The notes under the pieces are model-generated. The model ran no database searches and was not told where the DNA came from. It was given only the letters and a program-made list of their open reading frames with translations. Position numbers and translations under genes: made by a program. A DNA stretch of 64,000 nt from Aquisphaera giovannonii. Lineage in GTDB: Bacteria > Planctomycetota > Planctomycetia > Isosphaerales > Isosphaeraceae. Numbering within the stretch: position 1 is the first letter of the stretch; each line of letters starts with the position of its first letter. Below, one piece after another: positions 1 to 64,000 of this stretch. Where the stretch lies: the NCBI RefSeq assembly GCF_008087625.1, contig NZ_CP042997.1, positions 1,550,001 through 1,614,000 of the forward strand, given 5' to 3'.

Positions 1-60
1 GAGGCTATTGGGGGCCCTGATCAGCCAGCTCCTGGCACCACCCCGGAATCCATCTTGAGC
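1..60. other. window edge, 3' flank of the BlaI-type gene
   Basis: BlaI/MecI repressors are usually followed by an M56-type membrane peptidase gene. The only ATG on the minus strand here (51-53) opens a frame that stops after ten codons, so no start of a partner gene can be supported before the window ends. Confidence 0.4.
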
Positions 61-465
61 CTAATTCGTTTCCCCCGCACGCTTCCTTCGCCGCTCGCGG
101 AGCACGGTGGAGAGCTCGTCGATCTCCGCCGCGGAGAGCGGCTGCGAGCGCACGAGGTTCATCGCCAGCGAGGCCGCGGAGCCGCCGCAGAGCGCCTCGG
201 CCAGCCCTTGGAGGCGGCGGGCGATGAACGCCTCGCGATCGGCGGTCGCGGCGAAGACGAGGACCCCCTCGCGACGCTCCTTGCGGACGAAGCCCTTGTG
301 CTCCAGCCGCTCCAGGAGCTTCTGGACGGTCGCGTAGTGCGCCTCGCCGCCGCCGGGATAGAGCACGTCGGCCACCTGCCGTCGCGTCGCCTCCCCGCGG
401 TCCCAGAGCACCCGGAGCATCGCCAGCTCCGTGTCCGTCACGTCCTCTCCGGCTCGCCGCGCCAT
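61..465 (-). CDS. BlaI/MecI/CopY-family transcriptional repressor
   Basis: A 134-residue DNA-binding repressor, the usual length for the BlaI/MecI/CopY family. The N-terminal half (about residues 10-75) shows the family winged helix: TDTELAMLRVLW, then ATRRQVADVL, then HYATVQKLLERLEHKGFV. The C-terminal half would be the dimerisation helices. Family members sit on their own promoter and are released when a partner sensor protease cleaves them; that partner would lie beyond position 1. The start at 465 was chosen because the family sequence begins there and a promoter plus inverted repeat lie just upstream (477-524). The frame stays open for another 1.2 kb upstream, but that extension is low-complexity Arg/Pro/Gly read antisense to the next gene and was left out. 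Confidence 0.88.
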   Translation of the reverse strand: MARRAGEDVTDTELAMLRVLWDRGEATRRQVADVLYPGGGEAHYATVQKLLERLEHKGFVRKERREGVLVFAATADREAFIARRLQGLAEALCGGSAASLAMNLVRSQPLSAAEIDELSTVLRERRRKRAGETN

Positions 466-476
466 CGGGTCCTCCA

Positions 477-524
477 AGGCAAACTGACTAGGGTGATGGT
501 AAGGCGGTTTGCCTAGGGAGTCAA
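477..524 (-). promoter_or_regulatory. promoter with inverted-repeat operator for the BlaI-type gene
   Basis: On the minus strand a TTGACT -35 box (519-524) and a TACCAT -10 box (496-501) are separated by 17 bp, about 30 bp upstream of the repressor start codon. A perfect 8-bp inverted repeat (AGGCAAAC at 477-484, GTTTGCCT at 507-514) brackets the -10 box, and CTAGGG occurs twice (488-493, 513-518). This fits an autoregulatory operator, but which repeat the protein binds is inference. Confidence 0.5.
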
Positions 525-537
525 GGGGATGCCTCCC

Positions 538-567
538 TTTACGGCCGTTCGGGCGATGGGCGACAAT
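538..567 (+). promoter_or_regulatory. possible promoter of the TIM-barrel gene
   Basis: TTTACG (538-543) and GACAAT (562-567) with 18 bp between them lie 58 bp upstream of the start codon at 625. Each box matches four of six consensus positions, so this is a weak prediction. Confidence 0.3.
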
Positions 568-624
568 CGGCGGTTGGTGACCCGCTTTCGGGGATGACTT
601 CGGGGCAGGAGGAGCTCGTCCGTC

Positions 625-1410
625 ATGATCCGCCATCCGCTGGGGCTGAGGCTGAATCCGGACCGATCGATCCGCGACCAGATCCAAGAGGCGGCGAGGC
701 TCGGGGCCAGGGGCGTGGTGCTGGACGCGATCGGGGACCTCGCGCCGCAGCGGCTGGGGGAGACGGGGCGCCGGGAGCTGGGATATCTCTTCCGGACGCT
801 GGAGCTGTCGCTGGTCGCGGTCTCGCTGCCGACCCGGCGGGCGTTCGACACGATCGACCAGCTCGAGGACCGGCTGCGGCGGGCGGACTCGGCGTTCGCG
901 ATGGCGTACGAGCTGGGGACCAACCTGGTCCTCGCCCGGGTCGGCCCGGTGCCGCCGGCCGACGAGCCCGCGCGCCGGGAGGCGTTCGACAACGCGGTCG
1001 GCTCCCTCGGCAGGGCCGCGGACCACCGGGGCGTCCGCCTGGCGATCGAGACCGAGGCGGAGCCCGGTAAGCGGCTGAAGGACTTCCTGGAGGCGCTCGA
1101 CCTCGTCGGCCTGGCGGCGAGCGTGGACCCGGCGAACCTGCTCCGGGCCGGGATCGACCCGGCGACGGCCGTCGCGGAACTCGGCTCGTGGGTCGCCCAC
1201 GCGTACGCCGGCGGCTCGTCGCCGGCCACCTCGGCGCTGGCCCACCCGCGGGGCTTCGGCTCGTCCGCGTCCGCGATCGACTGGGAGTCGTACCTCGGAT
1301 CCCTCGAGGAGGTCGGCTACCGCGGGTTCCTCACCATCTGGCCGGACCCGGCCGCGGACGCGCGCACGGCCTTCAACGCCATCTCCGGGCGGCTCAAGCA
1401 GGTCTCGTGA
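625..1410 (+). CDS. sugar phosphate isomerase/epimerase-like TIM-barrel protein
   Basis: A 261-residue protein of the xylose isomerase-like TIM-barrel (AP endonuclease 2) superfamily, which covers isomerases, epimerases and many uncharacterised metal enzymes. The family pattern is visible: an N-terminal strand with GLRLNP, LGARGVVLDA at the second strand, an acidic residue in the LAIETEAEPG strand near 150, VDPANLL near 180 and HAYAGG near 195. There is no signal peptide, so it is probably cytosolic. The ATG at 625 has a GAGGAG ribosome-binding site 8-14 bases upstream. The substrate cannot be deduced, and the metal ligands are less clear than in typical members. Confidence 0.7.
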   Translation: MIRHPLGLRLNPDRSIRDQIQEAARLGARGVVLDAIGDLAPQRLGETGRRELGYLFRTLELSLVAVSLPTRRAFDTIDQLEDRLRRADSAFAMAYELGTNLVLARVGPVPPADEPARREAFDNAVGSLGRAADHRGVRLAIETEAEPGKRLKDFLEALDLVGLAASVDPANLLRAGIDPATAVAELGSWVAHAYAGGSSPATSALAHPRGFGSSASAIDWESYLGSLEEVGYRGFLTIWPDPAADARTAFNAISGRLKQVS

Positions 1411-1676
1411 GCGATCGCGCGGGCGGCCTTTCTGCGAATTCCTCATCCCGGCGTGAAATCGGCGCGGGGCTTGCGCTGACCATCCCGGTTGGATCATGGG
1501 AGAAACCGCGCTCATCCAACGGAGCCCCCGCCATGACCGCCGCGTCGGTCGTCGAATTTGCTTATTCCCATGCACATGTAGGACCGGCTCGTCTTTGGGG
1601 GCGGCCCCCGTCCCCCCTCGCAAACGATGACCGTGCAGCCCTTCGCCCCGGCTCGCCCAACATGACGCGGCGCTCC

Positions 1677-1704
1677 GGTGCGTCCGCGCTCCGCTCGACG
1701 CACC
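1677..1704. repeat. short perfect inverted repeat
   Basis: GGTGCGTC (1677-1684) and GACGCACC (1697-1704) are perfect 8-bp arms around a 12-base loop. It lies inside a non-coding stretch and could be a solitary REP-like hairpin. Confidence 0.4.
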
Positions 1705-1934
1705 ATACGATAGCCGGCGCGCGAGGATTGAGCGGGACTCGACCATCATAGCGGCCAGAAATGTCGGCGGAAGTTGTTTGGTGGTAGGGGCAAGCGTTCT
1801 TGAGTGTCGGTGCGGCCCGGCGACGATCTAAGCCAATTGGGGCGAGCAGTTCGACGGCTTTCCGGTGAAGCGGCGAGGCGACGCGGATCGGGAATCCGGG
1901 GACAGGCGTCTCCAACCGTACACTGGTGCTGCCG

Positions 1935-1940
1935 TATAAT
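1935..1940 (+). promoter_or_regulatory. -10 element upstream of recQ
   Basis: A perfect TATAAT preceded by CCG lies 37 bases upstream of the recQ start codon. No good -35 box stands at the normal distance. The same CGTATAAT string occurs upstream of the gene at 12875. Confidence 0.45.
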
Positions 1941-1976
1941 GGGACCTCCGGATCACCAAAGTGGGGGCGTGGGCTC

Positions 1977-4900
1977 ATGAGCGTGGCGGGGCCGGGGTAC
2001 GACCTGGAGAAGACGCTCCGCGAGCAGTTCGGGCTGGCGGAGTTCCGGCCTGGCCAGCGCGAGGCGATCGAGCCGGTGCTCGGCGGGCGGGACGTGCTCT
2101 GCGTCATGCCGACCGGCGGCGGCAAGAGCCTCTGTTACCAGTTGCCGGCGCAGGTCCTGCCGGGGGTGACCCTGGTGGTCAGCCCCCTGATCGCGCTCAT
2201 GAAGGACCAGGTCGATGCCCTCAACGCGCGGGGGCTGAGCGCGACGCTCATCAACAGCACGCTCGACCTGGCCGAGCAGCGGGCCCGGCTGCTGGAGGTG
2301 GAGGCCGGCCTGCACCGGATCATCTACGTCGCGCCGGAGCGGTTCCGCAGCGGCCGGTTCGTGAGCCTGATGGCGAGGCTCCGGCCGAGCCTCCTGGCGA
2401 TCGACGAGGCCCACTGCATCAGCCAGTGGGGGCACGACTTCCGCCCGGACTACGCGCGCCTCGGCCTGGCGAGGAAGCAGCTCGGCTCGCCCCCCTGCAT
2501 CGCCCTGACGGCGACGGCGACCGACGCCGTCCGCCGGGACATCGCCGACCAGCTCGAGCTCCGCGACCCGGAGCTGATCATTACGGGCTTCGACCGGCCG
2601 AACCTGAAGTACTCGGTCGTGGAGGCCGGCAAGGACGAGGCGAAGCTCCAGGAGCTGGCCCGGGCGCTCGACCGCAACCCGGGCCCGGCGGTCGTCTACG
2701 CGTCGAGCCGCGTCCGCTGCGAGATGGTCGCGGCGTTCCTCGGCTCGGAGCTGAGGCGGGAGACGGTCGTCTACCACGCCGGCCTCACCCGCGAGCAGCG
2801 GAACGAGGCCCAGGAGCGGTTCATGGGCGGGCGGGCGGACGTCGTCGTCGCCACGAACGCCTTCGGCATGGGCGTGGACAAGCGGGACATCCGCGCGGTG
2901 GTCCACTTCAACCTGCCGGGGACGCTGGAGGCCTACTACCAGGAGGCCGGCCGCGCCGGCCGCGACGGCCAGCCCGGCGCCTGCGTGCTGATCTACTCGT
3001 ACGGCGACCGCTTCCTCCAGGAGATGTTCATCGACAACGAGTACCCGCCCCGCGGGGCGGTGCACCAGGTCTACGAGTTCCTCCGCCGCCGCGACGACGA
3101 CCCCATCCAGCTGACCCACGCCGAGATCAAGGAAGAGGCCCGCCTGGACATGAACGAGTCGGCCATCGGCTCGGTCCTGAAGATCCTGGACAACGCCGGG
3201 GCGATCGAGAAGTTCCTTCCGCGCGAGAACCAGGCGATCGTCCGGATCAACGTGGAGCCCGACGACCTGGGCGTGGCGCCCAGCCTCGTCGATCGCCTCA
3301 GCCCGCAGGCCCACGTCCAGCAGATCGTCCTCCGGGGCCTGGAGGGCCTGGTCCGCGGCCGCGTCGGCGAGCCGGTCTACTTCCGCCCCGACGAGCTGGC
3401 CGAGGCCCTGGGCCTGGACCGCCCGGCGCTCGGCCGGGCGATCAAGTCGCTCGTCGCGGAGCTGCCGATCGACTACGTCCCGCCGTTCCGCGGCAACGCC
3501 ATCCGGGTCGTCGACCGGGCCAAGCGGCCGCGCGACCTGAAGATCGACTTCTCCGAGCTGGAGAAGCGGAAGGAGCACGAGTACGCCAAGCTCGAGCGGA
3601 TGATCGAGTACTCGCGGACCCGCCAGTGCCGCCGGGCGTACATCCTCCGCTACTTCGGCGAGAAGGCGGCCCTCGCCAGCGCCGGCGAGTGCGGGGGCTG
3701 CGACAACTGCCGCCCCGGCGACGCGTCCGGCCCTTCGGCCTTCGGCGTGGCGTCGAGCACCATGCCGATCGACACGCCGGGTGGCCGGGATCTGCTGCTG
3801 AAGATCCTCTCCGGCGTGGCCCGCGCGAAGGGCCGGTTCGGCAAGCAGGCCGTGGCGATGATGCTCACCGGCTCGGACTCCGAGAAGATGGCCAAGTCCC
3901 GCCTCGACCAGCTCAGCACCTTCGGCATCCTCCGCGACAGCGGCCTGAGGCAGAAGGAGGTCGCGGACGTCCTCGACGCCCTGGCCAAGGCTCGTCTGGT
4001 CGAGTCGCAGGAGGTCGATCGCTTCAAGCCGGTGATCACGCTCACGGAGGCCGGCTGGGAGTACCTCAAGAACGCCGAGGCCCCGGCCCCCTGCCTCGAC
4101 CTGCCGGACTTCCTGGTCTCCAAGCTGCGTCGGGGCGGGCCGGGCCGGTCGCGGGAGGCCCCGCACTCGCCCTCGCCCCGCGACGATGCGCCCGGCGCGG
4201 CCGCCCCCCGAGGTGCCCCCGCCCTCGAGGCCGCGGGTGATGACCCCGATGAGGCTTCACCGGCGGACGACCTGGCGCCCGACCCGCTCCGCGACCGCCT
4301 GCGGGCGCTGCGGACCGACTGGGCCCGCGAGCTCAAGCAACCCGCCTACTGCATCTTCACGAACGAGACGCTGGAGGCGATCGTCCGCGACCGCCCTGCG
4401 ACGCCGGCCGAGCTCGCGGGCGTCAAGGGGCTGGGCCGCGCCCGCGTGGAGCGGCACGGGACCGCGATCCTCGAGGCGATCGCGGCATACCCCCGCGACG
4501 GGGCGGCGGCGCGGTCGGCCGCATCGCCGCCGGGGGCCGTGTCACGCGAACTGGGCAGTGTGAGCGAGCCGACTCCCGCGAAGTCGCCCGCCGGCCCCAG
4601 CTCGCCCGCTCGCCGGGCCGAGCCGGCTCCCACGGGGAATACCGCCGGCGGAGCCCCGCCCGCTCGCCGGGCGGAGCCGGCTCCCGCGGGGAACGAGCCG
4701 GCGCCGGCGGGGAGCCGCGTCGGCTCGCACGTCGCGACGGAGGAATGGACCCATCGCCTGATCGCGAAGGGCTTCAGCGTCGCGGAGGCCGCGGCGATCC
4801 GCGGCCTGGACGTGGCCGCGGTCGTCCGGCATCTGACGTGGATGGTGCGACGGGGTCAGTCCATCGACCCTTCCTCGCTCGCGGAGGCCGAGGCCCTGGC

Positions 4901-5009
4901 GGCCTGGGAGGAGTGGCGAGCCTCGCGAGGCGATGACGCCCCGCCGCCGGGCGACGACCTGCCGCCGGGCCTCTGGTCGCTCTACCTGCTCTGCCGCCCG
5001 AAGGCGTGA
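1977..5009 (+). CDS. recQ: ATP-dependent DNA helicase RecQ with extended C-terminus
   Basis: A 1010-residue RecQ helicase, which unwinds DNA 3' to 5' in recombination and fork repair. Visible in order: Walker A TGGGKS (46-51), DEAH (143-146) followed by the RecQ aromatic loop WGHDFRPDY, helicase C domain with AGRAGRDG, zinc-binding cysteines C551, C572, C575 and C578, a winged-helix region, an HRDC domain (about 785-840), a Pro/Ala-rich linker and a C-terminal helix-turn-helix-like segment (about 923-970, GFSVAEAAAIRGLD). E. coli RecQ has about 610 residues, so the tail is long, although HTH tails occur in some RecQ proteins. The linker contains an 18-residue tandem duplication. The ATG at 1977 is the first that fits the family N-terminus and follows a TATAAT. 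Confidence 0.95.
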   Translation: MSVAGPGYDLEKTLREQFGLAEFRPGQREAIEPVLGGRDVLCVMPTGGGKSLCYQLPAQVLPGVTLVVSPLIALMKDQVDALNARGLSATLINSTLDLAEQRARLLEVEAGLHRIIYVAPERFRSGRFVSLMARLRPSLLAIDEAHCISQWGHDFRPDYARLGLARKQLGSPPCIALTATATDAVRRDIADQLELRDPELIITGFDRPNLKYSVVEAGKDEAKLQELARALDRNPGPAVVYASSRVRCEMVAAFLGSELRRETVVYHAGLTREQRNEAQERFMGGRADVVVATNAFGMGVDKRDIRAVVHFNLPGTLEAYYQEAGRAGRDGQPGACVLIYSYGDRFLQEMFIDNEYPPRGAVHQVYEFLRRRDDDPIQLTHAEIKEEARLDMNESAIGSVLKILDNAGAIEKFLPRENQAIVRINVEPDDLGVAPSLVDRLSPQAHVQQIVLRGLEGLVRGRVGEPVYFRPDELAEALGLDRPALGRAIKSLVAELPIDYVPPFRGNAIRVVDRAKRPRDLKIDFSELEKRKEHEYAKLERMIEYSRTRQCRRAYILRYFGEKAALASAGECGGCDNCRPGDASGPSAFGVASSTMPIDTPGGRDLLLKILSGVARAKGRFGKQAVAMMLTGSDSEKMAKSRLDQLSTFGILRDSGLRQKEVADVLDALAKARLVESQEVDRFKPVITLTEAGWEYLKNAEAPAPCLDLPDFLVSKLRRGGPGRSREAPHSPSPRDDAPGAAAPRGAPALEAAGDDPDEASPADDLAPDPLRDRLRALRTDWARELKQPAYCIFTNETLEAIVRDRPATPAELAGVKGLGRARVERHGTAILEAIAAYPRDGAAARSAASPPGAVSRELGSVSEPTPAKSPAGPSSPARRAEPAPTGNTAGGAPPARRAEPAPAGNEPAPAGSRVGSHVATEEWTHRLIAKGFSVAEAAAIRGLDVAAVVRHLTWMVRRGQSIDPSSLAEAEALAAWEEWRASRGDDAPPPGDDLPPGLWSLYLLCRPKA
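4605..4694 (+). repeat. 54-bp imperfect tandem duplication inside recQ
   Basis: A unit beginning CCCGCTCGCCGGGC at 4605 recurs at 4659, giving two 18-residue copies beginning PARRAEPAP. The unit contains the palindrome GAGCCGGCTC. It lies in the disordered linker between the HRDC domain and the C-terminal helix-turn-helix segment. Confidence 0.65.
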
Positions 5010-5033
5010 CCCACGTCGACCGGGAGGCGAACA

Positions 5034-5067
5034 GGCCCCGACCGTCCGCGAAGGGAGGGCCGGGGCC
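5034..5067. terminator. possible hairpin terminator between convergent genes
   Basis: GGCCCCG (5034-5040) and CGGGGCC (5061-5067) are perfect 7-bp arms around a 20-base loop, between recQ and the convergent EF-hand gene. No T-run follows on either strand. Confidence 0.25.
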
Positions 5068-5097
5068 GGCATCGAATCGGGGGCGTGGGGACGGGGT

Positions 5098-6048
5098 TCA
5101 GCTCTTGGGCGCGGTCTTGCGGGCCTTCGCCTGCCTGGCCTGCTTCAGGTCCTCCTTGTCGAGGTACCCGTCATGGTTCGCGTCCAGGCGGTCGAACGCC
5201 TTGGGGCGGCCGTCGAATTCACTCCGGCTGATGCGGCCGTCGCCGTCCTTGTCCATCGCCTTGAATTTCTCGCGGACCGCCTCGCGGAGCTTGCCCGGCT
5301 TGGCCCCGCCCTTCGCGGCGACCGAGTCGGGAGCCGAGGGCTTCGCCGCGTCGTCGGCCTTGCCATCGGACCTGGCGGCCTTCTCCTCGGCCTTCTCCGC
5401 AACCTTCGCGTCGGCCTTCGCGTCCGGCTTCATGTCGGCAGCGACCTCGGGCTCCGGCTTGGCGGCCGGCTTCGACTTCGCGGCCTTCTTCGCGGCCTTG
5501 GCGTCCGCCTTCTTCGCGGCCTTGGCCTCCGCCTTCTTCCCCTCCTTCGGCTGGTCGGGGTTCATCCAGGGGATCTCGGAGCGATCGAGCAGGCCGTCGT
5601 GGTTTTTATCCAGCTTTTTGAACTGGGCCTCGGCCTGCGAGTATTCCGCGAGGTCGAGCTTGCCGTCGCCGTTCTTGTCGAGCTTCTGCAAGCGGGCCTC
5701 GCGCTCGGCGAGCGTGGCGACCTTGCTGAGGCGGACCTTGCTGACGAGGGCCTTGTACTCCTCGGGCTGGAGCTTCTCGTCGTGATTCGCGTCCGCGTAC
5801 TTCAGGAGCGAGTCGAAGGCCTTCCGGCCGCTCTCCGGGACCTCCTGGCGCTCGATCACCTTGTCGGAGTTCGCGTCCAGGTCGCGGAAGAGCTCGGCGA
5901 GCGGCTGCGCGGCCTGGGCCTTCTTCGCCTTCTTCGCGGAAGGCTTCGCGTCGTCGGCCGCGGCGGGATGTGCGATCACGGCCATCGCGAGTGCGGCCAG
6001 GGCCAGGACCGCGAGGCGTAGGGCATTGGTTGGTGCGGGAGACGTCAT
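5098..6048 (-). CDS. exported EF-hand protein with six calcium loops
   Basis: A 316-residue protein with a signal peptide (residues about 9-32, cleavage probably after HPAAA) and six EF-hand loops at 58-69, 86-97, 124-135, 147-158, 266-277 and 289-300. Most follow DxNxDG; the last ends in Asp instead of Glu. Between loops four and five is a Lys/Ala-rich stretch (about 170-240) that is probably extended and strongly basic. Exported EF-hand proteins of this type are common in planctomycetes and are presumed calcium-binding; no enzymatic domain is seen. The start at 6048 was taken instead of an in-frame ATG 81 bases upstream because it places the signal peptide near the N-terminus. Confidence 0.85.
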   Translation of the reverse strand: MTSPAPTNALRLAVLALAALAMAVIAHPAAADDAKPSAKKAKKAQAAQPLAELFRDLDANSDKVIERQEVPESGRKAFDSLLKYADANHDEKLQPEEYKALVSKVRLSKVATLAEREARLQKLDKNGDGKLDLAEYSQAEAQFKKLDKNHDGLLDRSEIPWMNPDQPKEGKKAEAKAAKKADAKAAKKAAKSKPAAKPEPEVAADMKPDAKADAKVAEKAEEKAARSDGKADDAAKPSAPDSVAAKGGAKPGKLREAVREKFKAMDKDGDGRISRSEFDGRPKAFDRLDANHDGYLDKEDLKQARQAKARKTAPKS

Positions 6049-6177
6049 GGGGGAAGCCTCGGTGGGGAATGGGAAGGTTCGCGAGGTTGTCGCCTCGGGC
6101 GGCGTCGCGGAGGACGCCACTCTGCACATTCAACACCGGAGCTCGACGAGGGTTTCGCCACCCGGCCCGGGGGATGA

Positions 6178-6206
6178 TTGCGATTCTCGCTCGAAGGCTT
6201 TATGCT
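6178..6206 (+). promoter_or_regulatory. promoter of the lipocalin-like gene
   Basis: TTGCGA (6178-6183) and TATGCT (6201-6206) are separated by exactly 17 bp. Transcription would start about 50 bases before the start codon at 6264. Confidence 0.45.
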
Positions 6207-6263
6207 CCGCACCCGGGAGCCGTGATCCACACATCGAACCTATGCTTCTGCGAGGATGCCACC

Positions 6264-6767
6264 ATGCCGATTCTCTCCGGGCGATTCCGCGCGAACGCCC
6301 CGGTACGGGCCCTGGTCGCGGCCGTCCTGATGCTCGAATGCGCGGCGGCCGGGGCCCAGGCTACGAAGAAGGCGCAAGCCTCCGTCAGGAGGGAGTCGCC
6401 CGCCTCGCCGGCGAGCCAGCTCGAGGGGGCGTGGAAGATGGTGAAGTCGCGCAATCCCGCGACCGGCCAGCTCCTCGACATCCCCGGCGAGATCGAGATT
6501 ACGAAGCTGATCACCGGTGGCCGATATGCCTGGATCGCGGCGCGCAATGGCCAGGCCGTCGGCGGCATGGGGGGGACCTGTGCCGTAACGGCCAACGGGT
6601 ACACCGAGACGGTCACCTACGCCCTCGGGCAGAACGACAAGGCCCTCGTCGGGACGTCGCAGAAGTTCACGTGGACCATCGAGGACGGCGTCTGGCACCA
6701 CAAGGGGACGCTCCGCCTCGGGAACCGGACGCAGGAGATCGACGAGTACTGGGAGCGGGTCCGCTAG
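6264..6767 (+). CDS. exported small protein, lipocalin-like
   Basis: A 167-residue protein with an N-terminal signal peptide (hydrophobic residues about 14-30, then AGAQA). The mature part opens with LEGAWKMVKSRNPATG and continues with alternating strands (ITGGRYAWI, GTCAVTANGYTETVTY, KFTWTIEDGVWHHKG), ending EIDEYWERVR. This is the pattern of the small lipocalin-like domains that test for GxW near the N-terminus; ligand and role are unknown. The ATG at 6264 was selected because it starts the signal peptide and lies behind a good promoter. The frame is open upstream, but that part is antisense to the EF-hand gene. Confidence 0.65.
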   Translation: MPILSGRFRANAPVRALVAAVLMLECAAAGAQATKKAQASVRRESPASPASQLEGAWKMVKSRNPATGQLLDIPGEIEITKLITGGRYAWIAARNGQAVGGMGGTCAVTANGYTETVTYALGQNDKALVGTSQKFTWTIEDGVWHHKGTLRLGNRTQEIDEYWERVR

Positions 6768-6808
6768 GGCGGTCGAGGGCGGCCCTCGCGAGGCCCGGGC
6801 GGGCCGGC

Positions 6809-8593
6809 TCAGGCGGAGAGGGGGGCGGCCGCGACCCGCCTCGCCGCCTCGGGGCCGGCGGCGTCGACGCTCACGTCCTTGAGCTCGAGCTGGATCTCGC
6901 GGCGGCCGTTCCACTCGTTGATGCTCGGGTGGAAGACGATGGAGCAGGCCGTGTTCGGCGTGAGCTCGCGGGCCCTCTCGGCCATCCCCCAGCCGATGGC
7001 CTTGAGCTGGTAGTTGCCCTGGAGGAGCCGGAGCTGGAGGTGGTTCTTCTGGCCGCCGACGACCCGCGGCTCGCCCATGACGCGGACCTGGCTGGCCAGC
7101 AGCAGCGGGCGGGGGTTGCCGACGCCGTGGGGCTCCAGCCGCTCGATGTCCTCCACCGTGGAGAGGGTCAGGCTGCTGAGCATGACCTCGGCGTCGATGG
7201 TGAGGCACTTCTCGAGCAGCTCGGGGGTGAGCACGCCCTTGCAGTGGCCGTCGAACCGCTCGGCGAAGGCGGGGAAGTGGTCCTCCTTCATCTTCAACCC
7301 GGCCGCCGCGGCGTGGCCGCCGAAGGCGAGCAGGCCCTCGGAGCATGCGGCGATGGCCTCGTAGAGGTTGAAGCCCGGGACCGACCTCGCGGAGCCCTGG
7401 CAGACCGTGTCGCCGAAGCCCACGACGATGGTGGGGCGGTGATAGATCTCGACCAGCCGGCTGGCCACGATGCCGATCACGCCGGGGTGCCACCCGCGCT
7501 TGCCGACGACGATCGCCCCGCGGCCCGTGGAGCCCCCCGCGGCCTTCACCATCTCCTGGGCCTCGTGGACGATCGACCGCTCGACCTCCTGCCGCTTCGC
7601 GTTCAGCTCGTTGAGCTCCGCCGCGATGACGCCGGCGAGGTCCGCGTCCTCCGTCGTGAGCATCTCGACGGCCCGCATCGCACGCTCCAGGCGGCCCGCG
7701 GCGTTGATCCGGGGAGCCAGGCCGAAGCCGACGTTGCCGGTGGAGAGCTTGGCCTTATCCAGGCATCCGGCCACGGCCATGAGGGCCTTGAGGCCCACCA
7801 TCGGCGCCGAGGAGATGCCGGCCAGCCCGTGGCGGACGAGGATGCGGTTCTCGTCCACGAGCGGGACGACGTCGGCCACGGTCGCCATCGCGACGAGGCC
7901 GAGCGACCGGACCAGGAAGTCACGCAGGTGGGGGGACGCCTTCTTGCCGTCGCCGAAGCTCTTGCAGATCTGCCAGGCGAGCTTGAACGCCACCGCCGCG
8001 CCGCAGAGGTCGCCGCACGGGTAGGCGCTGCCGGGCAGCCTGGGATGCACCAGGACGGCCGCCGCCGGCAGGTCGTGGCCGATCGTGTGGTGGTCGGTGA
8101 CGATCAGCTCCATGCCCAGCGCGGCGGCCTTCTCGGCCTCGGCCACCGCGGAGATCCCGCAGTCCACCGTGATCAGGAGCGGCCGGTGATAGGTGCGGGC
8201 GATCTTCTCCAGGGCCTCGCCGTTGACCCCGTACCCTTCCTCGACCCGGTGCGGGATGTAGTAATGAACCTCCCGGGCGCCGGCGAGGCGGAGGCACGCC
8301 CAGAGCACGCTCGTCCCGCAGACGCCGTCCACGTCGTAGTCGCCGTAGATGACGATCGGCCGGTCCTCGCGGATCGCCCGGACGACCCGCTCGGCGGCGT
8401 CCACCACGCCCGGGAGCGACTCGGGATCATTCAGGTCGCTGAGCTTCGCCTGCATGAACACGCCGGCGCGCCGGGGATCGTCGATGCCCCGATTGATGAG
8501 CAACTGGGCGACCAGCGGCGAGACCCGCGCGGCCCGGCTGAGGGCCTGGATCCGCGCGGAATCGAAGGGCTTCAGCCGCCATCGAGTCGCCAT
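6809..8593 (-). CDS. recJ: single-stranded-DNA-specific exonuclease RecJ
   Basis: A 594-residue RecJ, the 5'-to-3' single-strand exonuclease of recombination and mismatch repair and a member of the DHH phosphoesterase superfamily. The metal-binding motifs are intact: DYDVDG (85-90), VDCG (143-146) and TDHH (166-169), then the DHHA1 region with GWHPGVIGI and GGHAAAAGL, and a C-terminal OB-type region. Length is normal for the family. The gene follows the membrane kinase gene on the same strand after a 197-bp gap. An ATG at 8623 is an alternative start; 8593 was preferred because the extra ten residues do not resemble the family. Confidence 0.93.
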   Translation of the reverse strand: MATRWRLKPFDSARIQALSRAARVSPLVAQLLINRGIDDPRRAGVFMQAKLSDLNDPESLPGVVDAAERVVRAIREDRPIVIYGDYDVDGVCGTSVLWACLRLAGAREVHYYIPHRVEEGYGVNGEALEKIARTYHRPLLITVDCGISAVAEAEKAAALGMELIVTDHHTIGHDLPAAAVLVHPRLPGSAYPCGDLCGAAVAFKLAWQICKSFGDGKKASPHLRDFLVRSLGLVAMATVADVVPLVDENRILVRHGLAGISSAPMVGLKALMAVAGCLDKAKLSTGNVGFGLAPRINAAGRLERAMRAVEMLTTEDADLAGVIAAELNELNAKRQEVERSIVHEAQEMVKAAGGSTGRGAIVVGKRGWHPGVIGIVASRLVEIYHRPTIVVGFGDTVCQGSARSVPGFNLYEAIAACSEGLLAFGGHAAAAGLKMKEDHFPAFAERFDGHCKGVLTPELLEKCLTIDAEVMLSSLTLSTVEDIERLEPHGVGNPRPLLLASQVRVMGEPRVVGGQKNHLQLRLLQGNYQLKAIGWGMAERARELTPNTACSIVFHPSINEWNGRREIQLELKDVSVDAAGPEAARRVAAAPLSA

Positions 8594-8790
8594 CCCGCTC
8601 GGCCCTCGCGAGTCCGTCCGCATTGGCCGCCCCCTCGCCCGCGACGTTGCACGCGAGGTCACCGCCAGGTTCCGTATCCCACCATGATCACACCGGGAGC
8701 CTCCTCCGGCAAGCCGCGTGGCGGCCGGGCGGGGGAGCTGCTGATCTCCTGCGTCATCATCTTCGGCCCACTCGCCCCATCCGCGCCAGG

Positions 8791-11481
8791 CTATTCCGGG
8801 GCCGCCTTCCGCCGGGGCCAGAGAACCCCCAGGACCATCAGGAGCAGGCCCCCCAGGCATGCCTGCGAGGGGCCCGCCACGAGTCCCCCCAGGGGCCCTA
8901 TCTCCAGCCCCCAGGCCGGCCCGGCGAGAGCGAGCCCCGCGCCGAGGATCGCCGCGAACGCCACGATCCGGCGCTCGAAGAAGAGGGAGAAGAGGAGCAT
9001 GGCGGCCGCTGCGGCGACGTTCATCGCGGGCACGCGTCCGCGAAACGGCTCGGGGATCCAAGGCCAGTCGGGGCATTCCAGGAATCGCGACCATCCCGGC
9101 CGGATCGACCAGGAAATGTCGCGCAGGGCCTCCACGTTGGCGTACCGGACCGCCCGAGTCACCGCATGGCCGATCTCGACCACCTGGTCCCGGACCTGGT
9201 TCAGCGTGACGATCCCCCGGGCATCCAGCCAGGCCGCCAGGAGCCCGGCGAGGCCCATGCCGGCGACGAATCGCGGCAAGCCGCCCAGGACCAGCGCGGC
9301 GAGGCCCTCGACCCTTCGGGCCAGGGCCGATCGCGCCGGCTCGTGGGGCTCGAGCACGGGCTCCGGGTCCGCCGCGGCCCACTCGATCCGATCCATGAGC
9401 GAGGGGGCATCGGCCGCCGCGGTCGCACCCGAGGCCCGGAGCGCCTCCCGCTCGGCGTGCCAGGCCGCAGCCGCCAGCACCATCGCCTTGGCCTCGCGAC
9501 GGGCCCGGCGGCGGGCCGTGAGGAGGTTCAGGCCGGCGGCCTCGAGTCGCCCTTCCTCGCACCGTTCGAGCAGCCGTCGATGTCGGCCCCGGTGTCGCTC
9601 GATGCGGCGATCCCGGACGCGGCGGCGGGCCTCGAAGCCGAAGAGGCGATCGACGAGCCCCCGCCCGCCGCGGCCGGCCTCGCGGGCCACCAGCTCCCGG
9701 AGCAAGGCCTCGTCGTGTCCCCTGCCCCGCAGCCGGACGAGCGCCGTGCGGACGCGTTCCAGGGCCTCCCGCCGCCCCGCGGCCGCCGGCCGATCGAGGT
9801 AGACGTGGAACGCCGCCGCCATCCCCCCCGCGATCGCGATCAGGAAGGACGAGCCGAAAAGCCCATGCGACCAGACGACCGAGAGGGCCGCGAGCCCGAC
9901 CAGGGGCACGACGATCCAGGCCCGCCGCCCCCCGGCGAGGACCTCGGCGGCCCTCCGCGGCCACGTCGAGCCGTGCAGGCGGGCCGAAGCGACGGCCGCG
10001 AGGATCGCGGTGATCGCCCCGAGCTCGCCGATCCCGGCCGCGGCCGACCCGACGCCGAGGGCCGTCAGGACGAGCACGAACAGCAGGAGGATCCCCGCGG
10101 CCATCGCCGCGACCTTGTTGCGGAGCCTCGTTTCGGCCGTCGATCCGAAGGCGGGCGAGGCCTGTCGCACCGCCTCCGCGAGCTCGTCGCGCTCGGCCGC
10201 GGCGTTCGGGGCCCGCTCACCCCGAAGGCCGAGGATCCCCTCCAGGGCCTCGACCACGACCGCCATCGACGGGTACCGCTCTTCGAGCCGCTTGCCGAGC
10301 ATCGCGGCGATCGCGTCGCCGATCGGCCGGGGCAGTCCCGGTGCGAATTCCGACGGCGGGATGAGGCGATCCTCGCGATGCCGGCGGATCAGCTCGACGG
10401 CGTTCTCGCCGGGGAACGGCGGGCGGCCGGTGACCATCGCATAGAAGGTGCCGCCCAGGGCGTAGACGTCGGCCCGGCCGTCGGCGCGGAGCGGGTCGGC
10501 CGCCTGCTCGGGGGCCATGTAGGCGGGCGAGCCCGCGGCGGCGGTCGGGGGCGGCTCGTCGGGGGGATGGACCACGTCATAGGCCGCGCCGGGCCGGGCC
10601 GTCGTCTTCCCCGGGGCCTTCGTCGCGGGGCGATCCGCCGGGCTGGCCCGGCGGCGATCCTCCTCGATGGCGGAGGCCAGCGACGGGGTCATCTCCAGCC
10701 CGAGGTCGTCCACCTTGAGGAGTCCATGACCGTCGATGCGGAGGTTCTCCGGCTTGACGTCGCGGTGGACGAGCCCCTGGGCATGGCCGGCGCGCAGGCC
10801 CCGCGCGGCCTGGAGCGTGAGCACCGTGGCCAGCCAGGGATCGAGGCGTCCCCGCTCGGCGATCAGCTCCGCCACGGACCGGCCCGGCGCCCATTCCATC
10901 GCCGCGAAGTCGCGGCCGCGGGCCGAGTCGATGCCGCGGACCGAGACGAGGTTGGGATGGTCCAGGAAGCTGGCGGCGAACGCCTCGCGGGCCCAGAGCG
11001 CCCGGAACGTCCGATCCGCCCGCCGCCCCTCGTCCGTGAGCTTGAGGACCTCCGGCGGGGCGACGGCCAGCGGTTGCGCCAGGGCCGCGGGCCCCCGGGG
11101 CCCCCGTCCGAGCAGCCGGAGCAGCAGGTATCCCCCCAACAGCCTCGGGATCCCGGGCGCCAGGGGCGCGAGCCGGAGGGGCGAGGCGGAGGGGCCGGGG
11201 ACCTCCGGCCAGGCGATCTCGGGGACCTCGGGCGGCTCGGGCGGGGCGACCGGCAACGGCCCGGCAGCCTCCAGCGGCGGGCCCGGCGGCTCGGGGAGAT
11301 TCGCGACCGGCTCCGCGAACGCGCTCGGCTCGAGCGCCTGGACGACCGGCGACTTCCCGGGCTCGTCCGGGATCGTCATCCGGAACGTGGACCGGCAGCG
11401 CGGGCACTTCGGCATGAACCGGCCCGGATGGACGTCGACCAGGCGGATCGCGTGCCGGCAGCTCGGACAGACGATGAGCAC
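8791..11481 (-). CDS. serine/threonine protein kinase with zinc ribbon and membrane segments
   Basis: An 896-residue kinase-like receptor. Residues 5-29 form a CxxC...CxxC zinc-ribbon-like motif (C5, C8, C26, C29). After a Pro-rich linker comes a Hanks-type kinase domain (about 115-415): lysine candidate K147 in EVLKL, HRDVKPEN (239-246), and SPAYMAPEQ. The Gly-rich loop is degenerate (LLGRGPRG) and the DFG motif reads DLG (259-261), so activity may be reduced. Hydrophobic helices follow at about 457-502 and 521-562, with further ones near the C-terminus. The GTG start at 11479-11481 is chosen because it puts the zinc ribbon at the extreme N-terminus; the first ATG would cut the ribbon in half. 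The gene starts 23 bp after the oxidoreductase gene ends, suggesting one transcript. Confidence 0.82.
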   Translation of the reverse strand: MLIVCPSCRHAIRLVDVHPGRFMPKCPRCRSTFRMTIPDEPGKSPVVQALEPSAFAEPVANLPEPPGPPLEAAGPLPVAPPEPPEVPEIAWPEVPGPSASPLRLAPLAPGIPRLLGGYLLLRLLGRGPRGPAALAQPLAVAPPEVLKLTDEGRRADRTFRALWAREAFAASFLDHPNLVSVRGIDSARGRDFAAMEWAPGRSVAELIAERGRLDPWLATVLTLQAARGLRAGHAQGLVHRDVKPENLRIDGHGLLKVDDLGLEMTPSLASAIEEDRRRASPADRPATKAPGKTTARPGAAYDVVHPPDEPPPTAAAGSPAYMAPEQAADPLRADGRADVYALGGTFYAMVTGRPPFPGENAVELIRRHREDRLIPPSEFAPGLPRPIGDAIAAMLGKRLEERYPSMAVVVEALEGILGLRGERAPNAAAERDELAEAVRQASPAFGSTAETRLRNKVAAMAAGILLLFVLVLTALGVGSAAAGIGELGAITAILAAVASARLHGSTWPRRAAEVLAGGRRAWIVVPLVGLAALSVVWSHGLFGSSFLIAIAGGMAAAFHVYLDRPAAAGRREALERVRTALVRLRGRGHDEALLRELVAREAGRGGRGLVDRLFGFEARRRVRDRRIERHRGRHRRLLERCEEGRLEAAGLNLLTARRRARREAKAMVLAAAAWHAEREALRASGATAAADAPSLMDRIEWAAADPEPVLEPHEPARSALARRVEGLAALVLGGLPRFVAGMGLAGLLAAWLDARGIVTLNQVRDQVVEIGHAVTRAVRYANVEALRDISWSIRPGWSRFLECPDWPWIPEPFRGRVPAMNVAAAAAMLLFSLFFERRIVAFAAILGAGLALAGPAWGLEIGPLGGLVAGPSQACLGGLLLMVLGVLWPRRKAAPE

Positions 11482-11504
11482 GGGGGGGCTCCGTGACCCG
11501 GGAC

Positions 11505-12578
11505 TCAGCGACGAGCCTGCGGGGGCGAGGGAGATCCGTAGCCCCAGGGCCCTTCCACCATCGAATGCGTGCGCGACGATTCGACCGCGGCCTCGAGGAC
11601 CCGCACGACCTCCCGGGCCTCCTCGGCCGTCACCGCCAGCGGCGCCCCGCGCAGCAGGTGGTCGGCGATGTTGCGGTAGTAGCCGTCCCAGTGGGCTCGT
11701 ACGGAAGGGATCCGGTCCTCGTGCACCGCGCCGGTGGCGTCGGCGGTGCGGACGATCGCCTGGTGGCCCTCCGGCTCCCTCGCCCTGTCGATGTCCCCGG
11801 CGCGGAGGGCGGCCTCCTGGGGGTCGATGCCGAACTTGGCGATGCCCCCATCGCGGCCGACGACCCACCATCGGGGCCGGTCGATCCGGCAGACGCGGCT
11901 CGTCTCGGCCTGGAAGAGCGTGCCGTCGAACTCCATGAGGATGCGCCCGTGGCCGCCGTTGTCCACGCCCTCCCAGGGGGCGTCGATCAGCCACGCCGAC
12001 AGCCGCCGACAGGGGCCGAGGCCGAGCTGGAGGGCGTGGTCGACGAGGTGCGCGCCCCAGTCGTGGAGGATCGTGCCCGACTCCCGCTCCCGGCCCCGCC
12101 AGGACCTCGGCGGGGCGAACCGGCAGACCGCGCTCTCGATGAGCAGGGGCTGGCCGATGCGGCCCTCGGCGAGGAGCCGCCTGACGGTGGCGAAGTCCCA
12201 GTCCCAGCGCCGGTTGTGGAAGACCGAGAGCATCCGCCCGGAGCGGTCCCGGGCGGCGATCATCCGGTCGGCCTCCGCGGAGGTCAACGCCATGACCTTG
12301 TCCACGACGCAATCCCGGCCGGCGTCGAGGACCCGAACCGCCATCTCGGCGTGGGTGTCGTGCGGCGTCGCCAGGACGACGAGCTTGACCAGGGGATCGT
12401 CGAGCGCCTCGTCGAGGCTCGCGAAGCCGCGGACCTCCTGCTCCCGGATCGCCAGGGAGCGGACCTTCGGGTCCCTCGCCACGACGCCGTACAGGTTGAG
12501 CTCCGCCTGCCTGCGGATGAGGGCGCAGTGGAACTCCTTGCCCGCCAGACCGTAGCCGACCACCACCGTCTTGATCAT
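11505..12578 (-). CDS. Gfo/Idh/MocA-family NAD(P)-dependent oxidoreductase
   Basis: A 357-residue dehydrogenase of the glucose-fructose oxidoreductase/inositol dehydrogenase family. The N-terminus holds the Rossmann motif VVVGYGLAGKEFH (residues 5-17) and the family segment LATPHDTHAEMA. The conserved lysine that is usually in EKP is present as DKV, and the catalytic region reads HDWGAHLVDHAL. The substrate is unknown; planctomycetes carry many paralogues acting on sugars. No signal peptide is seen. The ATG at 12578 begins directly at the Rossmann fold. A strong hairpin (12601-12637) lies 23 bp upstream of the start. Confidence 0.85.
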   Translation of the reverse strand: MIKTVVVGYGLAGKEFHCALIRRQAELNLYGVVARDPKVRSLAIREQEVRGFASLDEALDDPLVKLVVLATPHDTHAEMAVRVLDAGRDCVVDKVMALTSAEADRMIAARDRSGRMLSVFHNRRWDWDFATVRRLLAEGRIGQPLLIESAVCRFAPPRSWRGRERESGTILHDWGAHLVDHALQLGLGPCRRLSAWLIDAPWEGVDNGGHGRILMEFDGTLFQAETSRVCRIDRPRWWVVGRDGGIAKFGIDPQEAALRAGDIDRAREPEGHQAIVRTADATGAVHEDRIPSVRAHWDGYYRNIADHLLRGAPLAVTAEEAREVVRVLEAAVESSRTHSMVEGPWGYGSPSPPQARR

Positions 12579-12600
12579 CGCACCCGTCCGATTTGCCGCG

Positions 12601-12637
12601 AAGGGGCGACGCCCCATCCGGACGGGCGTCTCCCCTT
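12601..12637 (-). promoter_or_regulatory. strong hairpin in the leader of the oxidoreductase gene
   Basis: Arms at 12601-12614 and 12624-12637 pair over 14 bp with one mismatch around a 9-base loop. It begins 23 bp upstream of the start codon on the minus strand. A TATCAT -10-like string (minus strand) sits at 12639-12644, so a transcript from there would begin close to the hairpin. It could attenuate, stabilise the mRNA, or be a REP-like repeat. Confidence 0.4.
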
Positions 12638-12825
12638 CATGATAGAGGAGTCGCGCCCGGGCCGCCAGCTTGGCCCGCCCGAGCCCCGGCCCGGCGGCGC
12701 GGCCCTTCGCCCGCCGTCGACGCCGACCGCGATGGATGGCCGTCCCTCGATCGGCGGCCCCGGCGGGCCCGCCCGGCCGGCGGAATCACGCGTGCATCGG
12801 CCTCGCCTTCGAGGTTCAACTTTCG

Positions 12826-12831
12826 TATAAT
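12826..12831 (+). promoter_or_regulatory. -10 element upstream of the DUF1592-type gene
   Basis: A perfect TATAAT preceded by CG lies 44 bases before the start codon at 12875. A convincing -35 box is not seen at 16-18 bp. Confidence 0.45.
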
Positions 12832-12874
12832 ATTCAGTCCGCCGACCCTTGCCGCCCGCCCCGGAGCCGCGACG

Positions 12875-15232
12875 ATGCCCGCCGACCCCTGCCCGCGCCG
12901 GATCGCCTCGGCACTCCTCCTCCTCGCGCTCCTGCCGGCCGCGAGTCGCGGCGACGACAAGGCCGGCGCCGGGCCCAAGCCGGCCGCGAAGCCCGACGCC
13001 GCGGCGTTCGAGTCCGCGGTACGCCCCTTCCTCGCGAAGCACTGCGCCGGCTGCCACGGCGAGAAGAAGCCGAAGGGGAACGTGTCCGTCGCCGCCCTGA
13101 TGAAGGAGCCGCAGGCGGGCGCGTCGCGGAAGCTCTGGTCGAAGGTCAAGGAGAGCGTCGAGGGCACCCTGATGCCCCCCGAGGACCGGCCCCAACCTTC
13201 GAAGCATGAGGTGGAGGCGCTCGTCGGCTGGATCGAGTCGGCCCTGAACCAGACCGATTGCGGCCGGACGGTGGACCCCGGCCGCGTCACGATCCGCAGG
13301 CTCAACCGGGCGGAGTACGACAACACGATCCGCGACCTGGTCGGCGTCGACTTCCGCCCCGCCGACGACTTCCCCTCCGACGACGTCGGCTACGGCTTCG
13401 ACAACATCGGCGACGTCCTCTCGGTCCCGCCCCTGCTCATGGAGAAGTACCTCGCCGCGGCCGAGGACATCGCCGGCCGGGCCATCGTCGTCGGGGGGCG
13501 GCCCTCGAAGCCCCCGCTGAAGACGTGGGAGGCCGAGGCCCTGGAGGGCCCCGGCGTCAGCGGCGACGGCGACGCCCAGGTGCTCGCGAGCGACGGCGAG
13601 GTCGGCGTGTCGCACGCGTTCCCCCAGGACGACGCGTACGTCATCCGGGTCCGGGCCTACGGCCAGCAGGCCGGCCCGGAGCCGGCGAGGATGGCCATCC
13701 GGGTCGACGGCAAGCCGCTGAAGGTCGTGGACGTCCCGGCCGTGCAGGGCTCGCCGGGGACCTACGAGGTCCGCGAGAAGATCCGGGCCGGCAATCGCCG
13801 GGTCTCCGCGGCCTTCCTCAACGACTACTACAAGCCGGACGACCCCGACCCGTCGCGACGCGACCGGAACCTCGCCGTCCTGAGCATCGAGGTCGAGGGC
13901 CCGCTCCGCGCCCCCGGCTCGAGGCTCCCCGAGAGCCACCGGCGGATCGTCTTCAAGACCCCGAAGAAGCCCTCCGAGTTCCAGGACTGCGCCGTGGAGG
14001 TCGTGCAGCGGTTCGCGAGCCGGGCCTATCGCCGCCCGGTCACCGGCGGCGAGCTCGCCAAGCTGCTCCGGTTCGTGGACCTCGCCCGCGAGAACGGCGA
14101 CCCGTTCGAGCGGGGCATACAGCTCGCCGTCGAGGCCACGCTCGTCTCCCCCCAGTTCCTCTACAGGGCGGAGCTGAACCGCGGCCGGAGGAAGGGGGCG
14201 AAGGACGCCTCCGGCGTCCCGCTCAACGACTTCGAGGTCGCCTCGCGGCTGTCCTACTTCCTCTGGAGCAGCATGCCGGACGAGGAGCTGACGAGGCTGG
14301 CCGTGGAGGGCAAGCTCCTCGCCGAGGACAACCTGGTCAAGCAGGTCCGGCGCATGCTGAGGGACCGCAAGGCCGGGGCCCTCGTCGAGAACTTCGCCGG
14401 CCAGTGGCTCCAGCTCCGCAACCTGAAGGCCGCGAGCCCGGACCGCGAGCAGTTCCCGAGCTTCGACGAGCCCCTCCGGCAGGCGATGGGGCAGGAATCC
14501 GAGGCCTTCTTCGCCGCCGTCATGCGCGAGGACAAGAGCATCCTGGACTTCCTGGACTGCGACTACACCTACCTGAATGAGCGATTGGCGAAGCATTACG
14601 GGATCGGCGGCGTCTCCGGGGAGAAGTTCCGGATGGTCCGCCTGAAGGGCCGCGAGCGGGGCGGCCTGATCACGCAGGCGGCCGTCCTCACGGTGACGTC
14701 GAATCCCTCGCGCACGTCCCCGGTGAAGCGGGGGAAGTGGGTGCTGGAGCAGATCCTCGGCACGCCCCCGCCCCCCGCGCCGCCGAACGTCCCGCAGCTC
14801 GCCGACGACCGGAAGGAGCCCCTCAAGGGGACGCTCCGCCAGCGGATGGAGCAGCACCGCTCCAACCCTTCGTGCGCCGCCTGCCACAGCCGGCTCGACC
14901 CGCCGGGCTTCGGCCTGGAGAACTTCGACGCCGTCGGGGCCTGGCGGGACAAGGAGGCCGGGATGCCGATCGACGCCTCGGCGAAGCTCCCCGGCGGCGA
15001 GTCGTTCCGGGGCCCGGCGGAATTGAAGGCGATCCTCCGGTCGAAGAAGGACCAGTTCACCCGCTGCCTGGCGGAGAAGATGCTCACCTACGCCCTGGGC
15101 CGCGGGCTCGAGGACTTCGACGGCTGCACGGTGGACCGGATCGTGCAGGCGGTGGCCGACGGCCGCTACAAGTTCAGCTCGCTGGTGATCGCGATCGTCA
15201 AGAGCGACCCGTTCCTGAAGCGGCGCGGCTGA
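12875..15232 (+). CDS. DUF1587/DUF1592/DUF1588/DUF1585 haem-binding protein
   Basis: A 785-residue exported protein of the planctomycete cytochrome-like family. After a signal peptide (about 8-26) comes a first haem motif CAGCH (57-61), then a DUF1587 segment (RRLNRAEYDNTIRDLVG), a carbohydrate-binding-like middle part, a DUF1595-type segment (AYRRPVTGGEL), DUF1592 (SRLSYFLWSSMPDEEL), DUF1588 (SNPSRTSPVKRGKWVLEQIL) containing a second haem motif CAACH (667-671), and DUF1585 at the end (LTYALGRGLEDFD). The family is almost always encoded next to a DUF1552 protein, as here 53 bp downstream. It is presumed periplasmic and redox-active; the substrate is unknown. The start at 12875 gives the signal peptide. 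Confidence 0.9.
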   Translation: MPADPCPRRIASALLLLALLPAASRGDDKAGAGPKPAAKPDAAAFESAVRPFLAKHCAGCHGEKKPKGNVSVAALMKEPQAGASRKLWSKVKESVEGTLMPPEDRPQPSKHEVEALVGWIESALNQTDCGRTVDPGRVTIRRLNRAEYDNTIRDLVGVDFRPADDFPSDDVGYGFDNIGDVLSVPPLLMEKYLAAAEDIAGRAIVVGGRPSKPPLKTWEAEALEGPGVSGDGDAQVLASDGEVGVSHAFPQDDAYVIRVRAYGQQAGPEPARMAIRVDGKPLKVVDVPAVQGSPGTYEVREKIRAGNRRVSAAFLNDYYKPDDPDPSRRDRNLAVLSIEVEGPLRAPGSRLPESHRRIVFKTPKKPSEFQDCAVEVVQRFASRAYRRPVTGGELAKLLRFVDLARENGDPFERGIQLAVEATLVSPQFLYRAELNRGRRKGAKDASGVPLNDFEVASRLSYFLWSSMPDEELTRLAVEGKLLAEDNLVKQVRRMLRDRKAGALVENFAGQWLQLRNLKAASPDREQFPSFDEPLRQAMGQESEAFFAAVMREDKSILDFLDCDYTYLNERLAKHYGIGGVSGEKFRMVRLKGRERGGLITQAAVLTVTSNPSRTSPVKRGKWVLEQILGTPPPPAPPNVPQLADDRKEPLKGTLRQRMEQHRSNPSCAACHSRLDPPGFGLENFDAVGAWRDKEAGMPIDASAKLPGGESFRGPAELKAILRSKKDQFTRCLAEKMLTYALGRGLEDFDGCTVDRIVQAVADGRYKFSSLVIAIVKSDPFLKRRG

Positions 15233-15285
15233 GCGGCCGCGTCGCCCCAGCGTCCCGGCCCCGGATTCGAACGGAGGAGTGGATC

Positions 15286-16632
15286 ATGATGAAGGCCCGC
15301 CCGATCAGCCGCCGCGCCGTACTCCGAGGGGCGGGGACGGCCATCGCCCTCCCCTTCCTGGAGGCGATGGGCCCCCCGGCGCTGGCCTCGGCCGCGGCCG
15401 GCGCGCCCAGGACGAAGCGGCTGGCCTTCCTGTACATCCCCAACGGCGTCCACATGGACGACTGGCGGCCGAAGGAGGAGGGGCCGGCGTTCCGGCTCCC
15501 GCCGACGCTCGAGCCGCTCCGGCCGTTCCGGGACAAGCTGCTGGTCCTCTCCGGCCTGGAGCAGCACAACTCCGAGGCCCTCGGCGACGGCCCCGGCGAC
15601 CACGCGCGGGCCCTCTGCTGCTTCCTGACGGGCGTCCACCCGCTGAAGACCGACGGGGCGAACATCCACGTCGGCATCTCCGCCGACCAGGTCGCGGCGC
15701 AGGCGGTCGGCGAGCAGACGCGGCTCGCGTCGCTGGAGCTCGGCATCGATCGCGGGGGGCAGTCCGGGAACTGCGACTCCGGGTACAGCTGCGCCTACTC
15801 CTCGAACATCTCCTGGCGTTCGCCCACGACGCCGATGGCCAAGGAGATCAACCCCCGGGCCGTCTTCGACCGCCTCTTCGCCGGGTTCGGCAAGAAGGGC
15901 ACCGAGGCCGAGCAGCGGAAGCGCGACCTCTACCGCAAGAGCATCCTCGACTTCGCCCTGGAGGACGCCCAGCAGCTCCGCGGCCGCGTCGGGCTGAACG
16001 ACCGCCGCAAGCTCGACGAGTACCTGACCTCGCTCCGCGAGGTCGAGAAGCGGATCGCCCGCGCGGACCTCGGCAAGGCCGACCTGCCCCCCGGCGTCAC
16101 CCGCCCCTCCGGCGTGCCCCAGGACTACGCCGAGCACGTCCGCCTGATGTTCGAGCTGATGGCCCTGAGCTTCCAGACCGACACGACCCGGATCGCGACG
16201 TTCATGTATGCGAACGAGGGGTCGACGCGGCCCTATCCGTCGATCGGCGTCCCCGAAGGCCACCACGACCTCTCGCACCACGGCGGCGACAGGAGGAAGC
16301 ACGAGAAGCTCAAGAAGATCAACCGCCTCCACGTGGAGCTCCTCGCCCAGCTCCTGGGCCGGCTCCAGTCCATCCGGGAGGGCGAGCACTCGGTCCTGGA
16401 CAACACCACGCTCGTCTACGGCAGCGGCATCAGCGACGGCGACCGGCACAACCACGACGACCTGCCCGTCCTCGTCGCCGGGACCGGCGCCGGCACGCTG
16501 AAGACCGGCCGGCACATCGCCTATTCCCCCCGCCCGCTGAACAATCTGTACCTGTCGCTCCTCGACCGGTTCGGCGTGAAGACCGACCGCCTCGGGGATA
16601 GCACCGGGAGGCTCGAGAACCTGGACGGGTAG
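15286..16632 (+). CDS. DUF1552 protein, probable Tat substrate
   Basis: A 448-residue DUF1552 protein. The N-terminus MMKARPISRRAVLRGAG has the twin-arginine pattern followed by a hydrophobic stretch, suggesting folded export with a cofactor. Inside are family segments such as LAFLYIPNGVHMDDW, LSGLEQHN and GDHARALCCFLTG. The protein belongs to the alkaline phosphatase/sulfatase-like fold neighbourhood in some classifications, but its activity is not known. The start at 15286 has a strong GGAGGA ribosome-binding site eight bases upstream. It forms a two-gene operon with the DUF1592-type gene and was probably co-selected with it. Confidence 0.9.
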   Translation: MMKARPISRRAVLRGAGTAIALPFLEAMGPPALASAAAGAPRTKRLAFLYIPNGVHMDDWRPKEEGPAFRLPPTLEPLRPFRDKLLVLSGLEQHNSEALGDGPGDHARALCCFLTGVHPLKTDGANIHVGISADQVAAQAVGEQTRLASLELGIDRGGQSGNCDSGYSCAYSSNISWRSPTTPMAKEINPRAVFDRLFAGFGKKGTEAEQRKRDLYRKSILDFALEDAQQLRGRVGLNDRRKLDEYLTSLREVEKRIARADLGKADLPPGVTRPSGVPQDYAEHVRLMFELMALSFQTDTTRIATFMYANEGSTRPYPSIGVPEGHHDLSHHGGDRRKHEKLKKINRLHVELLAQLLGRLQSIREGEHSVLDNTTLVYGSGISDGDRHNHDDLPVLVAGTGAGTLKTGRHIAYSPRPLNNLYLSLLDRFGVKTDRLGDSTGRLENLDG

Positions 16633-16675
16633 ACGGGCGGAGGATGGCCGAAGTGGGGGCCCGCGACGGCCGCCG

Positions 16676-19003
16676 TCACGGGGCCAGGAAGGGGAGGCCC
16701 ATGAACGCGGGGCCGGCGCCCTGGAAGGTGATCGGCTCCAGCCGCAGCAGCTTGCGGGCCTCGGCCTGGAACCGGCCGATCTCCGCGTTCGAGGCCATCG
16801 CCGGATGGCCCGCCATCCAGGGGTCGACCCGTCCGAACCAGTGCATCGCGTCCTCGTGCCGCCCCTGCTGGTGCTTCACCATCGCCAGGAAGAGCCAGTC
16901 GTAGGGGTCGCCGCCGTCGCGGTACTTCATCGACTTCTCGAGCGCCGCGACGGCCCCGTCGAGGTCCCCGGCGCGGTAGCTCATGACCCCCAGCGTGTTC
17001 CAGACGGTGCCGTCCTCCGGGGCCCGCGAGACCGCCGCGCGGGCCAGCCTGAGGGCGATGACGATGTCCTGGGGGGCCGCACTCGGGTGGTTCCCGAGGA
17101 CCCAGGCGAGGTTGTTCCAGACCCTCGCGTTCCCGCCGTCCAGGCCCAGGGCGAGCTCGACGTTCCGGCTCAGGACGGGGCGTATCGAGTCGGCCGCGTC
17201 GCGGCGGGCGGTCTCCTCCATGACCTGCATCAGCTCGGCCTGGCGGTAGCAGAGGCTCACCAGGTAATTGGCCGCCTCGGGGAACTCCCTCACCAGCCCT
17301 TCCTGGATCGGCAGCAGCATCTCCAGGCACTCCACCGCCCGGGCGAGGTTCCCGTTCTTGCGGTTCAGGAGCACCCGATCGCCCAGCAGGGTGCAGAACT
17401 CGGACCGGAGCTCCCGGTCGCCCGGGGCCTTCCCCAGCAGGGCCGAGTACAGGTCGATCGAGCGGGCGTAGGCCTGGTCCGCGTCCGGCTCACCCAGCAG
17501 CATGCCGATGAAGCCGATCCGGTGCAGCGCCGCGGCGGCGGCACGCCGCATCTCCGCGTCCTCGCGGTACCGGGTCGCGATCTGCTTGTAGTAGTCCAGG
17601 GCGACCCGGCAGAACTCCCGCTCCTGCTGGCTCAGCTTCTGCCCGGTCGCCGCCATCATGGACAGCGCCCGGGAGGTGATCTGGTCCGAGGCGGTGAACG
17701 TGAAGGCGAGCGCCTCGCGTTCCCAGTTCCGCGCCTTCCTCGCGTCCGCCAGCGCCGCCTGGGCGCCCTGCCTGGCCTTCCAGAGCACCGCCATCCCGCC
17801 GACGAGCGCGAGCGAGAGGACGGCGAGGAACGCCCCGCCGACGACCATGCTCCGGTGGTGCCGCCGCGACCACCGCGACACCCGCTCCGTCAGCGTCGGG
17901 CGGCGGGCCAGGATCGGCCGGTCCTCGAGGAAACGCCCGAGGTCCTCGGCCATGTCGGCCGCGGACGCGTAGCGGTGCGCCGGGTCCTTGGCCATCGCCT
18001 TCTGGACGATCGTCTCCAGGTCGCGCGGGACGGCCGAGTCCCGCTGGCGGACGGGCGTGGGCTCGTCGTGTGTGATCTGCCTGAGCAGCTCGTGGCGGTC
18101 GGCCGCGTCGAACGGGGGGACGCCCGTGAGCATCTCGTAGAGGGTGACGCCCAGGGCGTACACGTCGGTCCTCGGGTCGAGCATCCGGCCCCCGGCCGCC
18201 TGCTCGGGGCTCATGTAGCGGAGGGTGCCCAGCATGTCCCCGCTGACGGTCAGGTCGCTCACGCCCTGGAGCCGGGCCAGGCCGAAGTCGCTGACCCAGA
18301 GGTTGCCGGAGCCGTCCAGCAGCAGGTTGCCGGGCTTGATGTCGCGGTGGACGATCCCCAGGGAGTGGGCGTGCTCCAGGGCGTCGGCCGCCTGCCTCGC
18401 CATGCGGGCCGCGTCCCGGGGGCCGATCGCCCCGCCGCCGCGCAAGGCCCCGGCGCCGCCGGGATCGAGCCGGCGCTCCCCGCGGAGCACCTCGGCGATC
18501 GACGGGCCGTCGATCAGCCGCATCGCGTGGAAGTGCACCCCCCGGTCGCAGCCGACGGAGTAGATCGGGACGATGTTCGGGTGGTTCAGGACCGCGGCGA
18601 CCTGGGCCTCGATCTGGAAGCGGGCGAGCTGCCTGGAGCTCAGGCCGGGGCTGACCGGCAGGACCTTGAGCGCGACCCGCCGATTCAGCGCGGCCTGCTC
18701 GGCCTCGTAGACGATGCCCATGCCGCCGCGACCGATCTCCCGGAGCAGCCGGAAGTCCCCGAGGTCCCCGGCCTCCACGAGGTTGGCCAGCCTCGAGGAC
18801 GCGTCGGGCTTGAAGTCCTGGAGCATCGTCAGCACGGGGAGGATCTGGGGCAGGACGTCGGCGACCTCGGGATACCGGCTCGCGAACGCCTCGACGTCGG
18901 GCCGCTCGCCGCGGTCGAGCCGCTCCAGGAACTCGTCGGCCGCGCGGGCCACGAGCGAGGAGAGGGAGGCGGACGCGGCGGAGAGGGGTTCCGGGCGGCT
19001 CAT
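16676..19003 (-). CDS. serine/threonine protein kinase with C-terminal TPR-like region
   Basis: A 775-residue membrane kinase. It has an N-terminal helical segment (1-75), then a complete Hanks-type kinase domain: GRGGMG (91-96), K113 in ALKVL, HRDIKPGN (219-226), DFG (239-241) and a YMSPEQAAGG activation segment. One transmembrane helix follows (about 403-426, GGAFLAVLSLALVGGMAVL), then a helical C-terminus with tetratricopeptide-like repeats (NNLAWVLGNHP, WNTLGVMSYRAGDLDGAVAAL). All catalytic residues are present. Its ATG overlaps the TGA of the sigma-factor gene (ATGA), so the two are translationally coupled. A role in a signalling pair with that sigma factor is inferred from this coupling. 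Confidence 0.92.
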   Translation of the reverse strand: MSRPEPLSAASASLSSLVARAADEFLERLDRGERPDVEAFASRYPEVADVLPQILPVLTMLQDFKPDASSRLANLVEAGDLGDFRLLREIGRGGMGIVYEAEQAALNRRVALKVLPVSPGLSSRQLARFQIEAQVAAVLNHPNIVPIYSVGCDRGVHFHAMRLIDGPSIAEVLRGERRLDPGGAGALRGGGAIGPRDAARMARQAADALEHAHSLGIVHRDIKPGNLLLDGSGNLWVSDFGLARLQGVSDLTVSGDMLGTLRYMSPEQAAGGRMLDPRTDVYALGVTLYEMLTGVPPFDAADRHELLRQITHDEPTPVRQRDSAVPRDLETIVQKAMAKDPAHRYASAADMAEDLGRFLEDRPILARRPTLTERVSRWSRRHHRSMVVGGAFLAVLSLALVGGMAVLWKARQGAQAALADARKARNWEREALAFTFTASDQITSRALSMMAATGQKLSQQEREFCRVALDYYKQIATRYREDAEMRRAAAAALHRIGFIGMLLGEPDADQAYARSIDLYSALLGKAPGDRELRSEFCTLLGDRVLLNRKNGNLARAVECLEMLLPIQEGLVREFPEAANYLVSLCYRQAELMQVMEETARRDAADSIRPVLSRNVELALGLDGGNARVWNNLAWVLGNHPSAAPQDIVIALRLARAAVSRAPEDGTVWNTLGVMSYRAGDLDGAVAALEKSMKYRDGGDPYDWLFLAMVKHQQGRHEDAMHWFGRVDPWMAGHPAMASNAEIGRFQAEARKLLRLEPITFQGAGPAFMGLPFLAP

Positions 19004-19641
19004 AATGTGGACTCCGTCAGCCCGTCGGCGACGAGGATGGCCCGCATCCGCAGGAGCGCCCGCCCGAACCGCTTCCGGGCCGCCGCCGGCTCGATCCCGA
19101 GCCGGTCCGCGACCTCCGCGAACGACAGGCCCTGGTACGTCCGGAGCTCCAGGATCGAGCGGTCCGCGGGCTGCAGCTCCCCCAGGGCCCGACCCAGCCG
19201 CGCGGCCCGCTCGCGGGTCGCGACCTCCTGCGAGGGGCTGGGCCCGGCGGACGGGATCGGCACGGTGTCGTCGCCCGGGCCGGGGCCGTCGCCGACCGCG
19301 AGCCTCGACTCCCGGGCGACGTCGCGACGGCCGGCGAGGGCGTGGTGGCGGAGCTTCAGCAGCTTCTGCAGGGCCGTGCGGAGCAACCAGTTCCGCAGGG
19401 GCATCGGCCGCCTCGCGACGAACTCGGGCAGGCGCTCGAGGGCCTCGATGTGCGCCTCCTGGACCACGTCGGACGGGTCGATACGCCCCCGGAGTGCCGG
19501 GTCGAGCCGGCGGGCCACCGCCCGCCGCAGCTCGTCGCGATGGCGACCGAACACGTTCTCGAGGGCGTCCGGGTCGCCATCCCGGGCCTGCCGGAGCAGC
19601 TCGATGGTCCGCTCGCACTCCCGCGGGTCGTGTTCGGCCAT
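19000..19641 (-). CDS. ECF-type RNA polymerase sigma factor
   Basis: A 213-residue sigma-70-family protein. Region 2 is seen in PALRGRIDPSDVVQEAHIEAL and LRNWLLRTALQKLLKLRHH; region 4 in LQPADRSILELRTYQGLSFAEVADRL with the recognition helix near IEPAAARKRFGRAL. The DPSDVVQE form of region 2.2 is typical of planctomycete ECF groups linked to protein kinases. No anti-sigma gene is adjacent; the coupled downstream kinase may regulate it. The ATG at 19641 was preferred to one 87 bases upstream because the extension is unlike the family and would overlap the promoter. A good promoter sits about 60 bp upstream. Confidence 0.88.
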   Translation of the reverse strand: MAEHDPRECERTIELLRQARDGDPDALENVFGRHRDELRRAVARRLDPALRGRIDPSDVVQEAHIEALERLPEFVARRPMPLRNWLLRTALQKLLKLRHHALAGRRDVARESRLAVGDGPGPGDDTVPIPSAGPSPSQEVATRERAARLGRALGELQPADRSILELRTYQGLSFAEVADRLGIEPAAARKRFGRALLRMRAILVADGLTESTL

Positions 19642-19699
19642 CGCGCGCAATCCTCCCGACGGATTACCTCCCGCCTCCGCGCCGATGTGACAGCGAAAT

Positions 19700-19728
19700 A
19701 TCATGGGGTTGCGGGTGGCCCGCGTCAA
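19700..19728 (-). promoter_or_regulatory. promoter of the sigma factor-kinase operon
   Basis: On the minus strand TTGACG (19723-19728) and CATGAT (19700-19705) are separated by 17 bp, a five-of-six plus four-of-six consensus match. Transcription would begin near 19693, about 50 bases before the start codon at 19641. Confidence 0.55.
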
Positions 19729-19739
19729 TCGCGGTTTCG

Positions 19740-21593
19740 TCAGACGTCCAGGCCGACCGCCCGCATCAGGGCCAGGGCGTTGGAATGTTCCACCACGCCC
19801 GGCCTCATCGTGTAGTCGAAGTGCATCCTGCCCCCCTCGAAGCGGTCCTCGAAGTGGACGTTCCGGGCCCCGCCGCCGATCCGGTCCACGATGGCGGCCA
19901 GCGCCAGGTCGTGCGTGGTGATCAGGCCGATCGCGCCCCGGTCGATGAGCCCCCGGAGCACGGCCTCGGCGCCGATCGTCCGGTCGTGCGAGTTGGTGCC
20001 GTGGAAGATCTCGTCGAAGAGGAAGAGCAGCGGCGGCGGCCCCGCGGCGAGCCCGACCACCTGCCGCACGCGCGTGATCTCCGCGAAGAACCGCGACTTG
20101 CCGGCCTGGAGCGAGTCCTGGATGCGCAGGGTCGCCCCGATCGACAGCGGGCTGATCCTCAGCCCGGCCGCGCGGACCGGCAGGCCGGCGAAGGACATGA
20201 CCGCCGCGACGCCGACCGTCCGGAGCAGCGTGCTCTTGCCCGACATGTTCGACCCGCTCACCACGAGGGCCCGGGCCTCACCGCCGAGCTCGACGTCGTT
20301 GCGGACGCATTTCGCGGCGGGGATCAGGGGGTGCCCGATCGCCCTGGCCTCGAATCGGGCACCGCCCGGCACGACCTCCGGCCACGGGTCCTCGGGGTTC
20401 TCGGCCGCGTACGCGGCCAGGGCGCAGAGGGCCTCGAACTCCCCCATGGCCGCCAGCCAGTCCGCGATCGCGGGGCCCTCCTCGCCCCGCCAGGCGTCGA
20501 TGGCCATCGCGAACTGCGTCCCCCAGAGCAGGACCGCCGCGAACGGGGCGAGGAGCTGGTTCCTTCGCGCGTCCAGCAGGTGGACGAGGCGGGCGAGCCG
20601 CCGGATCGGCTCGGACGCCGGCCGGCCCCGGGCCTCCAGCGCCATCCGGAGCTGCCCGAGCCTCGCGGCCCGGAACGGCTCGCGCTCGAGGCGATCGAGC
20701 AGGGCGCCCAGGAGGACCAGGTCCTGGGCGCGGCGGTCCACCGCCTCCAGCACCCGCCGGGCCCGCCCGGAGAGGGCGTAGGCGAACGCCCATTCGACCG
20801 CCAGGACCGCCGCGAGGGGGAGCAGCCCCGTGCCGAGGAAGGCCCAGCCGATCAGGGCGAGCGCCCCGGCCGCGGCCAGCGTCGCCGCCGCGACCCGCAG
20901 GGCGCGCCCGGGGAAGACTCGGGGCGACCGCCCCCAGGCGGCGAGGGCCTCGGGATCGATCCCCGACCGGACGTCCGCGCCGAGCAGCTCGAGGTCCTCG
21001 CGGAGGTCGAGCCGCGGGCGGAGCTCGTCCACCGCCTCGTGCCGGCCGGCGATCTGCGCGGGCGTCGACGGCCGGAGCAGCCATCCGGCCAGCGTGTCCT
21101 CGCCGGAGCGGGTGCGCGCGGTGCAGAGCCGCTCGAAGAGGGAGCCGACCCCGAAGAGGTCCAGGTCCGCGGCGTACGGGTGGTCCAGGTCCAGGAAATG
21201 GAGGCCCGCGACCCCCTTCCCGGCCCAGCGATCGGCCATCCGATCCACGCCCCGGGAGTAGAACTCCGCGGCCCGCGCCATCCTCCGGCTGCGGCGACGC
21301 AGCGGCTCGTGGACGAGCACCAGGGCGAGGAACGCGACCCCGATCGGGGCCAGCCAGAGCGGGCCCACCCGTCGCAGCCAGAAGGCGAGGAAGCCGACCG
21401 CCAGCGCCGCGGCGAAGGCCGCGAGGCGGGCGTCCGCGACCCGGCCCTCCAGCTTGCTCCAGCGGGCCTGCGCGGCCCGCCGATCCTCGAGTCGCCGCCC
21501 GTACTCGGCCCGCAGCCCCGCGGATGCCGGCCTCTCCCCCGCGTCGTTCGGCACGTCGCATCCCATCATCAAGCGCAAGTTGGCGAAAGACAT
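19740..21593 (-). CDS. membrane-associated MutS-family ATPase
   Basis: A 617-residue protein whose C-terminal third is a MutS domain V ATPase: Walker A GSNMSGKST (447-455), FDEIFHGTNSHDR with D527/E528 as Walker B, and TTHD. Unlike MutS it has no mismatch-binding domain I. Instead there are hydrophobic segments at about 60-95 and 233-272, probably two pairs of membrane helices. Such membrane MutS-like proteins are a recognised but functionally unassigned group in several phyla. A core segment (about 150-190, TRSGEDTLAGWLLRP) is shared with MutS domain III. The start is uncertain: ATG at 21593 or one of the pair 24-27 bases downstream; none has a strong ribosome-binding site. Confidence 0.82.
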   Translation of the reverse strand: MSFANLRLMMGCDVPNDAGERPASAGLRAEYGRRLEDRRAAQARWSKLEGRVADARLAAFAAALAVGFLAFWLRRVGPLWLAPIGVAFLALVLVHEPLRRRSRRMARAAEFYSRGVDRMADRWAGKGVAGLHFLDLDHPYAADLDLFGVGSLFERLCTARTRSGEDTLAGWLLRPSTPAQIAGRHEAVDELRPRLDLREDLELLGADVRSGIDPEALAAWGRSPRVFPGRALRVAAATLAAAGALALIGWAFLGTGLLPLAAVLAVEWAFAYALSGRARRVLEAVDRRAQDLVLLGALLDRLEREPFRAARLGQLRMALEARGRPASEPIRRLARLVHLLDARRNQLLAPFAAVLLWGTQFAMAIDAWRGEEGPAIADWLAAMGEFEALCALAAYAAENPEDPWPEVVPGGARFEARAIGHPLIPAAKCVRNDVELGGEARALVVSGSNMSGKSTLLRTVGVAAVMSFAGLPVRAAGLRISPLSIGATLRIQDSLQAGKSRFFAEITRVRQVVGLAAGPPPLLFLFDEIFHGTNSHDRTIGAEAVLRGLIDRGAIGLITTHDLALAAIVDRIGGGARNVHFEDRFEGGRMHFDYTMRPGVVEHSNALALMRAVGLDV

Positions 21594-21648
21594 ACGCTAG
21601 CGAAGCGAGGCCCCGATCTCAAGGCGGCGCCGGCGCCGCCCCGCGTCC

Positions 21649-21677
21649 TTTACAGCCCTCCGCATGTCTGATAGGCT
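21649..21677 (+). promoter_or_regulatory. possible promoter of the EssC-like operon
   Basis: TTTACA (21649-21654) and TAGGCT (21672-21677) are separated by 17 bp, 67 bases upstream of the first operon gene at 21744. The -35 match is five of six; the -10 match is weak but keeps the TA...T pattern. Confidence 0.35.
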
Positions 21678-21743
21678 CGCGCTGCCGACATGCTCCGGGG
21701 CGAGACGGCCGCCTCCCTCGGCCTCGGCGCGAGAGCGACGACC

Positions 21744-22421
21744 ATGAGCCCGCAGGCGGAAGTCCGGTCGATCGACGCCCTCAAGGGCCTCCGATCGGCG
21801 CTGGCGATCTACTCCGAGGACACCCTCGCCGCGCTGGGCGCCGTGGAGGCCGAGGTCCGCCGCACGGTCCGCTGGCTCGCCGAGGACCGGCCCCACTTCT
21901 GGCAGGAGCAGATCAAACGCCGCCGCGAGCTCGTCGCCTCGGCCAAGGCGGAAGTCTTCAAGCGGAAGCTCCAGAAGAAGCCCGACTACTCGCCCTCGAT
22001 GAGCGAGCCGATCGAGATGCTCCGCAGGGCCGAGGCCAGCCTGGCCGACGCCGAGCGTCGCCTGACGCTCACGCGGAAATGGCAGTCGCAGTTCAACCAG
22101 GCCGTCCTCGAATACCACGGCGCGACCCAGCGGCTGAAGGACCTGGCCGCCTCGGACGTCCCCCGCGCGATCCAGGCGCTCATCCGGATCGTCGAGGCCC
22201 TGGAGGCCTACCTCCGGGTCGCTCCGCCGCCGGGAGGGGGATCGTCGCCCGGGGCCGCCGCCGGATCTCCGGGAGTCTCCCCGGAGCTCGAGTCGATCGC
22301 CGCCCGCGTCCTCGACGAGGAGCCTCCGCCCGATTCCGGCGACCGGCCGACGAATCCCGCCGAGGGCGCGGACGCCCCGGATCCCGACGAGCACCCGGCC
22401 GAAGCCGAGGGAGGTGATTGA
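21744..22421 (+). CDS. helical protein of unknown function, EssC-like operon
   Basis: A 225-residue protein I cannot assign to a named family. Residues 1-155 are almost entirely predicted helix, with long charged heptad-like runs (WQEQIKRRRELVASAKAEVF; EMLRRAEASLADAERRLTLT), suggesting a coiled-coil hairpin. The C-terminal 70 residues are Pro/Gly/Glu-rich and probably disordered. There is no signal peptide or membrane helix. It is the first gene of an operon: its TGA lies two bases before the next start codon, and a FtsK/EssC-like ATPase gene follows. By position it could be an ATPase adaptor or a secreted helical partner; that is inference only. Confidence 0.7.
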   Translation: MSPQAEVRSIDALKGLRSALAIYSEDTLAALGAVEAEVRRTVRWLAEDRPHFWQEQIKRRRELVASAKAEVFKRKLQKKPDYSPSMSEPIEMLRRAEASLADAERRLTLTRKWQSQFNQAVLEYHGATQRLKDLAASDVPRAIQALIRIVEALEAYLRVAPPPGGGSSPGAAAGSPGVSPELESIAARVLDEEPPPDSGDRPTNPAEGADAPDPDEHPAEAEGGD

Positions 22422-22423
22422 CG

Positions 22424-22663
22424 ATGCCCAATGCGAAGGTCATGGGGGGGGCCGCCCGGGTGAACCAGAGCATCCGCCTCCTGAAGGACGAGTGGCTCGT
22501 CACGGAGGCGACCTGGGGCGACGTCGTCCGCCGGAGGTTCGAGGAGCGATACCTCGCCCCGCTCGGCCCGGCGGCGGACGCGGCGATCCTCGGCATGCAG
22601 AAGATGGCGGAGGTCCTGGACCAGGTCCGCCGCGATTGTTCCGACCGGAGCGAGGCACCGTGA
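22424..22663 (+). CDS. 79-residue WXG100-like helical protein
   Basis: A very small protein predicted to be two helices. The helices run from about residue 8 to 25 (AARVNQSIRLLKDEW) and from 27 to the end, with TWGDVVRRRFEERYLAPL at the turn and a C-terminal VRRD. Size, Trp-Gly at the turn and the Phe/Leu spacing afterwards resemble WXG100 (ESAT-6-like) proteins, although the motif is TWGD, not a clean WxG, so membership is tentative. The ATG at 22424 has a GGAGGT ribosome-binding site eight bases upstream (22410-22415). The stop codon overlaps the GTG of the ATPase gene (GTGA), so production of the two is coupled. A TTG six bases upstream is a less likely start. Confidence 0.7.
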   Translation: MPNAKVMGGAARVNQSIRLLKDEWLVTEATWGDVVRRRFEERYLAPLGPAADAAILGMQKMAEVLDQVRRDCSDRSEAP

Positions 22664-25600
22664 GCACGAGCCCGACCACGTCTCTCCACACCGGCCCGGA
22701 TCCGCGCCCGCTCCCCGGGGAGGGCCCGCACGATCCGGCGGGCGGGGCCGTCGAGCCCGACCTCATCGCGCGCGAGCGGGATGCCCTGCGGCGGCTCCTG
22801 ACGCTCATCGACGAACGGGCACGCGAGGAGGCCCACGCCGAGGAGTCCCGCCGCACCCAGGACGCGAGGGTGGACGCCGAGTACGCGAAGACCCGGCAGG
22901 GGCTCGTCGAGAAGTACGCCACCCTGGACAGGGAGGCCCGCGCCGAGGACGAGGCCCGCCGCGCCGCCATCGTCAAGGCCGCCATGGAGGGGGAGCAGAA
23001 GGCCAAGGCGGACTTCGCCTCGGCCAGCCGCCAGATCGCGAGGGACTTCGACAGGCTCCGGGACACGGCGAAGAGCTCCTACGACCGGGCCGTCCGCGAC
23101 GCCGGCTCGCAGCTCGAGGCCGGCAACCGCCAGGCCGACACGCACCACACCGAGGAGCTCAGGCCGCTCAGCGAGGCGCGGCAGATCTCCGAGAGCTTCC
23201 GCGACCGCCTGGACGCCTTCGCCATCGACTACGCGAAGCTCAAGCTCGACTCCGAGCCGCCCTCGCCGATGCCGGAGAGCTACGAGAAGTTCCCGGAGCC
23301 CGTGAACGAGCTCTTCGACCGCCTGGCCAGGATGGAGCCCCCGCTGAAGCTCCTCGAGGGGCTCCTCATCCCGAAGTCCATCAAGGGTGCGAACGAGGCC
23401 TGGGCCTACCTCGTGCCGCTCCTCGCGGCGGCCGGGCTGGCCGTGGCGATGGGCCTCGACGTCACCGGCGTCATCGGCCTGGCCGTCGCCGGGCTGGCGG
23501 CGGGCGTCGCCCTCAGGATGGCGCTCGTCCGGCTCGCGAAGCAGCAGCTCGAGCGCCTCTACAACCCCCTCCGCCAGTCCCTCGCCGACGCCGACGGCCT
23601 CCTCCAATTCTGCCGGGCCGGGGCGGACGCACGGCATTCCGCCGCTCGCAAGAAGGCGGCCGCCAGGCACGCGGAGGAGCTCGGGCGGGCCAAGGAGGCC
23701 CACGCGGCGAGCATCACGACCGGGGAATCGATCCGCGACGAGAAGCTCCGCGAGATCAACGAGGTCTACGCCCGCGCGAACGTCGAGGTCCAGACCAACC
23801 AGGCGCGGGCCCTGCGCTCGGCGATCGACGCTCACGACGCGAGGATGGCCGAGATCCCGGCCCAGTCCGAGCGCAAGCTCGCCCAGCTCGACGAGGGCTA
23901 CCGGACCCTGAAGGAGCAGGTCCGGGCGAAGCACTCGGGCCGGTGGGACGCCCTGGCCGGGCGCTGGAAGGAGGGCATGGCCGACGTCGCGCGCACGCTC
24001 TCGGCCGTGAACCGCGAGGTGGACGCGATCGGCCCCGCCTGGGACGCCCCGGGCTGGGCGGATCGGGCCCTGCCCTCGGCGATCCCCCCGGTCGTCCGCC
24101 TCGGCTCGGTCCGGGTGGAGCTCGACGCGCTGCCCGGGGGCATCCCCGCGGACCCTCGGCTGATGGCGGACGTCCCGCGGTCCTTCCGCCTCCCCGCCCT
24201 CCGGCCGTTCCCGGCCCACGCCAACCTGCTCATCGAGACGCCCCCCGAGGGCCGCGCCGCGGCCTCGGCCGTGCTCCAGGCGGGCATGTTCCGGCTCCTC
24301 ACGAGCCTGCCGCCGGGCATGGTCCGGTTCACGATCGTCGACCCGATCGGCATCGGCCGCGGCTTCGGCGCGTTCATGCACCTGGCCGACTACGACCCCG
24401 CGCTCGTCACCAACCAGGTCTGGACCGATGCCCGCCAGATCGAGGAGCGGCTGGCCGAGCTCGAGCAGCACATGGAGACGGTCACGCAGAAGTACCTGCG
24501 GAACGAGTACGACACGATCGACGCCTACAACGCCGTGGCCGGCGAGGTCCGCGAGCCGTACCGCATCCTCGTGATCGCCGACTTCCCGAGCAAGTTCGAC
24601 GAGCGGGCCGCGGGCCGGCTGGCCGCGATCGCCTCCGGCGGCACCCCGTGCGGCGTGCTCGTCCTGATGGCCGCGGACACGAGCCGCCCCATGCCGCCGG
24701 GCTTCACCATGGAGCAGGTCCGGCCGCACTGTTCGCTCCTCGCCTGGGACGGCGCGAAGCTCGTCTGGGACGACCCCGACCTTTCCAAATATCCGCTCGA
24801 CCTGGACGCCCCGCCGCCGGGCGAGTTCGCCACCCGGGAGATCCAGAAGGTCGGCGCCGCGGCGAAGGCAGCCAAGCGGGTCGAGGTGCCGTTCGATTAC
24901 ATCGCCCCCGCGGAGGGCTCCTGGTGGACCGGCGACACCCGCGCCGGCATCGACGTGCCGCTGGGCAAGGCCGGGGCGACCAAGAAGCAGGACCTGACGC
25001 TCGGCCAGGGGACGAGCCAGCACGTCCTCGTCGCCGGGCGCACGGGCTCCGGCAAGTCCACGCTGATGCACGCCCTGATCACGAACCTCGCCCTGCGGTT
25101 CAGCCCGGACGAGATCGACCTCTACCTGATCGACTTCAAGAAGGGCGTCGAGTTCAAGGTCTACGCCACCCACGCCCTGCCCCACGCGAGCGTCGTCGCC
25201 ATCGAGTCCGAGCGGGAGTTCGGCCTCAGCGTCCTCCAGCGACTGGACGGCGAGCTCCGCCTCCGCGCCGATCGCTTCCGCGACGCGGGCGTCCAGGACC
25301 TCAACGGCTATCGCAACGCGCCGAACACCCCGCCGATGCCCCGCGTCCTGCTGATCGTGGACGAGTTCCAGGAGTTCTTCGTCGAGGAGGACAAGCTGGC
25401 CCAGGAGGCGGCGCTCCTGCTCGACCGCCTGGTCCGCCAGGGCCGTGCCTTCGGCGTCCACGTCCTGCTCGGCTCGCAATCGCTGGGCGGCGCCTTCACG
25501 CTGGCGCGGAGCACGCTCGGCCAGATGGCCGTCCGGATCGCGCTCCAGTGCAGCGAGGTCGATTCGCTGCTCATCCTGGCGGAGAACAACCTCGCCGCCA

Positions 25601-26679
25601 AGTGGCTCTCACGCCCCGGCGAGGCCATCTACAACGACGCCAACGGCGCCCCCGAGGGCAACCACTTCTTCCAGGTCGTCTGGCTCTCCGACGAGAGGCG
25701 CGAGGACTACCTGAAGAGGCTCCACGCACTGGCCCTGGAGCGCAAGCCCGCGCTCGCCCGCACGCCCCTGGTCTTCGAGGGCGACGCCCCGGCCGACCTG
25801 CCCGCCAACCCCCTGCTCCGGATGCTCCTGGACCAGCCGGCCTGGACGCCCTCCATCCGGTCCGCCCAGGCCTGGCTCGGCGACGCGGTGGCGATCAAGG
25901 ACCCGACCGCGGCCCTCTTTCGACGCCAGGGCGGGAACCACCTCCTCATCGTCGGCCAGAACGACGAGGCCGCCGCGGGCGTGGTCGCGGCCGCGATCCT
26001 GGGCCTCGCCGCGCAGTATCCCCCGGCGACGAACGACAACGCCCGCCTCGGCGCGAAGTTCTACCTCCTAGACGGCACGCCCGAGGACGAGCCCCGCTCG
26101 GGCGTCCTGCCGGGCCTCGTCGCCGGGTTGCCGCACGGCGTGAAGGTCGGCGGCTGGCGCGACGCCGCGGGCTTCGTCGCCGCCGTGGCCGGCGAGATCG
26201 CCCTGCGGCAGAGCCCCGAGGGCGGCGACGGCCCGGAGGTGTTCCTCGTCATCCACGACCTCGCCCGCTTCCGCGACCTCCGCCGCCGCGAGGACGACTT
26301 CGGCTTCGACCGCCGCGACGAGGCTTCGCCGACGGACCACCTCGACATGATCCTGAAGGAAGGCCCCGGCCTGGGCGTCCACCTGATCGCCTGGTGCGAC
26401 ACCGTGAACAACGTGAATCGCAGCTTCTCGCACCAGCAGCTCCGCGAGTTCGAGATGCGCGTCCTCTTCCAGATGAGCCCCACGGACAGCGGCGGCCTGC
26501 TCGATTCGCCCGCCGCCAGCAAGCTGGGCCGGAATCGTGCGTACTTCTCCAGCGAGGAGCAGAACCGCCTGGAGAAGTTCCGGCCCTACGGGCTGCCGCC
26601 GAAGGAATGGGTCCACGCGATGGCCGCCGCCCTGACGAACCGGCCCCCCGCGGCGGCGGGCGACGACTCGAAGGGCTGA
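22660..26679 (+). CDS. EssC/FtsK-SpoIIIE-like membrane ATPase
   Basis: A 1339-residue ATPase. Order of parts: charged coiled coil (about 35-200), two membrane helices (about 248-300), a second coiled coil (about 310-430), then three FtsK-like modules. The first (about 500-700) has no P-loop but keeps a DPIGIGRGF segment. The second is intact: Walker A GRTGSGKST (793-801), Walker B VLLIVDE (896-902) and a LLGSQSLGG sensor-like segment. The third (about 1080-1300) has GQNDEAAA where a Walker A would be. Three serial modules with partial loss of motifs is the architecture of EssC/EccC ATPases of type VII secretion, here without an FHA domain. GTG is chosen as start because it overlaps the previous stop as GTGA. 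The cargo is unknown. Confidence 0.85.
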   Translation: MSTSPTTSLHTGPDPRPLPGEGPHDPAGGAVEPDLIARERDALRRLLTLIDERAREEAHAEESRRTQDARVDAEYAKTRQGLVEKYATLDREARAEDEARRAAIVKAAMEGEQKAKADFASASRQIARDFDRLRDTAKSSYDRAVRDAGSQLEAGNRQADTHHTEELRPLSEARQISESFRDRLDAFAIDYAKLKLDSEPPSPMPESYEKFPEPVNELFDRLARMEPPLKLLEGLLIPKSIKGANEAWAYLVPLLAAAGLAVAMGLDVTGVIGLAVAGLAAGVALRMALVRLAKQQLERLYNPLRQSLADADGLLQFCRAGADARHSAARKKAAARHAEELGRAKEAHAASITTGESIRDEKLREINEVYARANVEVQTNQARALRSAIDAHDARMAEIPAQSERKLAQLDEGYRTLKEQVRAKHSGRWDALAGRWKEGMADVARTLSAVNREVDAIGPAWDAPGWADRALPSAIPPVVRLGSVRVELDALPGGIPADPRLMADVPRSFRLPALRPFPAHANLLIETPPEGRAAASAVLQAGMFRLLTSLPPGMVRFTIVDPIGIGRGFGAFMHLADYDPALVTNQVWTDARQIEERLAELEQHMETVTQKYLRNEYDTIDAYNAVAGEVREPYRILVIADFPSKFDERAAGRLAAIASGGTPCGVLVLMAADTSRPMPPGFTMEQVRPHCSLLAWDGAKLVWDDPDLSKYPLDLDAPPPGEFATREIQKVGAAAKAAKRVEVPFDYIAPAEGSWWTGDTRAGIDVPLGKAGATKKQDLTLGQGTSQHVLVAGRTGSGKSTLMHALITNLALRFSPDEIDLYLIDFKKGVEFKVYATHALPHASVVAIESEREFGLSVLQRLDGELRLRADRFRDAGVQDLNGYRNAPNTPPMPRVLLIVDEFQEFFVEEDKLAQEAALLLDRLVRQGRAFGVHVLLGSQSLGGAFTLARSTLGQMAVRIALQCSEVDSLLILAENNLAAKWLSRPGEAIYNDANGAPEGNHFFQVVWLSDERREDYLKRLHALALERKPALARTPLVFEGDAPADLPANPLLRMLLDQPAWTPSIRSAQAWLGDAVAIKDPTAALFRRQGGNHLLIVGQNDEAAAGVVAAAILGLAAQYPPATNDNARLGAKFYLLDGTPEDEPRSGVLPGLVAGLPHGVKVGGWRDAAGFVAAVAGEIALRQSPEGGDGPEVFLVIHDLARFRDLRRREDDFGFDRRDEASPTDHLDMILKEGPGLGVHLIAWCDTVNNVNRSFSHQQLREFEMRVLFQMSPTDSGGLLDSPAASKLGRNRAYFSSEEQNRLEKFRPYGLPPKEWVHAMAAALTNRPPAAAGDDSKG

Positions 26680-26740
26680 GGTCGCGTGCGATCGCGTCCG
26701 CGAGGGGCCGTCGACGTCCGACACTCGAGAGAACGAGACG

Positions 26741-29700
26741 ATGACTCCGGACCAGCCGCCCTCGGATCCCGTCCGCGGCCTCGTGGCCGATTCCTTCCGG
26801 CCCCTCGACGAGCTGGGGGCCGGGCTCGCGGATCGCGTGGTCCGCTACGTGTGCGACGACCTCGACCCGGGGGTCCTCGATGTCCTCTCCCGGACGCCCG
26901 AGGCCGGCGTTAGGATCGGCCTCGGGTGCCTCTATCCGCAGTTCATGATCGGCCGGCAATCGCCCTCGGCTCGCCTGCCCTGGGACGAGATCCTGGACCG
27001 GGCGGAGGGCATGCCCCCGGGGGTGCTCCTGCGACTGGCCAGGGCGCTGCACGCCGGGGCCCAGACGGCCATCCCGGCCGGGGCGATGGGCGGACTGGTG
27101 GCGACGCCCGCGATGCTCTCGGTCTCCACGTACACGTCCGTGCCGGGATGGGCCGAGACGCTCGTCCGGCTCGCGACGCGCCGGGTGGACGGCCTGGCAC
27201 CGGGACGAGAGCCCGGCGACCGGCTCCCGGCCATCCTCGTCGAACGGCTGCTCGAGCTCGATGGCCATTCACCGGACCTGATCTATCGGGATGTGTTCCC
27301 GCGAGCCGGCTCCGTCGCCTCTCTCGCGGCCGGCTCGCTCTTCCGCACGCTCGCCGGTTTTCGCGATCGGCTGGCGGAGCGGCCGGAGATCGTCTCGGCC
27401 GCCCTGACGCAAGCCGAGGCCCCGATGAGATCCCTCTCGCTTTCCATCTTCAAGATGCTCAGGCTGCCCGTCGCCCACTTCGTCGAGCCCCTCGCCGCCC
27501 TCGCCGTTGGATCCTCCGCCAATCTCCGGGGCGAGGCCGCCTCCCTGGTCCGGGAGGCCGGCCCGCTCGCGCTGCCGCCGCTGAAGGCCCTGGCCGAGTC
27601 GGGATCTCCGGCGGCCCGCGGGCATGCCCTGCGGCTCATCGATCGGCTCGGCTTGCCGGAGGGCCGCGAGTACCTGCGATCGCGCCTGGGCGTCGAGAAG
27701 ACGGCCGCGGTGCGGGAGGTCCTCGAGGGGCTCGTCGGCGACCGCGACGGCAGGGCGGCAGTCGACGGGGAGCCGGGGTCCGCCCCGGGGCTCCCGCCCG
27801 TCGACCCGTTCGTCGGGGTCGGGCTGGGGGGGGATGCCCTGGCGGCCGTGACGGCGTGGCTGGAGGAGAGATTCCCGCTCAGCCATCAGGGCTGGCTCGA
27901 ACGCTTGCTCTCTCCCCGCCCGTGGTCCGAGGGGCCGGAGTACTCGAGCGAGATCCCGCCGGCCGACCAGGACGCGGCGCTCGGGCGACTTCTCCGGCGC
28001 CCGGAGCTCACGACCTTGCACATGGTGCGGCTCCTGAGACTGGCCCGGATCCTGCAACCGCATCCCAGCCCCGATTTCGCGTCCCGCAACCTGGCCTCGC
28101 CCCCCGACCGGCTCGAGGCGCTCCTCTCGGCCTATCGGGAGGCCCACTCGCCCCGCGTCGGGTTCCGCGAGCTGGCCGCGGCCTTCTCCGCGTCGGCGAT
28201 GGACCCGGAGCTCCTCCCGAACCTCTGGTACGGGCACAGGGAGGGCCAGCTGTTCCAGTGGGAGGCCGAGGCAATCTGGCCCTTCTTCGCCGACCGCTTC
28301 GGCTGGCTGGCGGAGGAGCTCGACCAGGGGCCCAGGGGCGACGAATTCGAGCGATACGTCCTGGGCATGGACTGGCGGGCGCTGCGGGCCCTGGCCATCC
28401 TCGACGCCTTCCCGGCGGTGCCCGCGAGCCTCGTCCCCAGGGTCTGGCGGATCGCCGAGGGGGGTAAGCAGTCGCTCAGGCCGGCGGCGAGGAGGCTGCT
28501 GGAGAAGCTCCCCGAGGCCCGCGGCCGCCTGCTCGAGTCGCTCGCCGACGGGAAGGCGGATCGGCGGGCGGCCGCCGCCGAATGGCTCGGCCAGTGGAAG
28601 CCGCCCGGGGCGGCGGAGGCCCTCCGCCAGGCGATGGAGGCCGAGAAGGTCGCGGCCGTGAGGACCGCCATCGGCCGGGCCCTGGAATTGCTGGGGGAGT
28701 CGGCGAAGCCGACCGGCCAGGCGAATCCCGCCGACCTGATCGATCGGCTCCGGAAGGAGGCGGCCCGCGGCCTCAAGATGGGGATCCCGGAGAAGCTGTC
28801 CTGGTTCCCGTTCGACCGGCTCCCCGAGGTCCGCTGGCGGCACGACGGGGCGCCGGTCGAGCGGCCCGTCCGCGATTGGCTCGTCGTCTCGGCCTGGAAG
28901 GCGAAGTCGGCCGAGCCGTCGGAGGACCTGCGGGGCCATGCCTCCCTGCTCCACCCGGAGGATTTCCGCGGGCTGGGCCGATCCGCCTTCGAGGCCTGGC
29001 TCGCGGAGGACCTCAAGCCGCAATCGGAGCAACTCAGGCGGGAACAGCTGGCCTCCTTCCTCCACCTCTTCGGCGTGAGCACGGTCGAGGAACTCCTGCG
29101 GGCGCAGCCGGACATGGCGCAGGCGATCGAGCGGCAGAAGGACGCGCCCGGGATGGGCAACGTGGCCGACAAGGGGCTCCTCGCCGTCGCGGCGGTCGCG
29201 GGACCTCCGGAGGCCGTCGGCCCGATCCGCGATTACCTCAACAAGTGGTACGGATATCGGGCCTGGCAATGCCGGGCGCTCGTGACGGTCCTGGCGTGGA
29301 TCGACGGCCCGGAGGCCGTCGCGCTGCTGCTGGACGTCGCCCGGCGGTTCCGGACCGCGACGATCCGCAAGGAGGCGGAGGTCCAGGCCCGCAAGCTCGC
29401 GGATCGCCGGCGGATGACGCTCGCCGAGCTGGCCGACGTGTCGATCCCCGACGCCGGCCTCGATGCGTCCGGCCGGATGGTGCTCGACTTCGGCCCCCGG
29501 CGCTTCGTCGCCCGGCTCGACGACGATGCCGAGGTGGTCCTCGAAGACGAGGAGGGCAAGGCCCTCAAGGCCCTGCCCTCGCCGGCGAAGTCGGACGACG
29601 CCGAGAATGCCGCCGCGGCGAAGGGCCGGCTGGCCGCGCTCAAGAAGGAGGTGAAGGCGGTCCGCAAGCGGGTCGTGGACCGGTTCCAGGAGGCGCTCTG

Positions 29701-30403
29701 CACCCAGCGGTCGTGGACGTTCGCAGCCTGGCAGGCGTCCCTGCTCCGCCACCCGATCGCCGGCCGTCTGTGCCGACGCGTCGTCTGGGCCGCGACGTCG
29801 GGCGGCGGCCCTCCCGCCACGTTCCGCCCGCTCGAGGACGGCTCGCTGACCGACCTCGACGACAACCCGGTCGAGCTTCTCGCCGACGCCGAGGTGCGCC
29901 TCGCCCATCGGCTCACCATCGGCGACGAGGCCACGGACCGGTGGGCGGCGCACCTCTCGGATTACGAGGTTGCCCCGCTGCTCCCCCAGGCCTTCGGCCC
30001 GGCATCCCGGCTGCCCGAGCCGCTCCGGAGGAAGACGGCCTGGCCGTTCCGGGCCGAGACGCCCGTCGCGCTGGCCATCTTCGGCCGGCGGGCCCGCGGC
30101 CTGGGGTATGACCCGGGTGCCTTCCGCCTCGAGGACGGCGGGGATCGCTTCCTCCGCCACTTCCCCTCGGCCTCCCTGTGCGCGGCGATCGAGCTGGACG
30201 ACCTCGACGAGGCGGACAGGGTCGCCGGCCTGACGCTGTCGTTCCTCCGGGCCGCCGAGGGGCAAGACGCCCGGGCAGGCAGGCGGATCGCCCTCGAGGA
30301 GGTGCCCGAAGTCCTCCTCAGCGAATGCGTCGCCGACCTCTCCCGGATCGCCGGCGCGGCCTCTCCACGGATGGCCGAGGAACCGGTCGCGGAGCCCTCC
30401 TGA
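26741..30403 (+). CDS. DUF4132 protein, copy 1 (divergent)
   Basis: A 1220-residue protein. The first 800 residues are helical and repeat-like, with segments typical of HEAT-type scaffolds (RRAAAAEWLGQWKPPGAAEALRQ is one). The last 400 carry DUF4132: LADRRRMTLAELADVSIPD, LLRHPIAGRLCRRVVWA, FRPLEDGSLTD and AAHLSDYEVAPLLPQ. E. coli YehI is the best-known DUF4132 protein and its function is not established. No signal peptide or membrane segment is seen. It starts 61 bp after the ATPase gene and precedes two closer paralogues. It differs from them in its longer N-terminus and weaker C-terminal motif, so it is probably the oldest copy or a different subfamily. Confidence 0.8.
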   Translation: MTPDQPPSDPVRGLVADSFRPLDELGAGLADRVVRYVCDDLDPGVLDVLSRTPEAGVRIGLGCLYPQFMIGRQSPSARLPWDEILDRAEGMPPGVLLRLARALHAGAQTAIPAGAMGGLVATPAMLSVSTYTSVPGWAETLVRLATRRVDGLAPGREPGDRLPAILVERLLELDGHSPDLIYRDVFPRAGSVASLAAGSLFRTLAGFRDRLAERPEIVSAALTQAEAPMRSLSLSIFKMLRLPVAHFVEPLAALAVGSSANLRGEAASLVREAGPLALPPLKALAESGSPAARGHALRLIDRLGLPEGREYLRSRLGVEKTAAVREVLEGLVGDRDGRAAVDGEPGSAPGLPPVDPFVGVGLGGDALAAVTAWLEERFPLSHQGWLERLLSPRPWSEGPEYSSEIPPADQDAALGRLLRRPELTTLHMVRLLRLARILQPHPSPDFASRNLASPPDRLEALLSAYREAHSPRVGFRELAAAFSASAMDPELLPNLWYGHREGQLFQWEAEAIWPFFADRFGWLAEELDQGPRGDEFERYVLGMDWRALRALAILDAFPAVPASLVPRVWRIAEGGKQSLRPAARRLLEKLPEARGRLLESLADGKADRRAAAAEWLGQWKPPGAAEALRQAMEAEKVAAVRTAIGRALELLGESAKPTGQANPADLIDRLRKEAARGLKMGIPEKLSWFPFDRLPEVRWRHDGAPVERPVRDWLVVSAWKAKSAEPSEDLRGHASLLHPEDFRGLGRSAFEAWLAEDLKPQSEQLRREQLASFLHLFGVSTVEELLRAQPDMAQAIERQKDAPGMGNVADKGLLAVAAVAGPPEAVGPIRDYLNKWYGYRAWQCRALVTVLAWIDGPEAVALLLDVARRFRTATIRKEAEVQARKLADRRRMTLAELADVSIPDAGLDASGRMVLDFGPRRFVARLDDDAEVVLEDEEGKALKALPSPAKSDDAENAAAAKGRLAALKKEVKAVRKRVVDRFQEALCTQRSWTFAAWQASLLRHPIAGRLCRRVVWAATSGGGPPATFRPLEDGSLTDLDDNPVELLADAEVRLAHRLTIGDEATDRWAAHLSDYEVAPLLPQAFGPASRLPEPLRRKTAWPFRAETPVALAIFGRRARGLGYDPGAFRLEDGGDRFLRHFPSASLCAAIELDDLDEADRVAGLTLSFLRAAEGQDARAGRRIALEEVPEVLLSECVADLSRIAGAASPRMAEEPVAEPS

Positions 30404-30437
30404 TCTTCGGTCAACCATGCCTCGCGAGCACCGGACC

Positions 30438-33437
30438 ATGAGCACCTTCCGCGACCGTCTCAAGCAGGCCCACTCCGACCATTGCCTCCGGCACCCCGCG
30501 ATCGCCCTCGCGGTCCAGTATGCCGAGACCGGGGACGCGGGCTCGCTGGCGAAGCTCGCTCGCGTTAACCCGTCGGACTACCGGTGGAGTTCATTCCTCG
30601 AAGGGTTCAGCAAGCCCCGCGACTTCGACGAGGAGGACCGGCGCGTGCTCGAGGTCCTCTTCCGGATCGACGCCCTCCCCGAGATCGCGCAGTGGCTCAA
30701 CCAGCAGCTCATTGCTGAATCTCCCGGCGAGGACGTCCACGCGACGGCCCGGGAGGCCGCGGACGCCGCGGGCTCGCCCCGCGTGGCGCTCGACCGGATG
30801 ACGGCCACGTACCTGCCCGTGCTCGAGGCCGCGGGCGTCCCGAACTCGGCCGGGCGGTATCTCCTGGGGCTGACGCCCGAGGAGCTGGGAGAGGCCGCGA
30901 CCCCGCCGGCACTCGACGAGCGGCATCGGAGCTTCGTCGCCCCCTTCGGCGGCCTGGTCGACCTGCTCTTCGCCCACGCGCCGGATCGCCTCGACCGGAT
31001 CGTCCCCGCCATCTTCACGCCCGGGAATGCGGACGAGACGATCGCGCGGGCGTTGCTGGAGAAGGGAGGGAAGCGGTTCGAGCACGTCGTCGCCGGGGCC
31101 TGGCGCCGCGTCGAGAACGAGACGGTCCGGAATCGCCTGTCGCGCGTCCTGGTCGAGCACGACCCCGCGGGCTACCGAGGCGAGGCGCTGGAGCTGACCC
31201 GGAAGGACCTCGCTGCGGCCCTCGGCCGGCCGTACTTCCCCAACCAGACGTACCTCTGGCTCCTGGAGACCTACGGGGCCGAGGTCGTCGAGGACCTGGC
31301 CACCTACTTCCGGCGGCCCGACCTGGCCACGTTCAATTCCGGGCCTCTCGCCGAGCAGGTCGCGAAGACGCTGGGCGCGGATTGCTTCCCCGCGCTCGCG
31401 GGGCTCGCGGCCAACCCGAACGTCGCCAACCGGGCGATCGCGGCGACGCACCTGATCCAGCTCGACGACGGCAGCCACGCCGGGTTCATCCGCGAGACGC
31501 TCCGGAAGGGGCTGAAGGACGCCGCCGGGGGCCCCGCCTCCTTCGAGCAGGACACGCGGCCGGCCTGGATCAGGCTGATCGCCGGCTGGGACGCTTCGGG
31601 CTTCGAAGACCTCCTCGTGGGACTCGCCGACGACAGGTCGAAGCCCATCCGCGACGCCTCCGCGCGGGCCTTCGCGAAGGTTGGCGACGCCGGCCTTCCC
31701 CTCGCCCTGCCGCTCCTCGCGGACAAGAAGAAGGACCGCCGCCTCTGGGCGACCTTCGCGCTCGCCGGGATGGGGACGCCCGCGGCCGTCGAGGCCCTGG
31801 AGGGCCGGATCGACGAGGAGAAGGACGACGACATCCGCGACGCGATGCTCGAGGTCCTCGACGCCGCCCGCGCGGCCCGGGGCCACGTCGTCACCCGCGA
31901 GGAGGTGGAGGGCCGGGTCCTCCGCTCCGAGAAGAAGCTGAAGGCGCCGGGCGCGGGCTGGATCGACGAGGGGGCCCTGCCCCCGCTCTCGTACGCCGAC
32001 GGCACCCCGCTCGGCGAGCAGGCCACGCGCTACCTCCTCCTCCGCCAGTCCCGATCCAAGGAGATGGTGCCGGACGTCGAGGCCAGGCACCTCGCCGCAC
32101 TGCTCGACCGGAAGACGAGCGGCGACTTCGCCCTGGCCCTGCTCAAGCAGTTCCTCGGGACGAAGCACGAGGCCGCCGACCGCTGGACGCTGGCCGTCGC
32201 CGGAATGCTCGGCGACGACCGCGTGGTGCCGACGCTGAACCGGCTCGTCCAGGAGTGGGCGGACTCCTCCCGGGGGAAGATGGCCGAGTATGCCGTGCAG
32301 GCGCTCGCCCTGCTCGGGACCGACGCGGCGCTCATGACCGTGGATGCCCTCGCGCTCCGCTATCGGACCAAGTACAAGAACGTCGGCGCCGCGGCCGTCG
32401 CCGCCTTCGAAGCCGCGGCCGCCCGGCGCGGGATCACGGTGGACGAGCTCGGGGACCTCGTCGTCCCGTGGCTCGGGTTCGAGCCGGGCAAGGAACGGGT
32501 CGTCGAGGCCGGCGGCAAGGCGTTCCGGGTCACGATCGGCCCCGACTGGAAGCTCGCGTACCGGGACGTCGAGAAGAACAAGGACGTCGCCTCGCTCCCC
32601 AAGGCCGCGCCGAAGGAGACCCTGGACGGCCTGAAGGCCGAGGCCGCCATCCTCAAGGACGTCGCCAAGGGTCAGAAGGCGAGGCTGGAGAACCTGCTCG
32701 TCGTCCAGCACCGCTGGCCAATCGCCCGCTGGAGGTCGCTGTTCCTGGACCATCCCGTGCTGCTCCCCTTCGCCATGCGCCTGGTCTGGGGGGAATGCGA
32801 CACGACGGGCAAGCTCGTCGGGACCTTTCAGGCGCTCGAGGACCGCAGCCTGACGACGGCCCGGGACGAGCCGTACGAGCTGCGCGAGGAGCATTCCTGG
32901 ATCGGCATGGTCCACCCGCTTGAGCTGGACGCCGAGACGCTCCAGGCGTGGCGGGCCCACCTGGCCGATTACGAGATCACGCCGCCGTTCCCCCAGCTCG
33001 ACCGCCCCGTCATCGCCGTGTCGGATGGCGAGAAGGAGACGAAGATCTCCGACAGGTTCCGCGGCACGGAGCTGAACGGCATGACGTTCCGCGGCCGCGC
33101 GGAGAAGCTCGGCTGGACGCGCGGATCGGTGGTCGACGCCGGGCACGTGGACGCCTATCGCAAGGCCTTCCCGGCGTCCGGCGTGGAGGTCTTCCTCAGC
33201 ATCGAGGGCCTCTACATGGGGATGAGTCGCGAGGACTCGATCACGCTGCACGACCTCTGCTTCGCCCGCGGCGGGAGCGTGAAGGTCGGGAGCTACACCT
33301 ACGACCGCCCCTCGAGGGAGTCCGACGAGCGGCTAATCCCCTTCGGCTCCATCCCGCCGATCGTCTACTCCGAGGTCATGGCCGATGTCGGGAAGATATC
33401 CGGAAAGGGCGGGGCAGACGACGAGGGGGCCGATTGA
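30438..33437 (+). CDS. DUF4132 protein, copy 2
   Basis: A 999-residue protein closely related along its whole length to the next gene. It has a helical N-terminus, HEAT-like repeats (RDASARAFAKVGDAGLPLAL; LWATFALAGMGTPAAVEAL; VQALALLGTDAALMTVDAL) and a C-terminal DUF4132 domain with LFLDHPVLLPFAMRLVWGE, FQALEDRSLTT and LADYEITPPFPQLDRP. The start at 30438 was set by comparison with the paralogue, which begins MKSFRER where this one begins MSTFRDR; an ATG 21 bases upstream is possible. It lies 34 bp after copy 1 on the same strand. The function is unknown; by position it belongs with the EssC-like ATPase. Confidence 0.85.
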   Translation: MSTFRDRLKQAHSDHCLRHPAIALAVQYAETGDAGSLAKLARVNPSDYRWSSFLEGFSKPRDFDEEDRRVLEVLFRIDALPEIAQWLNQQLIAESPGEDVHATAREAADAAGSPRVALDRMTATYLPVLEAAGVPNSAGRYLLGLTPEELGEAATPPALDERHRSFVAPFGGLVDLLFAHAPDRLDRIVPAIFTPGNADETIARALLEKGGKRFEHVVAGAWRRVENETVRNRLSRVLVEHDPAGYRGEALELTRKDLAAALGRPYFPNQTYLWLLETYGAEVVEDLATYFRRPDLATFNSGPLAEQVAKTLGADCFPALAGLAANPNVANRAIAATHLIQLDDGSHAGFIRETLRKGLKDAAGGPASFEQDTRPAWIRLIAGWDASGFEDLLVGLADDRSKPIRDASARAFAKVGDAGLPLALPLLADKKKDRRLWATFALAGMGTPAAVEALEGRIDEEKDDDIRDAMLEVLDAARAARGHVVTREEVEGRVLRSEKKLKAPGAGWIDEGALPPLSYADGTPLGEQATRYLLLRQSRSKEMVPDVEARHLAALLDRKTSGDFALALLKQFLGTKHEAADRWTLAVAGMLGDDRVVPTLNRLVQEWADSSRGKMAEYAVQALALLGTDAALMTVDALALRYRTKYKNVGAAAVAAFEAAAARRGITVDELGDLVVPWLGFEPGKERVVEAGGKAFRVTIGPDWKLAYRDVEKNKDVASLPKAAPKETLDGLKAEAAILKDVAKGQKARLENLLVVQHRWPIARWRSLFLDHPVLLPFAMRLVWGECDTTGKLVGTFQALEDRSLTTARDEPYELREEHSWIGMVHPLELDAETLQAWRAHLADYEITPPFPQLDRPVIAVSDGEKETKISDRFRGTELNGMTFRGRAEKLGWTRGSVVDAGHVDAYRKAFPASGVEVFLSIEGLYMGMSREDSITLHDLCFARGGSVKVGSYTYDRPSRESDERLIPFGSIPPIVYSEVMADVGKISGKGGADDEGAD

Positions 33438-33477
33438 ATCGGCCGTGGGCCGGATGCATCACCATCGAGTCGCCATC

Positions 33478-36468
33478 ATGAAGAGCTTCCGCGAGCGAGC
33501 CACGTCGGGCACCCTCAAGTACTTCGCGAACGACAAGGACGTCGATGCGGCGCTCCGGTACGTCGAGACCGGCGATCGCGCCATCCTGGCGGCCCTCAAG
33601 CCCTCGACTAGCTACAGGGGCCACGCGCAGTTTGGGCTCGCGGAGGCGATCAACGAGGCCAGGCACTTCGACGAGGAGGACCGGCGGGCCGTCCAGGTGC
33701 TCCTCCACCTGAAGACGCTGCCTCACCTCGCCACCTGGCTGGCCCGGGCCCTGAGTTCCGAGCGGCCCGGCGAGGACGTCCACGCCTTGGTCCGTTCGGC
33801 CGCCGAGGGGATCGGCGTCCCCCCTCTCGTCGTCGCCACGATGACCGCCACGTTCGTCCCCGTCCTCCTCCGCGGGCAGGAGCCGAATTCGGCGGGACGC
33901 TACCTCCTGGAGCTGGATGAGGCCGAGCTCACGGACGCCGTCCGGGCGGCGGCCGAGATCAAGGACTCCCCCGCGAGGCTCACGGGGCTCCTCGACCTGC
34001 TCTTCGCTTGCGCCCCCGGCCGCCTCGACGCGATCGCGCCGCTCGTGCTCGGGAGCGGCGGGATCAACCCGACACTCGCCGAGATCCTGCTCAGGAGGGG
34101 CGGGCAGCGGTTCGAAGACCTGGTCGCCGACTTCTGGCGAACGAAGTGCGAGCTGAGCGAGCGGCACAAATTCTCGGCCCTGCTCGTCGCCCACCATCCC
34201 GCCAGGTTTCGAGAGGAGGCGCTCGAGGTCACCAGGCGGGACCTGCCCCGGCTCGAGGTGAAATACGTGACCGAGGGCGTCCATGCCTGGCTAGTCGAGA
34301 CCTACGGGAAGGCGGCCCTGGAGGACGTCACGGGCCATTTTCGGCGGAATGTCCTCCAATCGTACCGGATCGGCCCGCTCGCCGAGGCGCTGCAAGTCTC
34401 GCTAGGCCGGGATGCCCTCCCGGCGTTCCAGGTCCTGGCCGGTTATCCGGACGGCGGCGTCCGCCTGATCGCGGCGAAGCACCTGGTGAACCTATCCGAC
34501 GGCGAGTCGGACGGTCTGATCCGTGAGACCCTGTCGATCGGCTTGAAGGACGCGCTCGCCGAGACGAGCTCCTACGTGGACCGCCGCGTGGACTGGATCC
34601 GCCTGATCGCAGGCTGGAACCCGGCGTCCTTCGAGGACGAGCTGTTCGCCCTCGCGGAGAACAAGACCAAGGCCGTCCGCGACGCGTCGGCGCGGGCCGT
34701 CTCGAGGATCGGCGAAGCGATCTTGTCGCGTGTCCTCCCGATGCTTTCGCACAAGAAGAAGGATCTCCGGCTCTGGGCGACGGTCGCGCTGACGGCCCTC
34801 GGCACGCCGGCCGCCGCGGAGGCCCTGGAGGCGAGGCTCCACGCGGAGGACGACGACGACGTCCGCGACGCGATGCTCGAGGTCCTGGACGCCGCCCGGA
34901 CGGCCCGCGGCCGCGTCGTGACGCGCGAGGAGATCGAGGCACGCGCCGCCCGCTCGGAGAAGAAGCTCAAGAACCTTCCCGCGAAATGGCTGGACCTCGC
35001 GACCTTGCCGCCCCTCTCGTGGTCCGACGGGACGCCGATCGGGGAGCGGATGACTCGTTACCTGCTCTATCGCCAGGCGCGGGCGAAGGAGATCCTCCCG
35101 GACATCGGGGCGCGTCCGATGTACCCTTGGATCGACCCGAAGGCCGGCGCCGAGTTCGCCCTGGCGGTCCTTCGCGGATACCTGTCCACCAACCTCGCCC
35201 CGGCCGACCGCTGGATCTTCGCGATCGCGGCCCTGCTCGGCGACGACCGGATCGTCCCGCTCCTCAATCGCCAGGTCCAGGATTGCGCCGACTCCTCCCG
35301 CGGCAAGATGGCCGAGTACGGGGTCCAGTCGCTGGCCCTCCTCGGGAGCGACGCCGCGCTCACGATGGTCGATGCCCTGGCCCTGAGGTACCGGACCAAG
35401 AACAAGAACGTCGGGGCCGCGGCGACCGACGCCTTCGCGGCCGCCGCCGCCCGGAGGGGCGTCTCCGTGGACGAGCTGGGCGACCGCGTGGTCCCCTGGC
35501 TGGGCTTCGAGCCCGGCAAGCCGCGCGTCGTGGAGGCCGGGGGCAAGACCTTCGAGGTGGCGATCAGCCCCGACTGGAAGCTGACCTATCGCGACGTCGA
35601 GAAGAACAAGAAGGTGGGGTCGCTCCCGAAGAGTGCGTCGAAGGGCGTCCTCGACGCCCTCAAGGCCGAGGCCGCGATGCTCAAGGACGCGGTCAAGGGG
35701 CAGAAGGCCCGGCTGGAGAACCTCCTCGTCGTCCAGCACCGCTGGCCGATCGCGCGCTGGAAAGAGCTATTCCTGGATCATCCGGTCCTCCTCCCCTTCG
35801 CCATGCGACTCGTCTGGGGCGCGTACGATCCCGAGGGCCGGCTGGTCGGCTCGTTCCAGGCGCTCGAGGACCGCAGCCTGACGACGGCGGAGGACGAGCC
35901 GTTCGAGCTGACCGACGCACCCGGCAACGTCGTGGGGATGGTCCACCCGCTCGAGCTCGACGAGGCTTCTCTCCGGGCCTGGAGGACGCACCTGGCCGAC
36001 TACGAGATCGCCCCGCCCTTCCCGCAGCTCGACCGGCCCGTCGTGGCGGTCAAGGACGACGAGAAGGGGACGAAGATCTCCCCCGCGCTCCGGGGGACGA
36101 GCCTCAACGCGATGACGTTCCGCGGCCGCGCGGAGAAGCTCGGCTGGGCGCGGGGCTCCGTCAACGACGGCGGCAGCGTGGACGCCTATCGCAAGACCTT
36201 CCCCGCGGCGAAGGTGGACGCCTTCCTGGGGATCGACGGGCTCTACATGGGGATCGGGCGGGAGGAGTCGATCACGCTGGAGGACTTCTGCTTCGTCCGC
36301 GGGGGGAGCGTGGAGGTCGGGAGCTACACGTACGACCGGCCCCTCGAGGTCACCGACGGCCGATTGATCCCGTTCGCCTCGGTCCCGCCGATCGTCTTCT
36401 CGGAGGTCATGGCGGACCTCGGGAAGATCTCCGGCAAGGGCGGATCGGACGACGCGGACGCCGGCTGA
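33478..36468 (+). CDS. DUF4132 protein, copy 3
   Basis: A 996-residue paralogue of the previous gene, with the same architecture and long shared blocks: both contain RLENLLVVQHRWPIARW, MTFRGRAEKLGW and VMADxGKISGKGG. The DUF4132 signature here is LADYEIAPPFPQLDRP. HEAT-like repeats occupy the middle (LWATVALTALGTPAAAEAL). No signal peptide is seen. The start lies 40 bp after copy 2, and the stop is 32 bp from the stop of the convergent SWIM gene. The head-to-tail arrangement and similarity indicate a tandem duplication. Whether the copies bind different partners or are redundant cannot be told from sequence. Confidence 0.85.
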   Translation: MKSFRERATSGTLKYFANDKDVDAALRYVETGDRAILAALKPSTSYRGHAQFGLAEAINEARHFDEEDRRAVQVLLHLKTLPHLATWLARALSSERPGEDVHALVRSAAEGIGVPPLVVATMTATFVPVLLRGQEPNSAGRYLLELDEAELTDAVRAAAEIKDSPARLTGLLDLLFACAPGRLDAIAPLVLGSGGINPTLAEILLRRGGQRFEDLVADFWRTKCELSERHKFSALLVAHHPARFREEALEVTRRDLPRLEVKYVTEGVHAWLVETYGKAALEDVTGHFRRNVLQSYRIGPLAEALQVSLGRDALPAFQVLAGYPDGGVRLIAAKHLVNLSDGESDGLIRETLSIGLKDALAETSSYVDRRVDWIRLIAGWNPASFEDELFALAENKTKAVRDASARAVSRIGEAILSRVLPMLSHKKKDLRLWATVALTALGTPAAAEALEARLHAEDDDDVRDAMLEVLDAARTARGRVVTREEIEARAARSEKKLKNLPAKWLDLATLPPLSWSDGTPIGERMTRYLLYRQARAKEILPDIGARPMYPWIDPKAGAEFALAVLRGYLSTNLAPADRWIFAIAALLGDDRIVPLLNRQVQDCADSSRGKMAEYGVQSLALLGSDAALTMVDALALRYRTKNKNVGAAATDAFAAAAARRGVSVDELGDRVVPWLGFEPGKPRVVEAGGKTFEVAISPDWKLTYRDVEKNKKVGSLPKSASKGVLDALKAEAAMLKDAVKGQKARLENLLVVQHRWPIARWKELFLDHPVLLPFAMRLVWGAYDPEGRLVGSFQALEDRSLTTAEDEPFELTDAPGNVVGMVHPLELDEASLRAWRTHLADYEIAPPFPQLDRPVVAVKDDEKGTKISPALRGTSLNAMTFRGRAEKLGWARGSVNDGGSVDAYRKTFPAAKVDAFLGIDGLYMGIGREESITLEDFCFVRGGSVEVGSYTYDRPLEVTDGRLIPFASVPPIVFSEVMADLGKISGKGGSDDADAG

Positions 36469-36500
36469 GGCTCCCCGGCTCGCTGGCCCCGGAGGACGCG

Positions 36501-38645
36501 TCAAGGCGGCGTCGAGCGGGCGTCCGCCGCGGCGGGGCGGATCGCCTCGGCCGCGAGGTTGACGGCCTCCTGCGACTGGCAGAGGCGCGCGAGGTGGAAG
36601 GCGATCAGCACCTGACGGGAGACCGGGGCCGGGTCGGACAGCTCGCCGCGTCGGAGGGATTCGAGGACCTCGACGACCCGGCCCACGGCCTCGCCGAGCG
36701 TGCCCAGACCCAGGGCCTCCAGGCCGGCGGCGGCGGCCCGTAGTGGGACCACCCGGCCGAACGCCGCGGGGCCGCCCTCGGCAAGGCCCAGGAGGTCGTC
36801 CGCGACGCGTCCGAGGAGCCGGCCGAGGTTCGTCGCCGTCGGCTCCGCCGGCTCCTCGCCCCCCGCCTCGGCGTCGTCACCTTCGATATCCTCCTCGGCG
36901 TCCCGATCGTCCGCGCGACGAGTCGGAGACGGCCCGCCGGCCCGGACCTCCCCGTCGAGCGACAGGTGGATCGGCCCTTTCGCCGTGTGCAGCGTGATGG
37001 GCAGGACGCAGAGCCTGCCCGCCTCGAGGACGAGGATGCCCAGGACCGACGTCGTGCCGGAGGGGTCGTGCCGCTCCAGGGTCGCGACCGCCTTCCCCGC
37101 GATCTCCTCGTGGCGGAGCACCAGGGGCAGGCGCCGGCCCTCCGCATCCAGGACGTCCCGGACGAGCTCCTGACGGACCTCGTCGAAGGCCGCCGGCCCC
37201 CACAACGCCGGCGCGATCAGGACGATGGCGTCCTGCTCCGTTCGGTCCTTGAACCCCCCGCCGAACAGGGAGGACGCCCGGCTCGCCAGGTCGGCCCAGC
37301 TCGCAATCCGCGCCGGGACCTCGTCGGGCACGGACGGGCCGAGGGTCATCGCCTGGGTCGATGGCCGCCCGGAGAGCCGGCCCTGGCGGTTGCGGTACGC
37401 GCCGGAGAGGCGGACCGCCTTCCTCGCCGCCTCGGCCGGGCAGCCGAGACCGCTCCACGGGCCGTCGGCCCGGAAGCGTGCGGCCGGGTCGAAGCCCGGG
37501 GTCGCGACCGGCCGCGAGTCGGACCATGTCGCCCAGTTCCGGGCGGCCCGGTCCCAGAAGTAGATCGTGAGGCCCCAGAAGCCGCTCCTCGTCCTCCAGA
37601 CGCGAGCGCCCAGCCCGACGAGCTCGACGTCGCCGACGGGCTCGTAGGCCGTGCGGTGCTGGCCGACGAGGTGCGGCGAGGGCCGCTTCAGCAGGCCCAG
37701 GCGGAGCATCTCGACGCGGGCCGCCTGGCCGAGCACGCGGGCGGCGTCGGCCTGGGCGTCGCGGGCGAGGTAGAGCTCGACCTCGGAGGAGAGGGCGTGG
37801 AGCAGCCGCTGGAGCCGAGGCAGGTCCACCCCCTGGGCCGAGATGGCGAGCGTCCGCAGCCGCTCCGCCGTCCCCCGCGAGAGCCGCGAGAGCCCGGTGG
37901 AGACCATCTGGGCCAGCACGTCCCCGACCGACGCGAGCACCTCGTCCCGCGTCCTCGGCGCGTCCGACGAGGCGGAGAGCGCCGACTCGGCGAACGCCTC
38001 CGGCGGGCGGGCCCCGCGGTCGATCTGGAACGCCAGGACGGCGGCCACGCGGTGCTCGCAGGCCCCCGCCGCGTGGCACGAGCAGAGCATGCCGTCGAGC
38101 CCGCCGCCGGGCATCCACCGGCAGGTGACGTTCCGCGTGGGCAGGCGCGCGACGAGGCCGTAGCCCGGCTCGAGATCCACCGGCAGGCCCTGCGCGAGCA
38201 TCTTCTTGACCTTGTTCAACAGCGGCCGGCCGGACCACTTGCCGATCGCCTCGTCGTCCAGGGCGAGGACCTCGGCCGAGGCGGGGAGCCCGGAGGCCTC
38301 CGAAACCGCTTCGACTTCCTCCGTCGTCGCGACGGCCGGATCACCCTCGCTCGCCATTTCCTTGACGAAGATCAGGGCCGCCAGGATGTGCCGGCAGATC
38401 CCGCTCGCCGGGCACGAGCAGCGCGACTGGGCCGGCGGGAGCGCGAGCTCGGCCAAGCCGTCGGCCACCTCGACGCGGAGCCGATCGGGCTTATCGCCGG
38501 CGCCCAGCAGCCTCGGCGAGATCGTCTCCAGGTCCTTGCGGGCCCGGCGGACGAGCCCCTTGTTCGCGAGCGCGGCGAGGGCGTCGTCGTCGAAGGCCGC
38601 CAGGCCCCGGCGGAACGTCGCTACGAGAGGATCCGCGCCATCCAT
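36501..38645 (-). CDS. SWIM zinc-finger protein (YehQ-like)
   Basis: A 714-residue protein with two SWIM-type zinc fingers, CxCx5CxH: C76, C78, C84, H86 and C188, C190, C196, H198. SWIM domains bind DNA or protein. The remainder is helical with no recognised enzyme motif and a short acidic stretch before the last 130 residues. It is the last gene of the four-gene MoxR set and corresponds in position to E. coli yehQ. The ATG at 38645 lies inside the end of the VWA gene (25-base overlap), which suggests translational coupling. Upstream in-frame ATGs would lie antisense within that gene and were rejected. Confidence 0.85.
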   Translation of the reverse strand: MDGADPLVATFRRGLAAFDDDALAALANKGLVRRARKDLETISPRLLGAGDKPDRLRVEVADGLAELALPPAQSRCSCPASGICRHILAALIFVKEMASEGDPAVATTEEVEAVSEASGLPASAEVLALDDEAIGKWSGRPLLNKVKKMLAQGLPVDLEPGYGLVARLPTRNVTCRWMPGGGLDGMLCSCHAAGACEHRVAAVLAFQIDRGARPPEAFAESALSASSDAPRTRDEVLASVGDVLAQMVSTGLSRLSRGTAERLRTLAISAQGVDLPRLQRLLHALSSEVELYLARDAQADAARVLGQAARVEMLRLGLLKRPSPHLVGQHRTAYEPVGDVELVGLGARVWRTRSGFWGLTIYFWDRAARNWATWSDSRPVATPGFDPAARFRADGPWSGLGCPAEAARKAVRLSGAYRNRQGRLSGRPSTQAMTLGPSVPDEVPARIASWADLASRASSLFGGGFKDRTEQDAIVLIAPALWGPAAFDEVRQELVRDVLDAEGRRLPLVLRHEEIAGKAVATLERHDPSGTTSVLGILVLEAGRLCVLPITLHTAKGPIHLSLDGEVRAGGPSPTRRADDRDAEEDIEGDDAEAGGEEPAEPTATNLGRLLGRVADDLLGLAEGGPAAFGRVVPLRAAAAGLEALGLGTLGEAVGRVVEVLESLRRGELSDPAPVSRQVLIAFHLARLCQSQEAVNLAAEAIRPAAADARSTPP

Positions 38646-39874
38646 TCGGCGAGCCTCCTCGGCGTGAGCGCCGCGACCTCCGCCCCGGCGGCCACGCACC
38701 GCTCGGCCATGTTGCGGTCGTACACCGGATTGGCCTCGGCGTCGAGCGCCGCTAGCCCGAGGACCCGCGCCCCGGCCTCGCGGAGCCGCTTCACCGAGGC
38801 CGGCAGCAGGTGCCCGGCCACCCCCTCGCAGAAGTCGGTGACCAGGACGACGATCGTCCGCGAGGGCGTCCGGACGAGTCCCTCGCAGTATCCCATCGCG
38901 CCGGCGATGTTCGTCCCGCCGCCGAGCTGCACGCTCATGAGGACCTCGGTCGGGTCGTCGGCGTGCTCGGACAGGTCCACCACGGCCGTGTCGAAGGCGA
39001 CCAGGCTCACGCGGACGGCCGGCAGGGCCTTGAAGATGCCAGCCATGATGGCGGAGTGGATTACGCTGTCCATCATCGAGCCGCTGCAGTCGACGGCCAT
39101 GATGATGTGCCACGGCATGTGACGCTCGACCCTCGACGAGAAGAGGAGCGACTCCAGGACGATCCGCTTCTCCTGGCGGTCGTAGTTCTTGAGGTTGGCG
39201 CGGATCGTCCGGTGCCAGTCCAGGTTGCGGGCCACCTTCAGGGGGCTGCGACGCTGGCGGTTGAGCTTGCCCCAGAGGACCGGGCGGACCTCCTGGGTGA
39301 GCTTCCTCTTGAGGTCCTCGACGACCTGGCGAACGAGCGCCCGGGCGGCCCGGAGGACATTCGGCTCCATCAGGTGGCGGAACGACATGACCGCCTTGAG
39401 GAGCTCGTAGCTGGGCTCCATCTTGCCGAGGGCCTCGGCGTCGGTGACGAGCTCGGTCATGCCGTACCGCTCGAGCGCGTGCTTCTCCAGGACCTCGACC
39501 GTCTCCCGGGGGAAGAGCTCGCGGACGTCCTTCAGCCAGTCGGGGATGGCCAGGACGCTCGCCTCGTCCCCGCCGGTCGGGCTGAACCCGCGGATGCCCC
39601 GGCGCCCGTACTCGCGGCCGTAGAGGTAGTCGAGCGCCCGGTCCATGCGCCCGTAGCGCCCGCCGCGGCCCTCTCGCCCGCCGCCCCCGCCTGCCCCCGG
39701 CTTCCCGGATCCCGGACCGGACGACCCGGGGACCGCCGCCCCCTCGTCGCCGAAGCCGGAGCCCAGGCTCCGCTCCGAGAACTTGCCGAGGACCAGCCGC
39801 CAGCGCTGCCGGGCCAGCAGGTCGTCCGCCGCCGGGTCGCGTCCCGGCTCGGTCGATTCCGCGGGATCAGGCAC
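38621..39874 (-). CDS. VWA-domain protein (CoxE/YehP-like)
   Basis: A 417-residue protein with a C-terminal von Willebrand A domain. The MIDAS metal site is visible: DCSGS (262-266), the threonine in GGGTNIAGAM and aspartate in LVTDF. The N-terminal 75 residues are Gly/Arg-rich; the middle is helical and resembles the region that contacts MoxR-type ATPases in VWA partners such as ViaA and CoxE. The GTG at 39874 is chosen over ATG because it follows a strong GGAGGAGG ribosome-binding site within the end of the upstream gene and gives the normal N-terminus. It overlaps the DUF5682 stop by eight bases. Confidence 0.87.
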   Translation of the reverse strand: MPDPAESTEPGRDPAADDLLARQRWRLVLGKFSERSLGSGFGDEGAAVPGSSGPGSGKPGAGGGGGREGRGGRYGRMDRALDYLYGREYGRRGIRGFSPTGGDEASVLAIPDWLKDVRELFPRETVEVLEKHALERYGMTELVTDAEALGKMEPSYELLKAVMSFRHLMEPNVLRAARALVRQVVEDLKRKLTQEVRPVLWGKLNRQRRSPLKVARNLDWHRTIRANLKNYDRQEKRIVLESLLFSSRVERHMPWHIIMAVDCSGSMMDSVIHSAIMAGIFKALPAVRVSLVAFDTAVVDLSEHADDPTEVLMSVQLGGGTNIAGAMGYCEGLVRTPSRTIVVLVTDFCEGVAGHLLPASVKRLREAGARVLGLAALDAEANPVYDRNMAERCVAAGAEVAALTPRRLAEWMARILS

Positions 39875-42269
39875 CGAGCACCTCCTCCAGGCCGTCCTCG
39901 CGGAGGACATCCAGGACCAGCCGGTTGACGGCCACCCCGCGCAGGAGGTCGGCCTCGCCGAAGCCGTCCGGGCCGGAGGCCGACAGCGAGCCGGCTGAGC
40001 CCGCCACCCCGACGACCCGCTGCGCGACCTGATCGCACTCGCGCGGGGTGAGGTCCGAGAAGGCCAGACGCAGCTCGGGCAGCGCCGCGACGAAACGGTC
40101 CTCGTCCCAGGAGCGGATGACCTCGTGCAGCTGATCGAGCACTTCCGGCACGAGCCAGAGCACGCTCCGGGCCGAGCCGAGCAGGCCGCGGAGGAAGGCC
40201 GCCCCCTCGTGCCCCTCCCCCTTCACGCTCTGGAGGTGGCCGCGGAGCTCGCGGACGAGCTCCTCCGGCGCGATCTCGCCGGCACCGAAGAGCAGTCCGG
40301 CCGCGGCGCCGTGGAGGACGCTCCGGCAGGCCGGGTCTCCCATCAGGGCTCGGAGCCGGCCATTCCGGAGCGATCGCCGGGGCTCGTCGTCCCCCAGGGC
40401 GAGCGCGGCCTGCGGCAGGGCGTTGAGGGCGTCGAGGACCTCCTTCTCCTCGGCCTCGCCGGTGCCGGCCAGCTCGGGGATCAGGTAACAGGCCCGCGAA
40501 TCGGCCGCGTCGGCCAGGGCGGTGACGCCCTCCAGGTGGTGGGCCTCGAGCGGCTCGCGCGAGACGTGGAGGACGAGGAGCTGCTCCAACGCCTTGACGA
40601 TCGACACGAACTGGCCGTCCTCCGCGACGAGCCGCGAGGTCCGCTCCAGGAGCCGGGGCGTGTCCTGGTGTAGGCCCATCCGGCAGGCCTCCAGCAGGAG
40701 GTTCGCCGCGCGGTCGGCCCGCCGGCCCTGGCCGTTCGCCTCGGCCTCGGCGAACTGCTCCATCAGGAGTGCGGCGGACGCCTCCTCGAGCGTCGAGCCG
40801 TACAGCGAGCGCTCGATGAGCGTGGACTCGACCGCCGGCGTCCATCGGTATTTCCAGACCTCGCGGATCCGCTCGAGGTGCTCGCCGGTGACGTAGTCGG
40901 GCCCGGAGACCCACTCGGCGAACGGCACGGTGAGGAACCGGAGGCGATGGAAGAGCCGGCTCGTCTGGCGGGCGCGATCGCCCCGGTACAGGTCGAGGGC
41001 GACCTCGCGGGCCTCGACTCGGTCGAGATCGACCTTGAGGCGAGCGGCCGTCCGCCGGAAGTCCTCGACGAGCGGCGGCACGCCCGCGTCCGGCGGGACC
41101 TGGCCGACGCGGTCGCCGGCCAGCAGCTTCCGCAGCATCGCCAGGATCGGCAGGCCCTCGACGTCGTCCGCCCCCTTCACGAAGACCGAGCGGATGCCGT
41201 CGGACAGGTCCTCGCGCGAGGGGGCCGCGTGCCCGCGGAGCATGGCGAGCCGCCTCACCTGCTCCAGGGCCGCGATCTCGTCGGCGATCGAGACCGGCTG
41301 CCGGCGCTTCCTCGCCTCGCGGGCCAGCTCGACGACCAGGGCCGTGGCCGGCCGCTTCTCCCAGGCCCGCTGGTAGAACTCCGGCGCGGGCATGCCGCTG
41401 GCGTAGCCGTTGAGGCGGTCGAGCTGCTCGAAGCCGTACCGCATCAGGGCGACGAGCGCATCCTTATCGTCCACCTTCACCCGCGGCGGCATCTCCGGCC
41501 GGGTCGTCGGCAGGGCCACGGTGTGGAAGCCGCCGGTTACGACGACGACCCGGCCCGGCTGGTCGGCGATCGCCGCGGCCATGGCCCGCTCGCGGCGGAG
41601 CGTGCCGTCGGCCTCCAGGCCCTCCGGGGTCGAGTCCAGCCTGGCGAGGGCGCAGTACGCCAGGACGTCGCGGAAGAAGGTCGGGGTGTCCTTCGCCTCC
41701 GGCTCGATCTCGTAGAGGTGGTCCCAGAGGTCGTCCGGGTCGCGGGCGCCGACCCGCCGGCCCGCCTCGCGGAGGACGTCGCTGTGGGAGAACGGCCGCT
41801 CCTCCTGAAGGCTGGTCGCGCGCCCCGCGCCCTCCGTCCGCCCGGCCTCGACCATCTCCGGGTACGTCAGGTCGATGAACCGGGCCTCGACGCCCAGCTC
41901 CGCCGCCGCCCGGATCGCGGCCAGCTCCGGGGAGTAGTCGCAGAGCGGATAGTAGGCGGCGTGGCGGACGGGCTGGGCCTTCGGGGCCGGGCCTTCGGGC
42001 CCCGCCGGGGCGGCCTCCCGCCGGACATAAGTCGTGTAGATCGCCACCGGCATCCGCGTCTCGGGATGCGTCAGGAGGTGGATCAGGCGGCTGGCGTCGC
42101 GCGGGCCCTCGATCAGCACCGCATCCGGCCGGACCTCGCGGATCAGCCGACCGACGTGGAAGGCGCACGCGGGGCTGTGGTGCCGGACCGGCGCGTAGAC
42201 GACCCTCGCGGAGGGGTCGATCTCCGGGATCAGGGGAGGCTCTTGCGCGCCTCGAGCATCTCCGTCCAC
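39867..42269 (-). CDS. DUF5682 protein (YehM-like)
   Basis: An 800-residue protein of the DUF5682 family. Signature pieces are YAPVRHHSPACAFHV near the N-terminus, AVLIEGPRDASRL, AAYYPLCDYSPELAAIRAA and VVVVTGGFHTVALP. The N-terminal third resembles a TraB/EreA-like alpha/beta fold with conserved His and Glu, but no catalytic function is established. The rest is helical. The GTG at 42267-42269 is supported by an AGGAGGGAGG ribosome-binding site just upstream. The gene overlaps the 3' end of the MoxR gene by 40 bases and the VWA gene by eight. The same MoxR > DUF5682 > VWA > SWIM order is known for E. coli yehL-M-P-Q. Confidence 0.83.
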   Translation of the reverse strand: MDGDARGAQEPPLIPEIDPSARVVYAPVRHHSPACAFHVGRLIREVRPDAVLIEGPRDASRLIHLLTHPETRMPVAIYTTYVRREAAPAGPEGPAPKAQPVRHAAYYPLCDYSPELAAIRAAAELGVEARFIDLTYPEMVEAGRTEGAGRATSLQEERPFSHSDVLREAGRRVGARDPDDLWDHLYEIEPEAKDTPTFFRDVLAYCALARLDSTPEGLEADGTLRRERAMAAAIADQPGRVVVVTGGFHTVALPTTRPEMPPRVKVDDKDALVALMRYGFEQLDRLNGYASGMPAPEFYQRAWEKRPATALVVELAREARKRRQPVSIADEIAALEQVRRLAMLRGHAAPSREDLSDGIRSVFVKGADDVEGLPILAMLRKLLAGDRVGQVPPDAGVPPLVEDFRRTAARLKVDLDRVEAREVALDLYRGDRARQTSRLFHRLRFLTVPFAEWVSGPDYVTGEHLERIREVWKYRWTPAVESTLIERSLYGSTLEEASAALLMEQFAEAEANGQGRRADRAANLLLEACRMGLHQDTPRLLERTSRLVAEDGQFVSIVKALEQLLVLHVSREPLEAHHLEGVTALADAADSRACYLIPELAGTGEAEEKEVLDALNALPQAALALGDDEPRRSLRNGRLRALMGDPACRSVLHGAAAGLLFGAGEIAPEELVRELRGHLQSVKGEGHEGAAFLRGLLGSARSVLWLVPEVLDQLHEVIRSWDEDRFVAALPELRLAFSDLTPRECDQVAQRVVGVAGSAGSLSASGPDGFGEADLLRGVAVNRLVLDVLREDGLEEVLGA

Positions 42270-43405
42270 GGCCCTCCCTCCTTCTGACTGCGCGCCTTGA
42301 CGACGACGTCGAAGTAGTGCTTCAGCTTCTTGAGGTCGTCCGGGTTGTCCTTGAGGACGGCCCCGGCCAGGTGGCGGACCACGTGCCTGGGCCCGAGGCG
42401 GCCGCCGTCGAAGTAGAAGGCGTCGAGGCCCGCCGCCATCGCCACGGAGACGGCCTCCGCCGTGGACATGACCGTGCTCGGCCGCTCGAGCTGGATCCCC
42501 TCACGCGAGACCCCCTCCCGCAGCTCCTGGAAGACCGAGACGAGGAGCTCCACGACCTGCGGGGGGACCTGGACCGGGGCCGAGACCTCCTTCAGGAGCC
42601 GGTCGCACTCCCGGCCGACGAGCTCGATCTCCTGCCTCAGCTCGCGGATCGGGTGGACCGTCTCGAAGTTGAACCGCCGCTTGAGGGCGCTCGACATCTC
42701 GTTGACGCCCCGGTCGCGGGTGTTGGCCGTGCCGATCACGTTGAAGCCCGGCTTCGCGTGCAGGACGCGGTCGGGGCCGTGCAGCTCGGGCACGATCATC
42801 ACCTTCTCCGAGAGGATGGACACGAGCGTGTCCTGGATCTCGGGCGGGCACCGGGTGATCTCCTCGAACCGGACGAGCGTCCCCTCCTTCATCGCCACGT
42901 ACAGGGGCGAGGGGACCATCGCACGGAGGGACGGGCCCTCGGCCAGCAGGAGGGCGTAATTCCATGAGTACTTGATGTGATCCTCGGTCGTGCCCGCCGT
43001 CCCCTGGATCGCGTTGATCGAGGAGCCCGAGATCGCCGCGGCGAGGAGCTCGGAGAGCATCGACTTGGCCGTGCCAGGCTCGCCGACCAGCATCAGCCCG
43101 CGATTGCTGCTCAGGCTGACGATCGCGCGCTCGACCAGGATGTCGTCGCCGAAGAACTTGCGGCGGACCGCGGGCCGGTCCGAGCCGCAGAGGAAGGCCC
43201 GCACGGCGCGGGGGGAGAGCCGCCAGCCCGGCGGACGGGGGTCGCGGTCGGCCTCGGCGAGCGCCTTCAGCTCGGCCTCGAAGACCGCCTCGGCGGGGGG
43301 CTTGAGCATCGGCCGGCCCTGCCCGGGCCCGCCCGCAGCCACGCCGTCCGGGGGAGGGATCGTCGCCGCATCCGCCGCCGCCGCCTCGCGTTGCTTCTTG
43401 GCCAT
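42230..43405 (-). CDS. MoxR-family AAA+ ATPase (YehL-like)
   Basis: A 391-residue AAA+ ATPase. Walker A is GEPGTAKS (108-115). The Walker B position reads LVRFEEIT (177-184), with E181/E182 in place of the usual Asp-Glu pair. Sensor 1 lies in NVIGTANTRDRG (about 222-233), followed by ALKRRFNFE with the arginine-finger region. MoxR ATPases act as chaperones with VWA-domain partners, and here the VWA gene is two genes downstream in an overlapping cluster. It is the first gene of the minus-strand set and diverges from gcvT. The YehL subfamily call rests on gene order and the DUF5682 partner. Confidence 0.87.
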   Translation of the reverse strand: MAKKQREAAAADAATIPPPDGVAAGGPGQGRPMLKPPAEAVFEAELKALAEADRDPRPPGWRLSPRAVRAFLCGSDRPAVRRKFFGDDILVERAIVSLSSNRGLMLVGEPGTAKSMLSELLAAAISGSSINAIQGTAGTTEDHIKYSWNYALLLAEGPSLRAMVPSPLYVAMKEGTLVRFEEITRCPPEIQDTLVSILSEKVMIVPELHGPDRVLHAKPGFNVIGTANTRDRGVNEMSSALKRRFNFETVHPIRELRQEIELVGRECDRLLKEVSAPVQVPPQVVELLVSVFQELREGVSREGIQLERPSTVMSTAEAVSVAMAAGLDAFYFDGGRLGPRHVVRHLAGAVLKDNPDDLKKLKHYFDVVVKARSQKEGGPWTEMLEARKSLP

Positions 43406-43521
43406 CGCCTGCCGGCTCCTCGTCGCATGTTCAGGTTGCCGCCAGTGTGCCAGCGCCGGGACGGCGGGACAAGACCCCGCCTTCGAGGTTGCCGGGATGC
43501 GTCACGCCCCGGAAGCGGCGG

Positions 43522-43551
43522 TTCCCAAATCGGCCGGGCGATCGGTAGAAT
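43522..43551 (+). promoter_or_regulatory. probable gcvT promoter
   Basis: TTCCCA (43522-43527) and TAGAAT (43546-43551) are 18 bp apart, 65 bases before the gcvT start. No glycine-riboswitch consensus was recognised in the leader. Confidence 0.45.
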
Positions 43552-43616
43552 GATTCCTCCACTCTCCGCAGTGCGTCGAATTGCGAACCCGCCCGAAGCA
43601 GGTGTAGACCCGAACC

Positions 43617-44723
43617 ATGGCCGTAGCGTCCCCGCTGAAGACTCCCCTTTTCGACTGGCATCAATCGCACGGCGGCCGGATGGTCGAGTTCGGCGGCTGG
43701 CTGATGCCGGTCCAGTACTCGACGATCGTGGAGGAGCACCGGGCCGTCCGCGAGCGCGTGGGGCTGTTCGACATCAGCCACATGGGCCGCCTCACCTTCG
43801 ACGGCCCCGGGGCCCTCGACTGGATCGAGCGGGTGACGACGAACCACGCCGCCAAGCTCGCCGTGAACCAGATCCAGTACAGCCTCATGCCGAACGACCG
43901 TGGCGGGCTGATCGACGACATCCTCGTCTACCGGACCCCGCACGGGTACACGATCGTCTGCAACGCCTCGAACCGGCCCAACGTCGTGCCGCAGCTCGAG
44001 GCCCATCGCGAGGGCGCAGACGCGAATTTCATCGACCGCACGCTCGACACGGCGATGATCGCCGTGCAGGGGCCCCTCGCCGCGGCGGTCGTCCAGCCCC
44101 TCTTCGACCAGGACCTGGGCGCCGTCCGCTACTATCGCCTGGCCATGGGGCGGGTGCTCGGGGACGTCGACACGGTCGTCAGCCGGACCGGCTACACGGG
44201 CGAGGACGGCCTGGAGCTGATCGTCCCGGCGGGCCAGGCGGAGCGGGTCTGGGCCGCCCTGCTGGAGTCGGGCCGGGCCCACGGCATCATCCCCTGCGGG
44301 CTGGGGGCCCGGGACACGCTCCGGTTCGAGGCGGCCATGCCCCTCTACGGCCACGAGCTGGCGGACGACATCAACCCCTACGCCGCCGGACTGGGCTGGG
44401 CGGTGAAGCTGGACAAGGGCGAGTTCGTCGGCCGCGAGGCGCTCCGGGCGTTCCGGGCGAGCCCCGGCTCGACGCGCGTCGGCCTCCGCCTCGACGGCAA
44501 GCGGATCGCCCGCCAGGGCGCCTGGGTGCTCCAGGGGGGCGTGAAGGTCGGCGAGGTGACCTCCGGGACCTTCGCCCCGACGCTCCAGGCGAGCCTCGCC
44601 ATGGCGCTCGTCGAGACCGCCGCCGCCGAGGCCGGGACCGCCCTCGAGGTGGACGTCCGCGGGCACAGCGAGCCGGCGAAGGTCGTCCCCCTGCCATTCT
44701 ACCGCCGCCCCGCCGCGAGCTGA
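43617..44723 (+). CDS. gcvT: aminomethyltransferase, glycine cleavage T protein
   Basis: A 368-residue T protein, which transfers the aminomethyl carbon from the lipoylated H protein to tetrahydrofolate and releases ammonia. Family segments are visible in order: LKTPLFDWHQSHGGRMVEFG at the N-terminus, LFDISHMGRL, VNQIQYSLM, GYTIVCNASN, SRTGYTGEDGLEL and LGARDTLRFEAAMPLYGHEL. Length is normal. It opens the glycine cleavage cluster; gcvH follows after 84 bp. The lipoamide dehydrogenase gene is not in the window. Confidence 0.95.
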   Translation: MAVASPLKTPLFDWHQSHGGRMVEFGGWLMPVQYSTIVEEHRAVRERVGLFDISHMGRLTFDGPGALDWIERVTTNHAAKLAVNQIQYSLMPNDRGGLIDDILVYRTPHGYTIVCNASNRPNVVPQLEAHREGADANFIDRTLDTAMIAVQGPLAAAVVQPLFDQDLGAVRYYRLAMGRVLGDVDTVVSRTGYTGEDGLELIVPAGQAERVWAALLESGRAHGIIPCGLGARDTLRFEAAMPLYGHELADDINPYAAGLGWAVKLDKGEFVGREALRAFRASPGSTRVGLRLDGKRIARQGAWVLQGGVKVGEVTSGTFAPTLQASLAMALVETAAAEAGTALEVDVRGHSEPAKVVPLPFYRRPAAS

Positions 44724-44807
44724 TGCGGCTTGCCTCCGGCCCGATCGCCGCCTACACCAGGTTCGATCTTTCCGACGCACGAATCCCGCAAAGGAAGGAC
44801 ATTCTTC

Positions 44808-45194
44808 ATGGATCCCTCGACGCTGCTGTACCTGCCCTCCCACGAATGGGTGCACCTGGACGGGAAGATCGCAACCATCGGGATCTCCAAGTTCGCCGTG
44901 GACCAGCTCACCGACCTGCTGATGATCGACCTCCCCGAGGTCGGCAAGGCGCTGACCGCCGGCAAGGGCTTCGGCGAGATCGAGAGCGTCAAGTCGGTCA
45001 GCGAGCTGTACGCCCCGGTCTCCGGCAAGGTCACGGAGGTCAACTCGGCCGTCGTGGACGACCTCCAGGTCCTCTCGGAGGACCCGTTCGGCAAGGGCTG
45101 GCTGATCAAGGTGGAGGTGGACGACCCGTCGGCGACCTCCGACCTGCTCGACCGGGCGGCGTACGAGAAGAAGGTGGCCGAGGAGGAGCACTGA
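44808..45194 (+). CDS. gcvH: glycine cleavage system H protein
   Basis: A 128-residue lipoyl carrier that shuttles the aminomethyl group between P and T proteins. The lipoylation site is K62 in GEIESVKSVSELYAPVSG; HEWV near residue 12 and TIGISKFA are family hallmarks. The start at 44808 follows an AAGGAAGGA ribosome-binding site. The frame is open for another 26 codons upstream, but those are not family sequence. After this gene the cluster is interrupted by 302 bp that include a palindromic repeat. Confidence 0.95.
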   Translation: MDPSTLLYLPSHEWVHLDGKIATIGISKFAVDQLTDLLMIDLPEVGKALTAGKGFGEIESVKSVSELYAPVSGKVTEVNSAVVDDLQVLSEDPFGKGWLIKVEVDDPSATSDLLDRAAYEKKVAEEEH

Positions 45195-45496
45195 GACGGC
45201 CTTCCGGATGGCCGGCGGGCGTGAGGATCGACCTCCGATGTCGGTTCGTCAGGATGGAGAGCCTGATAACACCTCCCCCCCTACCAAGGGGGGATACGGT
45301 GGGGTGAATTCGACCGCCAAGGCCGGCGCGATGCACCCCCTCCAACTCCTCCATTAGTAAGGGGGAGAGCCGGACCTGCCGCCTCCTGGGCGAGGGTCAT
45401 GCACAAGCTCCTCTCACGTAGACGCAGCTCCGCCCTCCGCTGCGGATCTCATCCTTTTTGCAGGACACGCGGCGACAACGCCGCAACGAAGACGAC
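45195..45496. other. 302-bp gap between gcvH and gcvPA
   Basis: No gene is seen. About one third is the palindromic repeat at 45272-45367; the rest has no recognisable promoter or RNA structure. The repeat could form a hairpin that affects the ratio of gcvH to gcvPA transcript. Confidence 0.5.
45272..45367 (-). repeat. palindromic interspersed repeat, copy A
   Basis: Read on the minus strand this element starts CTCCCCCTTAC, continues with GAGGGGGTG and TCGAATTCACCCC, and ends GTATCCCCCCTTGGTAGGGGGG. The outer ends are mutually inverted (CCCCCTTAC against GTAGGGGG), giving a nested palindrome. It matches the copy at 52480-52575 in the same order with a few substitutions and single-base gaps. 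No open frame is present. Confidence 0.7.
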
Positions 45497-46849
45497 ATGG
45501 CCTACATCGCGAACACGCCGGATGACATCCGCCACATGCTGGCGGCGATCGGGATCGACTCGCTCGACCAGCTCTTCGACGTCGTCCCGGCGGACCTCCG
45601 CCTCAACCGGCCGCTGGCGGTGCCCCCGGCGCTGACGGAGCTCGAGCTGACGACGCACGTCGGGGGCCTGCTGAACCGCAACGAGGGGGCGGACCGTCGC
45701 GTCTGCTTCCTGGGCGGCGGGGCGTATGACCACTTCATCCCCGCCGTCGTGGACAACCTCGCGTCGCGGGGCGAGTTCTACACGGCCTACACGCCCTACC
45801 AGGCGGAGGCCAGCCAGGGGACTCTCCAGGCGACGTTCGAGTACCAGACGCTCGTCGCCCAGCTCACCGGGATGGACGTCTCCAACGCCAGCCTCTACGA
45901 CGGCGGCTCCGCCGTCTCCGAGGCGATCCTCATGGCGATCACGAGCACCCGCCGCTTCGGCCGGGTGATCATCCCGGAGACCGTCCACCCGGAGCACCGC
46001 CAGATCGCCTCGACGATGCTCGCCCACCTCGAGCCGGAGGTCGTCACGGTCCCCGCGCCGAAGGGCGTGATCGACCCGAAGGCCCTGGCCGAGGCCCTGA
46101 CCGACGACACGGCCGCCGTCGTGGTCCAGCACCCCAACTTCTTCGGCCGCCTCGAGGACATGGAGGCGCTCGCCGCCGCCGTCCACGCCCGCGGCGCGAT
46201 CGTCATCGCCAGCGTGGACCCGATCAGCCTGGGATTGCTGAAGCGCCCGGGGGACTACGGCGCGGACATCGTCGTCGCGGAGGGCCAGGGGCTGGGCAAC
46301 CCGCTCACCTTCGGCGGGCCGTACCTGGGCATCATGGCCTGCCGCGAGGCGTACCTCCGCAAGCTTCCGGGCCGGATCGTCGGCCAGACGACCGACCGCG
46401 ACGGCAAGCGCTGCTGGGTCCTGACGCTCCAGACCCGCGAGCAGCACATCCGCCGCGAGAAGGCGACGTCGAACATCTGCACCAACCAGGGGCTGCTCGC
46501 GCTGCGGTCGAGCATCTACCTCGCCGCGATGGGCCCCGGCGGGCTCCGCCAGGCGGCGGAGCTCTCCACGCGTAAGGCCCACTACGCGGCCGAGCGGCTG
46601 GCCGCCGTGCCGGGCCTGAGCCTCGCCTTCCCCGGCCCGTTCTTCAAGGAGTTCGTCGTCCGGTCGTCGAAGGACCCGGCGAAGGTCCTCGCCGCGGTCG
46701 GCGAGGCCGGCTATCACGGCGGCATCGCCCTGGGCCGCTGGTACCCGTCGCTGGCCGACGGCATCCTCGTCGCGGTCACCGAGAAGCGGACCCGCGAGGA
46801 GATCGACGGCCTGGCCGCCGCCTACGAGAAGGCGCTGAAGGCCTCCTGA
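45497..46849 (+). CDS. gcvPA: glycine dehydrogenase (decarboxylating) subunit 1
   Basis: A 450-residue N-terminal half of the P protein in the split (two-subunit) form. Family segments: CFLGGGAYDHFIPAVVDNL, FYTAYTPYQAEASQGTLQ, FEYQTLVAQLTGMDVSNASL, and near the C-terminus TREQHIRREKATSNICTNQ and LLALRSSIYLA. It lacks the pyridoxal-phosphate lysine, which lies in the partner subunit. The start at 45497 gives the family N-terminus MAYIANTPDDIRHML; an ATG 39 bases upstream adds charged residues foreign to the family. gcvPB follows after 58 bp. Confidence 0.95.
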   Translation: MAYIANTPDDIRHMLAAIGIDSLDQLFDVVPADLRLNRPLAVPPALTELELTTHVGGLLNRNEGADRRVCFLGGGAYDHFIPAVVDNLASRGEFYTAYTPYQAEASQGTLQATFEYQTLVAQLTGMDVSNASLYDGGSAVSEAILMAITSTRRFGRVIIPETVHPEHRQIASTMLAHLEPEVVTVPAPKGVIDPKALAEALTDDTAAVVVQHPNFFGRLEDMEALAAAVHARGAIVIASVDPISLGLLKRPGDYGADIVVAEGQGLGNPLTFGGPYLGIMACREAYLRKLPGRIVGQTTDRDGKRCWVLTLQTREQHIRREKATSNICTNQGLLALRSSIYLAAMGPGGLRQAAELSTRKAHYAAERLAAVPGLSLAFPGPFFKEFVVRSSKDPAKVLAAVGEAGYHGGIALGRWYPSLADGILVAVTEKRTREEIDGLAAAYEKALKAS

Positions 46850-46907
46850 AAGCCGCCCCTGGACGCGACACAACCGCCCGGTCTACCCAGAATATCCGCA
46901 GGACACG

Positions 46908-48377
46908 ATGTACAAGCTCGACCCCACCCCCCTGCTCTTCGAGTCCAGCCGCCCCGGCCGCGCGACGGCCGTCCTGCCGGCCTCGGACGTCCCCGCCAGG
47001 CCGATCGACGAGCTGATCCCCGCCTCGCAGCTCGCCTCGAGCGCGCCGCCGCTGCCCGAGCTGAGCGAGCTCGACGTCGTCCGGCACTACACGAACCTGT
47101 CGGCGTCGAACATGTCGATCGACTCCAACTTCTATCCGCTCGGCTCCTGTACCATGAAGTACAACCCGAAGCGGAATGAGCGGCTGGCGGGCCTGCCAGG
47201 CCTGGGGGCCCAGCACCCCTACCAGGACGATTCTACGCTCCAGGGGCTCCTCGCGATCCTCCACGAGCTCCAGGGCTGCCTCGCGGAGATCGCCGGCCTG
47301 CACGCGGTCAGCCTCCAGCCGGCGGCCGGCGCGCAGGGCGAGCTGACCGCCCTGCTCGTCGCGGCGGCCTACTTCCGCGACCGGGGCGAGAAGCGCACCA
47401 AGGTCCTGATCCCCGACAGCGCCCACGGCACGAATCCGGCGTCCGCCCACCTGGCCGGCTTCGAGACGATCACGATCAAGAGCAACGCCTCGGGCCTCGT
47501 GGACCTGGCCGACCTGGACCGGCACCTCGGCGACGACGCGGCCGTGTTCATGATCACCAACCCGAACACGGTCGGCCTGTTCGACCCCCAGATCGGCGAG
47601 ATCGCGAAGCGGCTCCACGACCGCGGGGCCCTGCTCTACCTCGATGGCGCGAACATGAACGCCATCCTGGGCGTCGTCCGCCCGGGCGACATGGGGGTGG
47701 ACCTCATGCACTACAACCCCCACAAGACCTTCTCCGGCCCCCACGGCGGCGGCGGCCCCGGCGCGGGGCCGATCGCGGTCCGCGAGCACCTGGCGCCGTA
47801 CCTGCCGGCGCCGGTCGTCGGCCGCCGCGACGACGGGACCTACTACCTGGATCACGACCGGCCGAAGTCGATCGGCCGGGTGCGGACCTTCTTCGGCAAT
47901 ACGGGCGTCCTCTTCCGCGCGTACTGCTACATCCGCTCGCAGGGCCCCGAGGGCCTGCTGCGGGTCGCCCAGCACGCCGTCCTGAACGCCAACTACCTGC
48001 TCCAGCAGGTCAAGGACGTATACCCGGTCCCCTTCGGCGGCCGCTGCATGCACGAGTTCGTCGCCTCGGCCCGGAGCCTGGCCCGGGAGCGGGGCATCCG
48101 CGCGATGGACATCGGCAAGCGCCTGATCGACTACAACTTCCACGCGCCCACCGTGTACTTCCCGCTCATCGTCCCCGAGGCGCTCATGATCGAGCCGACG
48201 GAGACCGAGAGCCGGGAGACCCTAGACGCATTCGCCCGCGCCCTGCGGGCGATCGCGTCCGAGGATCCGCAACTCCTCCACGACGCCCCCGTATCCACGC
48301 CCGTCAGCCGCCTCGACGAGGTCAAGGCGGCCAAGACCCCGATCCTCAAGTGGACGCCGGAGGCCGCGGCCGTCTGA
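46908..48377 (+). CDS. gcvPB: glycine dehydrogenase (decarboxylating) subunit 2
   Basis: A 489-residue C-terminal half of the P protein, carrying pyridoxal phosphate. The cofactor lysine is K273 in HYNPHKTFSGPHGGGGPG. Other hallmarks are FYPLGSCTMKYNPK, PDSAHGTNPASA and LDGANMNA. With subunit 1 it decarboxylates glycine and loads the H protein. Length is normal for the split form. The pairing of split P subunits with T and H in one cluster is common in bacteria outside the Proteobacteria. Confidence 0.95.
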   Translation: MYKLDPTPLLFESSRPGRATAVLPASDVPARPIDELIPASQLASSAPPLPELSELDVVRHYTNLSASNMSIDSNFYPLGSCTMKYNPKRNERLAGLPGLGAQHPYQDDSTLQGLLAILHELQGCLAEIAGLHAVSLQPAAGAQGELTALLVAAAYFRDRGEKRTKVLIPDSAHGTNPASAHLAGFETITIKSNASGLVDLADLDRHLGDDAAVFMITNPNTVGLFDPQIGEIAKRLHDRGALLYLDGANMNAILGVVRPGDMGVDLMHYNPHKTFSGPHGGGGPGAGPIAVREHLAPYLPAPVVGRRDDGTYYLDHDRPKSIGRVRTFFGNTGVLFRAYCYIRSQGPEGLLRVAQHAVLNANYLLQQVKDVYPVPFGGRCMHEFVASARSLARERGIRAMDIGKRLIDYNFHAPTVYFPLIVPEALMIEPTETESRETLDAFARALRAIASEDPQLLHDAPVSTPVSRLDEVKAAKTPILKWTPEAAAV

Positions 48378-48408
48378 TCGTCGGGCTCGGACATCTGTCG
48401 AGACGGTC

Positions 48409-48437
48409 TTGACCTCGGCCCCCTCGGCCCGGACGAT
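48409..48437 (+). promoter_or_regulatory. possible promoter of the GspF-like gene
   Basis: TTGACC (48409-48414) and GACGAT (48432-48437) are separated by 17 bp; the -35 match is strong, the -10 weak. The start codon is 43 bases downstream. Confidence 0.3.
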
Positions 48438-48480
48438 GAGGGGCGGGGCGAGACCGTCCGCGCAGTCGAGGGGGGAGCCG

Positions 48481-49809
48481 ATGAGCCGCATTCCAGACGA
48501 CCCGGAGAATCCCCGACCCCGCCCGAAGCGGCCGGCCGGCGGCTCGCGCCCGCCCTCGGGCGGCGACGGGGGCTCGACCTTCCGGCCCAACCCGACTTAC
48601 TCCGCGGGCGGCGGTGGCGGGGCCGGCGGCGGAGCGGCGCGGTCGAAGGGCCCGGCGGATCGGCCCACGAAGTCGCGGAGCGGATCGCCCGGCGTCGGGT
48701 TCCGGGAAGTGCTGGCCCCCGAGGCCAAGTGGTATGAGCGCATCCTCTTCGGGAAGGTCAGCTCCGGGCAGCTCGCCCAGTTCTGCCGGCAGTTCGCGGC
48801 GTACCTGAGCGCGGGCGTCGCCTACGACAAGACGCTCACCAGCCTGTCGCAGCAGTTCGCGAGGTCGGCGCTGGGTCCTGTCGTCGGGCGGATGAAGCAG
48901 GCGATCAAGGCCGGCTCGACGCTCGAGGAGGCCATGGCCCGCGAGCCTGCCGCCTTCAACACCATGTTCCTGAGCATGATCCGGGTGGCCGAGGCTCGCG
49001 GCGGCGTGCCGGAGACGCTCCGGATGATGGGGGACTATTACGAGTCCCGCCAGCGGATGATCCGCCAGGCGCGGTCGGCGATGATCTACCCGACCATCGT
49101 GCTGACGATGGCGATCGCCGTCGGCCTGCTGATCGCCATCTTCCTGCTGCCGATGTTCGCCGACATGCTCAAGGAGCTGGGCCGTCGCGGGGGCGGCCTG
49201 CCGCTGCCGAGCCGGGCGCTGATGGCGTTCAGCGACTTCGTCCGGACGCCCTACGGGCTCATCATGATCGGCATGGTCCTGGTCGGCGGCCCGTTCCTGC
49301 TCCTCCGGTACTACCGGACCCCGGGCGGCAAGGCGACGCTCGACCCGCTCATCATGCGGTTCCCGGTCTTCGGCCAGCTCCTCCGCAAGCTCGACATCAG
49401 CCGGTTCGCCCGCACGCTCTCCGCCCTCCTGGACGCGGGCGTCGGCGTGGGGGAGTCCATGGACCTGACCGCGGGCGTCATGACCCTGACGCCGATGCGG
49501 CACGTGCTGGAAGCCGCGAAGGACGACGTGATGCACGGCAAGGAGCTGAGCAAGGCCCTGGTCCCGTCCGGCCTGTTCCCGGCCGACGTCCTCGCCGTGC
49601 TCGAGTCCGGCGAGGAGACCGGGCAGACGCCGGAGGTCCTCGCCCACCTCGCGGACGACTACGACGAGCAGGTCGAGGTGATGGTCAAGAGCCTGGGCCA
49701 CCTGGTGCAGCCGCTGGTCACGGTCTTCGTGGGCGCGATCGTCCTGTTCATCATCCTGGCCGTCTTCCTGCCCTACATCCAGATGATAACCGGCCTCAGC
49801 GGCGGCTGA
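48481..49809 (+). CDS. GspF/PilC-type inner-membrane platform protein
   Basis: A 442-residue type II secretion/type IV pilus platform protein. Two GspF domains are visible: the first around FCRQFAAYLSAGVAYDKTL and AFNTMFLSMIRVAEARGGVP, the second around ISRFARTLSALLDAGVGVGE and FPADVLAVLESGEETGQTPE. Membrane helices lie at about 201-226, 261-279 and 410-434. The first 75 residues are Pro/Gly-rich and probably disordered. No other secretion gene is adjacent, so the ATPase and pseudopilins must be elsewhere; the DUF1559 protein at 56487 is one possible client. The ATG at 48481 follows a GGGGGGAG ribosome-binding site. Confidence 0.88.
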   Translation: MSRIPDDPENPRPRPKRPAGGSRPPSGGDGGSTFRPNPTYSAGGGGGAGGGAARSKGPADRPTKSRSGSPGVGFREVLAPEAKWYERILFGKVSSGQLAQFCRQFAAYLSAGVAYDKTLTSLSQQFARSALGPVVGRMKQAIKAGSTLEEAMAREPAAFNTMFLSMIRVAEARGGVPETLRMMGDYYESRQRMIRQARSAMIYPTIVLTMAIAVGLLIAIFLLPMFADMLKELGRRGGGLPLPSRALMAFSDFVRTPYGLIMIGMVLVGGPFLLLRYYRTPGGKATLDPLIMRFPVFGQLLRKLDISRFARTLSALLDAGVGVGESMDLTAGVMTLTPMRHVLEAAKDDVMHGKELSKALVPSGLFPADVLAVLESGEETGQTPEVLAHLADDYDEQVEVMVKSLGHLVQPLVTVFVGAIVLFIILAVFLPYIQMITGLSGG

Positions 49810-49821
49810 CGGCGGCCGCCG

Positions 49822-50106
49822 TCAGGCCACCGGCGCCTGCTCGATCATGGCGCGGATGACGTCGCGCGCCTGGGCGGCGATGTTCGGGTCCGGCGACGAC
49901 GCCGAGACCACGACCCACGTCCCGCCCGGCTGCGGCACGGCCACCACCGTGACCGTCACCGGGTCGTTCCCGCCGATCACGAGGAAGTCCGCCCCGTCGG
50001 CCCCCTTCACGATGAGGAGCCCCTGCGCGACCATCGCCTGCTCCGCCGCGGCGAGGCAGCCGCCCGGGGAGGCCGGCTTCACGAACGTCCCATATTGAAC
50101 GTACAT
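49822..50106 (-). CDS. small protein of unknown function
   Basis: A 94-residue protein with an alpha/beta pattern (TVTVVAVPQPGGTWVVVSAS, then ARDVIRAMIEQ). No signal peptide or known motif is recognised; one cysteine (C17). Codon use matches neighbouring genes, and a GGAGA ribosome-binding site lies upstream of the ATG at 50106. Planctomycete genomes contain many such lone short genes. It converges with the GspF-like gene with a 12-bp gap. Confidence 0.55.
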   Translation of the reverse strand: MYVQYGTFVKPASPGGCLAAAEQAMVAQGLLIVKGADGADFLVIGGNDPVTVTVVAVPQPGGTWVVVSASSPDPNIAAQARDVIRAMIEQAPVA

Positions 50107-50392
50107 CGAGGTCTCCGGGGTGATCGCGGGCCCGAGATCCGCGCGACGCGGCCGGCCGCGGGCGACGAGCCCGGCCCAACGGCGGCGGCATGGAGGTTAC
50201 TCCCCGGCCGCCCTTCCCGCAATCATCCCAGGGCCGAGGGTCCGGATTCGTGTCGATTCCGGATTCCCGGCAATCGGCGTGACCAAACGATCGGGAACGC
50301 AGGATCAGGCCCGGGTGGCCGCATGGGGGCCGGCGTGGCCGCCGCGAGGCCATCGTCGATCCTGCACCCCGAGGGCTGGAGTCACCGTGCCG
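50107..50392. other. 286-bp divergent intergenic region
   Basis: No gene, and no clear promoter for either flanking gene. A frame open on the plus strand through this stretch reads as Arg/Pro/Gly-rich sequence with no family resemblance. Confidence 0.4.
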
Positions 50393-51057
50393 ATGCGAAC
50401 TTCCCCGATCGTCAGTTCCTGCGGCGTCCTCGCGCTGTCCCTGGCCGCGTTTGCCCCGGCGGCCGACGCGGGGCTCGTCGTCTCGGTGGAGGCCCCCGGC
50501 GTCCAGGCGACGTCCGTCGCCGGGGCCGTCACGGAGACCTTCGACTCGTTCTCATCCGGCGGATATCAGACGCTCAACACCGCGCTCGGCACCGTCACCA
50601 CGACGCCGACGGGGAACTTCGCCGCCATCGAGGCCAGCCCGGTCGGGGGCGCCGGCGGGTCGGGCAACTTCTTCGTCCTCGGCTACCAGAGCGGCTCCGC
50701 CGAGCCGGCCACGCTCACGCTCTCGCAGCCGCAGTCGTACTTCGGGTTCTGGTGGTCGGCGGCCGACGGGTCCAACGAGATCGCCTTCTACTCCAACGGG
50801 CAATGGCTCGGCAGCTTCCGCGTCTTCGCGACCGCGGGCACCTCGATCACGTCGGTGGTCTTCTCCAACTCCGGCACGACGCTTTCCGGCTTCGAAACCG
50901 ACAACTGGAGCGTGTCCGCAACGGCCCACGACGCGATCCCCGGCCGGATCATCGAGGGCGCCATCGCCTCCGACCCGAGCCGGCCTCGGTCACGCTCGGC
51001 TCCCTGGCGTGCCTGCTCACGGCCCTCTGGAGATCCGCCCGCCGGCGATCCGCCTGA
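50393..51057 (+). pseudogene. PEP-CTERM surface protein broken by a one-base frameshift
   Basis: The frame from ATG 50393 gives a signal peptide (about 5-24, CGVLALSLAAFAPAADA) and a secreted beta-rich protein (TETFDSF, NFFVLGYQ, FGFWWSAADGSNEIAFYSNG) up to about codon 193. The PEP-CTERM sorting tail, PEPASVTLGSLACLLTALW followed by RSARRRSA and a stop at 51057, lies in the next frame and begins at the CCC at 50974. Loss of one base near 50972-50974 explains this. Without the shift the frame runs on to 51199 as unrelated low-complexity sequence. PEP-CTERM proteins are cut and anchored by an exosortase, which would be encoded elsewhere. A sequencing error is also possible. Confidence 0.7.
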
Positions 51058-51280
51058 TGCCAGCCCAGGCCTCGGCTCGTCGTCGATGCACGGTCGGCCA
51101 GCCGACGAGGGGACGGAAGGCCCCTCGGCCGCCGCTCGGGGCGTCGCAGCCCGTCCGCCCGGCGCCCGAGCGAGGCCTTCCGCGATCGCGCCAGCTTGAC
51201 CCGGCGGCGTCCGTGAGGCACGCTCATCCTTAGATCGCCGCGGGCGGATCACCAGTCACGATACGGGGCGCGGGGCATCC

Positions 51281-52408
51281 ATGAGTTCGGAATCGAACGG
51301 CGCCGGCCTCGTCCTGGTGACCGGGGCGACGGGCCTGCTGGGCAGCCACGTGGCCGAGCGGCTCGTCGCGGCGGGCCATCGGGTGCGGGCCCTCGTGCGG
51401 CCGTCGAGCCGGACGGGGTTCCTGGAGGGGCTCGGCGTGGAGATCCGCCGCGGCGACCTCACCGACCCGGCCTCGTGCGAGGCGGCCGTGGCGGGAGCCC
51501 GTTGGGTCTTCCACGCGGCGGCGAAGGTCGGCGACTGGGGCGCCTGGCGCGAGTTCCAGGTCGGCTGCATCGACGCCACGCGGACGCTGGCCGAGGCGGC
51601 CTCACGCGTAGGCGTGGGGCGGTTCGTCCACTTCAGCTCGACGAGCGCCTACGGCCACCCGCCGGACCAGCCCGAGCCGATCGACGAGACCGCGCCGCTG
51701 GGCCAGAACGTCTGGGTCCACGACCCCTACACGCGGAGCAAGGTGGAGAGCGAGGAGCTGCTCTGGGCGATGTCCCGCGCCGGCCGGCTGCGGCTGACCG
51801 TGATCCGCCCGAGCTGGCTCTTCGGGGAGCGCGACCGGACGACGATCCCCCGGCTGATCCAGGAGTTCCGCTGGCATCGCGTCTCGATCGTCGGGCCGGG
51901 CGACAACCCCCTGAGCGCCGTGTACGCGGGCGAGGTGGCCGGCGCGGCGATCCTGGCGGCCCGCGACGAGGGCTCCGCGGGCGAGGCGTACAACGTCACG
52001 AGCCACGGTCCGATCACCCAGCGGCAGTTCCTGGACATGCTGGCCGACGCCATCGGCGCCCCCCGCGTCACCTGGCATTACCCGTTCTGGTACGCCTACT
52101 ACGGGGGGCTCTCGCTGGAGCTCCGCGACCGCCTGCGGCGGCGGGCGAAGCCCCCGCGGGTGACCCGCTACGGCGCCTGGCTCCTGGGCCGCAACCTCTC
52201 GTACAGCACGGAGAAGGCCCGCCGCAAGCTGGGCTGGTCGCCGGCCTTGACCTACGAGGAGGCCATCGCCCGGACCGTTCGATGGTTCTTCGAAGATCCG
52301 GCGGCCCGGATCCCCCGCGACCCGCCGCCGCTGCTCGTCCGCCTGGGGGACGCGCGGAGGCGGCTCATTGCCCCTCGCGGCCCCCAGGTGGACGCGGGCC
52401 GTCCTTGA
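51281..52408 (+). CDS. NAD-dependent epimerase/dehydratase (extended SDR)
   Basis: A 375-residue extended short-chain dehydrogenase. The cofactor motif is TGATGLLG (14-21); the active-site pair is Y150 and K154 in DPYTRSK, with the serine near VHFSSTSAYG. GDLTDP and AYNVTSHGPIT follow the pattern of sugar epimerases and 3-beta-hydroxysteroid dehydrogenase-like proteins; the substrate cannot be assigned. The last 50 residues are Arg/Pro-rich. No signal peptide is seen. The gene ends 72 bp before palindromic repeat copy B. Confidence 0.85.
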   Translation: MSSESNGAGLVLVTGATGLLGSHVAERLVAAGHRVRALVRPSSRTGFLEGLGVEIRRGDLTDPASCEAAVAGARWVFHAAAKVGDWGAWREFQVGCIDATRTLAEAASRVGVGRFVHFSSTSAYGHPPDQPEPIDETAPLGQNVWVHDPYTRSKVESEELLWAMSRAGRLRLTVIRPSWLFGERDRTTIPRLIQEFRWHRVSIVGPGDNPLSAVYAGEVAGAAILAARDEGSAGEAYNVTSHGPITQRQFLDMLADAIGAPRVTWHYPFWYAYYGGLSLELRDRLRRRAKPPRVTRYGAWLLGRNLSYSTEKARRKLGWSPALTYEEAIARTVRWFFEDPAARIPRDPPPLLVRLGDARRRLIAPRGPQVDAGRP

Positions 52409-52479
52409 GTGGGTTCAGAGGCTGCCCCACAAGCGACGCTGACTGGAAGCCTCTTGAGGAAGGCCGGCCATTCCCGGTT

Positions 52480-52575
52480 CTCCCCCTTACGAAGGGGGAG
52501 GTAGAGGGGGTGTCTTGGTCCAGCCGAGCCGATCGAACTCACCCCCCCTGTATCCCCCCTTCGTAAGGGGGGAAG
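52480..52575 (+). repeat. palindromic interspersed repeat, copy B
   Basis: Begins CTCCCCCTTAC, followed by GAGGGGGTG, TCGAACTCACCCC and GTATCCCCCCTTCGTAAG. The ends are inverted copies of each other, so the element can fold on itself. It shares order and most bases with the minus-strand copy at 45272-45367. It sits between the convergent epimerase and FGE-domain genes and may also act as a bidirectional terminator. Confidence 0.7.
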
Positions 52576-52653
52576 CGGATCCGGCCCTCCGCGATGACCG
52601 GGCACTCCGAAGGAGTCAGGGGGCCACTCGGCGCGGACGTATGAGACCGGGAC

Positions 52654-54513
52654 TCAGAACGGCACGGACGGCTGCGCGGGGGCGTTCCCGCGTGCCGGCG
52701 GCTGGCCGGTCCCCGGGGGTTGGGCGGCCGGGGGCGGCGTGGCCGGCTGGCCCGCGGGCGGATTCGGGGTGGCCGACGGGGCGGCGGCCGGCGGAGCCGC
52801 CGGCGCGGCCGCGGGGGGCTCGGCCACCGGGAGGACGCAGCGGAAGCCGACGTAGTTCATCCGCTTGTCGAGGTTGATCCCCTGGCGGAACGAGGCCCGG
52901 TTGGTCTTGCGGTCCCCCTTCACGACGGCGTCGAAGGAGCGGAGGCGGCCGAACGACGCCGCGTCCCCGCCGTCGGCCGCGGGGTCGCGGTAGGACCTCG
53001 CGTCGTACGGATCCCTCGTCCATTCGAGGACGTTGCCGCCCATGTCGAAGGCGCCGTAGGGGGAGACGTCGGCCGGGAAGGCGCCGGCCGGGTCGAACTT
53101 GATGGCGCCCGGGGGCCGGGTGCCCTTGGCGGGGTCGTTGCCCCAGGGGTAAATCCGGCCGTCGGTCGATCGGGCGGCCATCTCCCACTGGGCCTCGCTC
53201 GGGAGCTTCTTGCCGGCCCACTCCGCGAAGGCGGTGGCGTCGCGGAGGTTGACCAGCGTGATGGGCATCGCCTCGTTCGGGTTCTGGCGGAACTCGTCCG
53301 ACCAGCTCCTGGGCGGCTGGCCGCGATACCGGGTCTCGCCGAGGAAGAGCTTGAACTGGTGGAGGGTGACCTCGTACTGGTCGATGTAGTAGGGCGTGAG
53401 CTGCACCTGCCTCGGTGCGGCCTTGGACGAGGCGCCGGCGTCGTCGCCCAGGGTGTAGACCCCGCCGGGGACGAAGACCATCGGGGCGGCGTCGCGATCG
53501 CCGACGATGACCAGGGGCCAGCCGGATTCGTCGTACTCGGCATCGGGCCTGGCGCGGAAGCCGGCCGGCGCGGGGAACTGGCGCCGGGCGGGCGTCGCGG
53601 CCGCGGCGGCGGAGGGATTGGCCGCCGGGGCCCCCGGGCTGCCCGCCATGACGACGGACGGCGGGCCCGCCGTCGCCCCGGCCGCGTTCGACGGCAGGGT
53701 GAGGGTGGCGTTGCCGGCGGTCTGCGGCGGGGCGGCCTGGACGACCGCCGGCGGCTCGGCGGGGGGCCTGGGGGCCGGCCTGGGGGCCTGGTCGGCCTTC
53801 ACGGCGAGGCGGTCCAGGAAGAGCGGCATCCCTTCGGCCGGGCGGGCCAGGGCCTCCTTCGCCTCGGCGGCCGTCTTCGTCTTGGGGTAGGACTTGGCGA
53901 TGTTCTCGAGCAGCCGCGTTGCCTCCTCGATCCGATCGGCCTTGGCCGCGTCCTGGGCCCGCTCGAGCATGCTGCGGGCCTCCACCTCCAGGTTGCCGGC
54001 GGCCGCACCCGCGAGCGCCGGCGGCGGGGCGGACGGGACCGGCGGCTCCTCGCCGCTGCTGTCGGTCATCGGCATCGGGTCGTAGAGGAAGAGCGAATAG
54101 GCGATGTAGCCGATCAGCCCGAGGACCATGGCGAAGAGGCCGCCGATGAGGAGCCGTCCCTTCTGGCGGGCCTCGTAGGTGTCCAGCGCGGGGGTCTCCT
54201 CGACGAGGACGCGCTTCTCCGCCCCGCCCGCCTCGGCCCTGGGCCTGGCCGGCGTGGGCGCCGGTGCGGACGACCTCCGGCGGGGCGACGCCGCGGGCTC
54301 GGCGGGCGTCCCGGCCCCGGACTTCCCGTCCCCGGGCGTGGCGGCCCTGCCCCTTCCCGAGGGCGGGCCGGCCGCGCCGGCTTCCGGGTCCTCGCCCTCG
54401 TTCTTCCAGAGCCTGGGCAGCGGCTTGGGGGCGGACGAGGGGGCCGGAGCCTTGGGCTTCGGCGCCTCGGGGACATCGGCCAGATCGTACCCCCCTGAGT
54501 CCTGATCGCTCAT
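52654..54513 (-). CDS. membrane-anchored FGE/SUMF1-domain protein
   Basis: A 619-residue protein. The N-terminal 100 residues are Pro/Ala-rich and cytosolic; a transmembrane helix lies at about 120-144. A helical, Ala-rich segment (about 165-240) and a Pro/Ala linker precede a formylglycine-generating enzyme-like (SUMF1) domain from about 350: PMVFVPGGVYTLGDD, PYYIDQYEVTLHQFKLFL, LPSEAQWEMAARSTDGRIYPWG, and MGGNVLEWTRDPYD, ending NYVGFRCVL. FGE-type domains in planctomycetes are often ligand- or chaperone-like and not true formylglycine enzymes; the two active-site cysteines were not identified. The C-terminus is Pro-rich. Start chosen as the first ATG not in the divergent intergenic region. 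Confidence 0.83.
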   Translation of the reverse strand: MSDQDSGGYDLADVPEAPKPKAPAPSSAPKPLPRLWKNEGEDPEAGAAGPPSGRGRAATPGDGKSGAGTPAEPAASPRRRSSAPAPTPARPRAEAGGAEKRVLVEETPALDTYEARQKGRLLIGGLFAMVLGLIGYIAYSLFLYDPMPMTDSSGEEPPVPSAPPPALAGAAAGNLEVEARSMLERAQDAAKADRIEEATRLLENIAKSYPKTKTAAEAKEALARPAEGMPLFLDRLAVKADQAPRPAPRPPAEPPAVVQAAPPQTAGNATLTLPSNAAGATAGPPSVVMAGSPGAPAANPSAAAAATPARRQFPAPAGFRARPDAEYDESGWPLVIVGDRDAAPMVFVPGGVYTLGDDAGASSKAAPRQVQLTPYYIDQYEVTLHQFKLFLGETRYRGQPPRSWSDEFRQNPNEAMPITLVNLRDATAFAEWAGKKLPSEAQWEMAARSTDGRIYPWGNDPAKGTRPPGAIKFDPAGAFPADVSPYGAFDMGGNVLEWTRDPYDARSYRDPAADGGDAASFGRLRSFDAVVKGDRKTNRASFRQGINLDKRMNYVGFRCVLPVAEPPAAAPAAPPAAAPSATPNPPAGQPATPPPAAQPPGTGQPPARGNAPAQPSVPF

Positions 54514-54719
54514 CGCCGGGATTCCCTGGTGAAGACGGATGTCCTGCCTTCCCACAAGATTAACGCGTGGTCCTCGCCCCGCACAGGGGCCGGTGCGTCT
54601 TCGAGACGCGCGGGGCCCCATCCCCTCGAGAGCGTCGGGGTGCCCGCCGGTGGCCCGGGAATGCCCGGCCCTGCTACGATGGGCGGGGTCGGCAACATGG
54701 ACTGGGGAGTCGAGCGGCT

Positions 54720-55691
54720 ATGAACCATCGGACGTTCGGGCGGACGGGCTGGTCGGTCGGGGAGATCGGCTACGGCATGTGGGGGCTCGCGGGATGGACG
54801 GGCTCCGAGGCGTCGTCCTACGAGGCGGCGCTCGAGCGGGCCGTGGCCCTCGGATGCAATTTCTTCGACACCGCCTGGGGCTACGGGGCCGGCAAGAGCG
54901 AGCAGGTCCTGGGCCGGCTGGCGGCCGCCCACCCCGACCGGAGGCTCTACGTTGCCACCAAGATCCCGCCGAAGGACCTCCGCTGGCCGTCTCGCCGCGA
55001 GTCCACGCTCGACGACTGCTTCCCGCCGGACCACATCAAGGAATACACCGAGAAATCCCTGGAGAACCTGGGCCTCCCGGCCATCGACCTGATGCAGTTC
55101 CACGTCTGGGAGGACGCGTGGGCGAAGGACGACCGTTGGCAGAGGGCCGCCGAGGACCTGAAGCGCCAGGGCCTGGTGCGGGCCTGGGGCGTCAGCGTCA
55201 ACCGCTGGGAGCCCTGGAACGTCCTCGAGACGATCCGGACCGGCCTGATCGACGCGGTGCAGGTCATCTACAACATCTTCGACCAGTCGCCCGAGGATGA
55301 GCTGTTCCCCCTCTGCCGCGAGCGGGAGATCGCGGTGATCGCCCGCGTGCCGTTCGACGAGGGGACGCTCACCGGGACCCTCACGAAGGACACCCGCTGG
55401 CCCGAGGGGGACTGGCGGAACACCTACTTCGTCCCCGAGAACCTCTCCGCCAGCGTCGACCGCGCCGAGGCCCTGCGACCGCTGATCCCCCCCGGCATGA
55501 CCATGCCCGAGCTGGCGCTGCGGTGGATCCTGGAGGAGCCGACGGTGTCCACCATCATCCCCGGGATGCGGAGCGTGAAGCACGTCGAGTCCAACCTCGG
55601 CGTCAGCGACGGCCGCCGCCTGGATCCGGCACTCCGGCAGCAACTCCGCGGCCACCGATGGGACCGCACGCCGACGGAGTGGTCCCAGTAG
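54720..55691 (+). CDS. aldo/keto reductase
   Basis: A 323-residue NADPH-dependent aldo/keto reductase with the complete catalytic tetrad D50, Y55 (FFDTAWGYG), K81 (YVATK) and H128 (LMQFH). The C-terminal cofactor-binding segment reads TIIPGMRSVKHVESNLG. Length is normal. No signal peptide, so it is cytosolic. The substrate is unknown. It diverges from the FGE-domain gene with 206 bp between starts. Confidence 0.93.
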   Translation: MNHRTFGRTGWSVGEIGYGMWGLAGWTGSEASSYEAALERAVALGCNFFDTAWGYGAGKSEQVLGRLAAAHPDRRLYVATKIPPKDLRWPSRRESTLDDCFPPDHIKEYTEKSLENLGLPAIDLMQFHVWEDAWAKDDRWQRAAEDLKRQGLVRAWGVSVNRWEPWNVLETIRTGLIDAVQVIYNIFDQSPEDELFPLCREREIAVIARVPFDEGTLTGTLTKDTRWPEGDWRNTYFVPENLSASVDRAEALRPLIPPGMTMPELALRWILEEPTVSTIIPGMRSVKHVESNLGVSDGRRLDPALRQQLRGHRWDRTPTEWSQ

Positions 55692-56148
55692 GCGAGGGGA
55701 CGCCGGGCGAGCCCGGTGCCCGGCTCCCCTCCTTGCAAGGGGCCGGGCTGCCTCGCTCTGAATGCATACTGAATCCATGGGAATTATCGACTTTACATCT
55801 TGACCTCCTCCCCCGCCCGGTTATTCTTGTCGTAGCGGCGAAATGACCACGGGGGCGACGCCGCCACCCCGCGGCGAACAGGTCATGATATGAATCGAAC
55901 AATGTGTTGAATCACCAAATGGAATGACCGGCGGCCTCCGGGGCCCTCACCCGGACGTGACGCCGCGTCCGGCAGGCCAAGTCCCGCCCCGCAACCCACC
56001 CGCCGGATGAACGCTCCCGCCCGCCGAGCCGGGCGAATGGCCGTCGTCCCCGCGTCCCCGAGGGAGATCGATTCGAGCCGGCGTACGGCCGGGCGCACCC
56101 CGTGCGCGCCGATCCCGGCAGGAATTTCTGACCAGGACATGTGAAGCC
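55692..56148. other. 457-bp region before the lipoprotein-DUF1559 pair
   Basis: No gene is seen. Near the left end an imperfect GC hairpin (about 55718-55748) may end the aldo/keto reductase transcript. The stretch from about 55760 to 55925 is richer in A/T than its surroundings and holds the promoter at 55800-55827. The rest would be a leader of about 320 bases. Confidence 0.5.
55800..55827 (+). promoter_or_regulatory. probable promoter of the lipoprotein-DUF1559 genes
   Basis: TTGACC (55800-55805) and TATTCT (55822-55827) are 16 bp apart. The boxes match five and four of six consensus positions. The first downstream gene begins 320 bases away, an unusually long leader. Confidence 0.45.
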
Positions 56149-56385
56149 ATGAGCTCCAATCGCGTGCGATACGTCCGCGCGGCGGCGATCTGCCTCGCGG
56201 CGGCGATGGGCGTCGCGGGCTGCGCCGACGGCGGGCCGCCGTCGCCCCCGAACCCCTCGCCCGCCGTCGCGGAGGCCATTCCCGCGCCGGCCTCGGGCAA
56301 GGGCGCCGCGGACAAGGCCAAGGTCGGCCGCCGGCTGCCGGAGGCCGACGGCCGGCCGCGTGGCCAGGCGGCGCTCCGCAAGTAG
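56149..56385 (+). CDS. small lipoprotein
   Basis: A 78-residue protein with a lipoprotein signal: hydrophobic residues about 8-22, then the lipobox VAGC with the lipidated cysteine at residue 25. The mature part is Pro/Ala-rich then basic. Small lipoproteins of this kind are often encoded just upstream of DUF1559 proteins in planctomycetes, as here (101-bp gap). No enzymatic role can be assigned. Confidence 0.75.
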   Translation: MSSNRVRYVRAAAICLAAAMGVAGCADGGPPSPPNPSPAVAEAIPAPASGKGAADKAKVGRRLPEADGRPRGQAALRK

Positions 56386-56486
56386 AGACGCGGCCCCCCA
56401 TTCAGACCGACCTGGCCCCGGCGCTCCGCCCGGAGGCCGGGCGACCTCCCCGACCGTTCCAGGATCCAGCACAAAGGAAAGACCCG

Positions 56487-57578
56487 GTGACGACCTCCCC
56501 GCACTCCCGCCCCCGCCCCGCGGGCTTCACGCTGATCGAGCTGCTGGTGGTGATCGCGATCATCGCCGTGCTCATCGCCCTCCTCCTCCCGGCCGTGCAG
56601 TCGGCCCGCGAGGCCGCACGCCGCGCCCAGTGCACCAACAACCTCAAGCAGCTCGCCCTGGCGACCGCCAACTACGAGTCCTCCAACGGCTCGCTGCCCC
56701 CGCAGGAGTTCATCCAGCGGTCGGCCGTCGACCCGACGCAGTGGCGCTACGGCGGCGCGAGCGCCTTCGTGCGGATCTCCCAGTTCCTGGAGCAGGGCGC
56801 CGCCTACAATTCGTGGAACCAGGCGGTCACGACCTTCTCGGCCCCGAACTGGACGCTGGCCTCCGTCGGCGTCAGCACGCTCTGGTGCCCGAGCGACCCC
56901 AAGGCCACCGAGAACTCGGCGCTGAGCCTGATCTACTCCACGAACTCCGTGATGGACGTGAACACCGCCCCCGCCGGGCTCAATCAGGCCTACTCCAGCT
57001 ACGTCGTCAACAACGGCACCTGGTACATGCCGTCGTTCATCACGCCCGCGGATGCCTACAGCGCCAAGGCCAACGCGTACAAGGCGGCGACGAATGGCGT
57101 GATCTTCTCCCTCAGCACGGTCCGGTTCGCCCAGGTCACCGACGGCCTGTCCAACACCATGGCCTTCGGCGAGCGGTCGCGCGGGATCTACGGGCCGGAC
57201 GACCTGATCTACGACGCCTGGTGGAACTCCGGCGACTACGCCGACACGGGCTTCGCCACCCGGTACCCGATCAACGCCTACCGGACGATGTCCACCCAGA
57301 TCAACAACGGCGCGGCCCGGATCCTCTACACGGCGACGGCCAGCTTCCACCCGGGCGGGGCGAACTTCGCCTTCCTGGACGGCTCGGTCCGCTTCATCAA
57401 GGAGACGATCAACTCCTGGCAGCTCACCGACCTGTCCACGAACCCGCCCTACCCGCTGCCGCCGGGGACGACGGTCGGCAGCTACGGCGAGTCCCTCCTG
57501 GGCACGGCCCAGCCGGGGGTCTATCAGGCCCTCTCCACGCGGGCCGGCGGCGAGGTCATCAGCGCCGATGCCTACTGA
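56487..57578 (+). CDS. DUF1559 prepilin-like protein
   Basis: A 363-residue DUF1559 protein. The type IV prepilin signal is clear: cleavage at G13/F14 with E18 in FTLIELLVVIAIIAVLIALL. Its C-terminal H-X9-DG motif is FHPGGANFAFLDGS, with H288 and D298. Planctomycetes carry many DUF1559 paralogues, presumed to be pseudopilin-derived surface proteins; the structural role is unknown. The GTG start at 56487 follows an AAAGGAAA ribosome-binding site and places the prepilin motif at the usual distance. Confidence 0.93.
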   Translation: MTTSPHSRPRPAGFTLIELLVVIAIIAVLIALLLPAVQSAREAARRAQCTNNLKQLALATANYESSNGSLPPQEFIQRSAVDPTQWRYGGASAFVRISQFLEQGAAYNSWNQAVTTFSAPNWTLASVGVSTLWCPSDPKATENSALSLIYSTNSVMDVNTAPAGLNQAYSSYVVNNGTWYMPSFITPADAYSAKANAYKAATNGVIFSLSTVRFAQVTDGLSNTMAFGERSRGIYGPDDLIYDAWWNSGDYADTGFATRYPINAYRTMSTQINNGAARILYTATASFHPGGANFAFLDGSVRFIKETINSWQLTDLSTNPPYPLPPGTTVGSYGESLLGTAQPGVYQALSTRAGGEVISADAY

Positions 57579-57752
57579 GGCCGACCCGGGCCGAACGCCG
57601 GCCGGGAGGGGCCCTTTCGCCTCGACCGGCCCGGCCCTCCCTGGCGGCCACGCCCCCGCCGTGCCACAATTCGGACTGCGGATCGCGGGCCGGACGTTCG
57701 AGCGCCTCGGCCCACTCCGCGGACCGACGATCCGCGCGGAGGGGGCCCAGCC

Positions 57753-59528
57753 ATGACGATGCCCGGTCCTCGCGCCTCGGATGCCCCCCGACTCGCCGCA
57801 TGGCCCGTTACCGGGAGACTCGCGGCGGGGGTCGTTTCCCTGATTGCCTTGCTCACCCTGCCCCTCACCGCGGGCGCGCAGCCGCCGACCGCCCCGGACC
57901 TCGGCCCCAACGTGCTGGTCTTCGACCCGTCGATGCCGGCCGCGGCGATCCAGGCGAAGCTCGACGCCGTCTTCCGGGAGCAGGAATCCAGCCAGTTCGG
58001 CGAGGGGCGGTACGCGTACCTGTTCCGGCCCGGGACGTACGACCTGGACGTGAACCTCGGGTTCTACACCCAGGCGATCGGGCTGGGGGCGAAGCCCGAC
58101 GACGTCGTCATCCGGGGCTCGGTCCACTCCGAGGCGGACTGGATGAAGGGCAACGCGACGTGCACCTTCTGGCGGGGCGCGGAGAACCTGTCCGTGCTCC
58201 CCACAACGCCCGCCCCGATCCACTTCGCGGTCTCGCAGGGGACCTCGTTCCGCCGGGTCCACGTCCGCGGCGACGTCGACCTCTGGGACGGCGGCTGGTC
58301 GAGCGGCGGCTTCCTCGCCGACTCCCGGGTGGACGGCCGCGTCAACTCGGGCTCGCAGCAGCAATGGCTCTCGCGCAACGCCGAGTGGGCGCGATGGTCC
58401 GGCGCCAACTGGAACATGGTCTTCGTCGGCGTGACGAACCCGCCGTCCGAGCCATGGCCGCGGAAGCCCTACACCGTCATCGCGGAGACCCCGCGGATCC
58501 GCGAGAAGCCGTTCCTCGTCACCGACGAACGCGGTCTGCTCGCCGTCCGCGTCCCGTCGCTCCGGGCCTCGCCCTCGAAGGGCGTGAGCTGGTCGGGCGG
58601 CGAGGATCGCGGCACCACGGTCTCCCTCGACCGGTTCCACGTCGCGAGGGCCGGGAAGGACACCGCGGCGACCATCAACTCCGCGCTCGGGGCGGGCAAG
58701 CACCTGCTGCTGACGCCGGGCGTCTACCACCTCGACGAGGCCATCCGCGTGTCGAGGCCGGGCACCGTCGTCCTGGGCCTCGGGATCGCGACGCTCGTCC
58801 CGGACCGGGGGACCCTCGCGATGGTCGTGGACGACGTGGACGGCGTCACGCTCTGCGGCTTCATGGTCGACGCGGGCAAGGCGACGTCCCCGGCCCTCCT
58901 CCGGGTCGGCACCCCGGGCAAGAAGGACCACGCGGGCGACCCGACCCTGCTCGCCGACGTCTACTGCCGGGTCGGCGGCGCGACCGTCGGGTCCGCGGAC
59001 GCCTGCATCCTCATGGATTCCGACGACGTGATCGGCGACAACCTCTGGATCTGGCGGGCGGACCACGGCGCCGGGGCGAAGTGGGACGTCAACCGGGCGA
59101 AGAACGGCCTGATCGTGGGCGGCGACCGCGTGACGATCTACGGCCTCTTCGTCGAGCACTTCCAGGAGTACCAGACGCTCTGGAAAGGGGAGGACGGCCG
59201 GGTCTTCTTCTACCAGTGCGAGCTGCCCTACGATGCCCCGACGCAGGACGCCTGGCGGCACGACGGCGTCAACGGCTTCGCCGCGTATAAGGTCGCCGAC
59301 GGCGTCGCCCGCCACGAGGCCCACGGGCTGGGCGTCTACGGGGTCTTCCTGCACTCGCCCACGAAGTGCGAGAACGCCCTCGAGACGCCGGAGGGTCCCG
59401 GTATCCGGATTCATCACGTCATCTCGGTCTGGATCACCGGCAGGCCCGGGACCGAGACCACGCACATCCGCAACGGCAAGGGGCCGGCCGTGAATGCGTC
59501 GCGGCGGACGGCGTTGACGGAGGATTGA
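57753..59528 (+). CDS. exported right-handed beta-helix protein
   Basis: A 591-residue protein with a signal peptide (about 18-42). The mature protein begins NVLVFDPSMP and has a long series of short strand repeats typical of pectate-lyase-like beta-helices (GFYTQAIGLGAKPDDVVIRG, VDLWDGGWSSGGFLADSRV). Proteins of this sequence type are often labelled adenylyl cyclase in databases; no cyclase motif is visible, so that label looks wrong. A carbohydrate-active role similar to GH55/polysaccharide-lyase beta-helices is more likely, but no catalytic residues could be identified. ATG at 57753 and 57759 are both possible starts. Confidence 0.75.
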   Translation: MTMPGPRASDAPRLAAWPVTGRLAAGVVSLIALLTLPLTAGAQPPTAPDLGPNVLVFDPSMPAAAIQAKLDAVFREQESSQFGEGRYAYLFRPGTYDLDVNLGFYTQAIGLGAKPDDVVIRGSVHSEADWMKGNATCTFWRGAENLSVLPTTPAPIHFAVSQGTSFRRVHVRGDVDLWDGGWSSGGFLADSRVDGRVNSGSQQQWLSRNAEWARWSGANWNMVFVGVTNPPSEPWPRKPYTVIAETPRIREKPFLVTDERGLLAVRVPSLRASPSKGVSWSGGEDRGTTVSLDRFHVARAGKDTAATINSALGAGKHLLLTPGVYHLDEAIRVSRPGTVVLGLGIATLVPDRGTLAMVVDDVDGVTLCGFMVDAGKATSPALLRVGTPGKKDHAGDPTLLADVYCRVGGATVGSADACILMDSDDVIGDNLWIWRADHGAGAKWDVNRAKNGLIVGGDRVTIYGLFVEHFQEYQTLWKGEDGRVFFYQCELPYDAPTQDAWRHDGVNGFAAYKVADGVARHEAHGLGVYGVFLHSPTKCENALETPEGPGIRIHHVISVWITGRPGTETTHIRNGKGPAVNASRRTALTED

Positions 59529-60105
59529 AAGACCGGCGGGCCACGATGGTTCGCCGCGGATGATCGACGCGCACGCCCGCGCGGATCCGCGCCGGACGTG
59601 AACCTGTTCGTCGCGACGGCGTTGGCGCGGGACGAGGCAGGGATCGGCGTCCGCAGGAGGCGGGCTTGCCCGAGGATCCCCGGACGAACCTGGCCGTGAC
59701 GAAGGCCCCCGCCCGGCCGTGAATGCTGCGGATTGGGCATCCGGCGTGGATGGCCGAGGGTGAGATGGTGATTTCGGTCAACGGCACGGCTGAGGTCGCC
59801 GCGGCGAGGCCCGGCGGGTCATGGCGATCACCCGGACCTGCTCCGCGGGCGACTCGGTCCGCCCCCGGCCCCGCCACGGGAACATGGCCGGCGGCCTGCC
59901 GGACCTCCGCATGCTCCCGGGCCGCTGATGCGGGCGGGCGCCCGCGCGGGCGGAGGGAAGTAGCCGAGGGCGTCGGGGATCTGCTATCCTCGACCTCCGC
60001 CAGGATGAGTGCGATCCGCGGCGTGGCCTCGTCTCGGCTTCGACCACGCCCGGGCCTCCGGCAATTGCGCGGGGGCAATAGGCGTCCAGCTTCGCGAGGG
60101 TTTGC
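59529..60105. other. 577-bp intergenic region without a gene
   Basis: A 128-codon frame at 59723-60109 is Arg/Ala/Gly/Pro-rich, lacks a ribosome-binding site and looks non-coding. An extended -10-like string TGCTATCCT sits at 59982-59990, a possible promoter for the M16 gene at 60106. Nothing else was recognised. Confidence 0.45.
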
Positions 60106-61371
60106 GTGAGTCCTACTGCGCCGGAGACGATCAACCAGCATCGCTACCCCAATGGTCTGGTCCTGGTCGCGGAATCCATGCCGGGCGTCCAGTCGGCGGC
60201 GTTCACGCTGCTGATACCCGCCGGGGCGGCCTACGAGGCCGCGGAAGGGCTGGGCCTCGGCGGGGGCGCGGCCACGATGACCGCGGAGTGGATCGTCCGG
60301 GGTGCGGGGGACCGCGACAGCCGGGAGCTCCTCTCCGCGCTGGACAACCTCGGCGTCAACCACGGAGAGAGCGCCCAGACCCTGCACACCAGCCTCTCGG
60401 CCGCGACGCTCGCCCGGAACCTGATCCCGGCCCTGGAGATCTTCGCCGACGTCGTCCTCCGCCCTCGCCTCGAGGAGGAGGAGGTCGAGCCCATCCGGGC
60501 CCTCTGCGTCCAGAACCTCCGCAGCCTGGAGGACGACCCGGGCACGAAGGTGATCTACGAGCTGAGGCGGCGGCACTTCCCCGACCCCTGGGGGCGGCCC
60601 TCGCCCGGGACGGTCGAGGGGGTCTCCGGCCTCTCGGGCGACGACCTGCGGCGGTTCCACCGGGCCACCTACCGCCCCAACGGCGCGATCCTGGGCGTCG
60701 CCGGCGCGATCGACTGGCCGCGGCTCCGGGACGCGGTCGGCCGCCTCTTCGGCGACTGGGAGCCCAGGCCCGACCCGACCCTCAAGGAGCAGCCGGCCGG
60801 GCCCCGCCGCGACCACATCGTCCGGGAGACCCAGCAGATCCAGATCGCCCTGGCCTTCCCCTCCGATGTCGTCACGAGCCCCGACTACTACAAGGCCCGC
60901 GCCGCCGTCGCGGTCCTCGGCGGCTACTCCTCGGCGCGGCTCTTCACCGAGGTCCGCGAGAAGCGCGGGCTCTGCTACTCGGTCTATTCGACCTACGAAA
61001 GCCAGCGCGACCGGGCCGCCATCCTCTGCCACGCGGGGACCTCGACCGACCGCGCCCAGCAGACCCTCGACGTCATGTCGGAGGAGCTCCGGCGGCTGGC
61101 ACGCGACGGGATCCAGCCCGAGGAGCTGGAGACCATGCGAGCCGGGCTCAAGAGCTCGCTCATCATGGCCCAGGAGTCGAGCATGAGCCGCTCCAGCGGC
61201 CTGGCCTCGGACTGGTACTTCCTCCACCGGGTCCGCCCGATCGAGGAGATCTCGGCCGAGCTCGACAGGCTGACCCCCGAGAGCGTCTCGGAGTATGCGG
61301 CCGGGTTCCCCGGCACGGAGGGCCTGACGATGCTGACGCTGGGCCCGGCCCCGCTGCAATGGCCCCGTTGA
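60106..61371 (+). CDS. M16 peptidase family protein lacking the zinc site
   Basis: A 421-residue M16 (pitrilysin) protein with an inactive zinc site: where HxxEH should stand (around residues 48-62) the sequence is GLGLGGGAATMTAEW. The second half retains the family's RGLCYSVYS-like segment and the helical C-terminal domain. It resembles the non-catalytic partner of two-subunit M16 enzymes. The GTG at 60106 has a GAGGG ribosome-binding site upstream. The catalytic partner follows after 81 bp, so the two probably form a heterodimeric processing protease, as in mitochondrial processing peptidase. Confidence 0.85.
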   Translation: MSPTAPETINQHRYPNGLVLVAESMPGVQSAAFTLLIPAGAAYEAAEGLGLGGGAATMTAEWIVRGAGDRDSRELLSALDNLGVNHGESAQTLHTSLSAATLARNLIPALEIFADVVLRPRLEEEEVEPIRALCVQNLRSLEDDPGTKVIYELRRRHFPDPWGRPSPGTVEGVSGLSGDDLRRFHRATYRPNGAILGVAGAIDWPRLRDAVGRLFGDWEPRPDPTLKEQPAGPRRDHIVRETQQIQIALAFPSDVVTSPDYYKARAAVAVLGGYSSARLFTEVREKRGLCYSVYSTYESQRDRAAILCHAGTSTDRAQQTLDVMSEELRRLARDGIQPEELETMRAGLKSSLIMAQESSMSRSSGLASDWYFLHRVRPIEEISAELDRLTPESVSEYAAGFPGTEGLTMLTLGPAPLQWPR

Positions 61372-61452
61372 CGCCCCCGATCGTCGTCCCGCTCGCGCAC
61401 CGATCCGCGACGGGACCTGCAACCGACCGACCGCCCGACCGAGGTTCGTAGC

Positions 61453-62691
61453 ATGACGTTCCACCACGCGACGCTGGACAACGGGCTCGAGGTCATCGCC
61501 GAGCTGAACGACCAGGCCCATTCGGTGGCCGCGGGCTTCTTCGTGAAGGCCGGCAGCCGCGACGAGTCGGGCGACGTGGCCGGCGTCTCACACTTCCTCG
61601 AGCACATGACCTTCAAGGGCACGGAACGCCGCGACGCCCTGGCGGTCAATCGCGACTTCGACCGCGTCGGGGCCAAGCACAACGCCCAGACGTCCGAGGA
61701 GGACACGTTCTATCACGTGACCTGCCTGCCGGAATACCTGCCCGCCTCGTTCGACGTCCTCTCGGACATCCTCCGCCCGACACTCCGAGAGGAGGACTTC
61801 GAGACCGAGAAGCAGGTGATCATCGAAGAGATCCGGATGTACCTGGACAACCCGATGTCCGTCGCCTACGAGGCCGCGAAGACCGCACACTTCGGCCGGC
61901 ACCCCCTGGGCAACAGCATCCTCGGCAGCGTCCAGTCGATCACGGACATGAAGGTCGGGGCGATGCGCTCCTACTTCCGCGACCGCTACTGCCCGTCGAA
62001 CATCGTCCTCGGCTTCGCCGGCCGCGGGCGATGGGAGGACCTTCTGGACCTGGCCAGGGCCCGTTGCGGGGGCTGGGAAGGCGGCTCCACGACACGCCAG
62101 GCCGACCCCGTCCGGGGCACGGGCGCCTTCCAGAAGATCCTCCGCGACGAGGACCTCCAGCAGACCGTCGTCGGGGTCTCCGACGCCCCGCCCCTGGAGG
62201 CCGAGGACCGCTACGCCGCCCACCTCCTGGCGACCGTCCTGGGGGACCACACCGGCTCGCGGCTCTACTGGACGCTCATCGACCCCGGCCTGGCCGACGG
62301 CGCTGGCCTCTCGTACCAGGACTACAACCAGGCCGGCACGTTCTTCACCTTCCTGAGCTGCGAGCCCGAGGAGACCGGGGCCAACCTCGCCCGGATCGCC
62401 GGGGTCTACCGCGACGTCATGGAGTCCGGGGTGACGCCCGAGGAGCTCGAGCAGGCCAAGAACAAGGTCCTCGCGCGATCGGTCCTCCGGAGCGAGCGGC
62501 CGATGGGCCGGCTGGCGTCGCTCGGCTTCCACTGGATGTACCGCCGCGCCTACCTCACCGTCGATCAGGAGCTGGACGCCTTCTCCCGCGTCACGCCGGC
62601 CGACCTCCGCCGGGTGCTCGAGCAGTATCCCCTCTGGCCGATGACCGTCGTGTCAGTCGGCCCCACCGACGAGCTGGACGTGCCGGAGTGA
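61453..62691 (+). CDS. M16 peptidase, catalytic subunit
   Basis: A 412-residue zinc peptidase. The inverted zinc motif HFLEH (47-51) is followed by the third ligand region IIEEIRMY (E125 or E126). The N-terminal pattern TLDNGLEVIAELND and AGSRDE are family hallmarks. No signal peptide, so cytosolic. It is the likely active half of a heterodimer with the preceding gene. Substrates are unknown; families of this kind degrade or trim peptides. Confidence 0.92.
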   Translation: MTFHHATLDNGLEVIAELNDQAHSVAAGFFVKAGSRDESGDVAGVSHFLEHMTFKGTERRDALAVNRDFDRVGAKHNAQTSEEDTFYHVTCLPEYLPASFDVLSDILRPTLREEDFETEKQVIIEEIRMYLDNPMSVAYEAAKTAHFGRHPLGNSILGSVQSITDMKVGAMRSYFRDRYCPSNIVLGFAGRGRWEDLLDLARARCGGWEGGSTTRQADPVRGTGAFQKILRDEDLQQTVVGVSDAPPLEAEDRYAAHLLATVLGDHTGSRLYWTLIDPGLADGAGLSYQDYNQAGTFFTFLSCEPEETGANLARIAGVYRDVMESGVTPEELEQAKNKVLARSVLRSERPMGRLASLGFHWMYRRAYLTVDQELDAFSRVTPADLRRVLEQYPLWPMTVVSVGPTDELDVPE

Positions 62692-62734
62692 GCCGACGCC
62701 GGCGCGAGCCCGGGCCCGATGACGGAGTGCTCCC

Positions 62735-63655
62735 ATGAGGATCGTCAGCCTCCTGCCCTCGATCACGGAGCTCGTCTGCGCGCTCGGGCATCGCGAGTCG
62801 CTCGTGGGGGTGACCCACGAGTGCGACTACCCGCCGGGCGTCGAGTCGCTCCCGTTCCTCACGCGGAACACGATCCACGCCGGGGCCAGCAGCGCCGAGA
62901 TCGACGAGCTGGTCTCCGCCCAGACGCAGGGGCTCTACGAGCTGGACGAGAATCTGCTCGGGCAACTCGCCCCGGACCTGATCCTCACCCAGGAGCAGTG
63001 CGACGTCTGCGCCGTGAACGAGGAGACGGTCCGCGAGTGCGCCTCGCGCCTGCCGGGCGGCCCGGCCGTCGAGAGCTTCAACCCGACCGACCTGGACTCG
63101 GTGTTCGCGATGTTCCGCCGGGTGGGCGACCTCCTCGACGAGCGTGCCGAGGCGGAGTCGCTGATCGCCGGGTTCAAGCTCACGGCCGGGGAGGTCGCAA
63201 AGCGGACGAAGGGCCGGCAGGGCCCCCCGCCCCGCGTACTCCTGATCGAATGGCTCGATCCCCCCTTCAGCGGCGGCCACTGGAACCCGGAGCTGATCGA
63301 GAAGGCCGGCGGCGAGGAGGTGCTGGGGGCGACGGGCATCCCCTCGCGGCGGCTCACCTGGAAGCAGGTCGCGGCGAGCCGGCCCGACGTCGTGATCGTG
63401 GCCCCCTGCGGATTCACGCTCGGGCGGGCCGAGCGAGACTTGCGGGAGCTCGACGCCCGGCCCGAATGGCGGGCACTCCCGGCGGTCCGGAACGGCCGCG
63501 TGGTCCTCGCGGATGGTTCCGCCTACTTCTCCCGGCCGGGGCCCCGGCTGGAGACCTCCCTCCGGATCGCCGCCGCGGCCATCGATCCCGAGCGTTGCTC
63601 CGACCTGGCGCCGCCCCCGGGCCAGGGCTGGCTCCCGCGGCCGGCCCGCGACTGA
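62735..63655 (+). CDS. BtuF-like cobalamin/metal-chelate-binding protein without signal peptide
   Basis: A 306-residue protein of the periplasmic binding protein class that binds cobalamin or iron chelates (BtuF-like). Hallmarks: RIVSLLPSITELVCALG at the N-terminus, THECDYPP, APDLILTQEQCDVCAV and VVIVAPCGF. It starts directly with the mature-type sequence and has no signal peptide, so it appears cytosolic; BtuF itself is periplasmic. No permease or ATPase gene is adjacent. It follows the M16 gene after 43 bp on the same strand. Confidence 0.8.
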   Translation: MRIVSLLPSITELVCALGHRESLVGVTHECDYPPGVESLPFLTRNTIHAGASSAEIDELVSAQTQGLYELDENLLGQLAPDLILTQEQCDVCAVNEETVRECASRLPGGPAVESFNPTDLDSVFAMFRRVGDLLDERAEAESLIAGFKLTAGEVAKRTKGRQGPPPRVLLIEWLDPPFSGGHWNPELIEKAGGEEVLGATGIPSRRLTWKQVAASRPDVVIVAPCGFTLGRAERDLRELDARPEWRALPAVRNGRVVLADGSAYFSRPGPRLETSLRIAAAAIDPERCSDLAPPPGQGWLPRPARD

Positions 63656-63682
63656 GCCGGCGCGGGGGGTACGCCCTCGCCG

Positions 63683-64000
63683 TCAGTGGAAGAGGAACAG
63701 CGGGACCGGGCTCTCGCGCAGGAGATTCCGCGTCACCGAGCCGAGGAAGAACTCCCGGAATCCCGACTGGCCGTAGCACCCCATGACGATCATCCACGCC
63801 CCGCGGAGCTCGCACTCGGAGACGAGCAGCCGCGATGCGGGCAGCCGGCTGGCGATGGGCTGGGCCTCCGCCTTGACGTCGTGGAACCGCAGGTAATCGA
63901 TCGCACGCTCGGCGATGCGGGCCGCCTCGACGGCGTCGACATGGACGCTCGCCACGACGACCGGGCTCGAGGCCGCAAGGCCCGAGGTCCGGAACTCATG
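63683..64000 (-). CDS. universal stress protein, C-terminal part (cut by window end)
   Basis: The reading frame continues past position 64000, so the N-terminus is missing. At least 105 C-terminal residues of a UspA-family protein are present. The nucleotide-binding motif G-x2-G-x9-GS is seen as GCYGQSGFREFFLGSVTRNL, followed by SPVPLFLFH. UspA proteins are small cytosolic ATP-binding proteins of stress responses. A GTG at 63953-63955 could pass for a start, but sequence upstream of it in frame is also family-like (SSPVVVASV), so the true start lies outside. Confidence 0.85.
   Translation of the reverse strand, partial: HEFRTSGLAASSPVVVASVHVDAVEAARIAERAIDYLRFHDVKAEAQPIASRLPASRLLVSECELRGAWMIVMGCYGQSGFREFFLGSVTRNLLRESPVPLFLFH

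Follow-up and report, generated by a model that had tools for sequence, protein, structure and literature searches.

We found that ten adjoining genes of Aquisphaera giovannonii, which a sequence-only reading of the DNA had joined into one composite locus, probably form two independent modules that lie side by side, the second being a self-contained chaperone-type machine of the MoxR-VWA/DUF5682 kind. The window, that is, the whole stretch of 64,000 nucleotides that was analysed (G000:C1:1550001-1614000), belongs to a genome of 10.5 Mb in 3 contigs. According to codon-usage gene calls, all ten genes at 21744-43405 are real coding frames, and they are present where the sequence-only reading had placed them. 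The ten proteins were assigned to families with Pfam, and additionally with NCBIfam and PADLOC models; Pfam bore out the families that had been proposed. The coordinates also agreed with the spacing of 32 bp between the converging stops (36468 and 36501) and with the overlaps of the minus-strand genes (38621-38645, 39867-39874, and 42230-42269). Part 1 spans 21744-26679 and part 2 spans 26741-43405; a gap of 61 bp separates the ATPase gene from the first DUF4132 gene on the same strand. The features are as follows.

21744..22421 (start may be 21690), plus strand: part 1, helical protein of 243 aa, family c2; a coding frame
22424..22663, plus strand: part 1, 79-residue protein, family c1; homologues clustered in the mapped loci
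22660..26679, plus strand: part 1, EccC/EssC-type FtsK-fold ATPase; Pfam FtsK_SpoIIIE 112.5 bits, NCBIfam, solved EccC, alignment
26741..30403, plus strand: part 2, DUF4132 protein a, HEAT repeats and DUF4132; Pfam
30438..33437 (start may be 30417), plus strand: part 2, DUF4132 protein b; Pfam
33478..36468 (start may be 33385 or 33445), plus strand: part 2, DUF4132 protein c; Pfam, model m8478e66b6dcb
36501..38645, minus strand: part 2, SWIM zinc-finger protein, YehQ-like; Pfam SWIM 24.6 bits, E. coli YehQ 1e-9
38621..39874, minus strand: part 2, CoxE-type VWA protein, YehP-like; Pfam VWA_CoxE 166.6, E. coli YehP 9e-102
39867..42269, minus strand: part 2, DUF5682 protein, YehM-like; Pfam DUF5682 387.4, model, structural alignment, profile comparison
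42230..43405, minus strand: part 2, MoxR AAA+ ATPase, YehL-like; Pfam AAA_5 128.1, alignment, E. coli YehL 8e-94
43617..44723, plus strand: gcvT, a landmark outside both parts; Pfam, follows the ATPase in the sister genus

No Pfam match was obtained for the 243-aa helical protein or the 79-aa protein. The three DUF4132 proteins scored 122-142 bits each, and HEAT repeats were recognized by Pfam in all of them. Neighbouring genes encode PSD/PSCyt and DUF1552 domains (Pfam), which are typical of Planctomycetota. Two protein kinase genes lie upstream of the region (window 8791-11481 and 16676-19003), and a coding frame of 559 aa at window 57849-59528 had no Pfam match at 1e-5.

The sequence-only reading had given the E. 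coli order correctly: K-12 carries yehI (encoding a DUF4132 protein), yehK, yehL, yehM, yehP, and yehQ. The window has the arrangement of a YehI-LMPQ module, with genes for MoxR, DUF5682, CoxE-type VWA, and SWIM proteins in order and DUF4132 genes nearby, and neither yehK nor a WGR-only gene was detected between its DUF4132 and SWIM genes. The distribution of this module was investigated by scanning named genomes with an alignment of the VWA family, and the best 80 of 384 confirmed candidates were taken. Profile searches of these 80 loci detected DUF5682 in 76, SWIM in 75, and MoxR and DUF4132 in 62 each. In the 49 loci whose flanks of 10 kb were complete to the left and right, DUF5682 and SWIM were each present in 48, DUF4132 in 47, and MoxR in 46 (DUF4132 was absent from L126 and L155, SWIM from L159, and MoxR from L126, L173, and L190). 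The claim that DUF4132 belongs with MoxR, DUF5682, VWA, and SWIM is borne out by the 47 of 49, a figure that leans to close kin of the window's VWA protein because it was drawn from the best 80 of the 384. Judged by their titles, these 80 loci were mostly from Clostridia, and Cyanobacteria, Bacteroidales, Spirochaetes, Anaerolineales, Actinobacteria, Proteobacteria, Polyangiaceae, Thermoanaerobaculia, and Planctomycetota were also represented. The module is widespread across many phyla and self-contained.

Of the 45 genomes of the host's family, 18 had a DUF4132 match and 21 a DUF5682 match. DUF4132 is not obligatory there, because it lay within 12 kb of no more than 8 of the 23 strong DUF5682 loci (>300 bits), and only 11 of 29 DUF4132 matches had a strong DUF5682 within the same distance. 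MoxR adjoined DUF5682 in all 14 DUF5682 loci mapped within the family, and VWA was present in 13 of them, the fourteenth being cut by a contig end. Two variants were recognized. In the first, SWIM and HEAT proteins occur without DUF4132 (L106 by Pfam; L104, L108, and L117 have these clusters too). The second (L107 by Pfam, and similarly L109 and L110) combines a DUF4132-type protein of 308-318 aa, a protein of 1684-1694 aa, and a DUF5682-VWA fusion. In L107 (9052-14106), L109, and L110, this very large protein lies between the small DUF4132 gene and MoxR and has no significant Pfam domain. In L111, the DUF4132 protein encoded at 6203-9496 carries a WGR domain, and a DNA-ligase-like gene (16287-17303) comes right after the SWIM gene. 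A scan of 79 immediate neighbours of at most 98 (short, long, and cut ones were dropped), made without a control set, gave as its top families a PADLOC mads_3-type ATPase (6 of 79) and a Pfam family with 4 of 79; no further constant partner of part 2 appeared, the top recurrent family occurring in 6 of 56 loci. A forward-strand palindromic-pattern scan for SOS/LexA boxes before part 2 yielded no consistent site.

Among the part 2 proteins, DUF4132 proteins b and c are 60% identical. The model of protein c (pLDDT 78.1, pTM 0.52) consists of a helical solenoid and, starting near residue 680, an alpha/beta C-terminal domain, and its structural matches were HEAT/ARM solenoids only. The MoxR protein keeps its P-loop (GEPGTxKS in the alignment), and the bpMoxR model matched below its cut-off (21.9 vs 27 bits). 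In the VWA protein, DxSGSM, T321, and D347 were invariant in the 7 aligned sequences, so the metal-site residues are kept. For one Deinococcus DUF4132 gene, strong induction is described when DdrO, the repressor of the damage response, is depleted (PMC8533742), which hints at a stress role.

The N-terminal domain of the DUF5682 protein likely has the TIKI/TraB/ChaN fold, because a profile comparison, structural alignments with Z of 8-10, and conserved motifs all point to it. In the profile comparison, residues 1-310 matched 13 TraB/GumN proteins of Planctomycetota with a probability of 92.3% (5.5e-7, 225 columns) and with the motifs in register, whereas 14 control pairs were all below 1%; the profile of Ere (EreA) reached only 33%. 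The predicted model (mean pLDDT 88.3) shows the domain, with the parallel beta-sheet core typical of the superfamily, at about residues 16-260, followed by a helical solenoid. The top three VIA-align matches were Tetrahymena chains, named 'TraB family protein' in the PDB (Z 10.2, 9.8, and 9.8; 189-209 residues aligned; model residues 2-258), and ChaN was fifth (Z 8.3, 156 residues, model residues 16-260), with solenoid rows of Z about 8 interspersed among the matches. A Foldseek search with the whole model gave nothing below 0.001 (best 7w5z_E, 0.031), and searching the PDB sequences with a profile of DUF5682 returned two weak matches only, a designed fibre (0.003) and a ribosomal protein (0.19), which were set aside. 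In an alignment of 41 DUF5682 sequences, E54, R226, E227, M230, G246, and H249 were invariant and R29-H30-H31-S32-P33 was kept in at least 90%; the putative catalytic His/Glu positions aligned with the TraB motifs. TIKI enzymes are described as using conserved His and Glu, and the members include peptidases as well as non-enzymes (PMC6254334). By its fold and conserved residues, the domain may be a hydrolase, perhaps a protease. No paper assigning YehM or DUF5682 to the TIKI proteins was found in the open-licence literature.

Considering these components, we propose that the MoxR AAA+ ring and its CoxE-type VWA co-chaperone would remodel or gate a complex built on the DUF4132 solenoids. The DUF4132, SWIM, and DUF5682 proteins would be physically associated in this complex; the SWIM protein would probably provide a contact to nucleic acid or protein, and the DUF5682 protein may be the output enzyme, acting as a hydrolase, perhaps a protease, through its TIKI/TraB-fold domain. 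Such remodelling is proposed because of the analogy with MoxR-VWA chaperones and with ternary systems. MoxR-VWA pairs are described as chaperones that mature enzyme complexes (PMC3893208), and in the ternary systems MoxR-vWA was proposed to restructure a third partner, these systems being read as conflict systems (PMC7159879). On this basis, yehI-LMPQ could tentatively be regarded as a general AAA+-gated protease machine, in which a TIKI-fold peptidase (YehM/DUF5682), docked on solenoids of DUF4132 proteins, would be under the control of MoxR-VWA. An AAA+-gated TIKI peptidase would represent a MoxR-vWA class with no description in the open-licence literature searched.

Two other functions of part 2 have to be considered. 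It is conceivable, with a limited chance, that part 2 is a maturation chaperone like CoxD-CoxE or RavA-ViaA, which would insert or check a cofactor or assemble a complex, and that the TIKI-like domain is a non-enzyme with a ligand-binding role, comparable to that of ChaN for heme. The VWA protein is indeed CoxE-type, MoxR proteins are reported to mature enzyme complexes (PMC3893208), and ChaN was among the structural matches of DUF5682. Nevertheless, the putative active-site residues E54 and H249 were invariant in the 41 sequences, and no metal or redox enzyme was recurrent beside the module in the neighbour scans. Rather unlikely, in our estimate, is a conflict or anti-phage system that would form a further MoxR-vWA class, with DUF5682 as a toxic effector kept inactive until its release by MoxR-VWA. 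Published MoxR-vWA ternary systems were interpreted in this manner (PMC7159879), the module is patchy in the family (DUF5682 in 21 of 45 genomes), its variants exchange third partners, and a few neighbours match defence models, such as the mads_3-type ATPase (6 of 79, without a control set). However, MoxR, VWA, DUF5682, SWIM, and DUF4132 had no PADLOC match at 0.01, and the neighbours were diverse, the best Pfam family accounting for 4 of 79 and the best recurrent family for 6 of 56 loci.

The ATPase of part 1 is related to a different group of machines. Against solved structures, it matched EccC (4NH0) at 2.7e-35, EccC5 at 8.9e-26, YukB at 1.4e-18, and FtsK at 3.6e-10. The sequence-only reading had called it EssC-like, which holds for its nearest kin, the solved EccC, but not for membership: the NCBIfam EccC/EssC models gave 115.5 bits, and the cut-off is 509. 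Since it falls so far under these cut-offs, the ATPase is, as judged by its scores, a kin and not a member of EccC/EssC. Hydrophobic segments lie at residues 247-293, and in the middle P-loop domain Walker A TGSGKSTL and DEFQEFF were kept in at least 90% of 40 aligned homologues. The ATPase profile matched 45 of 45 genomes of the family and, at a threshold of 1e-20, 24 genomes in a sample of 199 from the phylum. ATPases of the window type (at least 54% identity) were present in 26 of the 45 family genomes; ATPases of the other type, nearly all of them with 43-49% identity, include the host's second copy (7475494-7478829). A quick tree built from 39 proteins placed the 20 rows of the window type on one side of a branch (SH-aLRT 100), and the other-type ATPases formed no single group.

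The conserved operon order is c3 - c2 - c1 - ATPase. Among the 41 mapped ATPase loci, c2 homologues clustered in 30, beside c1 and the ATPase, and c1 homologues clustered in 33. The c3 protein is a WXG100 protein of 90 residues; two sequences scored 41.4 and 38.5 bits against a cut-off of 27.3, and a third was just under it (26.8 bits). The c3 profile matched 10 of 12 other-type loci within the family, 4 of 8 loci from other families, and none of the 21 window-type loci, although some mapped loci stop at contig edges. A whole-genome search found a single WXG100 match in the host, adjoining the second ATPase; at this locus (L084, G000:C1:7467200-7487100), an EccC-type ATPase with c3 (WXG100), c2, and c1 makes up a planctomycete type VII-like operon. 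Because c3 is absent at the window-type loci and the sole WXG100 gene of the genome lies beside the second ATPase, part 1 is, in terms of gene content, a paralogue or descendant of a planctomycete WXG100/EccC-type operon that has lost the WXG100 gene or dispensed with it. The idea that the 79-aa protein is itself a diverged WXG100 protein was abandoned: its W..D..FE motifs were suggestive, and the profile comparison with c3 gave a probability of only 14.5%. EssB/YukC (PF10140) had no match in the host genome, the B. subtilis control being positive, and a search with PF05108 (EccB) had no match in the host genome and none in the control genomes either. Two YukD-like (ubiquitin-fold) matches were located at G000:C1:1065623-1065853 and G000:C1:3662523-3662735, far from both ATPases.

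By its anatomy, part 1 would be a membrane-anchored, ATP-driven motor; it probably serves protein export, or may be a by-product of such a system. That the ATPase instead moves DNA or serves defence, with no protein secretion, is unlikely. PADLOC matches to SspH (1.7e-26) and mads_8 (1.3e-22) in its P-loop domain, together with the FtsK match (3.6e-10), could be taken that way, but the EccC match was much stronger than the FtsK match (2.7e-35 vs 3.6e-10), and the sister operon includes a WXG100 gene. WXG100 proteins were described as nearly restricted to Actinobacteria and Firmicutes, with few in Chloroflexi (PMC3935865), and a WXG100 protein with an FtsK/SpoIIIE protein has been published from certain Gram-negative species, its function unconfirmed (PMC10765036).

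The independence of the two parts was evident from both directions. DUF4132, MoxR, DUF5682, VWA, and SWIM genes lay beside the ATPase in 2 of the 41 mapped loci, namely the window and its congener G199 (L064). Conversely, profiles of the ATPase, c1, c2, and WXG100 had no match in the part 2 loci taken as the best 80 of 384 confirmed VWA candidates. The sister genus indicates where the two parts were joined. In genus g173 (L070, L071, L073, L074, and L075), the order is MutS-like, c2, c1, ATPase, gcvT, and gcvH (in L075 the c2 frame was uncalled, but the c2 profile matches there), and a sixth genome of this genus, G230, has the same ATPase-gcvT arrangement by coordinates. The gap between ATPase and gcvT is about 0.1-0.4 kb in this genus except in G227 (L075), where an additional frame was called and the gap measures about 1.2 kb; in the window and G199, gcvT is placed after MoxR. 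Therefore, the block of about 16.7 kb between ATPase and gcvT is limited to the window's genus, which is the sister of g173 within the window-type ATPases (support 98 in the 39-protein tree). Insertion of part 2 in the window's genus is more likely than its loss in g173, because part 2 is patchy in the family. In the third congener, G200, the sole ATPase is of the other type (46% identity), and no DUF4132 or DUF5682 match was found in this 92% complete genome.

The natural cut thus lies at 26.7 kb and not at the strand change. Independent occurrence in related genomes, which the sequence-only reading had named as evidence against its association, was observed for the ATPase part and not along the strand boundary that it had drawn, since part 2 spans both strands. 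Of the co-occurrence expected from a neighbourhood survey, that of DUF4132 and DUF5682 with MoxR, VWA, and SWIM was found, and the ATPase was absent from these loci. At the genome level, and with no correction for genome size or kinship, window-type ATPases co-occurred more often than expected with DUF4132 (15 of 26 vs 3 of 19 genomes, p = 0.006) and with DUF5682 (16 of 26 vs 5 of 19, p = 0.034). Read-through transcription from the ATPase into DUF4132 is possible in the window's genus because of the short same-strand gap. A single composite system, in which the EccC-type ATPase would act together with DUF4132 scaffolds remodelled by MoxR-VWA, is very improbable and was rejected on the neighbourhood evidence: the same-strand spacing of 61 bp to the first DUF4132 gene, the preservation of the arrangement in G199, and the genome-level co-occurrence (15 of 26 vs 3 of 19) are outweighed by adjacency in 2 of 41 mapped loci from one genus, by the ATPase profile in 0 of the best 80 of 384 part 2 loci, and by gcvT after the ATPase in the sister genus.

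Based on the reading of two independent modules, the adjacency of a type VII-like ATPase and a yeh-type module would be a chance neighbourhood, and the survey sets the widespread, self-contained yehI-LMPQ module apart from the adjoining planctomycete relative of type VII ATPases. No functional paper on yehI-yehQ or on the DUF4132-DUF5682 module was found in the open-licence literature, and the active site predicted in YehM/DUF5682 offers a handle on these E. coli genes.

Compared with known systems, part 2 has the same five families as E. coli yehI-K-L-M-P-Q and the same order of MoxR, DUF5682, VWA, and SWIM; however, its DUF4132 gene is tripled, on the opposite strand, and placed after the SWIM gene. 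Part 1 resembles type VII (ESX/Wss) secretion in the kinship of its ATPase and in the WXG100 gene of the sister operon, but its own locus has no WXG100 gene, the genome has no EssB match, and the ATPase stays under the EccC/EssC cut-offs. With members of the TIKI/TraB/PrgY/ChaN/Ere superfamily, the N-terminal domain of DUF5682 likely shares the fold, and it has their order of motifs (His after strand 1, Glu after strand 2, the RExxM helix, and GGxH); in contrast to them, it forms one chain with a long helical solenoid, and its gene stands together with those for MoxR and VWA. The MoxR-vWA ternary systems, described with VMAP, iSTAND, FtsH, and beta-propeller partners (PMC7159879), have the same core of MoxR and VWA with variable further partners. 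None of VMAP, iSTAND, FtsH, and beta-propeller-VWA turned up when the ten proteins were compared with Pfam, and SWIM, DUF5682, DUF4132, YehL, and WGR have 0 occurrences in the main text of that paper. The third components of part 2 are instead DUF5682, SWIM, and DUF4132.
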